64,000 nt of DNA, from assembly GCA_964017235.1 (NCBI GenBank), contig OZ024930.1, forward strand, positions 152,706,221-152,770,220. The letters are read 5' to 3'. The notes beneath the pieces are model-generated. The model saw nothing but the letters and a program-made list of their open reading frames with translations. It made no database searches and had not been told where the DNA came from. The DNA comes from Sabellastarte sp. h YS-2021 (lineage: Eukaryota; Annelida; Polychaeta; Sabellida; Sabellidae). Positions 1-64,000 of this stretch are shown piece after piece. A program made the position numbers and the translations under genes. Numbering within the stretch: the stretch's first letter is position 1; each line of letters starts with the position of its first letter.

Positions 1-1423
1 ATTGCTTGTTTTAAATACAACCATATGCCTCCGGTTCTGGTGGTGATACAGTTGTAATTCTAGAGTCATGTGCTTCACTTGAAGATACAAGTCGACTGAT
101 TAATAAGCTTAAACCATTGTCAGAGGTAGCTTAAATAATGGACAAAGACATGTGACACATGGAGAAACATGATCCAGGGCAAAGTTAATAACCAAGGTAT
201 TCTAAAGGTAGTGTCATTTTTTTAAACAAAAATTACTTGTATTCAGGTTTTTTCACTATTTTCAGTATAACAGGTTCCTTGTAAAAAGTCAGAAATTATA
301 AAAACAATGAAAGTTTGATTATCTTTACCTTAACTCTCTTTTGGATTTAACAATAGATTTGAATTAAAGATCACCTAAGCTTGAAAATGTTTTAATTTTT
401 AGTGCGAACTTCGTGAAAACCTTAAATTAAGTCACAGAAAGGGGACATTTTAATTGTTCATGGGTTTAAGTTTGTAAGCTGAAACTAAGGTGGCCTTAGC
501 TGTACATACATCTGTGTTATGTTTTAGTCGAATCTTTGATTCAAATTTGGTATAAGTTCCTATCTGTCCTAGAATCTATTGTCTTGGCTATTATCTTCTT
601 CTGCTAGTCTCTACTCATGAAAATATATGTGCAGTCAGTGTCAATGAAGTGTACATTTTCATAGGTGCTGATGCGTGATGTGTTTGTGTAACCAGATCCC
701 CAGTTAAAGTGCATATATTTATTGAAGTTCTTGTCACGTGACCAATCTCTGTATTACAGTTATATCATGTCATTCAAATGTCTGTCTTTGAAAGAGTTGT
801 TTCACAATCCACTAGCACCTCCAAGTGATCAAATGTGCTGAATGATAGGTCAGCATTGAATATTGCATATTCTATTGAAGGGTCTTGTCAAGTTAGCAGT
901 CTTTTCTTCTCATAAGGAATTATAGAACTTACACTTATTTACCTCAAAATGGAAGCATTTCCCACTGGACACTGTGTCAGCTGACATTTTGCAGGTCACA
1001 AGTATGATACACATACTAAATTCACATCTGGAGTTTTGGGTTCAGCACTTTTGCAACTTTTATAATATCAAGTCAAATTTGGTTATTTTACCAAGCACTT
1101 TGTGAATACAAGGTCACAGCATGGATCACATGAAACTTTTGATCCTTTTAGTCAATTTTGTGACTCTATTGTGCCTTTGTTGCCTTGAACAGTTAGACTT
1201 TAGAGGAACCTTTATTATCTGACCTCTAATTATCAAAATATTAAGTTTTATGAATTTTCTAAGAAAAAAATTTAAGTGATTAAGAAAAAATAATAATCAC
1301 AATCATAAATACAAGCCACACCTGAAAGCAACATCTACATATGCATGGACACATACTTTCTTACTCAGCAAAATACCTTACTTTGACACTGATCACTGTA
1401 TGTTTATTTTTATCTCACTGTAG
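1..1423. other. AT-rich sequence, no gene recognised
   Basis: No exon with recognisable protein similarity and flanking splice sites was found here. As the first BPI-like exon I can see begins at 1424 with an acceptor site, this is most likely intron. Earlier BPI exons may lie beyond the left edge or be too short to recognise. Confidence 0.5.
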
Positions 1424-1498
1424 CTACCCCTCAAGGACCAGGGTTGGTTAAACACATCATGCTCCGGTTTCCAGTGCATCGTATTTTTTATTCCACAG
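1424..1498 (+). CDS. BPI-like exon a (25 codons)
   Basis: Acceptor TCACTGTAG precedes it and donor CAG/GTAAGC follows. Read in phase 0 it gives LPLKDQGWLNTSC then SGFQCIVFFIPQ, matching the segment that leads to the 'F(I/L)P(Q/E)' turn of BPI proteins. Two cysteines here are not typical of vertebrate BPI at this place. Confidence 0.72.
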
Positions 1499-4400
1499 GT
1501 AAGCAATTTCTAACAGTAGCTTTTTATTCTAGATATCACATAATAATAAGGATAACACTTAATCTCCATCATACGACAAACTGTAAGGCACTAGAGCCAC
1601 AAGAGAGACAGCAGAGATATGTCAGGGAGATGGTGGAGCTATGGAGGGTAGGGTTGAAGAGGTATTGTTCAATTTGCGACTGAAACTTTGAGATTTCGCT
1701 GTTTTGATGTCCTCTGGAAGCTCATTCCACAAAGTTCAGTATACCACTAGGAGATGTAAGATACAATGAGCTTTGTGTAAGTAGAACTAGTAAAAGTGAA
1801 ACCAATTTTAAGATTACAACATCAGAAAAAGCAGTAATTGTAAAGGTGTTAAGTGAAAGACAAATATATGAGATGTTGTAGTTCTTACATCTGTTAGACT
1901 TACACGAGTGAGGACCATGACCATCTCTGTTATGTACCTGGGAGCATAATTATGTCTGTCATGTGACTTATCTGTAATAAAGATTTGGAGCATAATCGTG
2001 GACTCCTATCCCATTTTTCAAACATGTTTAAAAACTTTTGATGGTGACTGTCTGTCCCATCTATTTAATTTTGGTCTTATCAAGTGTACCTGCATGACAT
2101 CATGACTTATCAGGTTATGGTGGTAACACTTACATGTATTTTGGTCACTCTTTACACGACACTAATAATCTTCTTATGAAAATATACAAAATTTTAATAG
2201 AGTAATTATAATGAAAAGGGCTGTCTTAACAGGCCTGCCAGTTGATCTTCACTGCTGCCAAGAACATGTTGGGTTTTTGGAACATGGGGGTTGGGTGTAA
2301 ATCACAAGGCAATAAAACTCATCATCCCAACTTCTTGCTCCAGTCGGTGCAGATCACAAGATTTGTATTCTCAGTCATATGACAATAAGTGTTTAATTAG
2401 TATGTCACATTTTTGCTCTTTTTTTCCAGAGAAGTGTAGCAGGGCCACAATTTTAACATGGGCTAGGTATTGCAATCAGATCTTTTGAAAATCCTATTCA
2501 CAGTATACTGAAAATCATCATTATTGATTCATAAATACATTTTCACATACTATACTGTCTGTGTAATTGTTAGCTGAAGAAGTTCTGTGCTAATTGCTCC
2601 ATAGAAGTTCATATGGCTGTCTCCAAAGCGCCGTCTCTTCAGATATCCAAAAGTTTGAGTGGCTCATTTGAAGGAGCTCTGGAATTCTATGCCTCCGACT
2701 CCACAGGAAAAACAAAGTTTGCATTCTCAGTCAAAACTGTAAGTTTAAAGATATAGCAGAGTACATTTTACAACAATTACAAAATTATATCAGTTAGAAA
2801 GGTATACTTCTTCTCACAATACCATATTCATGAAATTCATGATAATTTCTATCTAATGATTTGTTGTGTACTTTATAATTTTATATTTTATAACTGTAAA
2901 CTCTGTGAAAACCGAAATCTGTGTATTGTCACAATCACATCTCCTATCCTACTTGACATTAAAAAATGCTTATCGTTTGGTCATACAGCATCTTAAAGAC
3001 ATTAACAGCTATTGTTATTAGATAGGCATGCAATACCAACACATTAACAATACTTTATATGTTCAGTAAAACCGTATAACTTATGCTTGAGTGAGTGGCA
3101 GGCCGTTAATGAGAGTGCTGAACTATTCACAACTCTCCTCTGATGTCATCAAGTATTTGTTTACAAATATTTAACTCTCACATCAAATGTAGGTTAAACA
3201 TTTTTATTTTAAAAATACTTACGAAAAACTGGAACTTTTTACTGGAAATGAGAGAACATATCCAAGACCCCTGTAGCCATATCATAAGACGTCAAGATAA
3301 CGTGTGGCCCTTCACTTATGTGACGTCACAAAATTATATATTTTCAATGGTATGGATTAGGTTTTTATAAAATTGTACTTCAGTAAAGTGTTCTTAATGT
3401 TTGTAGAAGTAAAAGTATATTACATTTCAAATGAAAAAAAAATATGATTTGATGTTTAAAGTATTTCAAAACAATTTTAAATTGCTGCAGAAAAATATAT
3501 ACATGTATTTACAAGTGATGAAATACTAGTAGTCCATAAACAAACATGCAAAACTTGCCAGTCATCAAGACGCAAGCCTATATTATAATGACAGTAATGT
3601 TCCTTAATAGTAATAATAATAACATGATTTTGTAGGGGCATTATGGGTTTTTAAAGCATTTCATTAATCATCAACAACCTAACGGCCCTTGGCCTGTTAA
3701 TGATTAATGTTGTGCTGCTAAAAACCTAGAACACCCTGCAAATTCATGTTATTGTACTATTACAGAGGCATCTAGATTTATCCATCCGTCATTTTGTTAT
3801 ACAATATTATTCATCTTGAATAATTAGTATGCACTTCATTCCTTCCATCCCCTGTTAAACCCAAATCATCTAAATTATTAACTAATCTATGCTATTTTAT
3901 TTAGCCTGGTTAAAAAAGTTGTCACAACAATGTGTTTCATATTGTTTTATGTTTTCTTTGGTTGTTGTCATTAATATTTTTGTCTTTTAGAATGAGCATT
4001 TATTTGTATATTATTTGTAGTCTGTTGCAATGGAATTGAATATTACCATGAAAGACATGAGAATTGTTGGGGCAGTGAAGCAGTTTAGGTATGTTCATTC
4101 ATAGCTTAATCATTGCCATGCTTAATATTGCCCCGCTTAAGCTGAAATTTGGATGTTTTCATACCTTAACTGTACCAGGTTTTTTAAATAACTTTTCCCC
4201 GAAGAAAAGCAAATTCCAAACTGTCCTTCCAATATCCTAAAAATATTTCTCCATGTGCATTGATAGATTAAGTCAAAGTTACAAGTTAGATGTTTCAAGA
4301 AACAAACTCGACTGATATTATAAATTCTGCCTGTTTTGTTTGCACATTATCTAGGGACCAAAGAAAAAAATGTCACCATCTACTTTTGAAATAGTGCTTA

Positions 4401-7400
4401 CTTCATAAAACTCTTGGGCCATATTCACAAAAAGGATAAAAAGATCGGCTAAAACTTAGCTTAGTTTGGTGTAAAATTCTGTAAAAATCTACTTAAGCAT
4501 CCCTCTTACTGGTTTCACCCCCTGCTCTCAGACAGACTACGCTGCCACTGCTGCAGTATTTTCTAAGTTGAATATCTCTTAATATGAGGCCTATCAAATC
4601 ATTTTTGGCAGTTGCCATCTATAGGCAAGGGGAAACTTTTTTGGAAGGTATGAATTTGACCTTTATTAAGGTCACATGATTAAAAACAGTTTTTGCACCT
4701 CCTTTCCTCCAGATTTTCCCAGGATGTGACAAAGGGAATGTTTCTTATTTTGAAAGGGAAAGAGTTCCAAAGAACTGGGGCATAGTGACTGAAAGAATTG
4801 GAAAAGTGTTTGTTTGATTTGTGGACTGTGCGATCAAAGGTGGAGATGTGAAAAAACTTACTTTTAGGGCTGCTGCATCTTGTGTTTCTGCAGGAGGTGT
4901 AGGGGTGGATTAATTCATTTAGGTAAACTGGTTGGTAGTGGTTTTGAATTTTGTATGTAATGAGGCCTATTTTGAATTGTACCCGGTACCTGAGTGGGAG
5001 CCAGTGGAGTTTTTTCAATTGAGGAGTAATATGGGAGAACTTAGAGGAGTGAGTAACAACTCTGCAAAGTGAGTTTTGGACCCACTGAAATCTTCTTAAC
5101 TCAAAATCATGGACACAAACAGTGAATTGCAGTAGTTCAGTCTGCTGCTCACCAAATCATTTGCTAGAAGGACTGCTGTTTTAAGGTTGACAAGGGGATA
5201 AATTCTGTAGAGATCTCTAGTATAGACTCTAGTGGACATAATGACTTGTGACACGTGGTCTGAAAGAGTTAAGTTAGAATCAAACACCACTCTGAGGTTT
5301 CATGACACTTTGTGCTGGTGAGACCTGATTACCAAAAATATTGATTGGGCAGTGCGGAAGGAGTTGTTTACGGTTGTTTTTGGAGCCTATCAAGATAAAT
5401 TCAGTTTTGTCAGGGCTTAGTTTTAATTTATTTCTTAACATCAAATTTTGAATGTCATTTAGGCAGTTCTTTCTGTTCCTTTCAAGCTGTCACTGAGACT
5501 GAAGTCCTTAAGTTTATCAAGGAATCCCCTTCTAAAACTTGCTCCCTTGATCCATGCCCCACTCACATTGTGAAACAATGTATTGACATTCTTCTCCCTT
5601 CATTGACTAAACTAGTTAACTTGTCCCTCAAAAACGGCATTTTCCCTAATCCTTTCAAACAGGCTATTGTCACTCCCCTCCTCAAAAAGTCCACCCTTTC
5701 AAAAGAGGATTTGAAGAGCTACTGACCAGTGTCCGGTCTTAGCTTCTTGTCAAAATTGGTCGAGCGAATTGTGGCTGCCCAAATTAGATCTCACATGGAT
5801 TCTCATGATCTTGGTAATACTTTCCAGTCAGCCTACAAGGTGGGGCACTCGACAGAAACTGCCTTGTTGTGCATCAAAAATGAGATTCACTTATCTCTGT
5901 CCAAGGGCATGCCTACAGCGCTAGTGCTACTCGACCTGTCTGCGGCATTTGATACTATCGATCATGACACACTCCTATCCTGTCTGTCGTCTAGATTTGG
6001 TTTTGCTGGATCGGCATTAAAATGGTTTAGATCCTATCTCCAGGATCGTTTTCAGTCAGTCAAGATTGGTTCTAGTCTTTCGAATTTGTTCAAATTGAAG
6101 TTTGGAGTCCCCCAAGGTTCTGTCTTAGGTCCCCTTCTGTTTTCCCTCTACACAACACCTCTTGGTCAAGTCATCAGAAAATATACCGGAGTCCGTTACC
6201 ACTTCTATGCGGACGACACTCAGTTGTTCATTCACTTATCCCCTGATGATAGTCTCAAGTCTTTTGACCGTCTTAAATCATGTTTGAATGATATTCAGGT
6301 CTGGATGTCTGAAAACAAACTCAAGCTAAATCCTGATAAAACAGAATTCATAGTCTTCGGTGCCAAAGACAGACACAAATGGCTCAGTGACTCACTACCT
6401 GTCAATATCCTGGGTAATTGCCTCTCTCCCGCAGATGTTGTACGCAATCTGGGTGTTCTGTTTGATGCAAAGTTTTGTTTCACCAATCACGTAAATTCTG
6501 TTATCAAATCCTGCTTTATCAGCCTCAGGGACCTTCATCGTATCAGGAGGTTTCTTTCTGTGGATACATCAGTGGTGATTGCAAATGCTCTGGTCAGTAG
6601 TCGTTTGGATTATTGCAACTCTCTTTTTCGCAGTTTGTCATCCCGAAATGCTACAAGGCTCCAATATGTTCAAAATGCGCTTGCACGGTTTGTCACTGGT
6701 GCTTCAAAGTACACTCACATTACATCCACCCTTAGGACACTCCATTGGCTACCCGTTAGACAACGTATTATTTTCAAAACCCTAGTTTTGGTCTATAAGT
6801 ACCTCACCACTGGCCAGCCTAAGTATTTTGCACCATATCTCCCCTTGTACAAATCTGCCGTGAATACAAGATGTTCCAATCCCAAAAATTTGTTCCTTCT
6901 GGTCCCCTCTTACTGTCCTTCCATCCATAAATCAAAGGTCCATTTTAACAATAGTTTCTCATATGATGCCCCTAAGTTATGGAATGATCTTCCATATGAT
7001 ATACGCAGTGTTCCAAATCTCTCCAGTTTCAATAGTCGACTCAAAACCTACCTATTTCAGAAATCATTCCCACCATAGCTTCTTACTACCGAACACCGGA
7101 CTGCCTCCCTGGCAACGACTCGGAACATGTCTAATGTCTCATGATTTATGCCTTACGGATTGGATGGTGTGCCTTAGAATCCGTTGATACGGAGATTAAG
7201 CACCTGGACAACTGATTGATTGATTGATTGATTGTATAGCATGGGAGAAATGTGCTGGAGAGACTGTTATTTATAACTGGGTGTCATCAGCGTAGAAATG
7301 GTACTTTATGTTACTGTATGAACTAAACTCCCCACATTTCTACCAAGTCATTCATTTTCATCTGTATGGCAATAAGACATCACATTTTAATTTTGGGGGA

Positions 7401-10400
7401 AATATTTGAAAAATATTAAGATGGCCCTTAAGAAGAAGAAAAGTAACTCTGGGGAAGGATCTGCATGCTACCACACTTGAGCAAGAGGGGACACAAGATA
7501 GAACACAGGAGGACACAGTTGCACCCAATTTGTAAACTGTCAAATCTCCCTTACAATTTTGGATTCAGAGCTTAAGAATGTATTAGGAGGTAATAGGAAA
7601 CCATGGCCTGGGATTCTAAAATGTCCATTGAATTTGCACCCTCAAGGGCAAACTGGGTTCATAGAACTGAATATTTTGTAGAGTGTCTACAGAAATATTG
7701 CCTGAAATCACAGAAATCATAGTGATTTGGCTTTTTGTACACTTTTTGTACTTGCAGGTCAATGCTCTCACTCCATATGGTTAAGAATTTTAGATATTGC
7801 TTAATGTGTCTTTAATTATTTTGATTAGAGCTTTTGATATTTTGGGACGTAAAGCAAATCATAGCCTCGGATTCCAAAAACACATCTGAATCGCCCCCCC
7901 TACCCTGTTTCCTCAAGGTCAAAATGTGGTTGGAAAGTTTTCTTTCCTTTTTATACAAATTCACACCTGTATAAAAGACACAATGTTTATGTATTTTATT
8001 AGCCTATATCTTATATACCATTATACACCTCTGATCACTTCCTTCTTTTTCAAAAGCAAAGCATTTTTTTCAGTTTTTCATTGATTTTTTCTAATCTCTT
8101 TTGTAAATAAGGTAATGGGCATTAATCAAATAAATTAAATATATTTACTTATTAATCTAAAATGATATTAAAAGTTATTATTAATTTGATATTAGTTACA
8201 GCTGTAATTGCCGAAATATGCAGTTAAATTTTGAATGCATGAATATACGGGTAGTATAAACTGTGTCTACTTATCTGTAATGACTATGTATATAACTATG
8301 TAATGCAAAGGTTGTGTGATGCCTACTTTACACGTAAAGTTATAAAACTATAACACATTTATTACATATTTTATTTTTTAGTATTGGAAATGTAACCCTG
8401 ATTTCAAGTAACATTGGAGATTCCTTTGTAAGTATGAATTTCAAACTTATTTTATCAGCAAAAATAATTCACATTTAAACATCTACTGTATAAACACAGA
8501 ACAAATATTATGTATGAACATACAGCATAAATGTGTGTCCCTAATATTACTTATATCAGTAATTTTGATTTTATAATATAATAATTAATATATTTCTCAA
8601 AAGCCTTATTGTTGAGAAATACTTTTACGTTGTAGTCTTATAATGCTAAAATAAATGATTTACAATAGGTATCTAACATACAAAAACTTATTGGTTTTAA
8701 AAGTTCCAGCATTACTGCATTAGATCTTGTTACATCATTTTAACCATTATGTTATGACATCAGACATCCATAGTATTGCTTGCCACTGATGTACCTGCAT
8801 AAATTGCCACATTGTAAGTTATTTATTGAACACACATATGTTCACAATTTTATCACTAAAAGTAATATTTTCAAACATGTAACTGTTAAGAAACTAACAG
8901 ACTTGCTTGAATTGGATTGTTTTCGTCTCATGGTCAAAATGTCTATGTTACAATCTCTGGTTTAACATCATAACACAATATCTTAAATCAATGGCAGTCA
9001 CTGATAAGACACTAGCAGTTTTACTGATTGGGATTGTTTAGGGTTTGTGGTTGCTACATCTTCTAGATCACAAGAATGATGTCTGTTTTAGAAAACTCTC
9101 CTTTAAACATGACTAATATGACCAACACTTAAGTTCCAAACACTTTCAAATCCACACAAAAGTGCTTATATCCACAAGGTACAAACTTATGACTCTCATG
9201 TAATTCAATATTATTCAGAAGTTTATTGAGAGAAATGTAACCAAAATATCTTTAAATATGTGATTTCATGCACTACAAAATGTAAGTGTTGTAAGCATTA
9301 TAATGTTTAATACTAATGATTGTTGAAATGTCAACTATATTTTGTGTTTAGGTGCATACATTTGCGAGTGTCATGTCAGCACTTGTGAATAACTTTGTCA
9401 AGCCACAGTTAAATGGTAAGTGGATAAAAGTATCCTGTTAATCAAATTGTTTCATGAAATAACTGATACTAATACTAATTTCGGCAAGGATTTTCTGATC
9501 AATCGGACCATAGATGCCTGAATGGGAGGCGTTTTATTTTCGTAAATTTTTTTTAAATGGATACTTGAACTGTATATCAAAAACGGTCAGGATTTCGGCG
9601 TTTTGTTGGAATAAGTTATTCAGCTACTTTTTGATAATCTTTCACATGCCGAAGTTTAGCCCTGTATCTGCAATCTTAAGGTCACCTTAATGTCAAAAAA
9701 GGGGGTTTTAGCCCTCCAGCTCACTTACTTTTTCACTTTTTTCAACCAAACTTCGCATATATATTAAGATTTACCAAAAGATTATCCTGACTTTATAGTG
9801 ACCTTAAACTGTTAATATAATTGGAGCTATGGTCCCCCTAAAGTCATAAAATTGGAATAAAGCCATCTGACCCCTTTCTTTTTCCATACCTAACGTATAT
9901 TGATATTAAAGGGACATTCTCAGTTTATGGTCACCTTAAAGTCGCAATATGAATGAAGTTATGGTCACCTTACAGTGAAAAAGTTTTCAGCCTCCAGATA
10001 TCTTATGGGGGCCACGGTGGCAGAGTGGTAACACTCTCGCCTCCCACCTCTGAGGCCGGGGATCAATCCCCGTACGGGCTCAAGTGGGAAAGCTGGTAGT
10101 TGCTTGCCGTTGGTCGGCAGTTTACAGTACACAACCCTAGCGAACTCTATGTACTGGTTTCCTCTGCCCTTCCAACTACCCGTCGTGATATGACCTGTAC
10201 AGTGTTGAAAGCGACGTTAAACCCCAAATAAACAAACAAATCCAGATATCTTATTGTTCAACTGACTTGAGTTTAACTTTATGCACTTATAAAGGATGAC
10301 GAAAGAGAGATTCTTATTTTATGGTCACCTTAAAGTCCCAATATGAATGAAGTTATGGCCACCTTGCAGTGAAATGATGGAGTTTTTAATCTCCAGCTAT

Positions 10401-12741
10401 TGTATTGTTCAGCCGACCTCAGTTAAATTTTGCACACTTGTTAAAGATGAAAATAGGGACATTCTTATTTTCTTTCCACCTTGGAGTTCTAATGCAAGCA
10501 TAGTCATGGCCATCTTGAAGTAAAAATGAGGGTTTTCAGCTCCCAACTGACGTACTGTTTTTAGATCATCCACTTTCCATTAGATACAAAGCACAGTAAA
10601 GCTTACCTCCTCCTTACACTCTCATACCACAACTACTAACAGCTTTATTAACGCAAGTCTCCATCTGGGCTGCTCGTTTTTGTCAGCAAAAGCCTTTTTC
10701 TAGTTTAATAACAAGACTGCAGATGAATGACTTTTTTACCTGGGAATCTGTTTAGGTAATTAATAGGTTTTAACACTATCAGCATATGCTCTATATTGCC
10801 AACTTAACACTGGCCTTCAGTGTGAATTATTTTGTTTTGAATCTCCAGGCACCCTGACTTAAAGTTTGTTAAGGACCTGTTACCTGGTGATTTTAAACCT
10901 ATCTCTTATTATCATAGTAAACAGTATGTGCAGCAGTTATTTACCATTAAATTACAGAAGTTGAGATAAATCTATGATATGTATCTGCACTTAACATATG
11001 ACATTGTATAAAATGTCATTTTGTGCACAAATATGTTCATCTTGATACCGATTTATACAACGGGTGTTACGCTAATAATACCAACACCCATGAAAATCAA
11101 TTATTCTCAGTTACCTTGCACCCAACAAAATTGATACTTGGAGCCTCTCATGTTGTACAGTAAGAAATGTGATATTTGCTGGTAGATTATAATACTCAAA
11201 ACGGGATTCGGAACCGGTTTTTTTCCCGAATCGCACCTCTTGTCTCACCTCTTTATCACATTTCTAGATTCTATATGAGGTTACGAATTTCCATGGTGTT
11301 TCTATCAATATTTTATTTATAATAAGGCTGCTTGAAGAGCAAATACTTTACTTTCACAGCCATAGCACCGAACTCATTAATATTCATGAGGAAGTATAAT
11401 ATATTGCTGGAAAAACCCATGGGAAATCTGTAACCTCATATCTTCTTATGGCTATTAATGACTTGTGTACTATATGGCTGTGCATCACACCTCGTTGCAC
11501 CAATTGCACCTCTCCAACAGCACCTTTAGAAGTCCGGGTTTTATAATGAACCATATTTACCACTGTAAATAGGCATAGCTTCCATGTCACCCATGTGTCT
11601 TCTTGGTATAACCTGGCTATGTTACTGGACTTATGATTATTCACATTGGTTTCGTTCAGGTGCCCCTTGGAGTCTGTCAATTGAATGAGATTGAGTTCTA
11701 TAAAAGTCCACATAAGATTAGTAATATTAGTAAATCAGCCTTTAAAAATAAAACAAAATCATCAAAATTTGTACTAATTTTGCATCAGAAGAGATCATTT
11801 GCCAGATGTAGTTGTAAAAATTTCAAATGTATAAAAATTAAAATTTTTTATAAGGTAAAGTAAAGTGATTTCTTCAGCAAATTTCGCATAAAGAATTACT
11901 TACAAGTTACAGTAAAGGATTTCTTCAGCAAATTTCACATACTGTGGTGTATTTGACACTTCTTACCCTACTTGTCATATGTAGTGTATTTTGTTTTCTT
12001 AACTTTTATGTAGATCTGATGAAGAAGGGCTTGGAGCTCCCTAAACTTGATGACTTCCAGCTGGTAGATCCTGAAATCCAGTTAGTTCAGGTGAAAAAAT
12101 ATATTTAAAACATCAGGGGGCTAGACTGAGTGCAAAGTTTACCAAAATATGCACATAACTCAAACATGTTGGTTTTATGCCTAGTATTGCTAGAGTGTGC
12201 TGTTTGAGTATCCAGCTCATCCATACTACTTGTTAAAAAATAAATATTTAGTTTGCAAAACATGTATATGTCTGCCAAATTCCCTATTTAAATTCTCAAA
12301 CTTTTTTCCAAATTATTTTATATATGAAGTATCGGTATGCACCAGGACATTATAGATTGTTTTATTTACACATCTCAATGACAACAAAATGAAAATATGG
12401 GTTTACCAATGCCAATGCACATTTCAAGCAATTGCTCAGGGTCCTGATTACAGCTTTTTGTGTCCTTATTGCAGAAAATTTGACAGAAATACATGTTCTT
12501 AGTTTATTTAAACCATGTATCACCAAACAGCAGAATTTATTTAATGGTAAAGCTACCACATTGGATGGTTGTTGAAGTGGGTATTCAGTGATCAGTGTCA
12601 CAATATCGGTTAACCATTGTGTGGAAATATATGTTAAACTTTGTTTTATTACTTGCAGCAAATTAACTATGGAATCCTGTATTTTTTTTTTACTTTCAGA
12701 ATGCTGTAGTGGTGCTGACTAATATCAAATACACAGGCTGA
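1424..12741 (+). CDS. BPI/LBP-family protein, 3' seven exons (partial)
   Basis: This is the C-terminal part of a bactericidal/permeability-increasing or LPS-binding protein-like gene. Such proteins are secreted, bind lipid or LPS in two BPI barrels, and act in innate immunity. Exons: 1424-1498, 2580-2738, 4021-4088, 8382-8427, 9352-9415, 12014-12090, 12700-12741. All introns are GT-AG and the phases join into 176 residues ending in TGA. Order of similarity to the BPI C-terminal barrel: ...FIPQ, then VHMAVSKAPSLQIS, MELNITMKDMRIVG, IGNVTLISSNIGDSF, FASVMSALVNNFVKP, LMKKGLELPKLDDFQL, VVVLTNIKYTG. The last pieces match the conserved 'LxxGxxLP' helix/strand and final strand of the family. The N-terminal barrel is missing from the window. 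Introns are 0.9-4.3 kb and carry transposons. Family assignment rests on remembered motif order, so subfamily (BPI, LBP, PLTP, CETP-like) is open. Confidence 0.85.
1556..1760 (-). mobile_element. L2/CR1-like non-LTR 3' end fragment
   Basis: The complement reads LWNELPEDIKTAKS, the near-C-terminal motif of Jockey/L2/CR1-type reverse transcriptases, followed by a short 3' tail. Only the end of the ORF is left. The boundaries are approximate. Confidence 0.5.
2580..2738 (+). CDS. BPI-like exon b (53 codons)
   Basis: Phase 0 at both ends, donor ACT/GTAAGT. It encodes KFCANCSIEVHMAVSKAPSL onward, with the SIEVHMAVSKAPSLQIS strand that matches 'KIQIHVSASTPPHLSV' of vertebrate BPI. The acceptor is followed by AAG twice (GAAG/AAG), so a 3-nt alternative acceptor adding or dropping one residue is possible. 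Confidence 0.85.
4021..4088 (+). CDS. BPI-like exon c
   Basis: Acceptor TTTGTAG, donor TTTAG/GTATGT. Encodes SVAMELNITMKDMRIVGAVK and ends in phase 2. This is the amphipathic strand pair of the C-terminal barrel. Confidence 0.85.
4655..7345 (-). mobile_element. L2-like non-LTR relic, split by a later element
   Basis: A reverse-strand reverse transcriptase relic lies in two pieces, 4655-5490 and 7233-7345. The outer piece encodes in order LKLSPDKTEFILIGS, VSSRLNYCNSLF, LHWLPLRYRVQFKI and an LWNSFPFKIRN-like end. The inner piece complement reads YHFYADDTQL then SPAHFSHAI, which is the catalytic YADD region lying just N-terminal to the first piece. The protein therefore continues across the 1.74 kb insertion at 5491-7232. 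Frames are broken by stops and indels, so it is inactive. Confidence 0.85.
5491..7232 (+). mobile_element. L2-like non-LTR retrotransposon, 5'-truncated, one stop
   Basis: An almost intact reverse transcriptase 3' part. Protein similarity starts at about 5493 (VTETEVLKFIKESPSKTCS...), hits one TGA at 5722-5724 where the family has Arg (NYRPVSGL), and runs open to 7078 (449 codons from the first Met at 5729). RT motifs: LLDLSAAFDTIDHD (residues 67-80), GVPQGSVLGPLLFSLY (126-141), FYADDTQLF (159-167), KLKLNPDKTEF, VSSRLDYCNSLF, LHWLPVRQRI and LWNDLPYDIRS. A 3' UTR of about 130 bp ends in (ATTG)n at about 7211-7232, the short-repeat tail usual for L2/CR1 elements. The endonuclease is missing. 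It sits inside an opposite-strand relic of the same type. Confidence 0.92.
7346..8209. other. BPI intron sequence, nothing recognised
   Basis: AT-rich intron between the nested L2 elements and the start of the duplicated block. The short frames here are not supported by similarity or splice sites. Confidence 0.5.
8382..8427 (+). CDS. BPI-like exon d
   Basis: Acceptor TTTTTAG, donor TTT/GTAAGT, 46 nt joining exon c in phase 2 and ending in phase 0. Encodes IGNVTLISSNIGDSF. A near-identical copy lies at 35408-35453. Confidence 0.85.
9352..9415 (+). CDS. BPI-like exon e
   Basis: Acceptor TTGTGTTTAG, donor AATG/GTAAGT. Encodes VHTFASVMSALVNNFVKPQL, the amphipathic helix before the C-terminal strands of BPI proteins. 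Not present in the right duplication arm. Confidence 0.85.
9600..10560. repeat. Degenerate tandem repeat, unit about 150 bp
   Basis: Phrases such as TTTATGGTCACCTTAAAGTC, GAAGTTATGGTCACCTTACA and TCCAGATATCTTATTGTTCA recur with a spacing near 150 bp once the SINE at 10007-10240 is taken out (starts near 9912, 10309 and 10462, with weaker units before). Similar GGTCACCTTAA-rich sequence occurs near 23.9 kb and 33.8 kb. It lies in the intron between BPI exons e and f and is absent from the right arm. Confidence 0.65.
10007..10240 (+). mobile_element. tRNA-derived SINE with 14-bp target duplication
   Basis: The 5' head is tRNA-like: an A-box-like GTGGCAGAGTGG near 10016 and a B-box-like GGGGATCAATCCC near 10058, the two internal RNA polymerase III promoter elements. 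A conserved-looking body follows, ending GCGACGTTAAACCCC and an A-rich AATAAACAAACAAA tail. Flanks carry a perfect 14-bp duplication, TCCAGATATCTTAT, at 9993-10006 and 10241-10254, so both ends are exact. Such SINEs with a GTTAAACCCC 3' end are common in mollusc genomes as far as I recall. The insertion is inside one unit of a tandem repeat. Confidence 0.88.
12014..12090 (+). CDS. BPI-like exon f
   Basis: Acceptor TTATGTAG, donor CAG/GTGAAA. With one base from exon e it encodes DLMKKGLELPKLDDFQLVDP and on. The KKGxxLP motif is the best single family signature in the gene (vertebrate 'LQKGFPLPTP'). Confidence 0.88.
12700..12741 (+). CDS. BPI-like terminal exon
   Basis: Acceptor TTTACTTTCAG. 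Encodes NAVVVLTNIKYTG and TGA, the last strand of the C-terminal barrel. In the right arm only the last dozen bases of this exon (ACACAGGCTGA, about 39187) survive. Confidence 0.85.
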   Translation, partial: NAVVVLTNIKYTG

Positions 12742-13489
12742 ACTGTCGAGAGTATCTGAAGCACAGCATTAATGTTTGAATTTCTTTTCTTTCAGTTTTA
12801 TGTTTAAATGTATGACATAATTAAAATGAGAGATGTATTTGATACAAGCTTTATTGTAAATAACCAGTATACCTATTATATCTGTAATGTTTAACATAAA
12901 CTATGTATGTAACAATTATATTAAACATCCCAACAAAAGAGTACTCACAGATTGCAATTCCCCTGCTGAAGAGTGACCAAATTGACAATGAAATGTATAT
13001 ACACTCCTGAAATAACATGAACTGTCATGAAGTAACTTTACTATTAGTTTGTAAAAACAATTATAATCTTTAATTTTAACGACTTGGGATCATTGATTCA
13101 TGGATGATATAGTTAGAGATTTTAGCTAACAAAATCTTCTGAGCAACAAATGTTAACAGACTTCATTTGTAGCCAGAATGGTTATGGTAAGATCATGTAA
13201 TATGCTTTTGCATAAACCAACAATGTTTGTTCTCAACAGGATGTTTTATGTAATATTGTATTATTGGGAACCTTCTACTGTACCGAAATTGATGCTTGGT
13301 ATTCTTGATGACTTTTGTCCTTATCAACATTCAGAAGGATGCATTTGAATTAATCCTAGTTACCATAATCAAATAAATTTTCTAAAAGTTGAGTTCAAAG
13401 ATTTGATTTGAATCATTTTATGTGCTTTTTGAGACGGTCATATTATGGAGGTATACAAAGTTGAAGAGGTTTTCATTGCTGTTGAGCCA
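12742..13489. other. BPI 3' flank / 3' UTR
   Basis: AT-rich sequence after the BPI stop codon, presumably including its 3' UTR. AATAAA-type signals occur (for example near 13373), but none can be chosen as the real poly(A) site from sequence alone. No coding signal. Confidence 0.45.
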
Positions 13490-15185
13490 GTAAATGTATA
13501 TGTTACAGTAAATATGCGAAATCAGTAAATATATTCCCTGAAAATTTCAGTAAAAACACATATTTACTGTTTTTTTAGTCAGTAAATACGCGTATTCCCT
13601 GAAAATTTCAGTAAAAACACGTATTTACTGGTTTTTTAGTCAGTAAATATGCGTATTCCCTGAAAATTTTAGTAAAAACACGTATTTACTGGTTTTTTGG
13701 TCCAGTAAATACGCGTATTTACTAAAACCATAATGAAGACTTTATATCTTTAATAGTTGGGTGTTATCCGCTAAGTCTTCATATTAACAGTTACTTCAAA
13801 GTTTAAATGACTTTGTCATATTCAAAGTTTGATACTTGTTTACAATCTAGCACTGGGATAACTATTTAACATCACTTTATAATTTCAAAAGCATTTGCAT
13901 GTGATTGTGATAAAAAAACTTGTAATATTTTTTTTCATTTAAAATAAATTGTAATGTAAATAGACAAGTTTAATTAGTTTATAAATTTAAATATCGAAAT
14001 ATTTATCAAATTATGATACTTTATGTATAAGGAACAACAAGCAAGGTAATAAAATTAAGATATATATCTTGTTCAAGAACTGAATTTTACTGTAGTTTTA
14101 ACCATGCATTCTAACAATGTATTTCTTTTCCAAAGGTCACAAATAAAATTTAGATCTATAATTAGGGTTGAATAAAACTTCCCTTTAATGTTGCCCCTTC
14201 AATAGAGGAAACCACAACATAACCATAGATGCCTTAAAAGAGATTAAGTCCCTCTGAAAGACTATGATGAAATCTAATTAGGGGCTGGCTGGCCTTTTCA
14301 TTGTTTCTAACAACAATTCTTTGATCAAGTAGCCAGTACCTACATTAAAGACACAAATCTACCAGAAAATTGCAAAATATTAGGCCTTGATTGAAATAAA
14401 ATAAAGAAACCACTTACTTATAATCTCTGTTCAACAATAGGTGCTTCAAGAATACATGCAGACTTGTTTGGGTGTAAATCATGTTGTCTTAAATGATAAG
14501 CTAAAATTTCTGCTGAATGAGAGTACAATTAAAATATGTTAAAATTTAGAAATTTAAATTAATTTCTGAAACTTTTATTTATTTCCAATAAAAATACTTT
14601 TTATGTATCAGTCACATAAAGTAGTGAAAAGTTAAATGATCTTTAATCATTTGTAGGGATGACATAGGTCCTTAGTAGCTGTGGGATTGAAATTACTATA
14701 AGCTCAAATGAAATATCTAAAGAAAGCACATAATTATCTAAAGTTTTTAAAAATAAATATTTAAAAGCCCAGTACTATATTTTTCAAAATATTTGCATTT
14801 AATGTACTTTAAAATGAAATATGCTTAGTATGTTCTAATAGTCATCATAATAGAGTAAAATGTTCCAAATATAATTCACAGTTTGGTTTACCATTAATAT
14901 TATATAGAGTAAAATGTTCCAATATAATGTATATTTTGGTTTACAGTTCAATATAATATATTTACAACCAGTGAACATCAAAATTTCATTTCACATATTT
15001 ACTGAAAGTCAAACCAGTAAACTTGTGAAACAACTCAGGTCATAAATCAGTAAATACGTGTATTTACTGAAAATTTTAGGGAATACGCGTATTTACTGAC
15101 CAAATCAGTAAATACGCGTATTTACTGAAACTTTCAGTAAATACACGTATTTACTGATTTCGCATATTTACTGTAACATATACAC
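13490..15185. mobile_element. Foldback element A with palindromic subrepeats
   Basis: A 1.7 kb element whose ends are inverted copies: it opens TATATGTTACAGTAAATATG CGAAATCAGTAAAT and closes with the reverse complement at 15150-15184. Both ends contain runs of CAGTAAATACG-type half-sites in head-to-head pairs, making perfect 22-bp palindromes, with about 62-bp subrepeats at 13505-13730. The centre is AT-rich and shows no coding frame, so it is non-autonomous. The matching place in the right duplication arm (about 39430) lacks it. A second copy in reverse orientation lies at 57990-59486. Confidence 0.85.
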
Positions 15186-16299
15186 AACTTAAAGTGTTTT
15201 GAAATATATTTTGTTACATGTAATGTATACTCCTGCATTGTATGGAATTCTTTACAGTTGTGAAGAATTTCTTTTTTCGATATAAACATTTTCGACTTTT
15301 ATACTGTAGCAGGTTTGCTTTGGAATTGTATAGAACTATATATGCTTTGAATACCACTATTTACACACTGTTATCATTATGCTTTGTGTAGGTTATACTG
15401 TTCAGTGTGTGTATTTTGTAACAGTGTCCGAGGATAGGAAAAGCTTATCCTGAAAATCTTTCCAGAACAGTAGGAATATAGTATCACAAAAGTTTTAATT
15501 CTGAAAACCACTGTTGCAATAACAATTTCTCTCTTTATTTGCTCTTTTATAGATAGTTTTATTAAGTTGAACAGAAACGGAATTTGTAAAAATCTATTGT
15601 TAATTAAATACCAAATAGTCCGTTAAAGAATTATATATTAAACTAAATGTACAATGTTCTTTGTAACATATTGCTCTTTAATTTCATTGCTTGTTTCATT
15701 TTTTTTCTTTTTTTTTTTGTAACATGGTTTCAGAGGGTGAAGGATTTTTGTTGCTATTATTTTTTTCAAAGTTGGAGAGATCCATAAATGTTTAATTATG
15801 ATATTTAATGTGATATTATGATTATAGTTGATGTCTTATTAAGCAATAATGCCTTTGTTGCCTTAACTGAAAAATAGTAATGCCCAAGTCACATTACAGG
15901 CGGTACAACCCACAGTTATAGGCACTGGGCAAAACACCCCAGTCCTTCAACCACCGTCTGAGGTTCTTATACCAATCTGGGGTAGTTTTTACTTTACCGG
16001 TACAAGATTTGGACAATGATATAAATTCTATACGTTTACAGTTTATATATAAATTACAGTATGACCTCTTGTATTTGGGCTAAAGCTTTAATGCCTGCAT
16101 TCAGTGGTAAATTTTACTTTTCCAAAGACCCATATGCACCAAAATTGTTACATACAATCGAATATGACAGGTTCAGAGACAGGCCCTATTCAAATCATAT
16201 TGTCATTTGTACATATGGCCTCAACACAATAAAGGACCAGGAAGCAACTGAAAATTAGTGTGTGCTTTTTCAATTAAACTATCATAGATAGGTCTTTAG
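15186..16299. other. Intergenic sequence between converging genes
   Basis: Shared with the right arm (for example 15421-15495), but no protein-like frame is seen in it. Probably 3' flank of either gene. Confidence 0.5.
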
Positions 16300-16417
16300 G
16301 ATAATCATAGCTCTATTACAGTGGCTAAACACCAGCCCAAACCACCATTTGTGTACATGTTTGTACCTGATGAAAACAGAATTGACGTCAGTTCTGAAGA
16401 TTGTATCACATGAATTC
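16300..16417 (-). pseudogene. Dead copy of nicotinamidase terminal exon 6
   Basis: The complement still reads IHVIQSSEL, as in the working exon at 41434-41552. The acceptor TGTAG/GAATTC has become TGTAA/GAATTC, which destroys the AG, and the nearest new AG is one base off frame. The C-terminal tail diverges after SSGTNM. It belongs to the left duplication arm, cut off from the rest of the nicotinamidase gene. Confidence 0.82.
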
Positions 16418-16509
16418 TTACAAAATACTAGTATAACATCAGAGCATGTAATAATAAAACCTATCAATATTATGATTCCAGTTTCATTTCTAGAACTGAT
16501 CATAAATAC

Positions 16510-18790
16510 AGTAATTATTAAGCATCCCTTGCGGGACGCTTGTTTGTGTATGGGAGACCTTCAGGCTCCGCCGGCTCCGCATTTTGTTTTCCTTGTAACT
16601 CTGTAACCGTTAGGCGGATTCTTTTCAAATTTGGCAGGTTTAGGCAGTAGCCTTGGGAAATTTTTTTGTATATGCTGCAGTGACATTTTAACCACTCAGA
16701 GAGGTCACATGACCAAAAATGTCTTTTTTCAATGGGGAAGCTTGTCCGGATGATAACTTGAAAGGAATTTTATCAATTCACCTGAAACTTGGCAAATACA
16801 TTCATTCTATTAAAATCTGGAAATCATTAGATTTTGGCATTGATTGGTTAAGAAATGGCCGAGTAATTAATGATTAATTAATCATTATGAATTTTCCAAA
16901 TAAAGAAAACACAAAAATGCTTATATCGCGAAAACCGTGCTAGATAGAGCGATTTCGACGAAATTTTTGACCCACAGGGTATCTCTGCAGAGTAGTTATC
17001 CCAATTTTCAAAAAAAATTTTGTCTCTCCAAAAATGGCGGCCATTTTGAATTTTCGAATTTTTCGCAAAAATTGCAAAACATAAAAATGCTTATATCTCG
17101 AAAACCCTTGCTAGTTAGAGCGATTTCGACGAAAATTTTGACCTACAGGGTATCTCTGCAGAGTAGCCATGCCAATTTTCAAAAAAAATTTGTCTCACAA
17201 AAAATGGCGGCCATTTTGATTTTCGAATTTTTCGCAAAATTGCAAAACACAAAAATGCTAATATCTCGAAAACCGTGCTACATAGAACGATTTCGACGAA
17301 ATTTTTGATCTTCAGGGTATCTCTGCAGAGCAGCTATCCCAAAGAGCCTTCACTTGGTGAAGTTTCAGACCCGTAGCTAATTATTCACCTACTCAAAATG
17401 AGTAAATGCTAATTATCTCTAAAAGTATTGCGGATACCCAATTTTTATCAAATAACTCATTCATCTACTTTTGGAAGAGCTTTCACATGGTGAAGTTTCA
17501 GACCCATAGATAATTACTCACCTACTCAAAATGAGTAAATGCGAATTATCTCAAAACTATTGTGGATACCCATTTTTTATCAAATAACTCATTCATGTAC
17601 TTTTGGGAGAGCTTTCACATGGTGAAGTTTCAGACCCGTAGATAATTACTCACCTACTCAAAATGAGTAAATGCGAATTATCTCTTAAAAGTATTGCAGA
17701 TAGCCAATTTTTCTCAAATAACTCATTCATCTACTTTTGGAAGAGCTTTCACATGGTGAAGTTTCAGACCCATAGCTAATTACTCACCTACTCAAAATGA
17801 GTAAATGCGAATTATCTCTAAAAGTATTGCAGATAGCCAATTTTTCTCAAATAACTCATTCACCTACTTTTGGGAGAGCTTTCACTCCGTGAAGTTTCAG
17901 ACCCATAGCTAATTATTCACCTACTCAAAATGAGTAAATGCAAATTATCTGTAAAAGTATTCCGGATACCCAATTTTTCTCAAATAACTCATTCATCTAC
18001 TTGTGGGAGAGCTTTCACATGGTGAAGTTTCAGACCCGTAGCTAATTACTCACCTACTCAAAATAAGTAAATGCGAATTATCTCTAAAAGTATTGCAGAT
18101 AGCCAATTTTTCTCGAATAACTCATTCATCTACTTTTGGAAGAGCTTTCACATGGTGCAGTTTCAGACCCATAGCTAATTATTCACCTACTCAAAATGAG
18201 TAAATGCGAATTATCTCTAAAAGTATTGCAGATACCCAATTTTTATCAAATAACGCATTCACCTACTTTTGGAAGAGCTTTCACACACGAAAATGAAAAA
18301 TTGTGAATATCTCGGGAAAAGCTATTTCTTCTCCTTTAATGCTCAGCGGGAGATACACACCGCGGCAGTGGTCTTGTCAAAAATTTTTGTCTCCCCAAGA
18401 ATGGTGGCCATTTTGAATTTTGCAAAGTTTTTGCAAAACACAGAAATGCTTATATCTCGAAAACTGTGCTAGAGCGAACTCAACAAAATTTTTGACCTGC
18501 TGGGTATCTCTGCAGAGTAGCCATACCAATTTTCAAAATATTTTTGTCTCGCCAAATATAGCGGACATTTTGAATTTTCGAATTTTTTGCAAAACACAAA
18601 AATGCTTATATCTTGAAAACCGTGCTAGATAGAGCAGACTGCGCTGACTTTGGTTGCCACAACAGTATAAGGCTAGAAACGAAGCATTTTCTTAATTCTT
18701 TAGCACTCACTTTTATATCCTTTTCGGGATGCTTTGTTTTTGCTATGCAAAAACATTATCTTTTTTTTGCGAGCGATCCTCTAGTTATAA
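16510..18790. mobile_element. Satellite-bearing insertion in the left arm
   Basis: About 2.3 kb absent from the matching place in the right arm (about 41632), so it arrived after the duplication or was lost there. It opens near AAGCATCCCTTGCGGGACGC and closes near TTTTCGGGATGCTTTG. Order inside: a unique head; about two and a half copies of a roughly 165-bp repeat (CTCGAAAACCGTGCTAGATA, GGTATCTCTGCAGAGTAG, AATGGCGGCCATTTTGA) at about 16915-17340; a 133-bp tandem array at about 17341-18290; then more copies of the 165-bp repeat to about 18650. Short open frames are by-products of the repeats. No transposase is visible. Confidence 0.7.
17341..18290. repeat. Tandem array, 133-bp unit, about seven copies
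   Basis: The phrase GAAGTTTCAGACCC recurs at 17359, 17492, 17624, 17758, 17891, 18024 and 18157, a period of 132-134 bp. Each unit also carries CACCTACTCAAAATGAGTAA, which contains the inverted pair ACTCA/TGAGT, and CAAATAACTCATTCATCTAC. Units differ at few positions, so the array is fairly young or kept alike by conversion. Confidence 0.93.
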
Positions 18791-19111
18791 TTAATGATAA
18801 TGATATACTCACCTACACAAAACCATTAAAAGATTGTTTGTTTCAGGTGGCACATAAAACAAGTCATATTCTATTGATTTGTACACGATTTGGAATTTGG
18901 AATACCTTCCAAACCATTGTCGGATCCTCTCTGATGATAAAAGTTTTGCACAAAAAAAAAATAGTTATGTAATTGGTGGTAATGATTTGTAAGGATGTTA
19001 CTTTAGTGCTTGAATTAAGACATCACTTACAGAAATTATTCTGTGGATTATATTATGAAGTCTTTGGCTTCAATAATGCTGCTTAAATCTGGTAAGGCAC
19101 AACTATCTTGC

Positions 19112-19201
19112 CTTTTGCTTTCATATTCTCTATTGCAGCCTGCCTATTGTCATATGGTAAGGCTGTGGTAGCATCTTAATATATGATATAGCTTGTGTAT
19201 C
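19112..19201 (-). pseudogene. Dead copy of nicotinamidase exon 5
   Basis: The complement follows the same acceptor (ATAG/GATACAC) as the working exon at 41968-42054 and reads GYTSYII, then a TAA stop within a 3-bp longer stretch, then DATTALPYDNRQAAIENMKA. The donor GGTAAAAT has become GGCAAGAT. Stop plus lost GT makes it non-functional. Confidence 0.88.
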
Positions 19202-20109
19202 CTATAAATGTAACTGGTATATCTGTACACTAAGTACTAAATACAAAATATTACAGTTTGTGAAAGTGGATAGTGTCCTTACTATGGTTAAACTCGTGCA
19301 AATGTTTCCTGTATACAGTCAGTCATTTGCTTAATATCGAAGTTTGAGTATTTTGGACATATTTTATTGTGTCTGTGAATTAGAGAAAGTCAGTTTAAAT
19401 ATCTGTTGTATACAGGTCTGTCTAATACAAATTGTTCAGTTCTTTTCTTGAACAGATTGATAAGTTAAGTAACACTTTAAAAGTACATAACTGTATCTAT
19501 CAGTGTTAATTTTTGGTGATGTTTGTAAACATTTAAGTTTAATGACCCAAAAATCCAAATTTTTATTTAAAACATACATGTAATGCATATGAATATTCTC
19601 TGCACAGAATAAGATGTGTATTTCTGAAATGTTAATTTTTAATAAATCCGTTTTCAAGCATATCAGAACTTTTATTTTTGTATTTTTATTCAGATCTATA
19701 TGAACCAACAAGTCACTCATTTGCAAAACTTCTGAATGACTTCAAAAAGAGGATAAATCTTACTTTCTCTTTGGAATATATTTAATTACACAGATTTCAT
19801 ATATTGTTCCACATATTTACAGTCATATTTGCAGTCTATTTCTCTATATTTTGACAAGTGGACTTATAATTGTGGTTTTAAATAAATATCATTAAATCTA
19901 TGAAACTTATATATAAAAATTAATCACCAAAAATTACTTTTGTATGACATTATCATCTTCATGTCCTGAAGAATTACTGAACCACCATACACAACACATT
20001 ATTATTATTCATAGACATAATTCAAAAACAAGGACTATGGAGGCCTAGCGCTTGTAAGCTTTACCAGTCCTTTATTAGATGCAAATATTCACATCTATGT
20101 TCCTATAAA

Positions 20110-20970
20110 TGAGAATATAAATCGGCTCCATGCTGAACTGTGGCTTGACATGTTGTGACCTTGGTGCAAGCTTTGACCTTTGCTCTGCCAGAATGTTTTT
20201 ATGGACACATTTGAGATATATTTCTACTGTCACAAAGCTTTATGGGTTACTGGAACTGATTATAATATTTATTTTGCCAAGTTTTATCTTTTTTAATTTT
20301 CCGAATTTCGGCAAAGTTGAATTTTGCTGGAAATTGAAAATGTTGGTTATTTCGAAAACTGTTACAGATAGAGCGATTTTGGACCCCTGGGTGCCATAGA
20401 TCCTGCATATTATGCCTCTGAAAATTTATTTACGAATTTTTAAACTTTTCCGAATTCCAAATGCCATTTTGAATTATGCTGGAAATGGAAAATGTTGATT
20501 ATTTCAAAAACTGTAAGAACAATTTTGAGAATCTTTTAGCACCCTTGGGTACCAGACAACTTGAATATAGTGCCTTTGAGAAATTTTTACTTGTTCCAAT
20601 TCTTTCTGCCATCTTAAAGTTTGGTAGAAATAGAAAATGTCTCTTTATTAATGGCTGAATACTCCATATGTTAGATTATACACTGTTCCAGCCTAGCATG
20701 CTCTGCATTAAATTGATGCACTTCTGGTTGGTTCTAAAACTTTAAATGTGAAAAGAACTGTAGGAAATCATCTGCGAATGTTTTGCAAGTGTCACGTTTG
20801 ACCTTGGACCCCTGCATTAAGGTTCATTTGGGTTATTGTATTGAAAGGCTTTTTTTCTTCCTTATTATGGCTGCTTGGGCTTTGAACCCCTTTTTATGGT
20901 CAGACTACCCCCATTTCTGCTTAATACCTGGCAGGAGATAAATGCCACCTCAGTGGTCTTGTTTCATTAT
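20110..20970. repeat. Degraded relative of the satellite-bearing element
   Basis: It holds weak copies of the same phrases (TTTCGAAAACTGTTACAGATAGAGCGATTT near 20350 in two parts, TTCAAAAACTGTAAGAACAA near 20503) and the closing phrase GGAGATAAATGCCACCTCAGTGG near 20935 resembling 18345. It stops next to the DIRS-like element, whose end is at 21000. Confidence 0.5.
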
Positions 20971-20999
20971 TCAATTGTAAATTTTATATTTAATGTAGC

Positions 21000-21042
21000 T
21001 TTTATTATGCTACAACAGGCCTACCTATTGTAACAATGTGCT
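21000..21042 (+). repeat. DIRS left inverted terminal repeat
   Basis: TTTTATTATGCTACAACAGG begins it and CTATTGTAACAATGTGCT ends it. The reverse complement of 32547-32589 matches at 38 of 43 bases. Confidence 0.88.
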
Positions 21043-21607
21043 GAATCCCAGCATGTTGGATAGCTGGCAAGGCTGGACAGTGGCTAAGAAGATCTGGCAA
21101 AGATAGCAACCATCAGGGATGAGCATCCAGTGACCAAGGTGGAGGAAGAAGCCCAGTGTGATTTTAAAAAGGACACATCTAAGGCTGAGGAGTTTTCTCC
21201 CAGTCTTCTAAGGTTGAAATGTGGACCAAGGGGATGGACTGCACAGTCTTCGGTCACATCGCCAGCACAGGCACTCCAATGCAGATAAATCTGAAAAAGG
21301 TACAAAAAGCACCATGAAAGAGGAGTCGGGGAACATTGATACGACTCAAAAAAATTCTCAACAAAGCAAAGTTAAGAATAGTATAAAAAGTATAACTTAA
21401 ATTACATTCTCAAGAACATTTGGAAAATAAGAACTCTTGGTAACAAAATCGAGATCCAGGAAGTTTGAAAACAGCAGGCAAGAAAAGAGAAAGTACATCG
21501 AGTACAAAATATAGTTACCTAAATTGGGGTGGAAGCTGTGCTCTATGTTGTCGGATGGCTCTGACACTCCCGGTCTATTTGGTTCCAGGTATAATGCCCC
21601 CCTTTTT

Positions 21608-22570
21608 TCATCCCTGGAACTTGGAAGGAGGTAACACTTGCTGAGCTGTGATGAAGGCACCCAAGTGGAAGGAGTCTTCTTTTTGGTCTTGTCCTCCAAG
21701 ATCCTTGAGGTAGAATTTAGTGAAAGTGTTGTGTGGTTTCCAAAGGCAGGCTTGCATGATTTCATCCAATGAGATTCCCCCATAGAAGGCTTTTGAGGCA
21801 GTGAAAGCTCTGACCTCATGGACCTTTACCCTTGTGAGGTCCATGTCTGCATTGTCAGCCTTAGGGTAGCAAAAATTTGTAGTGTTTTTGATCCAAGACA
21901 AAATAGTAGAACACTGAATATCCTTGGTATGGCCCAATTTATAAGAGATAAACAATAACTGTCTACCCATTCTGGAGTCTTTGGTTCTATACAGATAACA
22001 CTCGAGGGCTTTGACAGGGCAAAGTAGAACATCCGTGTTTCTGGAGCCTCCATCACACTTCAAGGCTTGGATTACCACTGGAGAGATGGCTTGTGAACCC
22101 TCTTGTCAACAAAGGATGGAGAGGGGGAGAGTTATATCTTGTCCCAATCACCCAGGCATAAAACTCCATTGAGAGTTCAGGTGCGAATCTCACTACACCT
22201 CTTTCCTGAGGCTAAGGCTAACAGGAAAACTGTCTTCCAGGTAAGGAATTTGAGAGAAGCCTCCTCCTGTGGTTCGAAGGGAGGCTGGTTGAATCTATGT
22301 AAAACAAGAGAGAGATTCCAACTATGGAGGGTCCTGGAGATCTTAGGCTTATCCCTGGGAACTCTAGCGATTAATCTGGCAATTTCCACATTGGTGCTAA
22401 TGTCTATTTTGAATTTCCAAGGGTATCTGCAATGACTAGTCTATACCCTTTGGTGGTGGAATGGCATCCCTTTTAGTCACTAGATACCACAAGAAATTGA
22501 AGCTATCCCCTATAGAGTGATTCCTTAATTTTACCTGTTTACCTGTTTCTCTGTGCACCATCATTGGAAA
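21608..22570 (-). pseudogene. DIRS tyrosine recombinase, broken
   Basis: Downstream part (22078-21608) keeps the HxxR box as HEVRAF and the nucleophile region FTKFYLKDL, with an EIMQACLWKPHNTF segment between. The upstream part (22389-22177) holds ISRTLHSWNLSLVLHRF and the first catalytic Arg region LALASGKRCSEI. Further upstream RAIYTSKW near 22580 is the start of the domain. The two halves are in different frames with stops between them, so no full protein can be made. Other members join strands through these R-H-R-Y residues to insert circular cDNA. Confidence 0.85.
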
Positions 22571-22575
22571 ACAAT

Positions 22576-23640
22576 TCATTTTGATGTGTAGATGGCTCTA
22601 GATGAGAGTCTCTGAGGAGCAGCAATTCTTTCTGTCACCTCTGCAGTAAGCCCATGTTGCTGGAGTGTGGAACTCCTAGATACCATGCATGAAGATTCAG
22701 AGATGTTGGGTTGGCATGATAATGGTTGGTCAGTGGTTGTTTGAGCAGAGTGCGAAAGGATAGTAGTTGTCTGGGTATGTCCATAGACATCACCACTAAG
22801 TCCTAAAATCACTGTTTGTTTGGCATGTCTGAGGCAATTAAGATCTTCCTGCACATTTTTATTAAAGTTTTTGTACAACCTTAGGCAAAAGGGTGGTGTG
22901 AGGAAAAGCATACACAACCAAATTTTTCCATGGGATGTTCAAGGCATCTACTGCCCAGGCCTGAGGGTCTGAGACTGGAGAGACATAGAGAGGAAGTTTT
23001 TTGTTCAGGCTGGTTGTGAATAGGTCCACCTGGGGACTTTCCCATAATTTGGAAAAAAGATCTGTGGAGAGTGGGACCACTGTGTCGATTGGATCTGGTT
23101 CCTCCTGGAGAGGCTGTCCAGAATAACGTTAAATAAACCCCATACCTGCCTTGCTCAGAGTGTTACGTTGTTGTGGTGGCACCAGGTGAACATTCAACAC
23201 ATCAGCATACAGAGAGCTGCTGACTCTGTGCTGCCCTGTTTGTTGATGTATATAACACGACTGAAGTGTTGTCTAACGCAATGAGGACTAAATTGTTGAT
23301 GCAGCTCTTTTTGAATTGCAGAGCCAGAAATACCGCCTTCAATTCTAGTAGGTAGATATGTAGGTATTTTTCTTGTTGAGACCAGAGCTCTCCTGTAGAT
23401 TTTTTATTTTAGTGAGTGCTCAAACCTGTGTTTGACGCATCTGTAAAGATTAGTTTTTCATTTTCCCTTGGGTTGAGAAACTCACCTTATGGCACATTTT
23501 GGGGGTCTAACCACCATTCCCTGTGTTGTATCATCATCTGATTCCAGGGAATTGGTATGTCCAGAAGCATCGTCTATTTCCAGTGAGTCTTGAAATGCCA
23601 TTGAAAAGGTCTCCTGTATCCTGCCCACAGTGCCCCCCCC
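22576..23640 (-). pseudogene. DIRS RNase H and linker, broken
   Basis: Reverse frames give, in order, WWLDPQNVP, ENEKLIFTDASNTGLSTH (first Asp), YLLELKAVFLAL (Glu), LVLIALDNTSVVLYINKQGS (Asp), then the linker VDLFTTSLNKKLPLYVSPVS and NIPWKNLVVYAFP. This is the RNase H arrangement of DIRS1-type polyproteins. Stops at several codons and frame changes show it is inactive. The upstream end at about 23640 is cut by the Ngaro/PAT-like element next to an uninterrupted run of C. Confidence 0.8.
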
Positions 23641-23892
23641 CCCCCCCCACAAAGATGAGATGATATTTACAAATAACACACCCAAGATGGGAATAAAATT
23701 AGTTTATTCTATGTTAAGCTCTAATAGTACTATTTACATACAGACTTTAACTGAGATTGGATTACATCATAAACTAAGGCCACCTTAACAGGTGAATACA
23801 ATGATTTACAAATGTCAGATACAAATTTTACATGGCTATACAACGTTAAAGTTAAGCAATGAGTTTAAGATGGCCTTAGTGTAAATAAAATG

Positions 23893-24085
23893 AGGTCACC
23901 ATAAGGTTTGAGGTAACCCTAAGTTAAATGTTATGGTACAGGCACGGCCTGTGTACAAGCTCAAGTTAACTGAATTCTGAGTAAAATGAGGTCACCATGA
24001 GAGTTAAGGTGACCCTAAATTAAATTACAATGCTACAGGTAGTTCCTGTGTACCGGTTACAGCTGACTAAATTCTGTGATTTAGA
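23893..24085 (-). repeat. Two direct repeats of about 98 bp at the YR element 3' end
   Basis: 23893-23990 and 23991-24085 share GAGGTCACCAT, AACCCTAA/GACCCTAA, TACAGG, CCTGTGTAC and CTGAATTCTG/CTAAATTCTG in the same order. A weaker third copy may lie at 23780-23890. Repeats downstream of the recombinase are expected for split-direct-repeat elements (B1/B2), but I could not identify the matching 5' copy. Confidence 0.6.
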
Positions 24086-24225
24086 TAAGGTTTAATATTT
24101 TATGCTTTCACTAGTATTTGAAGTGACAAGTACCAGTGAATTACAGATTAGTTGGAAACTATGTATATTTTAATTTTCAATCTTGAGATAAAGAGCCCAA
24201 ACCACCAAGTAGAAGTAGTTAGAAC

Positions 24226-25200
24226 CTAGGACCTCAGTAGAGAGGCAAAGGTGTGGGCTACTACCTGAGAGGCATTGTGGTCTTGTGTGATGTAGGACCA
24301 GACACAGTCCGACATCCAGGTGCCATGGCTTTGGATGTCTTGCAAGGGGACACTGGAGTTGAAGGCCAAGGTGGCACCTGAACGTCGGAAGGAGTGGAAG
24401 GTGATGTTAGACTTGGCCATGCCCAATCTGTCCAGTATAATGGCCAAGTTTTTCCTCAACCTAGAGTTGGTGAGTGGGTACCAATTACCATTCTTCTTGA
24501 CTTGGAAGAGAGGGGAATTGGTGGAACCAGGGGTAATGGACAGTATGACTTTGAGGGTAGTAACTGGGCATAGTGGTGAGCGACCTAGTGATGGAATTTT
24601 GAGAATTTTTACTGCATTGCGAGATTGAAGAGTCTTAGTCCATTTAACTAGGATGTGGGCCCCAGGGGGACCAAAGAAGATGTCGGCCCTGGCCAGCTGT
24701 TCCAGAGGATTAAAGGACGAAAGGGTGTGGGGAACTAAGTTGGAAATCCTTAGAAATGTGAAGAAGGAAGTGAAGAAGCAAGCCTTATAAATCTGGCCCA
24801 TGTACATGGAGTTGCAGGCAGCGACTATCTCATGCAGCAAGGGAATGTCAATTATAGATTTAAGAGATACTCGCAGAGGGGCCTGCAACTTTAAGGCTCT
24901 GGTAAAGTAGGAAATTCTGTGGTCCCTGAAAGGTAAAGATGGAAGACCATATAACTGAAGCATGGTTTTTATTGCAGAAAGATAATTGTTTATACTAGCC
25001 TGGGACAGCTGATTGAAGACCAAAAACTCAAGAAAGGCCAGGCTGTGATCTGTGTTAAGGTGATGAATATCAATGGTGAAGAATATGCAAAATGCAATGA
25101 AGGTCCTAAACATTTGAGAGTAGGCCTTTGAGGTAGATTTCCTGAAGGCCCCACAAAGGCGACGGGAAACTGATGCCAGTAATTTCTGGAAGTGAGGTTG
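24226..25200 (-). CDS. Tyrosine recombinase of the Ngaro/PAT-like element
   Basis: The open frame from 25113 to 24226 has 295 codons from its first Met. The frame extends upstream to about 25210 (HQPHFQKLLASVSRRLCG), where a single TGA separates it from RNase H in the same frame. Fold order: an N-terminal helical SAM-like domain (residues 20-75, LSQASINNYLSAIKTML), then the catalytic domain with R122 (FTFLRISNLV), H240-x-x-R243 (HSFRRSGATLA), H263 (HGTW) and Y274 (VWSYI). All residues of the catalytic set are present, so this is the best-preserved transposon protein in the window. Its role is recombination of circular cDNA into the target. RNase H and YR in one frame with one stop suggests a single polyprotein or read-through originally. 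Confidence 0.9.
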   Translation of the reverse strand, partial: QPHFQKLLASVSRRLCGAFRKSTSKAYSQMFRTFIAFCIFFTIDIHHLNTDHSLAFLEFLVFNQLSQASINNYLSAIKTMLQLYGLPSLPFRDHRISYFTRALKLQAPLRVSLKSIIDIPLLHEIVAACNSMYMGQIYKACFFTSFFTFLRISNLVPHTLSSFNPLEQLARADIFFGPPGAHILVKWTKTLQSRNAVKILKIPSLGRSPLCPVTTLKVILSITPGSTNSPLFQVKKNGNWYPLTNSRLRKNLAIILDRLGMAKSNITFHSFRRSGATLAFNSSVPLQDIQSHGTWMSDCVWSYITQDHNASQVVAHTFASLLRS

Positions 25201-25218
25201 ATGACCTGCAGAATAGAA

Positions 25219-26640
25219 TCATATTTGCCAGTTAATTAGCAAGCTATGGGAAGGGGGATATACCCAGGTAGCCCCAGGGAGCCACTGGTGGACCTTGTCC
25301 CTGTGAGTTTGAGATATGTGAAATCTGGATAAAGAATCTGCTATGACATTATGCTTGCCTGGTATGTGTATTGTGTTTAGTCTGATATCAGCCTTTGCTG
25401 TCTCCATGCTAATATTGCGACATATGGCAGCGAGGGTAGGGTCTTTTGTTTTGCCAGATTTAAGAATAGTGACCACTGCTTCATTATCACAACGGACCAA
25501 GATGGTTTTAGTGGCCCATTGGGGCGCCCAAGACCTTAGGGCCAGGAGTATGTTGAGCATTTCTAACTGAGCTATGCCCATGTTCATATACCCTTTGGGA
25601 AGGGAGACAGCATACACTTGGTTGTTATAAGTCGCCCCTAAGCCCTCCAAACAAGCGTCCAGCTCGATTTCGCCCTGGATGGGGTCATGCTTAAAGAAGG
25701 CAGAGCCATTGAACACTGGGAGGAATTCGCAAAACCAATTTAAGTCCCTCTTGAAGTCGACATTCAGTGTGACTAATTCATGCTTGTGCGAGGCCCTAAG
25801 CAAGTCGAGCATTCTGCAAAGCCTAATTCTAGCAATAGATCTTTTAGAATTTGGAAGGCAGGGCCTGCTTGGCTTACTGTGGCGTGCCCAATGACGTCAT
25901 CAATGTAATTTGTGACCTGGTGACCTTTCTGACGCATAAAATGATGCACAGTGTCGCTCAGGCATTGAAAAATCGCCGAAGCATGCCGAAAGCCGAACAG
26001 CAGGCAGGTGTCTATAAAGTAGTCCTGGAGCCTTAGGCCTAACAGGGAATAGTCTTTCGGATCCATCTTAACATGCCTAAAGGCCCTGGAGACATCTATC
26101 TTGTAAAGAAGGGACCCTTAGTTTTATGATCTTGCTAGTGATATCATCTATAGTTGGGAGTGTTAACAGGAAGGGGGTGCCTAGGTAAACATCTAGAGTG
26201 ACCCCAGCATTGATTGAATGGTCAGGGGGAAAGCTTAGATCTATAATGACCCTCCTGTGGTTGGAATCTGCTTTTTCCCTTGTCATAAACGGTGAGATGT
26301 GTAAACTTTCGAGTGGTGGTTCCTTGAAGGGGCCTAGAATAGCTCCAAAATCCTTTTCTTCTTGTAAGTATATTTGAATGTCTTCCTTAAAGTCAGTAGC
26401 TGATTTATGGTTACATTCGTTGTTGATCAAGGATATACTGTGGTCAAAGTCAAGAGGGAAACCATAGCGAATGAGGTAACCCAGTTGTTTGTCCCAATAG
26501 TTGTGTAAGTATTTGTCTCATACATCAGCATTCAGCTGAGACTTAATTTGGATCTGTGCATGCATAAAGTTAAAATTGCCTGATTCATGGATTTGCTCAT
26601 GAATTTTTAAAATTGATTTTTGACTGTTTCTTTTGCAATT
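25219..26640 (-). pseudogene. RT and RNase H of the Ngaro/PAT-like element
   Basis: Reverse transcriptase part: YWDKQLGYLIRYGFPLDF, FGAILGPFKEPP, HISPFMTREK, RRVIIDLSFPPDHSINAGV, motif A in a shifted frame near 26110 (LYKIDVSRAF), then FGFRHASAIFQ and YIDD (VTNYIDDVIG). RNase H part (25812-25219): LDACLEGLGATY, AQLEMLNILLALRSW, VRCDNEAVVTILKSG and HNVIADSLSRF supply the D-E-D-D set. A one-base loss near 26115 breaks motif A. Between ILKDLLLELG and RIRLCRMLDLLR (near 25830) about 60 residues usual for the family are missing, so an internal deletion is likely. Not functional as it stands. Confidence 0.87.
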
Positions 26641-26703
26641 TTTGGCCGGGAGCATTAAATCCCCTAGTGGAATAAACCCAAACTTGTCATGTGTCTGACT
26701 GTC

Positions 26704-27378
26704 CTAGGCTTTGAAAGTCTGGACATTGGTAGCTGAGGCGATAGCAGCCCTGTGACGTGGTCGAAATGCAAGCTGTAAATTGTATTTGTCATCAATGACT
26801 GGAGAAGTGTGAACGACGCATGAATCGACGCTATCACTTACTTTTTTACAATTGTCGTCATTTTTTTGACTCACCTTGTTATGTGGGACTGCCTCACTAG
26901 CAGTCGCACTACTGTCATGGGCAACTGCTGCCATTTCATCACTTTTATCATTACTCAGTACAGAGAATTTGTTAAAAGTAGCAAAGTCAAAATCACCAGA
27001 GTTGACAGAAATCTTACCTTTATTGACACTTCTCGTGCGACTGCTAGTATTACAGTTACTTTGTATGACACCAGCTGACGACTTCTGTAACTTGTGATTT
27101 TTGACTGCCAAACTGTTGTATTTACAAGTTTTTGCTTTCTGATAATGACCTTTGACAGGCAAAACGTGAGGGATATTGGCAATATCAACATCATAGGAGT
27201 CGTCACCTTGTGTATTGACACCTTGTTTTGTTTTATGTGTATGCACACGACTTTGTGTATCTCTTTTATTGACAGACAGATTGACACCTTGTGCAATGTT
27301 TTTTGCTTTGGTTATATTACCATTACTGTAAACCTGGGACCTTTTGCTCTTGACAATATCAGCATATGTTTTTGACAC
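26704..27378 (-). CDS. Second ORF of the Ngaro/PAT-like element, unknown role
   Basis: An open frame of 224 codons starting MSKTYADIVKSKR. It is basic, rich in Ser, Asn and Lys, with repeated DTQSRVHTHKT/QGVNTQGD-type low-complexity stretches and no domain I recognise. It lies between the zinc-finger gag and RT, 64 bp before the RT similarity starts. By position it could be the C-terminal extension of gag or the N-terminal linker of the polyprotein. Confidence 0.6.
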   Translation of the reverse strand: MSKTYADIVKSKRSQVYSNGNITKAKNIAQGVNLSVNKRDTQSRVHTHKTKQGVNTQGDDSYDVDIANIPHVLPVKGHYQKAKTCKYNSLAVKNHKLQKSSAGVIQSNCNTSSRTRSVNKGKISVNSGDFDFATFNKFSVLSNDKSDEMAAVAHDSSATASEAVPHNKVSQKNDDNCKKVSDSVDSCVVHTSPVIDDKYNLQLAFRPRHRAAIASATNVQTFKA

Positions 27379-27492
27379 ACGATTATAGTCACTTTTCCAG
27401 TTTGCAGTACCTTGGGTACATTTCTGAGTATTAAAAAATATCCTACTTCCTACTGCTGTAACATGTACTTTGCACTGCCCTATGGCAGTGCC

Positions 27493-28430
27493 TTACTCGT
27501 TTTTTGCACGAGATTTGCAGTTGGTGTTGGTGTGGGTGAGGGACTTGCCCTGGGAGTAGCAGTAACTGCAAACATGTAAATAGAGATGGCCACTGGTTTC
27601 ATGGTCCTTATTATGGGAGCATGTGTCTTTCTGAAAAAATTTGCAAGGGACAGGCTTGTCCTTACGTTCAAATTTTTTGTTTTGGGAATTTTGTGAGTGA
27701 CCAGTGGTCATTCTTTGGGCATGTGCTCGTCTTATTCGGTCTATTTTACTTGTTTCATCCCAGGCCACTTTACCATCTTCCATTCTACATAGGAGGACAG
27801 CATGACTTCCCTTGGCTGCCTGCCACCCGAAGTCATGACTGTCCTCCATCAGATCAGTTAGGTAATCTAACATGTGGTTCCTAGTGTCAGTACAAGTTTC
27901 TTCCCTTATGATTTGGCTAAAACCAGTGATCCACTGACTTAGAGTTAGAGCGTCATAAGACACCCTGGATTTCTTAGACCCCCCTAAGACATAGTTATGG
28001 GGCCATGGGACCTCTTTTTTGACATATACAGTTTCGTTCCCCCCCTTGGGACTTAAACTTGCCTTGCTCGTTCATTGCCTGGAGCTGCTTCACCCTGTCG
28101 TCAACTTGCCTCTGAATCTGCTTGGACTGCTTGAGGGTAGAGATGGAGGGCAGCACATACTCATCATCCTCCTCTTGACGGTTGCTGACGCTAGATTTGA
28201 TGCTGGGTGACACCAGACATGAATCTCTGTCATTGACTTTCTGTTCCATAACCGTCATGCGGCTACTTAAATTTTTCAGTTCTTGTAAAATGAGAGTATT
28301 TGAGTCTGGTACACTCGTTACATTTTCGTTACTAGAGGCAGTGTCCATCTCTGTAACTATTTTGCATTTAGAGTTTATGGGCCTTTCATGCGCCCCACCA
28401 CACTTTGTACAGTCGAAGATTTTTTTAGGC
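27493..28430 (-). pseudogene. Gag-like protein with zinc finger, frameshifted
   Basis: First segment from Met at 28430: MPKKIFDCTKCGGAHE (CxxC), then a coiled-coil-prone part (LQELKNLSSRMTVMEQ) and a basic end at 27995. Second segment in another frame, 27963-27493: LTLSQWITGFSQII, LMEDSHDFGWQAAKGSHAV, then a Cys/His cluster CKFFQKDTCSHNKDHE..HVCSYCYSQGKSLTH. This cluster resembles the CCCH-plus-CxxC fingers of gag proteins from YR elements. A frameshift and stop near 27965-27995 separate the segments. Confidence 0.72.
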
Positions 28431-28879
28431 ATTTTCCTGCACAGACAAAATAAAATTTCACAGCTCCTTTGATACGTGCACGTATAATGGACTGAGGGTA
28501 AAAATTTTACTAAAAATGTTAAAATGTGTAAAATGTAAAATAAAATAAAAACAGCCCTCAGCCAGCGCTCCACAAGTGAGGTATATGAGCATGACTCAAA
28601 AGAGTGATAAATCAGTCGTCCACAGCCACACAAGTACACAGCTTAATCCATGTATGGGAGAGTCCCTCACTGTAACTGGACTGGCTCTGGAAAACACTGA
28701 AACTTGACGGTTTCAGTGCCTCTGAAACCAACAAGTTTCCAATAGAATTAAACACAAATATTTAAGCTTTGTTTAAAAATGGCGTGTTGCCAGCTTGATT
28801 GCAAAATTTATAATGAATATGGCCACCCTTGGCGGGAGTTTTACATTATTAAATAGGACAAAGGTGACCAATGACAATA

Positions 28880-29830
28880 CAGGTCACAAGAAACAAGAAA
28901 ATTCTTCGCAGGAGGGCACTGAATTAGGTAGCACCTCACTTGCTACCCACACAGTTTCACAGCTTTCTCCATTGATGCAAGCAATCCACTGGTGGACATA
29001 AGAGACCTTGCACTGATAAAAAACTTCACGAAAAGGAGATGGAACATCTACTGAAGTTTGGTCCACCTGTCTTGCGTGGGCTTCACAAGAGCAAAGTCGA
29101 GTAAAAAATGGTATCATAGGAAGTCGAATCTCTGAAAAGGAATGAGTTCCAACTTCTTGAGGTTCACTACAAATCCTAGGTCCTTCACAAGTTTTAGTAG
29201 TTTCTGTGTTTGCTCAATGCAACTCTCCTTGGAAGGAGCTCAAATCAACAGGTCATTCAAATATTGGTGTAGTCTGATTCCCTTTTGTAGAGCTATGAGT
29301 TTGACTTCTTTCACGGGATTTGTGAACACCAATGGGTCGGACGCTAGCCCAAACGGGAGGCTGGTAAATTGGTAGATGATGCCTTTGTGACAAAACCTGA
29401 GGCATTTTTGATACAGGGTATGGATAGGGACATGTAGGTAGGCATCTGCTAAATCTATAGATGTAATCCTCCTTTCCTGGGGGATGCACATATTGATTCT
29501 GGGGTTTCCATCTTGAATTTGGATACGGCCAGGAATTTGGATAAGGGACTGAGGTATATGACTAGGCCAGTGATTCACTGGTTTGGAGACCAGAAACAGT
29601 CGCCTGTAGAACCCTAGACTGTTTTGTCTGTATACATAAATTCGATGGCACCTTTTTGCAGCAGATCTTGATTATAGGTCCACAAGGCACTTTGTTTGTC
29701 GGAGCCTGTACAACCATTAATGATGCAGGGAAATTTGGATAGTTTGGGGTGTTCTCCAAAGGGTAGTTTGTATCCATCCCTGATGAGACACAATATCGAC
29801 CGGTGGACCCCTTGTTTTTCCCGCTAAGGT
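28880..29830 (-). pseudogene. DIRS reverse transcriptase, broken
   Basis: Reverse frame reads RIQIQDGNPRINMC, ITSIDLADAYLHVPI (motif A, Asp kept), IYQFTSLPFGLASDP (motif B), then QYLNDLLI where the family has YLDD: the first catalytic Asp is Asn. After a stop it goes on as LLKLVKDLGFVVNLKKLELI, FALVKPTQDRWTKLQ and SARSLMSTSGLLASMEKAVK, ending PPAKNFLV at about 28885, where similarity stops at the inserted element and resumes near 23640 (FQWHFKTHWK). Confidence 0.85.
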
Positions 29831-32221
29831 AGAAAATGCTGGAGTCTGCTCCCTACCGGCAATACTTCTAATTTTTCTTGACTAGATATTTGAAAACACT
29901 GATCTGGGATAAAGTGTATCCGGGATACACTTTGAAACTTATCCTGCCCTACAGGGACTGTAAATAAGGAGTCTTTTCCCTCTTCTGAAGCTGTGATACA
30001 CTCAGAGGCTTCTCTCCATCTAACGGGGTACACAATTGAGGATAATCTGGAATGTGTTTTCTGTTTTAATCCAGGGAGAGGTGAGACTAACAAACTTGAT
30101 TGAGTGTCATTTAGGAGGTTACTGCTGCTTTGTACTAGGTTTGTTGCCTCCGCAGCTGCATCCTTTGCAATCATCTTGACCTCCTTTGTGACCACCCTGA
30201 GGGTGAGTAAAAAGGGATGTTGCAACATATACTGAGGTGTCAGTATGGATTGATAGTATAACCCTTGTGAAGCATGTTGTCACTGATGACCGACCATGCC
30301 CTTCTTCTTCTTGTATGGGTGGAAACACTCCTTTTATGTACCTGTCTTCACTCATAGGCCAGTAAGGTGTTATTCATATTCTTACATCATTGCCCTATCA
30401 AATAAATCCCCCCAGAGACTGGGGCTTATAGAAGACTTTGCAGTTGGAGGCATCTAGATTGGCATGGGAGTGGCGAAGGTATGCAACTAGACTTATCAAG
30501 ACTAAGTTAGTCATGGTGGAGTTGAAGGTTGATACCAGGTCCACATAAGCCATGGACATACTCCTGCTGATATCCAACATAAATTGCATCTGGGATGCTT
30601 CTTGTTGTGTTATGCTGAATATTTGTTGTATAGTATGTTCCCTGGTGGGGCCATCCTTGGTTGAGCAGAATTGGCCAAAAAGCCTCTCTCTTTGGTCCTG
30701 TGACAGGCGAAGGTTTTTAAGGCATGACTCGCTTGCCATTCCAAAAGTGGACAAAAAGTTGGCTATGTTAATGTTTTCGCAAGACATTCGTTCCAGATTG
30801 ACCTAATCTTTTGGCTGGACTGTAGCTGGGGGCCCACTTCTGTAGCCAAGCTTGGCTATGTTAGAGAAAGCCTGGGCACCACTTATGGTGTCTGCACAAA
30901 CTTTGTATCCACCATGCTGTACCAGCTACCCTTGTGTTGTGGGATGCCTGGGAATTTTCCTATGTCAAAGTGCTTGATGCGCTGAGCTTGAATAAGTCAT
31001 CTTGTGCACTCTGGAGACGTGATAGATCAGCCACTATCAGAAGTTTTATTGATAGGGGTTTGTCTGCCTTTTCTTGTTGCAATAGGAGAGTGTCAAATCC
31101 TATAGCCAAGCCCAGCTTATAATCCTCTTCAGCTGCTGGGTCGAGAGTAGATAGGAAGTCTGAAGGGAAGGTTAGGAGGAGCCGCTTGTTGCCCTGAGTC
31201 AGTGGGTTCTTCTGACCTATTTGAAGCCGTGCAGGATGAGGCTGTAGTGTCAGTTCCACCTGTTCTAGGGCCTGAAGAGGAGACTGGAGCCATGGAGCAG
31301 AAGCAACTGTTGGTTGCTGTGAAGGTTGAGAGGAAGTTATGGATGGAGGCACCTGAATATTTGAGATGTCCTTCTTAACCTCTGGGGGTGTAAGGGATGG
31401 AACCACATCCAAGGGTTTCTCTGACTTGGCGGCAGGCAAGTAGACACCGGAGTGTTTGACACAATGTGTAGTGTGGATGATGCTGGTGGAGGTTGAGGTG
31501 CTATGTGGTTAAACATCTGCTCCATTGATTGCTGTAAAAGGCTTGTAAACCAGTCTAAAGATGAGCAGATACGTCCCTCGTCTGTTTTTGATTTTTTCTT
31601 TTGCAGATCCTTCATAAGTTCAAAGTTCTGCTGTTCCAAATGGCTTTCGATCATCTGGGTCCTTGGTGTGTGAGGGACGTTGAAAATTGTGGTCCGCTGT
31701 GGCTGAGGAAAGGAAAGTGCAGCCTGTCTGCTACTGAGTGTCCTCCATGGGTGTGTGGAACCTGAACTGTCTGATGAGCAAGAGCAGGCACCTTGAAATA
31801 GGCTGAGGGATCACAGTAAGGTTGATTAACTGGTCCCAAAGTAACAGAAGTTGCCATTATATTCTGTGTTGAAAAAGGAAGTGGAGCCAGTAAGCTCATC
31901 AGAGGACTAATTGTAGTCACCTGTGCAGATTAGCCAGAGTGTTCCAGTCTCAGGTGAAGAAAAGTGTCTTCTACGTGGGGAGATCTTTACCAGTAAATAC
32001 CTGTATCTTGCTCTTCCAAGGAATCACCTTAAGAGCCTGAACAATTTCTGTATGCGGACCTCTTCGCAAAACTCTCCCTGAGATGGGTCAGTTGCCCCTT
32101 GAACACAGGGGTCTTGTCCTTTACACTTAGTTCTACAGCCGAAGCAATAGCCATGAGAGTCAAACTGGGGTATAAAATGTCCACACTTGTCCCGTTTCTG
32201 GTAAGGGGGAGTCTTCACCAT
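29831..32221 (-). pseudogene. DIRS gag-like ORF, broken into several frames
   Basis: It opens at 32221 with MVKTPPYQKRDKCGHF and a Cys/His group CGHFIPQFDSHGYCFGCR, typical for the start of DIRS ORF1. Later segments in varying frames: IESHLEQQNFELMKDLQKK (31654-31590), Pro/Ser-rich LTPPEVKKDISNIQVPPS (31439 on), DLSRLQSAQDDLFKLSA, INIANFLSTFGMASESCLKN (30780 on) and MAYVDLVSTFNSTMTNL. At least four frame changes and stops. In other members this protein packages element RNA. Confidence 0.72.
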
Positions 32222-32546
32222 CTTACCACTAGTGTCTATAGACTGTTGTTAAACAACTAACACAAAAATAAACCGTGTACCCACAGTATAATAGCTGTAA
32301 CAAATCACCAAAGTGAGAGCTTCCAAGATGGCTTCCAACAAAAAATAAGGAAGAGCACTTGTAAGAAGCTGTTAGGTTCCCTAGATAACATGGCCAAGCC
32401 AGCAGGTGTACATTACCCGCACCGGTACTAAACACCAGCATCCACTATGACCAACGTTCTGGATAGCCCCGGCTATCTGTGTTGCATGAGTAATAGGTTT
32501 TCAACTTTTACTCCGGTTGGAAGCTTCCTGTGGTCAACCACCGTTA

Positions 32547-32589
32547 AGCATATTGTTACAATAGATAGGACTATTGTAGCGTAATAAAA
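32547..32589 (-). repeat. DIRS right inverted terminal repeat
   Basis: AGCATATTGTTACAATAGAT starts it and GTAGCGTAATAAAA ends it. Inverted partner of 21000-21042, mismatched at five positions. Confidence 0.88.
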
Positions 32590-33118
32590 TTGTCTTGTTT
32601 TGGTAATTTGTTTTTACATATATTTTCTCTGTATTATTTCTCCTGCGCCTTTACATAACTTCACTGTCTCTTCTGAATGACTTCTTATCTTGGTACTTTT
32701 TCACCTCTTCTAGAAATATCTCTTCGGTCATTACTATTTCTTCAGGTTGTTGGGTGCCATTATATATTAAGCTATTTTTCCTTTTTCACACACACAACCC
32801 CCCCCCCCTCCCCAGCATAACCACCAACAACAAACCCTCAAAATGTAAGTCAATTTGTGTGGAATTTAAATCACATTGTTTTACAAACTTGCCTCTCTCC
32901 TCTAATATATTACTGATTTATTAATTACATTTTATTGCAAGAAAAAAGAAAAATAGGTTTTGGATTTACTATTCTAGAAACTACAGGCAATTATTTAAAT
33001 GCTTTCATAAAGGATAAAACTGATCATTAAAAGAAATAATGAAAATAATGCAAAATGAAAGGATGCAATTCACACTTTGTCAAATATAATTTCTTTTTTT
33101 TATCATTTTCATAAGCCT
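32590..33118. other. No gene recognised
   Basis: AT-rich, with a (CA)n then C-run near 32787-32812. I see no coding or transposon signal. Confidence 0.45.
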
Positions 33119-33780
33119 TCAGCCCATTTTAGTGAGATGCTTAATTTTTCCTTCAGCAAAAAATCTCTTGCTAGTTTTCAGGACTATAAGAATGGTTAGA
33201 TATTCTTCTTCCATTAATAACAAAATTGGTAAACACTCTGAGGGCTTTGTTCCAGATGGTTTCACGAAGGCAGCTGTTTCCCCACTAATCATAAAAGGCT
33301 TCTTTGTCACGTGATGATATGAATTACGGTCCTGTATCTGGCTAGTGCTTTTTTTCTAAACTAGTTGAAGGAGTTCAATCTGCCTACAAGGTTGGTCACT
33401 CAACTGTAACAGCACCACTGTCCATAAAGAATGAGATCCACTTTTCTTCATCACAAGGGGAAGCTTCAGCACTGGTTCTTCTGGATCAGTCAGCTGCGTT
33501 TGACACCATTGACCATTCTTCACTTAATGCTAACAGATATGGTTCAGCATTAGTGACACTGTATTAAGATGCTTCCGATTCTAGTTCATTGACTGATTCA
33601 ATTGTATCGAGATTGGTTCAACCCTTTCAGAACTCAGAAGAATTTGTTTGATATCCCTAAAGGTTCAGTCCTGGGTCCCATACTGTTGTCCTTATATGCT
33701 GCACCTCTCAGTAAGGTCATTGGTAGACACTGAGCTCAAGTTTTTCTATGTTTCCACAAATTACACCAAAAATGGCATGA
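33119..33780 (+). mobile_element. Heavily decayed L2-like RT fragment
   Basis: Frames give, in order, NKIGKHSEGFVPDGFTKAAV, YGPVSGL, VQSAYKVGHSTVTAPLSIKN, ASALVLLDQSAAFDTIDHSS (motif A), ELRRICLISLKVQSWVPYC (motif B region, shifted) and FYVSTNYTK where FYADDTQ is expected. Many indels and stops. The catalytic Asp pair is gone. Same order as the element at 5491-7232. Confidence 0.85.
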
Positions 33781-34265
33781 CATATTTGATATATATTATA
33801 TTTCGCGGATACATGTAACTACTGTTACAGAAATGTCCTATGATGACATTGAGGTGACCTTAAACTCCCAGTAATGGCATAATTATAATTACTTTTCTTT
33901 TAAAATGTTTGATAATATCTCAAATTATGTGAAATAGATTTTAAACATATTTAAATTTTGGAAATAACTAATCTTGAACCGAGTCTACGTGGTTAACATG
34001 ACCTTAAAGCCTTAATATTTGCACTTTGACCATTCAAGAGTTACATCCAGTTTAAAGTTAGGACAAATTTTTATGATATTTGGACAATATTAAAATGGTA
34101 GTTTAGAGTTTTCATTTATATTACGCATGTACACATATCTAAACCAAAACAAGATCTTTATTGTAATGTTACCATAAAGACCTGATAATTAAAGAAATGA
34201 GTTTAAGGTTACAACTTATTTTATTATTATATCCATCCTACTGGGCTTGAAATTATTTTGCCTTT
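33781..34265. other. AT-rich spacer with GACCTTAAA motifs
   Basis: GAGGTGACCTTAAACTCCC and CATGACCTTAAAGCC recall the tandem repeat at 9.6-10.5 kb, so this may be a decayed relative. No coding signal. Confidence 0.4.
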
Positions 34266-35230
34266 CGCTCTGAATCGCCCTTCATTGATACTCATTTACA
34301 GTTACAGTTTTTATGGCATGATAGTTTGTATGGGATTGCTTTCTTGGCAATATCTATCAACAAGTATTGCCATGCCAACACTTTTTCTGTTTCCTGGTCT
34401 TGTAATTTTGTGGGAATTTATTCCAAAGTTTCAGAATATGTTTCCTGTAATAGGAACTTGTTGAGATTTGCTTTTGGGCAACGTTTGCTAACAGTTGTTG
34501 TCATGGCAACACTTTTCCTGTTGTTTTTCACTTTTAATTTGGTGGGTTCTTTATAAACAAAACCATGCAAAGATTTTAACTAATATTTTCAGGATACATT
34601 TCTTGCAAGGGGAACTAGAAGAGTAGCAATTAAGCCTTTTGGAATTTTTGGGGAAATAACTGTTGCTATGGCAACACTTTTTCTGTATAGTTTTTGAACT
34701 TGTGGTTTTGTGGGTACTTTACATTCAAAACCTGTGCACAGATATTATCCAACTTGTCAGAATATGTTCATTGCAAAGGAAACCGAGGCTGATGATACCT
34801 GGAGCTGACGACACCTGGTAACAAGTGTCAAAAGCTGAGTATATATAATACATAATAATAATAACACTTTTCTGTTTCTTGGAGTTATAAATAGTTTTAT
34901 GGGTTCCCTGTATTCCATAGCTTTCTGACAATATCTGGCAACAACCATGGCAACACTTCTTTTCGGTTTCTTAGACTTATAAATAAATATTTTATGGGTT
35001 CTTTGCTTTTCATACCCTTGCACAGATTGGAGCCGATTAGTTTTTTGGCAGTAAGTGTTTCTCGGACTTACAAATATTTTTGTGGGTTCTTTGCATTTCA
35101 AACCCCTGCATGGATATGAGATGGTTAGCTTTTCGGTAATATCTCCCAACAATAGCTTTTTGGCAATATATGCCAACAAGTGTTGCCATGGTAACACTTT
35201 TTTTCTGTTTCTAGATTGTGGATATACAAA
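34266..35230. repeat. Degenerate tandem repeat with GTTGCCATGGCAAC-like palindromes
   Basis: Units of roughly 130-160 bp share ATATCT-CAACAA, then GTTG(C/T)CATGG(C/T)AACACTTTT, TTCCTGTTTC, TTGTGGGTTCTTT and CATTTCAAAACC. Palindrome copies lie near 34365, 34498, 34662, 34947 and 35180. It ends right at the left edge of the right duplication arm. Confidence 0.7.
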
Positions 35231-35407
35231 GTCTTGAAGAAGACCGAAATAGGTAATTAAATTATGAATATATGAATTAATATCACCCTTCCATACTTAC
35301 CTGTATCTGTAATAACTATATGTACTCATGTGTGTAATATGAAAAGTGCATACTTAAAGTATAAAGATATAGAAATATAACAAAAAATATGACTTCTTGT
35401 ATATTAG

Positions 35408-35453
35408 CCTTGGAAATGTAACCCTGATTTCAAGTAACATTGGAGATGACTCT
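35408..35453 (+). pseudogene. Orphan copy of BPI-like exon d
   Basis: Acceptor ATATTAG and donor TCT/GTAAGT are both kept, the length is still 46 nt, and 41 of 46 bases match 8382-8427. Read in the same phase it gives LGNVTLISSNIGDDS. The exons that should follow (e, f) are missing from this arm, so no complete BPI 3' end can form from it. Confidence 0.85.
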
Positions 35454-35959
35454 GTAAGTATGAATTAAAAACTTAATTTTTCTGCATAATAATTCACAAT
35501 TAAACATTCATACATATAAACACACAAAGGTATATACATATAAAACATAATGTAAACAAATATTATGTATGAACATGTAACATAAATGTATATAGTAAAT
35601 AATATTTATGTCAATTATAATTTATTTAAGTAGTTATATTTTTAAAACGTTTTATTACTTAGAAATACTTTTACATGCATAATCAACATAACTACTTTCA
35701 TGGTCTATGTGATACAAAATACCAGATTTACATGTGTATCTAATATATACGAGCATATTGGTTTTACAAAATGCAGCATTATGCCATAATATTTGGTTAT
35801 GTCATTTCGACCATTATATTATGACATCACATACATGATACTGCCAACGATGTACTTTCTTAAGGTGCCACTGTTTTAATTTTATTTGAACATAAATGTG
35901 GCACCATTTTTCCAGAAAAAGGTAATTTGACCTGTATTACTTTACTTTCTATTCTATAC

Positions 35960-38610
35960 TTTTATAGAACTTAATATCTTCCGAGGCAGACTCGGACTTT
36001 GCCATTCCAATACCATGGAGATGCTAAGGTTATGTGCTAAGGTGGGAAAGCCTTTTTGAAGAGATAAGATTTTGAAGAGATAAGATTTGAGCTTTTTTTC
36101 TGTAACAGAAGAGAGCTGGGGAAGAACAGATCTCATCAGGTAAATCATTCCATACTGTGGGAACATCACAAAGCTTTGACCAAAGTGTCTTTTTATTTAT
36201 GTTCAAATGGATAGAATTAAGGAATTGTCAAGTCTTGAAGAATTATATGACTGCTTGCATGACTGGTTTGGTCTAGATGGTACTGTTTTGTCATGGATCA
36301 AATCGTATCTTTCACACCGTAAACAAAAAATTAAAATAGGTGATAGTTTCTCTGAGGCGGTAATTCTCCCTTTCGGAGTCCCCCAAGGCTCTGTACTGGG
36401 TCCTCTCCTTTTCACCCTCTACACTAGTCCCCTCAGTCAAGTTATTTCAAAACTCAATGTTACTCATCACCTATATGCCGATGACACCCAGATCTACCTA
36501 GCAGTTGACTCCAGGAATTTTGACTCTAGCATGGAAGAGCTGACCGAGTGTCTCAAGTCTGTACAGGAATGGATGGACGGTGTCAAACTAAAACTAAACC
36601 CAGAAAAAAACGAATTTATCATTATAGGTCAAAAAGCCATCAGAGAGTCACTTGCACCAAATTGTCCTGTTCCACTCCTCCAAAACAATATCTCTCCGTC
36701 AGTGGAAGTTAAAAACCTGGGTGTTATTTTCGACTCAGACAACTCCTTTGACAATCATGTTGCCAAGGTTTGCAGAGCATGTTACTATCATCTTCGTGAT
36801 TTGCGACGAATTCACAAATTCCTTGGAGTTGAGACAGCAATACTTCTGGCAAACGCTATGGTCAGTAGTCGTCTAGACTACTGTAACTCTTTACTCTATG
36901 GGGTAAGCAAGTCCAACATAGCCAAACTACAGAGAGTCCAGAATGCTCTTTGTCGCATCATCTTCAGACTTGACAAAATGAGTCATGTTACACCCTTTTT
37001 GAAAAAACTCCACTGGCTCCCAATTCAACATCGCATCCTGTTTAAGTACAACCTTTTGGTATTCAAGGCTATTAATCTTTCACAGCCCCCGTATCTTTCA
37101 GCTTTAATAAGATCGAGCAGTCTCACTCGTGGCAACAGGCTATCTATCTCCTCAACCCGCCCTAATAAGCACATAGGAAGGTGTGGCTTTGCAGTAGCTG
37201 CACCAGCCGAATGGAACAAGCTGCCACAGACTGTCAGATCTCAGCAAACAATAGATGGTTTCAGAAGCCAGCTAAAGACCTACTTGTTTAGGCTGGCATA
37301 CCCCCCACCTTAGTTATACCCTGGCGGGCGCTTTTTAGATGTCAACCCATGCCTGTCCCTGGACTCTCCCTTCTTGGACTCAAGCGCATTAGAGGATTTG
37401 TATCAATTTTGCGCTATATAAATCCTACTATTATTATTATTATTATAAGGAACCAAAATAACTGGGATGACCACTGTGAAAAAACTTGTAAACTAGAGTG
37501 ACAGTTTTGAAGATACAGCAAAATTCAACCAGGAGCCAATGGAGTCGTTTGAGAATAGAAGATATCAGTGTGTATTTACAGTTTTTGACATTCCTAGCAA
37601 GTGTTTTTGAATAGAAAAATTAGCATCACCCCAGACACCGAGGTTCTTTACAACAAATGCTGGATGCATGAAATTACCAAATATCCTGACAGGGAGGTGA
37701 GAATCGAATTTCTTGAGCTGAGCATGAATTCCAAAGATGATGAACACAGGGTTTAATTTGAGCATACTAAACGACATCCATTCTTGAACATCTAGAAGAT
37801 ACTAATTCAGTTTGTGAAAAGCCAGGGCTGCATTTTTGTGAGACATACGAATAAAGAACTGGGTGTCATGTGCATAAAAGTTGAATTTGATGTTGGGGTA
37901 CATTCCAATAATCTTACTCCAAGGAGTGGTGGATAAAGAGAAGAGCCGAGGACCAAGGACTGAGTCTTGTGGAATTCCAAACAGCAGTTCAAACAATACA
38001 GAGCTGGTTGACCCAATTTCAATTGGTAGCTGAGATAGGTGAACCACTTCAAGGCCATGCCACACACACCAAACAATAAATTAAGACAATTTAGAAGAGT
38101 AGTGTGGTCATTTGTGTCAAATGCAGCTGACAGGTCGAGTAAGACAAGTGCAGTAGGCTCGCCACGTGACAGTGGGAGATGACTCTCATTTTTGATGTGA
38201 AGCAGGGCTGTTTCAGTGGAGTGACCAGTTTTGCTGATTGCTGAGGATTGTCAAGATAGTTACTGTTGATATGCTGCATGAGCTATTTGACAACTGCCCA
38301 CTCCACCAATTTTGGCATGAAACATAGTCCTGATACAGGATGATAGTTCTTTAAATCTTTCCTTGAAAGTGATGTTTTTATCATGAGGGGAGTAACAACT
38401 GCCTTCTTGAAGTTTTAAGGAAAACTGCCTCAGCCAAAGACAAATTGACAGATTTTGTAATTGATGGAAAGCAAAACATCTACACAATCATTCAGAAAGA
38501 AAATAAGCAGTGGATCTAAAATACATGATTTTGTCGAGGAATTTTTGATGATCTTAAGTATCTCATTCCCCAACACCTCATTAACCTCATTACACTTCAC
38601 TTATGTGAGC
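35960..38610 (-). mobile_element. L2-like non-LTR relic, split by a later element
   Basis: Two reverse-strand pieces, about 37442-38610 and 35960-36240. From 38610 down: NEILKIIKNSSTKSCILDPL, FKKAVVTPL-like and VSGL region, LHLSYSTCQLHLTQMT in a shifted frame, LLFGIPQDSVLGPRLFSLS (motif B, GVPQGS changed to GIPQDS), FNFYAHDTQFFI (YADD changed to YAHD), LNPVFIIFG, VVKNLGVWGDANF, LKRLHWLLVEF. The last piece gives DVPTVWNDLPDEI-like sequence and KKLKSYLFK at about 36000. The protein runs across the insertion at 36240-37441. Active-site changes and frameshifts show it is dead. Confidence 0.85.
36240..37441 (+). mobile_element. L2/CR1-like non-LTR retrotransposon, 5'-truncated, open RT
   Basis: Open frame 36207-37313. 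Real similarity starts at about YDCLHDWFGLDG (36246), inside the RT domain, so the 5' end is truncated just after motif A. Intact motifs: GVPQGSVLGPLLFTLY (residues 57-72), LYADDTQIYL (89-98), LKLNPEKNEFIIIG, VSSRLDYCNSLLYG, LHWLPIQHRILFK, AEWNKLPQTVRS and LKTYLFRLAYPPP at the end. The 3' UTR is short, with CTGGACTC, GCGCTATATAAATCCT and an (ATT)n tail at about 37423-37445. This GCGCTATATAAAT-(ATT)n ending is a common CR1/L2 pattern. No stops after truncation, so it is the youngest of the L2-like copies here. Confidence 0.9.
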
Positions 38611-38689
38611 TTTTGTCACATAACTTTCCATAATTGACATCACTGGCAGTAATGGATCGGAAACCTAGTGGTGATAGACTGTGAAGTTT

Positions 38690-39240
38690 GAGTATCCAGC
38701 TCATCCATGCTACTTTATAAAAGAAAAATAAATACTTAGTTTACAAAACATTAATATTTCTGCCAAATTTATGTGGTTTTCCATATTTACATTCTCAAAG
38801 ATTTTTGAGATATTTTATATGTAAATGATCTGCAGTGCACCAGCACATTGTAGATTTTTATATTCACGCATCTCAATGTCAGCAAAATGAAAATACATGG
38901 ATTGGTTTACCAATGCTCATCCCAATTTGATGTTGCAAAATCATTTCTATTTCAAGCAAATGTTTCTGGTCCTGATTTGCAGCTTTTTGCATCCTTATTG
39001 CAGACAATGTTCCAGAAATACATTGTCTTAGCTTACTTAATCCAAGACAAACCGCAGAACTTATTGAATTATAAAGCTACAATGTTAGTTTATTTCTGGA
39101 ATAGTCTTCCAGTGTTCAGTTATGCTATATGGGTTAACCATTGTGCAGAAATAGGTTTGAAATACTAAAGTTTGTTGTGGTATGACACAGGCTGAAATTT
39201 CAAAAGAGTATCTAAAGCACAGCATTAATAATGTCTGAAT
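38690..39240 (+). pseudogene. Remnant of the BPI 3' end in the right arm
   Basis: Collinear with 12205-12770 of the left arm: GTTTGAGTATCCAGCTCATC at 38688 and the long intron stretch 38880-39175. Of the terminal exon only ACACAGGCTGA and the following 3' flank remain (39187 on); the part encoding NAVVVLTNIK is deleted, together with the acceptor. Confidence 0.8.
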
Positions 39241-41433
39241 TTCTTTTTCATGTTTAAATATTTTACATTGTTAAAAGGAGGGGTGTATCTGGTACACACT
39301 TCATTTTCATTGTGAACATCTCTACAATTAGTTTATATCAATCATTTTATATGATTTTGTATGTTTTTTATGTTTTTGGGGACAGTTGGAATGTGGAAGT
39401 ATACAAGCATGAAGTTCATTGCTGTTGTGTTATTTTATTACATGTATGTACATGTATATTCTTGCATCATACAGAATTCTTCAAAGGGGTGGAGATTTTC
39501 TTTTTTTCAATATAAGCAGCTTAGACTTTTATACTATCGAAGTTTTGCAATTTGATTTGGAATAGTACGTAGAACTACTTTTTATGCTTTGATGACAGGC
39601 TATATTTTATATAAGTGTCAGAGGATAGACATAGCTTATCCTGAAAATCTGTATAGATCAGTAAGAATATAGTATCACAAAAGTTTTGTTTGTGAAAACC
39701 TATTTAATAACAAGTTGCCTCTTTGTACTTCTTTTGAAGATGGCTTTGTTATATGTGACAAACATGAATTCATAAAATTCTGTTTTATTTTGCCAAATAC
39801 TTTGACAACGAATTAGTTACAAAACTTGTAAGAACACACATTATTCTTTGCAAAATATTGCACTTTAATTTCAATGACTGTGTCAGTTTTTGCTTTCTTT
39901 TTGTCGCATGGTTTCAGAAGGTATAGGATTTCTGATACTACTGTTTTTTAAAGTTGGTTGGATCCAAAAATGTTTTATAATAAAATCTAAGTCCTAAAAA
40001 AAAATACATCATTCTATTTCTGTTATTTTTTGTTTGTGATTATAGTTGATGTTTTATTTTGCAATAATACCTCTGTTGACTTGTCTGGAAAATATAAGGA
40101 ATCTGCAAATATCAATAAAACATATCCACCACCTTCCACACACCAGATAGAAGTATTGTCATTAACAAAAGCTTGTATGACCAGCACCATCAACACTGTC
40201 AACACTACATTCATTACATCACACACAAACACTTGTCTAGAATTCAGGTACCAATCTTCTGATACATATATCGCTGATATATAAACAAATCTTATATAAC
40301 TACAAACTGATGCTTCAAATTTTAAATATGGAAAAGTATTGTACTTTATAAATTAAGCATTTTAAGAGGAGATAGATTTCTAGAACTTTGTCTGTGTGAT
40401 AGCAAGTGAAGAAGGTTATCAATCCTAAACTATATTGAAGATACAACAACTGACATTTCAGCTTTAAATAAAGACTAGTCATGGTTTAATTATGACTTAA
40501 AAAGTGAAGACATTTTATGCAATTTGTGCATCTTCAAAATGTATTTGTGATTAAGAATAAGAACTGTAAAATTACTACAGTTCGTGGAATTAACCAGTGA
40601 GTAAAAAAAATCTTTATTCTACATTGAATTTGGGGATGCCTATGTTGCGTGCACAACTTCTCTGATAAGACCACTCATCACACTTTCCAAATTTGCTGCA
40701 GAATTTCAGAGAAGTTTGTTTCTTGCTGAATGAGAGAACTTCTCACTCCACCCTAGTAAATTTCACTTTGGGTATATTTACAGGAGTTACCTACTAAACA
40801 AACTCAAGTAGCTGCTTATATATTATACATCATCTGTAAAAATCTGTGAAATCTGTGAAATAATCTATTAATTCTTCTGTTCATAGCAATAGTCCAACTT
40901 TGATGTGTACATGAATTTCATATGTTGGACCTGTCATGTACTTAGAAGGATGTGTGCTATTGCATCACATTTGACAGACAAAATAAGTATATAGGGCTTT
41001 AGCTCCAACAGCTGAACCCAGTGGTAAATTTTACATTCCAATAGACCCACACACGCCAAATGGTCTGATACAATCCAATATGACAGGCTCGGATATAGGC
41101 CCTTTTCAAACTAAAGAAAATATTCAAAATCAGAACAGAAATAAAGAAGTTGTGTTCATCTTAATTGAAGGTCTATGGTATATGCTGACTATACTTAATG
41201 AAACCTTGAGAATTTTTCAAAAAAAAAGTATGTGTCAGCTTGTATTGTATCATTTTACTTCTGTATAGGCAGGATAATTCACCTCAGTTCAACCTATAAT
41301 ATTGGATTGTATCGACTTCTATTGTCATTTGTACATATGACCTTCACAACATAAAGCCCAAGAAGCAACTGAAAGTTGGTTTTTGCTTTTTCAAATAAAC
41401 TATCATGCATAAGTTTTCTCGACAATCAAGGTT

Positions 41434-41552
41434 CTAATGCAGTACCAAAATAAATATGACACTACCCCATGCCAATGTTTTTGCAACAGGAATGTTTGTA
41501 CCTGATGAAAACAGCAGTGAGTCCAGTTCTGAAGATTGAATCACATGAATTC
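41434..41552 (-). CDS. Nicotinamidase exon 6 (terminal)
   Basis: Acceptor TTTCTTGTAG. Encodes the end of the fold, GIHVIQSSELDSLLFSSG, then TNIPVAKTLAWGSVIF and ILVLH with TAG. The hydrophobic end goes beyond the usual end of the isochorismatase fold. Confidence 0.87.
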
Positions 41553-44500
41553 CTACAAGAAAATATATCAAAACAAGTAATAATAAAAACCATCAATTTT
41601 AAATTGCCTTTTTTATTTGTTGAACTCATTAAAATATGATATACTCATCTGCATAAAACAATTCCTAGACTACTAGGAACCTTATTTTATTTCATTTGGT
41701 AAACATATCAAGTCAGAGTCTGTTTGATTTAAATAATTTAAGGTAATAGATCAAACATATAATACCTCCAAAACCATGATTGGATAATATCCAATAAGAA
41801 AAAAGTTGCACAAAAAGTAGTTTGGTATTTAATTGTTGAGTTTTGCAAGGATATTGCTTCATTGTTTGAATTTAGATGGCATCTACAGAAACTATTCTGT
41901 GGACTATATTTTGAAGGTATTGGCTTCAAGAATCCTGCTTAAGTCTAGCTATGCATGAATATTTTACCTCTTGCTTTCATGTCCTCAATTGCAGCCAGCC
42001 CAGTATTCTCTGCTACTGCTCTGGTGGCATCTTCTATGACATAGGTTGTGTATCCTATAAATGTAACCAGTATATCTGTAAACTAAGCTTTAAATTCTAA
42101 ATATTGTTGTTTGTAAAAGTGGATAGTTACATTTCAGTCAGAATTCAGGGCAACATTGTCAATGCATATTTTTGTAAATGTTTGCAAACATTAAAGTTTC
42201 ATGACCCAGAAATCCAAATTATTATTAAAATATATATGTCATGGTAGAAATCCAAATTATTATTAAAATATATATGTCATGGTAGAAAGTCCAATCTGGT
42301 ATAATTTCAAATTCTACCAACATAAACTTGATAGAAAGTCCAATCGAGGAGATTTGGGTATTGCCCTGGGGTCCGAAATCTAATAAACTTGATAGACAAC
42401 TGCTCAAAAATGTGGATAGGAGACATTACTGCAAGCTTTACATACTGAGACCAACAACTGGTTGGTGATGGTATGGTGATGAAATTTGATGTTCATTGTA
42501 AAATTCTTGAAATAGACTGAAAAATTCAGTGTCTGTCATGTCTACATCAAATTTGTGTTACAGTAAAATATTTTCTTTAATATGAGTTTTCTTCATTTAT
42601 GAAAGTTACACTTTGCTTAGATAACAGATTTATATGGATAGAAGGCCCACTGTTTGTGTTTCTGCTTTCAAGCTTACATGGAGTTTCTACAAAGATTACA
42701 TTCTGGTACACAGAGCAATACCTAAATCTCTGAAATTAGAACATTAAACAAGTTTGTTAAATTTCGGACCCCAGTTCAATACCCAAATCTCCTAGATTGG
42801 ACTTTCTACCGGTAAAAGCTGCAATTGGACTTTCTACCATGACATATACATGATGTCATGGTAGAAAGTCTAATCTGGTAGAATTTCAAATTGTACTGGT
42901 AGAAAGTCCAATTAGAGTTTCTACCAGTAGAAAGTCCTATCTTGGATATTTGGGTATTGCCCTTGGGCCCGAAATCTAGTAATGGTGATAGATATTCAAA
43001 TCTCAGAGATTAGGTACTGCTCTGTGTACCAGAATGTAATCTTTGTATAAACTCAATATAAGCTTGAAAGAAAGTCCAACTGAAACACAAAAAGTGGGTT
43101 TTCTATTAATATAAATCTGTTATTTAAGCAAGGTGCAGCCTTCAGAAATGAAGAAAATGAATATTAATTGAAGAAGATATTTTACTGTAACACAGATTTA
43201 ACATAATTAAAAATGACAGAAACTGAAATTTTCAGTCCATGTCAAGGATTTTTCAGTTAACATCAAATCCCATCACATTTTGTAAGGGGAATCTGTAATA
43301 TGGCAATTACTTGCTTCTGCAGCTGAATTTTTCAGATTTCGGACCCTAGGGCAATACCCAAATCTCCTAGATTGGATTTTCTACCGCTAGAATTTGAAAT
43401 TCTACCAGATTGGACTTTCTACCATGACATATACAAATGGTCTCTGCCTAGAATAGGATGTATTTTTGAAATGTCAATTCTTCATAAGTCAGTTTTCAAG
43501 CTTATCCAAACTTTTATTTTGTATTGTTATTCAGACACAGATGAACATATAAGTCAGTCATTTGCAAGACTTGTAATATGAAAAAATGAGATATTTCTTA
43601 CATTTTCTTTGTAATGTATTTACTTATACTGGTTTCACATGTTAGTTAACTTTTTATCAGTAATATTTTCAATCGGTTTCTGTGTATTTTAACATAAAAA
43701 TGGAATTACAATAGTTGTTTTAAACAAATAGCAATAAATCTAAGCAATTTTTCTGTTCAAATTACCAAAAACAATTGCTGTTTCACACTTCACAGGTTGT
43801 AAATGTTGTGAAACACCGTATATTGCAGATTATTATTATACTAAAATAAGGACTATGAAGGTCTAGTCCCTGCTGAATTGGCTGTACTAGTTTCTCTCTT
43901 ATTTTCTCTGAGTGTTGTCATACAGGGATGGACAGTCTTCTGGACAGGACAGTCATAATGGACAAAAGGAAAAACTCATGTCCGTTATGATTGCGTTATC
44001 TGTAAGATTGCCTACCCTTGAGATTATCCAATCCAGTAAGAGTATAGTAAAACCAAATTAATGTATAATTTCAATAAAGTGTAGCAGTTGGATATATTTT
44101 TTGAAAAGAAATAAATTTTAGGGACCATTAAGGCCTTTTATGTACTAGCTAAGATTTATTTCTATCATGAAATTGTTATTTAATGTTTTCACTTGATTGT
44201 TAAATTTTCTTTTCAAGATTTTACCATAAAATCGCATTCAAAGAATGTTATAGCCTACAATGCTACTGTATAAAGTAATAAAGTAGTGTTAAATATTTGC
44301 ATCCACTGTGTAACTCTCCATTACATGTTGGCCATGTTTCATTGAGGAGCTGGGCAAATCAGCACTGTACCAAATTGGCCCCATCAAATCAGCGCCCAAG
44401 ATAAAATACTCCAGTCGAAATACTCCCCCCCCCCCCCCCAGGAAAAGATTCTCTAGTCATATTGACCCCTAGAAAGTTAATGTGTTCTCAAAGACAGCTG

Positions 44501-47500
44501 ATAGGCCTAAATAAGAAGGAAAATTATTGATTACAGCTTGCAAAAATCTTTGATGTATGTTAATTACACTTTTGCTAAATATCACTTAAGAAATTATAAC
44601 CCTTCATATAATATGGTAATAAGGATTATTCTAAAATTAATTGACTTAAGTAATTTTCACTTCAACTATATATATCACTTTAGAAGTTGTCACCCTTGTG
44701 AAACACACATGATCTTAAATTATTATTCCCCATTATTTTTCGTTTATAGCAATTAAGTGTTGCCATTAAGGAGTACTTACTTGATACATGTATACCTTGA
44801 TACATGTATACCTGATGTACTATTCATAAATATATGTTTGTCAGTCTTTCATATGATAGAAAGTAAGTGCTGTAAAAATATTCTGATTGCATTGTTTTCA
44901 ACTGTTGACCGAATTTGTCAGGGCCAATTTGCAAGGGACCAAGTTTTGAGGGAACCAATTTTATCCAGAGGCTGATTTGTCTATGATTTTTCATTGAACC
45001 TCAGTTATTAAGTATGAATTGGACTAATTGATGGAATCCACTCAATTGATATCAACTGGTATTAACTGGCTTTGCACTCTCATTAAATTTATGTCATTGT
45101 CACTTTGGACGCATGTACCTGTACCTTATCTGACTTTTACCCATATTAATCATGATTATCAGTGTTTGCAATGATTTAATACATGACATGGACACTCCAA
45201 TGTTCAATCCCGTGTTCGGGCAGATGCACAGTAGCTCAGGTGACTATTTAAAATGACAACCTCTCTGTAAGTGGGTTGTATATCCAGTGACAGGTTAAAA
45301 ACCTCAAGAGCATTGATAAATGGTCATCCTTGAGCCTCTATCTTTCGCTTAGGGGAATATTAGTAACTTGAGAGTTGGGCTTTACCTGTAAAGTCGGATG
45401 GACCAAATAGCGCTTTGAGTCCTATATTACATGGATATATTACACCGACTATAAACACGCAATATAAAAATTATATTTTCACCTGTGAATGTTGTGAGCT
45501 TAATCATCGGGATTGTAAACACTCATCAAAGACATTCAACATGTTGAAATCCTTTGTAAGAGTGCGCATTTTTGTCCCAATCAGCGTGAGTATGCTCAAG
45601 AACTTCGTGATTGAAAAGACAAGTCGGTTGACCAATAAGATTTTGATTGGCACAACATTATTGAGGGAACCGGGGATAACTAGCAACAGTGGAACAGGGG
45701 TGGAACACACGCAGATAATTTATGAGTGTGTAAACAAGATAGTGGTGTCTTGGTTGGTTCAATCTTAACCCTCAACTATGTCTCCCCTTTTGCATTTAGA
45801 ATCAAAATGGTCCTCTTGAAGAGGTGTTTTCCTGACTTTTCCACACACACAGGAGCCATGTTGTAGGCTGTACGTTTTTATCACCCAGTTGTGGAATGGT
45901 CTATTTTATGACAACCCATTTCACGAAATAGAATGAAGTAATTCAAAATTATAATGCCATCCATTTCACGAAGAGTCATGTATAAAAAATTATATTTGGA
46001 TATTCGTTTAGTAAAGTTGTTCATTTTATTACTATATATTTGTAATATGGAATACCTTGTAAAATTGTAATCCAGTTAACTAGTTATAAAATTAGAAATA
46101 AATTTGATAAATGTCACTAACAAAATAGATACTTTGTTATAGCAACTAATATTTAAAATTAATCTTAGTCAAGTTTTTTAGAATACAATTTGATGTAAAG
46201 GGAAAGTTCAAGATAAATTTTATCATTCTGTCCTTTGCATGAAGCTTTTGCTTAATAAGTGATCAAAGGAAATTGGTCCAACCTTTTCACCTGATAAATA
46301 GAATTGAAATTTGTTATTTCTGTACACTAATCTTGTTTACAGAGTCTCTTACTGAGCTGGTGAAAGAAACAAATGTTATAAAGTATAAGTAGGCTGGTTA
46401 CAATTAAATCCTAGTGGACAGTGATGAGGCTTCTTTTAATGATTTGATCTGAGGATCGTGACAAATATCTAAATGATTAGATGTGAGAATTACTGTAAAA
46501 ACAATATGCAATTATATCCAATAGTTGCCAGATTGTCAATGTCAAAAACACTAAAAATACAGTCAATATAAAAGAAGTTAAATGTGGACAAGTAAATTAA
46601 TATTGTTAATAAAATAATGTCTTGTCATAGTCTTAGATATTAATATTCATAAGCTAATGTATCTCAGTCTTCCTTAGATATTGTGTTGATAATATGTAAA
46701 GATGTGTGAAAGATGAACTTTCGTACTTTTAGCTGTCTAGTTATTTTTTTTCCATTTCATGAAGAAGACGGGTGGGTCGTCTATTTCACGAAATACACAA
46801 TCAATCCTTATCCCTTTAATTAATTAGACAATTTCACTGTTGGATCCTAACATATATCTCACTTGATATTTGTGTCCCCGTTTTGTTGTCTTATTGAGAT
46901 TATATCAGGGTAAAATTCTCAAAATAATTTAAACATTCAATTTATTGTGTCTGTCAACCATTTTGACTAGAATTAAGTTAGAATTACAACAATAAAGTTT
47001 AAATATTCACTGCAACCATGATACTTGACTGACAAGACACACATGAACACAAGTTAGTTTACCAGAATATTGCATAGTCTGTGCTTTTTCTTGAGAAAAG
47101 AAGAATGTTTCATTTTATTACTGTAGCATGACACTTGTGTTGTGTCTCTGCGAGAGCCAGTAGAGATACATTAATTTTAATTGAAATCTTGACAATTGTC
47201 AGATTTGCTTTCAACCTTACAACATGGAAACCAATTTAGCAACAGTAAAACCTTTCTTTCAACTGAGAATGATAACTTACCCAACCTTTGTGAATCTTTT
47301 GCAGTAAAATAGACACAGTAATCTCGTGCTAATCCTGTGATATACAAAGTGTTGATGTCATGCTCTTGAAGTATAGTTTGTAATTCCGTTTGACCAAATC
47401 CACCATTGTCGAAAAACACTGAATATGAATCCAGCTGAAAGTAGACCAAAGTCTATAAATTTAAGAACTAAATACACTGGAAAATATAGAATTCGTTATA

Positions 47501-50500
47501 ATGGTAACTTTCTTCTTAATTCTTCAGGTAACGTGTGTCCAGAACCAAAATATTTATATGGACGAATTCCTTATATACTACACAGCTGAAGCTGGAACTC
47601 CCTGATATGCCTGACAATATGTTATTATCTTTATTACACACATAATACTGGGGATATTCAGCTGAATTATATGGGGTAGTAATTGCTTATTAATCAAGTT
47701 ACTGAGAATTAAGTTAAGAAGAGAATTAAGTAGAGGTAATTAGTAATCTATTATGTCCAAATCTTACTGAAAGTACATTATATGTACAAAATTTATTCAC
47801 AACAATACATTTCTGAAAACCTTTTTTGGATAAAATTGCCACGTTGTTTTTTAATAAAATAGTCCAATAACAGTGGTGTGGTCTGTTTAATTCAAGTAAT
47901 TTACTGAGATTCATTGAATGTGACAGCTTGTTACTCTTCTAGGCAATGTCCTTGTGTGGCCTTAATTAACTGTCCTATTCTCTGGTGAAGTCACATTTTC
48001 CTTCTGTTGCATTGGGTGTAAATTCATAAATTATTCCACTGGCAGATTTTTACTAAAGAAAAAAAACATTTCACATTTTCATTAACCTGGCTGTGTTCCA
48101 CTAACCTATTCAGTTTTCCAAATCGACTTTCTGAAAAACGCGTTTTTCCTATATTCGATGTTTTAAACATAGTTTGCTTATTTTCTGTCATTTTTTTCAT
48201 AATTATCTTCTTCATGTACTACCATATTTGACTGCTAAAGATGTAACACCATTAACTTTCTCAGTGAATGTTGACCCTTGGTTATGGATTCTGATACAGT
48301 ATTTGTAAAACCCACAATACAAAGAAATTGAACCCAAATGGATCTCTCGCCAACCTTAAGTTCTCCCTGCCCAGCTGAAGGTTGTAAGTTTCACTTTCAG
48401 ATGTATAAAATTAAAACCATTGAAAACCAGATTTAATCTGTGTAATATGGACACCAGTATTAAACTCAGATTCAGTCTGTGCACTAGGATTGTTCATTTT
48501 CAGGGTGTTAATTTTTAACAGTCATAATCTTGACATCTTCTAGATTAGATTTATTTTATATGGAATTTTATTTTTGAAATAACTTGCTTCATATTCAATA
48601 AAGTTGTGGATAAACTCGCCTGACAAGGATAATGAAACTTTAGAAATCCAATGATGCTGCTTTCCAAATACAAACGCTCTTTATACCAATACAATGGAAT
48701 AAATAAAAATGTATCAGTAAAAGTATCTTCCTGACTAATGATCACCAAATCAAGAGATTAAATACATAATGAATAATTGTGCTGTAGCGTCACATACAAA
48801 TCAGTTTCATAGAATAAATATTTAAAGGTGTTTAATATGAAATTATGTGTATCTTAGCCAAATTTGTCATTGTTCTGAAACCTTTGTAGCGAAATACCAT
48901 TTCTAAAGAAAACCATTTCCTTCTCCGAAAACTATCTCTCTCTGAAAACTATCTCTGTCAAAACTTTCTTCGAAGTCCCCAAAATATACAATTATGCTTT
49001 GATTAGTGTGTTAAAAAAATTACACTAATTACCTCCGCCAAAGAATCATGTGATTGGCATGTTTGTTTGCAAATAACTGAAAAGTTATTAACGGATTTTG
49101 ATCAACTTTTCAGGAAATGTTGACAAAAAGAAAGAAATGGTTAAATTTGGGTGGGGGTTCCAGATCACAGATTCTTAACAAACAAACAGACATAAGCACG
49201 ACACAAATTGCATAACCTACTTGATTCTAATTCTAATTGGACTTTTATAGTGCTTAATCTCCCCATACAAGAGGACTCTAAGGTGCAACAAAACCAAAAA
49301 GCAGTCGACAAAATTTCAGTATCCAGAGACATAAGAGGGGTCAAGCATCACCACGGACAACGCCAGGGGATGATCCAGGCTAAGGTGGGTATGCTTAGGT
49401 TTACAGGTAGGTTTTAAGCTGCTTTGTGAAAGAGGCCAGGGAGAGAGATGCATGAATCTCATCTGAAAGAGCATTCCACACAGTGGGAACATCAAATGCA
49501 AAACTATTACCAAACTGTTTGACAGATTTATGAACAAAGGGGTAGCCACCATTACTTGACGGGGTAATACACCCAAAAACCCATTGTCATGCAAATTTAA
49601 TTGAAACTGAATTTCACTTCAAATGTATTTGCAGTGCACTTGAGATAATAAGAAATAAGTACTTTGCTCAGTATGGTTCAAACTAGTCAGATTTTGAAAC
49701 TATGAGCATTGAAATGAAATTTCTTTCTGTTATTTAAAATCATCATAGCATTCTTGGTAGTTATGTAAGAGGATTGTGGGACTACAGAAATGTGCTGTGT
49801 TTTAATAACAGTGATTATTATTGATTTTTTCACATATTTGTGATATAAATATTTATTTTGTCGAAGTCAGATTTGACATTTTAGCCCTGATCTTTCCCGT
49901 GTAAATTTTCATGTCACTGAAATAAAGATACAAACCTTAAAAAACGATTGCACACTTTGTATAACATTTCATAAAGTTTATATCAATTCATGCACTTATG
50001 TATATATAAATATACTATAGTAATAATAGGCTTATGTATACAGACGTACTGTATAACAGTAATATAAATTAATAATATAAGTGATAAGTACATCCAGATG
50101 GTTTAGTTTTTCTCAAAATTCCTCAGATTTCGGTGAGGGATTTGTTTTTAGTAAAAACAGACTCACATCAAGATGGCCAATAATTCTGTAGTTTTTCTTG
50201 ATCAAAACAATGTTATTTTTAATAAAAATCATTAAGGTGTCATGTAAAATAATATTTGCAATAATTATATCAAGCACACAAAATTTTCGCCAGAAGAAAA
50301 GAGTTTAGACTTTCTCAAAGAATAAAATGTATTTGTTTGGTTGTTTTCTTACAACATAAATTAATATGCATCATACTTCTGTCTGAATTCCCCGCTGAAT
50401 TAATTTACTACCCGTGAAAATATAATCAGATAATCAGATTAAGTAAAAATCATTGATTCTCTCTGAAACGGGCGGGATGTAAATTAATATCATACCTAAC

Positions 50501-53500
50501 AACCGGAACACACAATATCTGGCTATTAGTAAAGGTCACTAGGTCGTTAGCTACATTTGTGCAGGGCACAATTACTTCTTTATTAAGCAAAACAATACAT
50601 TTATTGAAAAGAAAGACAAAACAGCAGCTTGTTTTTAAGATGAAAATCTAGAGATATTATACAGAAAAGTAAAGGGAAAACATTAATTGTTGATTGTTTC
50701 TTGAGAAACTCTGAATGCTTAAATCCATGTGGTGTCAAGTAATGGGATTTTGATCTCATTAACATGTTTAGGATTACAATGACTTGCAAAGTAATACTAT
50801 ATTCTGCACTTATATAAGAAGATAAGGAGACATAAATATGCAAAACAGTTAAAAGAAGGTTTATGCATCTTATTGCTGCATTATTTTGTATTTTACAAAG
50901 ATAAATTAAGTTTCACATTTTGATATCACAAAATATAACAAGGATGTTCCACTGGAACCAACAATTTCTGACTCTAGGGTCAGTTAGCAATATTTACAGT
51001 TTTGGTTAGGATCGATAATCGGGGTTCCCGGCTTTACTTAGTAAGTCAGCTAAATTAAAAACATGTCTGATATTTCACCGATCAACCCGACAGTGGTTTT
51101 GCCCACCAGGAAACTAGTTTGCCCTTGCCTCTTTATGTTTTATCATGATCACTGCCAGTTCAACCCTATAGTGTTGCCCTGTTGTTGGGAAATACTTGCC
51201 GGCCTGTCATATTCAGGTATTCCAGCCTCATTCCATAACAAGCCTTAGAACAACAACAACTGAACTTGAAAGAAAACCAGCTTGTGGTTATTAACTAGAC
51301 TTTATAGCTTCACGTCAAGGGGGACATTTCCAAGTTTTTTTGCCACAGAATCAGTTTATCACAGCAGGACAAGCTTACAACACAGTAGGATAAGACAGAA
51401 GAGGAAGCCTTCAAGGCAGTTACGGCAACAGACAAGTCGAAAAGTGCATAGGACAGACTGGCTTCATATCTACCTCTCATGTCTTGTTGGTTATGGGATC
51501 TGTAAAAGGCTAGTCAGCTTGCAAAATGCATTAGTTGGATTTTCAACACTAACGGATGACAACTGGTAGCATTGAGATAGGCTTTTGTAGTTTTTTTAAA
51601 AGAAAATTAGTTGCACAGACAACATTTTGCTGGGTGGCAAATATGCTTTTTGTGTTTTTAAATGCTACTGTAAAATGATTTATGATGTCTCTTAAGAAGG
51701 CAAGAAAGAATATCAGTAAGGCAGAAGTCCCCACAGACACACCTACAGAGTTGGGGATATAGCTGCTGACATCCAGAGGAGGGGGGTGGAGAGGGAGCAT
51801 ATGGAGCATGAGGAGAGGGAGGAAGGTGAGAGGCTACAGATGCACAGATAGAAATCATACTGTCATCATTTCTCGGGCCAGGGCAGGAGATCACCAGAAC
51901 TGCTTATATCAACTACCTGGCATCTGAGGTAGAGGAAAGGAGCCGTCAGCCCCAGCAACCACAGGAACAGACAGTTTCTAGGAGCTTTAGTGCAACTTCA
52001 ACAATTGTGCCACAGACATTTCAACAGCCACAGTAACCAGCACCATCTGCAAGGGAATACATCTTAACCATCCCAGATACTCAGATGCCATCAAGGCAGG
52101 TCATCTAACCTGCTCAGCAGGGCCAAGTGGAAACCAGGACATCAGAAACAAAGAGGGCAGCCGACTTTCTTCGTAGTTGTTGACAACCAACAACCCAGGC
52201 CTTCAAGACCCCTTACTTTCACACTGACTCCGATGAAGAACTTCAACCCACCATCAGTTGCCTCTGCCACAGGTGAAGAAAGTCAAAACAACTTATCAGG
52301 ACTCTCTAGCTTCTTTGGGAACTACAGTCAGTGATGAGCTATGAACAGATCGACACACTGCAGCCATTTTCACCAGCCGACCAGCACCAACATGCCACTT
52401 CTCTTCCAACCACCATGCAGCAGGAACATCAATAGCAGAAGCCAGTCCAGCCTCAGCCTCCCCAACAGTTAGCCTACACCAAACAGCAGCAGTGGAATCA
52501 CTGCACTTCCCTACAATCAGTGCTTTTCAGGTTCAATGCTGTAAAACATTTAAAGGTCCTTTTCAGGTCCACCCGGGTCTTCCAAAAACAATTTATCAGC
52601 TGCATGTTTAAAAAAATTCACAAAACAAGAAGCATCACACCCCACACTTTACCTCCAAGCACAAAAAAACAAAATGAGAGACTGAGTGTGTGAGTGAATG
52701 AAAAGTTGACGTTAAAAAAACTTCAAACTGTCCAAAAATAATTTGGATTAAGAGATTTAACAAAAAAACTTTGGTTAAAAAAAATGGGGCAAAGCAAATG
52801 AAACATTGCCCCGCAAAAAATAATTTGCAAAAAAAAAAAAAAATGAAAACACTTTGACATTTGGGGAAAGTATTTTGACCTATGGATACTACCTTTTGAG
52901 TTTTGACCTTTGACAAAGTTTTGAGGTTCCCCAAAGATTTTTATAATTTGGAACTTCGAAATATCTTGCAAATTTGCCAGAAAAAAATGTTTTTTCTTTA
53001 AAGGTTTATAAATTTTAACTTTTAATGGGGGGGACAATGTTACATAACTTGCGTCAAAGTTTTTCAGCAGTCTTAGGGGACTTGTGATTTGGTTTGAAAT
53101 AGTTTTGGAACATGTTGGAAATGGACTTGATTTTCTTTGGAAATTTGATGGAAATTTGAGCAACATCAGTTTAAATAAAAATTCTTGGAATAATTGGGTA
53201 GTCCTGAAAAGGACTGATAGAAGCCAGCTTCTTCTGCCCTAAGGGTATTTGGTTGACACACCTCAGATCCTGTCCTCCTTCCCAGCCAATACCCCCACAT
53301 GACTGAAATCTTGGTCGTGTTTGGCCTCCCTCAAAGGATTCATGCAGTTATCATCTCGCACATGCATGACCTGTTCATTTCATCTTTTGCTGGGATTGGT
53401 TCCCTTTCTGCTCCACCCTGGTGTGTCCTCTGCATGTTGTGCAACAATACACAAGTAAAAGTAATGTCTCTGACAACCCTTGGCCTTTGCTACATGGTGT

Positions 53501-56500
53501 CCAGTAGTACCCTGAATCTGCTCACTAATATTCCAAACACATTCTCCACTACCCTCCTGCCTCTGGAGATCCTGTAGTTTGCTATTCTTTCTTCCCTTGT
53601 GAGTTGTCTTCTGCTGTAGGGTTTCACCATCCATGGCATCCAGACTAAGATGTCACCACCCAGCAAGAAATAGTGCAAATTTTATCGTCCCTCCCCCAGT
53701 GGTTCAGGTGGTGGAAGCCCCAAGGTTCCATCCACAATATTCTCCCTCAAATCGCTTTTGTTAAAAAATCTGTGCATCTGATGAAGATCCACTTGACCCC
53801 ACATTGACCCAGATGAATCTGTATTCTGCTGTCAACTATTTATGGCATCACCAAGGAAAAGAAGCCCTTGTATTTGTAATAGTCTCTGCCAGATTTCTTT
53901 GTCTTCTTCATTGCAATATGCTTCCCGTCTATTGCCCTACAGCATGGGGGACATTCCAGCTGATTCTAAACTTCTCCTTCACTTTTTTCCAGTCTACAAG
54001 GTCAGTAGTGCAGCACAAATATTCGTCCTTGAATTCAGCAAGGATGACTCAGCAGATCTGGGGAATGAATTTACAGGTGGTGGTTCAGCCAACCAGCCAG
54101 TGATACTGCAAGGAGGTGTATAGCTCTCATGTTGCCAGATTTCTTAGCTCTATTGCCAGTGTCAATTCAACTTCTAAGGGCTGTAACTGACTCTTTGATG
54201 TGGTGGTGTATGCATTCTTTGATGAGGTAAAAAAGGCAGGTGGCATCCTGACAAAATTCTGGTATCCTGAGATATCAGTGTGTATTAACTCTCCCAGGAG
54301 GATGTTGTAACATCCTTTTTCTTGTCTTTGAAGGATCCAGGGCATGACCCAAGGTGTGGTGGCTTTCTTCTTCTCCTGGGGGATGGCTGTGGCTGTTGCT
54401 GTGGTGCAGGCTGAAGGGCAGGTGCTGTTACTGGGTTCTGGTGTTTCTGTTTCTGTCTGTAAATCATGATGAAAAAACTCAATAAAAAACAAAAGCACCC
54501 TAAGCTTCTGTACAAATTCTGTCTCATGTGTAGCTTGCATCTATGCAGTGACAAATGATGATTTACAGCAGCCCGAAGGGGTTTCTATAATGTTGGTTTG
54601 ATCCCGACTCTGGATCCTGACTCCAGAAATTAATTAGTCCAGTCAGGATGTTTGTCGGTATGACTTGTTGGGGGCTGATACTGCTTGTCTGTTAGGGGTT
54701 TACAGCTTCTCTTGGTAGTTTCCTCTCTGCTGTGGAAATCATCACGATCTCAAGTCATGTCACTATCTTGTTCCAGAAAAGCCAGGATGTACTATGTCCT
54801 GTCAGGGAGATGAAACCGAACTAAATTTTTGTGCGCTTTTTTCTGTATTTGCATCCCCAATACCTGACTTTTGCAACCGACCCGAGAGTCGTAGAGTCGG
54901 TTATAGGGTTGGCTCTAGTGGAACACCCTCACCAATGTCACCATTTACCATGGTGGATGAAGGTGAATGGCATAAACAAGTACATGTCATATCAGAAAAT
55001 TAAATCTTAATTTGATTCCATTTGAAATAACAGATACAACTTCTTTTTTGTTATTATTTAGTGAATTAACTTTGCAAAATTTTCTATGATTTGTCAAAAA
55101 TTGTTTTCTTAAAAGTGAGCAGAGCCCTGCAATACATCAACACCACCAGTTACACTGCATTCAATTAAACTGCATACAAATATGCTGCTTATTTGTGAAA
55201 TTCTAAAAGCCTCAGTGTATGTTTCCTCAATTTGGACTAACACAAATGGATCATCTGTGATCAATGTTTCTGTTTTCACTCCAGATACATTAAAGGCCAA
55301 ATTTATATATTTTGCACCAGTCTACATACTTTTAAATTTCTAACTACATTTTTTTTATTTCACAAACAATGGCCATGTTTCTTTTACCTATGTCTCATGA
55401 CAATATAAAAGATTTCAATATGCTTATATTGTAGAATATACCAAAACGTTCATTTAATATTTTTGTATTATTTACACGACAGCTGTCTGTGTTAGGCTAG
55501 TCTTCCTTTTAGCTAATACTGATTTTTTGAAATTCCAAGGTATTCACAAATCGACTTATACAGTTGTTTCTTCAATGGGCAAAAGTCACCAAAACCAAGA
55601 TCATATTGCTTTATTTCTTCTATTGATTTGTCAGCCACTTGCTTGATTTTGGTACTGGAGTGATTGGATCTGATGTTAAAACAGGTGTTGGTCAATGTGT
55701 TATGTGATGAGGGGGGGCAGCATTACAAAAAATACATTGCAGTTGATAAATTTTATCAGATCGGCCAAGCTCGAAGCTCCAAGGTCAACTAAAGGGAAGT
55801 AAAGCTATTGTCTATGCTTTCACTACATGTAGGAGAAAACTAGCAAACCAGCAATCAACCATTTAAGTCATCCATAGCAGGGTGTATTGAAATACACATT
55901 ATAAAATCAGTTAAAGGGTTAAGGGGTTTGGGTGATGAAGTTGATGGTAAGAAAACATCCATTTACTTACCTGGCAGTGATAGCCCTTCCTGACTATGAT
56001 ATCAGTGTCTTCAGTGGTCAGTGTATCATGTATACCTGCATCAGTAGTATTTATCACACAATGGGGAGGCCACAGAGTCTGATTCAGGGGAGATCCCTCA
56101 CCTGTACATGTCACTGTATGTTGTGACGTCAGATCTTCATGCTGACATAGGTCTCCTGGAGGGTGGGTAGAATAAACAGTGCTTTTACACAAAAGATAGA
56201 AAACGTGTGATCAAAGCCCTACTACGTATGGTAGTTACAGCCATTTCAACATCAAATACAAAAATACTCTTTATAGGCCTAAACAATTATTTACCAGAAC
56301 AATATATTAATTTTGCAGTTTCCATAAGGAGACTTTCCTCCATCCTCTCAGAATGTGGGTTCGATCCCCATTTAATAAATGGCGGTTTATAGCTCAGTGT
56401 GATTTTTATATATTTACAATGTATCATCTTGAGTAGTATATGTACGTTACACACTGCTTTTCTCCATTCTACCCATTTTGACATGACCTTTACAATGTGT

Positions 56501-59500
56501 TGGAATCAACCCAAATTAATGCATACTGTTTCCTACCATAATTAACACAGCTTAAGTACAAAAAAAATCATTTTAACTTGCTATGTGCATATTTGTGTAA
56601 ATATATATTTTAATTAAACATACATTGACTCAAGTAATTAATATATTTCTACAAAAAAGGAAGCAAATTAACATATCTTTGTAATGGAAAATAATATGTT
56701 TTACTAGACATGAAGCTGGTGTGCTAAATAGCGTCTTAACCAGTCAATAGATAGCTTGCAATAGGAAAATTTTATCTTGAGAGATGTCAAATATATACCA
56801 TCCGAGTCTGTAGGATGATGATTGTGCCTCTTCACTTCTAGAGTTAGATTGAATTTCTTTTCTTATCGACAACTTTCCTTTAATGACAAGCAAGATAATT
56901 TTCTATTTATCTAAAGAATGAAAAAAAAATCAGCTGTGAATCTTATGCAAGGTAAGGGGCACCATTCAGCATAAAACTTTGCGTGGACTTTAAGTGCAAC
57001 ATAATGGAACACAAGCTTTCTTTCAACACACCTTATAGGTTACATAGTTTAAAAAAAAATCCTCAAAATTGACACTTGTCAATAAAATATACCCTTGTAG
57101 TAAGTGGCGCTCTTTATTTCTTGGTACATTGGTGAAATATGGTGTATAGTGGACAATAAAAAGCTTTTTTCAGTATGTCCTAGTTGATACTATGTTGAAT
57201 TTATTGTTAATATCCTGTTTCTGTCGATTTAAAAAGTGTGCTGAATTAATGAGCCCTGGGATACATACCATTGTCATCATAGTAGAGTGTGACCACATCA
57301 TATGGCTTACTTCCAGTATGTTGTGTGTAGAAAGATACATGGTCAGAGCAGTGCCAATCCTGGGACAACACCACCAGGTCAAAATATTGGTCATAGTCTC
57401 TGCGGATCTCATTGATCAGAGGAATCACCTGATATAAGAAATTAGAAGGCACCCTTAATATGGTTGCTATTTTAAACGATGTAAGAGGCCTCGAAGCTCA
57501 AGTTCTTCTCAAGTCATTTAAGGACTTGTTTCTCAGACCTGTGAGTAGTAAATTCCGATTCTTGGCCATACAGGAAGTAGGAAAGTTGATAGTTGTCTGC
57601 TGGTACATTATTCCTTTGCAACATTTTGCTAAGTTTATTGCTTGCTTGCTTGTTTGTTTACAGTATGACTCCAAAAGTACTCCACGGATAGTGATGGAAT
57701 TTTCAGGTAGTACCAGAACTGCTACAAAGAAGAACTGAATTTGGGCATGATTGGGTCAATATTTTTTTTATTTTTGAGAGTTTATTTTCAGAAATCACAT
57801 TAATCAAAGTCTTGCCTGGACGCCTTGACCGCTTTACTCTGCAAGAGAGGGTCAGGTATTGGCCACCATTTTGGACTGTTAGCATTCGTAGTTACACCAA
57901 GCAATGGTGTAATTTCTGGTCAATTTATTTGGTGCACCCTTTGACATTATATCCTCCTTTTTTACTATATAATGATATCATGATATATATGTATATGTTA
58001 CAGTAAATATGCGAAATCAGTAAATACGCATATTTACTGATTTGGTCAGTAAATACGCGTATTCCCTAAAATTTTCAGTAAATACGCATATTTACTGATT
58101 TATGACCTGTGTTATTTCACAAGTTTACTGGTTTGACTTTCAGTAAATATGTGAAATGAAACTTTGATGTTCACTGGTTGTAACTATATAATATTAAAGG
58201 TAAACCAAACTGTACATCATATTGGAACATTTTACTCTGTATAATATTAAAGGGGTAAACCAAACTATGAATTATATTGAAACACTTAACTCTATTATGA
58301 TGACTCTCAGAACATACTAAGCATACTACATTTTAGAGTACATTACATGCAAATATGTTGAAAAAAATAGCCCTGGGCTTTTAAATATTTATTTCTAAAA
58401 ACTTTAGATATGTGCTTCTATAGACATTTCATTTAAGCTTATATCATTTTCAATCCCACAGGTACTAAGGACCTATGTCATCCGTACAAATGATTAAAGA
58501 TCATTTAACTATTCACTATTTTTCTGTGACTGATACATAAAAAGCATGTTTATTGGAAATACATAAAAGTTTAAGAAATTAATTTAAATTTCCAAATTTT
58601 AATATATTTTAAATGTACCTTCATTCAGCAGAAATTTTACCTTATCATTTAAGACAACATGATTTACACCCAAACAAGTCTGCATGTATTCTCAAGGAAT
58701 CTATTGTAAACAGAGAGTATTAGTAAGTGGTTTCTTTATTTTATTTCAGTCAAGGCTTAATATTTTGCCATTTTCTGTTAGATTATGACTTTAATATAGG
58801 TACTGGCTACTTGATCAAAGAATTATTTAGAAACAATGAAAAGGCCAGCTAGCCCCTAACTGGATTTCATCAGAGTCTTTCAGAGGGACTTAACCTCTTT
58901 TAAGGCATCTATGGTTATGGTGTGGCTTCCTCTATTGGAGGGACAAACATTAAAGGGAAGTTTTATTTAACCTTAATTATAGATCTAAATTTTATTGGTT
59001 GCCTTTGGAAAAGAAATACATTGTTAAAATACATTGTTAAAACTACAGTGAAAGTCAGTTCTTGAACAAGAAATGTATCTTAATCTTATTACCTTGCTTG
59101 TTGTTCCTTATACATAAAGCATCATAATTTGATAAATATTTGGATATTTAAATTTATAAACTTGTCTATTTACATTACAATTTATTTTTAATGAAAAAGA
59201 TATATTACAAGTTTTTATCACATATCACATGCAAATGCTTTTGAAATTATAAAGTGATGATAAATAGTTATCCCAGTGCTGGATTGTAAACAAATATCAA
59301 ACTTTGAATATGACAAAGCCATTTAAAGTTTGAAATAACTGTATGAAGACATAGCAGATAATGCCCAAGATATTTAAGCTATAAAGTCTTCACAATGATT
59401 TTAGTAAATATGCGTATTTACTGGACCAAAAAACCAGTAAATACGCATATTTACTGATTTCGCATATTTACTGTAACATATATATGATGAAATAATGTTA

Positions 59501-61082
59501 TGGACCACCATTTTGGACAATTGACGTTCATAGTTACACCTGGCAATAAAAAGTTAAATATTCGGTATTTCTAGTCAATTCATTTGGATCACACTTTGAC
59601 ATTATATTTATTTTTTCCTATGTAATAATATATCATAATAATTAAATAACCTGTGTGTTGAATAAAAAATATGCTTTAGTTTAAGTGTTGCTAATATTGA
59701 AATTAGAAATATACAATGTTAAAATTGGATTTCATGTTGTAAAATATTTCAACATATATTAATTGATATAAATAATTAATTTGTTGAAAATATATCACGA
59801 CCAATGCTTCCCAATGCATTACAGATTAATGCTGCATTCTTTCGGCTTTTCATGACTGGCACATACATGTTCACAGCCTGTAAAAATGCAGTTAAAAATG
59901 CAAAGATCTGTGTCACGGGTAGTAAACAGCACCTCACAATGTACAAAAAAAATAGGTGAGGGTCGTCGAAGGCGATAACAGTTCTTCTACTGGTATCCCA
60001 TCTAGAGGCTTCTCGATGCAGGCCTGTTTGATGCTCCATTCTTTTGGGTGTTCACGACTGGAGTTCACGCCATGTAAAATCCGAAGAACTGTATCTGTTA
60101 GTAAACACCAACTCACAATATGCCAAATAATGCAGCATTAATCAACAAGACCAGACGCAGGTCTTGTAGCGAATACCAGCCCTTTTACTGTTAAAGTTAA
60201 GTGATATTCCATCTACCAAAAGCCCTGCTGTAATCTTTTCCATGGAGCCTGTCTGTTAAATATAATGTCTGGTACATAAAATGTATCATCTCGATAGAAT
60301 CCAAAATTACTCTTATGGAATGGAGACGAAAGTATGGCTTGATTAAGTTTCATTGACAGTCAGGAGACAAGCATTAAAATTTTACTGCCAAAATTTCAAC
60401 CTTAAAAAAGTAACACTGTGGCTGGAGCCATGCATGGATTTATCCCAAAATTGCAATTTTCTTCATATAAAGACCAAACTTAGCCAAACTTTATCTTTTA
60501 ATTTCTCCAAATTTGAATAAATCATTAAATGAACCTTGTATACATTAAAGTATGCGGTAGATTACATTTAAGGGTATTCTCTATCTTCCATTTACTTTTC
60601 ATTCAGGTCACAGCTCCACACTCATGAAACCACCTGTTACTTCAAAAACTGTTGAAATCAGGTTTTTAATATCCAGAGTTTTGTAATACATTTCAGCGAA
60701 GAGTGAAACTATATCTTTGATAACTTCAATTTTTTTTATATTTTCTGTATTTATATACTACATATCCAAACAAAAATAGGTGTACTTAGTTTAAATCAAC
60801 TGTGCCTGCATTAGTCAGTAGAATTTATATAAATCTCATTCAATTTTACTGAATTAATTTCTTGGGCAGAGCTCTACAACTTTTACTACTTTGTCACTTT
60901 CCTGAACCCATCCCATTCAATCACCTTACCTGCTTTCCATCAGCTACTGGCAATGTCCCTCCTTCTACAAAACAGTATTGTACATCTATAATGACCAAAG
61001 CTATCCTGGGAGTCACACTACCCACTGATGTCCCCAGTGTGCCAAGTACCATCAACACTATCCACCCCACATAAATTTCCAT
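41434..61082 (-). CDS. Nicotinamidase (isochorismatase family), six exons, complete
   Basis: Converts nicotinamide to nicotinate and ammonia in NAD salvage. Exons on the reverse strand: 61082-60930, 57428-57269, 56155-55971, 47434-47281, 42054-41968, 41552-41434. They join without a frame break into 285 residues plus TAG. Catalytic triad D33 (LVIIDVQYCF), K161 (IIVRKGYHCQ), C206 (GLARDYCVYF). Metal ligands D75, H77 and H81 (LSQDWHCSDHVSF). LWPPHCV at 132-138 is also conserved. Residues 4-20 are hydrophobic after the initiator, a likely signal peptide, and residues 272-285 form a hydrophobic tail after SSG (262-264), which could be a GPI-attachment signal. So a secreted or surface enzyme is inferred. 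All introns are GT-AG. The start ATG has a TATA box about 100 bp upstream. Exons 5 and 6 lie in the right duplication arm. Confidence 0.94.
41968..42054 (-). CDS. Nicotinamidase exon 5
   Basis: Acceptor TTTATAG, donor AGAG/GTAAAA. Encodes YTTYVIEDATRAVAENTG and LAAIEDMKARG. 'EDATRAV' is the conserved strand and turn of the family. Phase 1 at both ends. Confidence 0.92.
42210..42283. repeat. 37-bp tandem duplication
   Basis: GAAATCCAAATTATTATTAA... occurs twice, at 42210 and 42247, with the end of the first copy being the first bases of the TIR element (GTCATGGTA). It looks like slippage or an aborted insertion at the element edge. Confidence 0.85.
42271..43433. mobile_element. Two TIR elements in inverted orientation, a large palindrome
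   Basis: Copy 1 42271-42848 and copy 2 42849-43433 each open with GTCATGGTAGAAAGTC and close with its reverse complement (GGACTTTCTACCATGACATA). Copy 2 is also the reverse complement of copy 1 (for example CAAAGATTACATTCTGGTAC in copy 1 near 42690 against GTACCAGAATGTAATCTTTG near 43023), so the pair forms a palindrome of about 1.16 kb centred near 42849. No coding frame. The left arm has an empty site at about 19581. It lies in nicotinamidase intron 4. Confidence 0.85.
43921..47280 (-). other. Nicotinamidase intron 4, rest
   Basis: AT-rich. A C-run at about 44428-44441, a small direct repeat CTTGATACATGTATAC at about 44780-44815 and repeated ATTTCACGAAATAG-like phrases near 45910, 45963 and 46783. 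No exon or transposon protein recognised; the open frames, such as 45415-45768, have no recognisable motif. Confidence 0.5.
47281..47434 (-). CDS. Nicotinamidase exon 4 (catalytic Cys)
   Basis: Acceptor CTTTCAG, donor TTGG/GTAAGT. Encodes LDSYSVFFDNGGFGQTEL and LYITGLARDYCVYFTAKDSQ. It carries the nucleophile C206 and the DNGG substrate-pocket loop. Confidence 0.95.
47435..49204 (-). other. Nicotinamidase intron 3, 3' part
   Basis: AT-rich intron sequence with no recognised exon or element. Confidence 0.5.
49205..49580 (-). mobile_element. L2-like non-LTR 3' end fragment
   Basis: The complement reads DVPTVWNALSDEIHASLSLA and SFTKQLKTYL, the C-terminal end of an L2-like RT, then about 170 bp of UTR with AGATTAAGCACTATAAAAG and an (ATTAGA)n-like tail near 49215-49235. 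Only the end of the element is present, in intron 3. Confidence 0.78.
49581..51279. other. Nicotinamidase intron 3, middle
   Basis: AT-rich, nothing recognised. The short frame at 51063-51248 has no known motif. Confidence 0.45.
51280..52560 (+). pseudogene. Degenerate Pro/Gln-rich coding-like region
   Basis: GC content and codon-like texture rise here. Frames give a charged stretch near 51780-51835 (GVEREHMEHEEREEGERLQ), then YINYLASEVEERSRQPQQPQ, FHTDSDEELQPTI and QPQPPQQLAYTKQQQ with stops between. It looks like a decayed protein gene. Its nearness to the Harbinger transposase suggests the second (DNA-binding adapter) ORF of such an element, but I see no clear Myb/MADF motif. Confidence 0.35.
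52561..53289. other. Low-complexity intron sequence
   Basis: A- and T-runs with TTTGACCT/TTTGACAA phrases. GGTCCTTTTCAGG at 52554 and CCTGAAAAGGACT at 53203 form an inverted pair about 650 bp apart, which may mark the ends of a small element. No coding signal. Confidence 0.4.
53290..54530 (-). mobile_element. PIF/Harbinger transposase relic
   Basis: Reverse strand, N to C: TPWVMPWILQRQEKGCYNIL, ISGYQNFVRMPPAFF, LTLAIELRNLAT (54400-54130), a much damaged middle, then ENIVDGTLGLPPPEPLGEG, HYFLLGGDILVWMPWMVKPY, SRRQLTREERIANYRISRGR, RVVENVFGILVSRFRVLLDT, a TAG, and RVVRDITFTCVLLHNMQRTH. These are the HARBI1-type N-terminal and DDE regions. The second Asp (GGD) and the Glu (VVENVFG) can be seen; the first Asp is in the damaged part. 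Stops and frameshifts make it inactive. TIRs were not identified. It lies in nicotinamidase intron 3. Confidence 0.88.
54540..55970. other. Nicotinamidase intron 3, 5' part
   Basis: Mixed sequence. 54580-54900 is more GC-rich, perhaps an outer part of the Harbinger element. The rest is AT-rich with nothing recognised. Confidence 0.4.
55971..56155 (-). CDS. Nicotinamidase exon 3 (catalytic Lys)
   Basis: Acceptor CACCCTCCAG, donor CCAG/GTAAGT. Encodes GDLCQHEDLTSQHTVTCTGE, LNQTLWPPHCVINT and DTDIIVRKGYHCQ with K161. C108, C121, C137 and C165 could form disulphides, in line with an extracellular enzyme. Confidence 0.94.
56156..57268 (-). other. Nicotinamidase intron 2
   Basis: AT-rich intron of 1.1 kb, nothing recognised. 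Confidence 0.6.
57269..57428 (-). CDS. Nicotinamidase exon 2 (metal site)
   Basis: Acceptor TTATATCAG, donor AATG/GTATGT. Encodes VIPLINEIRRDYDQYFDLVV, LSQDWHCSDHVSFYTQH and VVTLYYDDN. D75, H77 and H81 are the metal ligands. Confidence 0.95.
57990..59486. mobile_element. Foldback element B, reverse copy of element A
   Basis: It opens with TATATGTTACAGTAAATATG at about 57993 and closes with its reverse complement at about 59484. Inside, 58110-59400 is the reverse complement of the 13730-15050 core of element A (for example TTTCACAAGTTTACTGGTTT at 58117). It carries fewer palindrome subrepeats than A (termini about 110 and 90 bp against about 230 and 155). It sits in nicotinamidase intron 1. 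No coding frame. Confidence 0.88.
59790..60125. repeat. Degenerate direct repeat of about 150 bp, two units
   Basis: Units at about 59808-59945 and 60030-60125 share GCTCCATTCTTT(T/C)GG, TTCA(T/C)GACTGG, CATGT..., TGTTAGTAAACACCAACTCACAAT/GGGTAGTAAACAGCACCTCACAAT. It lies in nicotinamidase intron 1 and has no recognised origin. Confidence 0.55.
60930..61082 (-). CDS. Nicotinamidase exon 1 (signal peptide, catalytic Asp)
   Basis: ATG at 61082 in context GTGAAGATGG, donor CAG/GTAAGG. Encodes MEIYVGWIVLMVLGTLGTSV, a plausible signal sequence with small residues near G21-S22, then PRIALVIIDVQYCFVEGG with D33. Confidence 0.92.
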
Positions 61083-61200
61083 CTTCACCACAATCCAAGC
61101 AGCGTCCCCCTTTGTCAGAACTAATGTCTTTATCTCACTAAAACTGTGAATTCTTCTGCTGGTCCAGTCTACTGACAGCCCATTTTATATAGCACATGGA
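61083..61200 (-). promoter_or_regulatory. Nicotinamidase core promoter and 5' UTR
   Basis: On the reverse strand TATATAAAA lies at 61191-61183, about 100 bp before the ATG, in GTGCTATATAAAATGGG. A start site about 25-30 bp further on (near 61155) would give a 5' UTR of about 70-75 bp with no upstream ATG. Position of the start site is inferred from normal TATA spacing. Confidence 0.65.
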
Positions 61201-64000
61201 GGGTTTGTGTCACACACCATTAGGATTTGTTTATCTGGAATGTTCTTGCAGTTTTATGGTGTATTAATACAAGGGGACACAGATGTAAAATGACCTGTCC
61301 CTAATCAAAACTTGAAGGTAACGCAAATGTCCTGATTTCTGACTATAAAGTCTGAAAGAAAGAGCACGTCTTGCGATTTTGTACCCATTACCGTGTAAGT
61401 TTAAATTGCATATTTTTGTCATTGTAGATAAAATATTTGACAGCTATGAGTGTGCAAAATTTGTGTAACCGAATAGAATTCTTACTAATAAATAAAACTG
61501 AAGTGTTTGCTGTTAGTCAATCTTTTTATTTTTATTTTTTTGTTGACAAAATGACGTCATAATGGTGTTTCGTGGTAAATAAGTAACATTATATCTTGAG
61601 CATATTTGCTATACTTTCTTCACGCTGTAAATATATGAAGTGGCTATCTCGTCTTAAACCAGCCAATGTTGCACTCAATATAACAACATGCCTTTTCTGA
61701 ACTCATATTCTTTCTGTTTAAAAAGAAAATTTGACTGAGAAGTGTGGTTTACATTTACAGAGCAATATTATATCTTCTTAAGTCAGCCAATGTTGCAATG
61801 ACAACAATTTTGGAAAATATAACTTTCTATTTAAAAGTAAAATTCGATTGAAAAGAGTTGTTCACGAGTAGAAGTAACATTATATCTTCAGCATATTTAC
61901 CAACTCTGCACATTATGATAATATATTCATTCTTCTGATTATCTCCTCAAGAACTAGTCAGTGTTAAAATATTATGCAATTGCACCTCTGAACACATATC
62001 ACCACAAGTTATTATCTCTGCTAAGAAGATATTACATCCATGACCGTTTATCTGTTTATCTGTTTATTTGTTAGTAGGATTACATTAATACTACTTCTTG
62101 GATCATTATGAAGAAAAAAAAATGAGAAAACGGGTCTTGGTCCAACTTTGATCTCATTAAATTTTTGAGCGATTTCATCACCTGGATATAAAATATATCA
62201 AACATACAGATTTTCCCACTTTCTTATCATGGAGCTATTACTTTAAAAAAATTATACATGCCTTGATGGAACTATGCACTCTCTGAATGCTTTTCTTTTT
62301 GTTACTTCAAATATCTCTAATTTATTATTATGTGTTAAAGAAACATCAGACTAACTTTCAACAATCTATTACTTTAGAGTAAAAATATCCCTCCTGTTCT
62401 TTTTTAACAGAAAATCACATCAAATCAAACGGTCATAAGACACATAACAAACTGCCAATGATAGCTAGGTGATTTGATGGGAGTTGGAGGGGGTATTATA
62501 ATGAATTGATAGACGAGCAGCTATTAGTGAGGGGCATCCCACTAATGATAAGTGGGTCGTGCTTTGAAGGATAGGTTCTTGTGGCCGGTAAGAGATCTGA
62601 CAACCTCCCTTTGATGAGCTGACACAATTCACGCAACCAGCGCATCTGCCTGATTTGTGGACAGGATTAATAATTACAAGAAAGAATCTTCTGTTACAAA
62701 ATCCAAATATAAACAACATGAACCAAGTCATTTTACACACCTTGACCACATTAATGTTTTTATACTGAACTAAACTCACCATTTTTATAATAGGTATTTT
62801 TTTTATCAAATTCACCACTGCAAGGTAATGCTATTTGTAAGTTTAAAAGCTTCTGCAGAAAATTTTGATTGTATTAATTCAGTTATAAACAGCCCATTGT
62901 TGTGTCATCAATAAGGTTAAAAGGATAGTGGAGGCGTATGGTTTATTTCAATATTAAAAAAGAATCCAACTTGATACAAACAACTGTCCCATAAAGTACT
63001 GCTGAAAAGCTCAAGGTCCATATAACTTGATACGTTATTGTCCAGTTAAACACATAAACGCTAGGACAATGCCTCTATGCTGTAAAAGTGCACGAGAACT
63101 GTGACATTAAACTCATATCGTGATAAACATATATCATCCTTATAGGCGAAACATGGTGGAGCTTTTATCTTTCCAGGCCTATTCTCATACCCCAGTTCCA
63201 TGTTTAAGACTCATTGAAAGACCTCCACAGAAGCTTACAACATCTGATCCTGTTGAATAGGGTTAAGAAAACTGCAAGAAAGACCTGCTTCCCACTGCTT
63301 TGACTCCTGAAGATAAGTTGTAGCAGCAAGCCTAAATACCTCGTCAGCTGAGTCGTACGACTTATCTTCATATGAGACAAGATTGATTTTATTCAATATT
63401 CAACAAATGGACTGTCCAATACCTTGAAAATAAAAATGAGGGTCCTGACTGCTATGTCAATCAATAATGGGGCAAGATTACTTGATCCCATTTTCACAGA
63501 AGAGTGTGTAAAATAAGTCATACTAGTCACTTATATCTACCTTAAGATGAATCGTAGCACCCTAAAGATTAATTATAAACAACCAAGAACTGATAAGATT
63601 AGTCACGGCAACTCAGGACAGTTATGCTCATTCTGGACATATATTAACCAAACGCCCTGATTTTTACAGGATATCATCATTTGTGATCTACAGAGAATAA
63701 AATGAAAACCTTATTTACCCTTGTTACGGTTTTTAAAAGTGTTTAAAATTGGACAAAGATCTATGAGCCATAATGCTCCCGATCTCAGCATTCAAAAAAG
63801 ACAAGTGATACGATCATAGGATGAAGCACAGGACTATATTATTATGCCACCCAGGAGGTAAATTCTTGACAATGGAACTGAGTTAATAATATCTGCAGAA
63901 TCTGTGCAGAATGTCCAGCTGTCTATGTACACTATTTTTCAGAGGACGTACTCACAAAACCCTTTATATTTTGTTAGTTTTAACTAAATAATTCTGGTTT
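61201..64000. other. Region upstream of nicotinamidase
   Basis: AT-rich. At 61580-61910 a degenerate repeat recurs (AGTAACATTATATCTT..., AGCCAATGTTGCA...). At about 62480-62650 the reverse strand has a less AT-rich stretch with an open frame (MRWLRELCQLIKGRLSDLLP and on, to a TAA near 62507). I recognise no family in it. Otherwise nothing is seen. Confidence 0.4.

Follow-up and report, generated by a model that had tools for sequence, protein, structure and literature searches.

Probable direct tandem duplication of the facing 3' ends of a BPI and a nicotinamidase gene, with mirror-image decay of the inner ends, in Sabellastarte sp.

The 3' ends of two converging genes, a BPI gene on the plus strand and a nicotinamidase gene on the minus strand, are present twice in direct orientation in a window of 64 000 nucleotides from Sabellastarte sp. 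h YS-2021 (the window being the whole stretch of DNA analysed, to which all positions refer unless a contig position is given). We consider it likely that this arrangement goes back to a single direct tandem duplication of the 3' gene ends, after which the two inner ends decayed. The locus is an old and clear case of a type already known, in which an ordinary process is unusually legible.

Self-comparison of the window gave a single direct diagonal, along which 8211-20048 and 35244-43866 are collinear, diverged copies with present lengths of 11.8 kb (left) and 8.6 kb (right). The diagonal was taken as nine pieces separated by stretches private to either copy (Table 1), with ungapped identities of 70–82% per piece over 3344 columns, and the homology covers introns and intergenic DNA as well as exons. 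The best real match scored 286 bits, against at most 39.7 bits by chance when the right block was dinucleotide-shuffled 50 times. Two neighbouring, direct, collinear copies that include non-coding DNA are what characterises a tandem segmental duplication. This bears out an earlier, sequence-only reading of the window, which had described the 3' exons of both genes as lying in a block that is present twice in direct orientation; the self-comparison, which it had proposed as a dot-plot, contains the collinear diagonal, and the ends that it had given (8210, 20090, 35250 and 43920) lie within ~55 bases of the measured limits.

Copy number was searched in the whole 1.786-Gb assembly for two parts, 18800-20048 of the left copy and 38660-40100 of the right, each of which matched only itself and its partner. 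For these two parts a shared repeat family was thereby ruled out as the source of the diagonal. Side-by-side placement of two haplotypes is an assembly artefact that occurs in heterozygous invertebrates. As an account of the present block it is extremely improbable and was rejected, since the non-coding DNA of the copies has diverged by 25%, the private insertions and the outer flanks differ from copy to copy, and the two parts searched have no third place or spare haplotig.

Table 1. Features of the duplicated region (positions in the window; paired positions are left copy/right copy; nic., nicotinamidase).
Feature	Position	Strand	Remarks
Left copy of block	8211-20048	none	used by BPI; ends are limits of detectable homology
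Right copy of block	35244-43866	none	used by nic.; ends are limits of detectable homology
Spacer between copies	20049-35243	none	15.2 kb; largely mobile-element-like by eye
Aligned piece 1	8211-8866/35244-35926		
Aligned piece 2	12180-12855/38664-39305		two blast matches
Aligned piece 3	13401-13503/39349-39445		
Aligned piece 4	15207-15876/39431-40094		
Aligned piece 5	16071-16194/40987-41110		
Aligned piece 6	16198-16508/41320-41636		
Aligned piece 7	18800-19274/41636-42127		
Aligned piece 8	19500-19585/42159-42243		
Aligned piece 9	19587-20048/43431-43866		
BPI exon upstream of block	2580-2652	+	outside duplication; AG/GT flanks; spliced alignment to human BPI
BPI exon A (IGNVTLISSNIGDSF), live	8382-8427	+	46 bp; found by reading frame and splice sites
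BPI exon B, live	9352-9415	+	from human BPI alignment
BPI exon C, live	12014-12090	+	from human BPI alignment
BPI terminal exon D, live	12700-12741	+	stop TGA; frame and splice sites consistent
BPI exon A, stranded right copy	35408-35453	+	AG/GT kept; 41/46 bases identical
BPI exon D, remnant in right copy	39185-39195	+	clear 11 bases; most of exon gone
Nic. exon 4	47281-47434	-	outside block; contains ARDYCVYFTA
Nic. exon 5, live	41968-42054	-	right copy
Nic. exon 6, live	41434-41552	-	right copy; stop TAG
Nic. exon 5, dead left copy	19112-19201	-	in-frame stop, 3-base insertion, GC donor
Nic. exon 6, dead left copy	16310-16417	-	acceptor G to A; low-coordinate end approximate
Insertion private to left copy	13504-15206	none	palindrome-rich element; inverted relative at 58017-59455, 90% identical
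Insertion private to left copy	16509-18799	none	satellite units of 133 and 171 bp; no interruption of right copy at 41636
Stretch private to right copy	35927-38663	none	at place of missing BPI exons B and C
Insertion private to right copy	42244-43430	none	repeat-rich

Spliced alignment to human BPI placed the first aligned exon of the BPI gene ~17.6 kb to the left of the window; an LBP/BPI N-terminal exon (Pfam PF01273) lies at C4:152700029, 6 kb left of the window. Judged by its matches to the LBP/BPI/CETP family along one gene, this is a real BPI gene. Its last four exons in the left copy join in frame, have AG/GT sites and end at a stop, in keeping with the sequence-only reading, in which BPI uses the left copy. 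Exons A and D were recognised by frame, splice sites and by-eye likeness to the human end, not by alignment, and the spliced alignment was unreliable for several middle exons. Its placements at 6192-6258 (a reverse-transcriptase frame), 1424, 7263, 7486 or 7865, 8891, 14947 and 19752 were not accepted, and it located none of the exons expected from the human protein between 2652 and 8382. A Pfam search of the raw plus-strand frames from 1 to 20.4 kb (one frame without 13.8-15.0 kb) returned no BPI domain; it returned reverse transcriptase and, below the cut-off, CvfB_WH (E 0.017). The miss is probably owed to the shortness of the BPI exons; finding the gene in this range took spliced alignment. 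Elsewhere on the same contig, 24 Mb away, there is a second BPI-like exon (L005, C4:128678161-128678319), which probably represents a second BPI gene.

The nicotinamidase exons run leftward from 61007 in the spliced alignment, in which the aligner put a 5-base piece at the exon 2/3 junction. The translation contains IIDVQ, IVRKG, DYCV and QDWHCSDH; we take Asp, Lys and Cys, together with the DWH metal motif, to be the marks of a nicotinamidase (isochorismatase fold), and the ARDYCVYFTA of exon 4 is presumably the motif with the catalytic Cys. The predicted product matches a solved nicotinamidase, 2wt9 (E 1.3e-46), and similarity to solved structures and the presence of the motifs identify the gene as a real nicotinamidase. 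That it uses the right copy, as had also been proposed, agrees with the presence there of exons 5 and 6 with their stop and with the rise of the best PDB match from 139.3 to 162.3 bits after these two exons were added.

Both inner ends have decayed in the mirror-image fashion that the sequence-only reading had described, with exons broken or missing on either side except for the right copy of BPI exon A. In the left nicotinamidase exon 5 the stop and the GT to GC donor change that it had named are both seen in the letters, the stop being TAA with the 3-base insertion beside it; GC-AG introns exist, so the GC donor alone need not kill the exon. The loss of the acceptor AG of the left exon 6 is likewise seen, AG having become AA; the change creates another AG one base further along, out of frame. 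The right BPI end is indeed without two exons and most of the terminal exon: no counterpart of exons B and C was found in the right copy, and exon D has lost its acceptor region there, keeping a clear match over its last 11 bases and a doubtful one over ~14 others. The right exon A is stranded, not broken, and by eye it is open in the same frame as the left one. With disabling changes and coding constraint lost, the inner ends have the character of unprocessed pseudogene fragments, the right exon A being intact; they also resemble partial gene duplicates, in that part of each gene is missing and beyond the break there are weak matches alone.

The Kimura distance between the copies is 0.31 (interval 0.28–0.34) in non-coding DNA, which is probably too low because alignable pieces alone enter it, and 0.21 (interval 0.14–0.29) in exons, an exon/non-coding ratio of 0.67. 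Columns that differ make up 46/251 in exons versus 784/3093 elsewhere (Fisher p 0.012). Were one copy free and the other keeping its protein, a ratio of 1/2 to about 2/3 would be expected. Differences at the three codon positions (18/78, 13/79 and 14/81; p 0.51) show no third-position excess, which counters the idea that selection still acts on the inner exons. The differences fit, as expected, the free evolution of one copy of each end. At the invertebrate rates that we assume, the duplication would date back tens of millions of years.

Retention of the inner ends as alternative terminal exons, in read-through isoforms or as antisense RNA would find its support in the right BPI exon A, which has intact splice sites and differs from the left one at only 5 of its 46 bases, below the non-coding prediction (binomial p 0.013). 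This number of changes is nevertheless about what one unconstrained branch would give, and the remaining inner exons are broken, missing or without a splice site; given also the evenness of the codon positions, we regard retention as highly improbable. There is similarly little chance that the right exon A, or old terminal sequence of one gene or the other, still contributes to regulating the two converging genes through read-through or antisense transcripts.

Under the favoured duplication of gene ends, the block would have run from a BPI intron, via the tail-to-tail 3' ends, into nicotinamidase intron 4. Both outer genes would have been kept whole, BPI stopping within the left copy and nicotinamidase within the right, and the inner ends, of nicotinamidase in the left copy and of BPI in the right, would have had no upstream exons of their own. 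Placed past the first working terminal exon of its own gene, each inner end could then decay unconstrained, and mobile elements would have filled the junction and the introns after the duplication. Each gene meets the nearer of its two ends before the other, so the far end was probably unused from the start, the inner ends probably being dead on arrival. Position, not choice by selection, would predict the mirror-image pattern. It had been suggested that selection keeps one end of each gene; one end per gene is indeed kept, but selection need not have chosen it. The further suggestion that no gene is broken holds in that the outer genes are whole, but the same follows from a tandem duplication in any orientation; the tail-to-tail orientation matters solely in keeping the junction free of a promoter-driven chimera.

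The same map would result exactly if the whole BPI–nicotinamidase pair had been duplicated and one later deletion had taken the 5' parts of the inner genes, which would adjoin across the junction; the original ends are unreadable in this junction of 15.2 kb, largely mobile-element-like. Such a history requires two events versus one, however, and a pair that spans ~79 kb (BPI from ~-17.6 kb, and the nicotinamidase exons as far as 61.0 kb), and the spacer is without exon-like or intron-like remnants of the missing 5' parts; we consider it unlikely. In the spacer, 20049-35243, nothing gene-like was found that could derive from the 5' part of BPI or of nicotinamidase. When it was compared with other sequence of the locus at E up to 0.01, there were 2 matches to 43867-84000 and 12 to the stretch from -19 kb to 8210; of these, 13 lie in stretches resembling mobile elements or tandem repeats and one, of 47 bases (E 0.001), is unassigned, and no exon of BPI or nicotinamidase is among the 14. 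Nor was a left counterpart found for the right outer flank, 43867-44354. The absence of this counterpart and of any exon among the spacer matches favours duplication of the gene ends only, which is the simplest reading. Of 591 candidates for the flank itself, the 40 that were scored include no match, so that it does not resemble a dispersed repeat.

Beyond the block ends the best weak matches have E of ~0.01–0.05. Those that are roughly collinear pair 20066 with 45418 (E 0.02), 20733 with 46468 (E 0.05) and 7385 with 34400 (E 0.23), and the block may once have extended slightly beyond its present limits. The inner limits, 20048 and 35244, may be those of insertions instead of the original junction. 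Comparison of the four 1-kb end flanks gave no significant homology that would mark a recombination site (best E 0.02), but age could hide the trace of a recombination between repeats there. Dispersed repeats stand just outside both outer ends, at 7527-8012 and 44355-44893, each with more than 50 matches listed in the genome, and the two do not resemble one family.

Dead-on-arrival copies serve as neutral clocks. The present locus is like them in that an unused copy decays unconstrained beside a conserved one and unlike them in that in each arm the end of one gene is live and that of the other dead, which provides a built-in control for comparing the neutral decay of exons and introns in this lineage. 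The locus also illustrates that two converging genes can both come through unharmed when a tandem duplication cuts them, and that position would decide which copy survives, each gene keeping the end that it reaches first. Among the papers listed in a literature search, none deals, judged by title and the opening of the abstract, with a doubled tail-to-tail gene end, which is no proof that no such case has been published. Partial gene duplicates are common, reported shares ranging from ~7% of yeast duplicates to 76% in one set of Drosophila copy-number data, and those for C. elegans and D. pseudoobscura lying between these values (Katju, 2012; PMC3449122). As there, the present copies are incomplete and truncated, with no homology past the breakpoint, and many of those duplicates are frame-broken; here, unlike there, two opposed genes were cut together and both fragments are 3' ends. 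Of 1116 tandem duplications in D. yakuba, 1004 are given as capturing genes or gene fragments and 66 as whole-gene (Rogers and others, 2017; PMC5460883). Capture of gene parts by tandem duplication is common to that set and the present locus, whereas the D. yakuba duplications are polymorphic in a population sample and the present one is old by its divergence; that set also includes chimeras, and here the tail-to-tail arrangement leaves no promoter-driven chimera.

The two copies were filled separately, the left by a palindrome-rich element and satellite and the right by repeats and LINE-like stretches (types judged by eye). In the right-copy private stretch, reverse-transcriptase-like frames were seen by eye at 36180-37310 (+) and 37810-38250 (-). 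The stretch at 13671-15128, within the left-copy insertion, and its 90% identical inverted copy at 58017-59455 belong to a palindrome-rich element in which short palindromic units recur, and at 16906-18635 a satellite array of about seven 133-bp units stands beside 171-bp units, in the left copy only. On the minus strand of the spacer, frames from 21087 to 32444 resemble by eye nested tyrosine-recombinase (DIRS/Ngaro-like) retroelements, an inner element at ~24.2-28.6 kb appearing to lie within an outer one.
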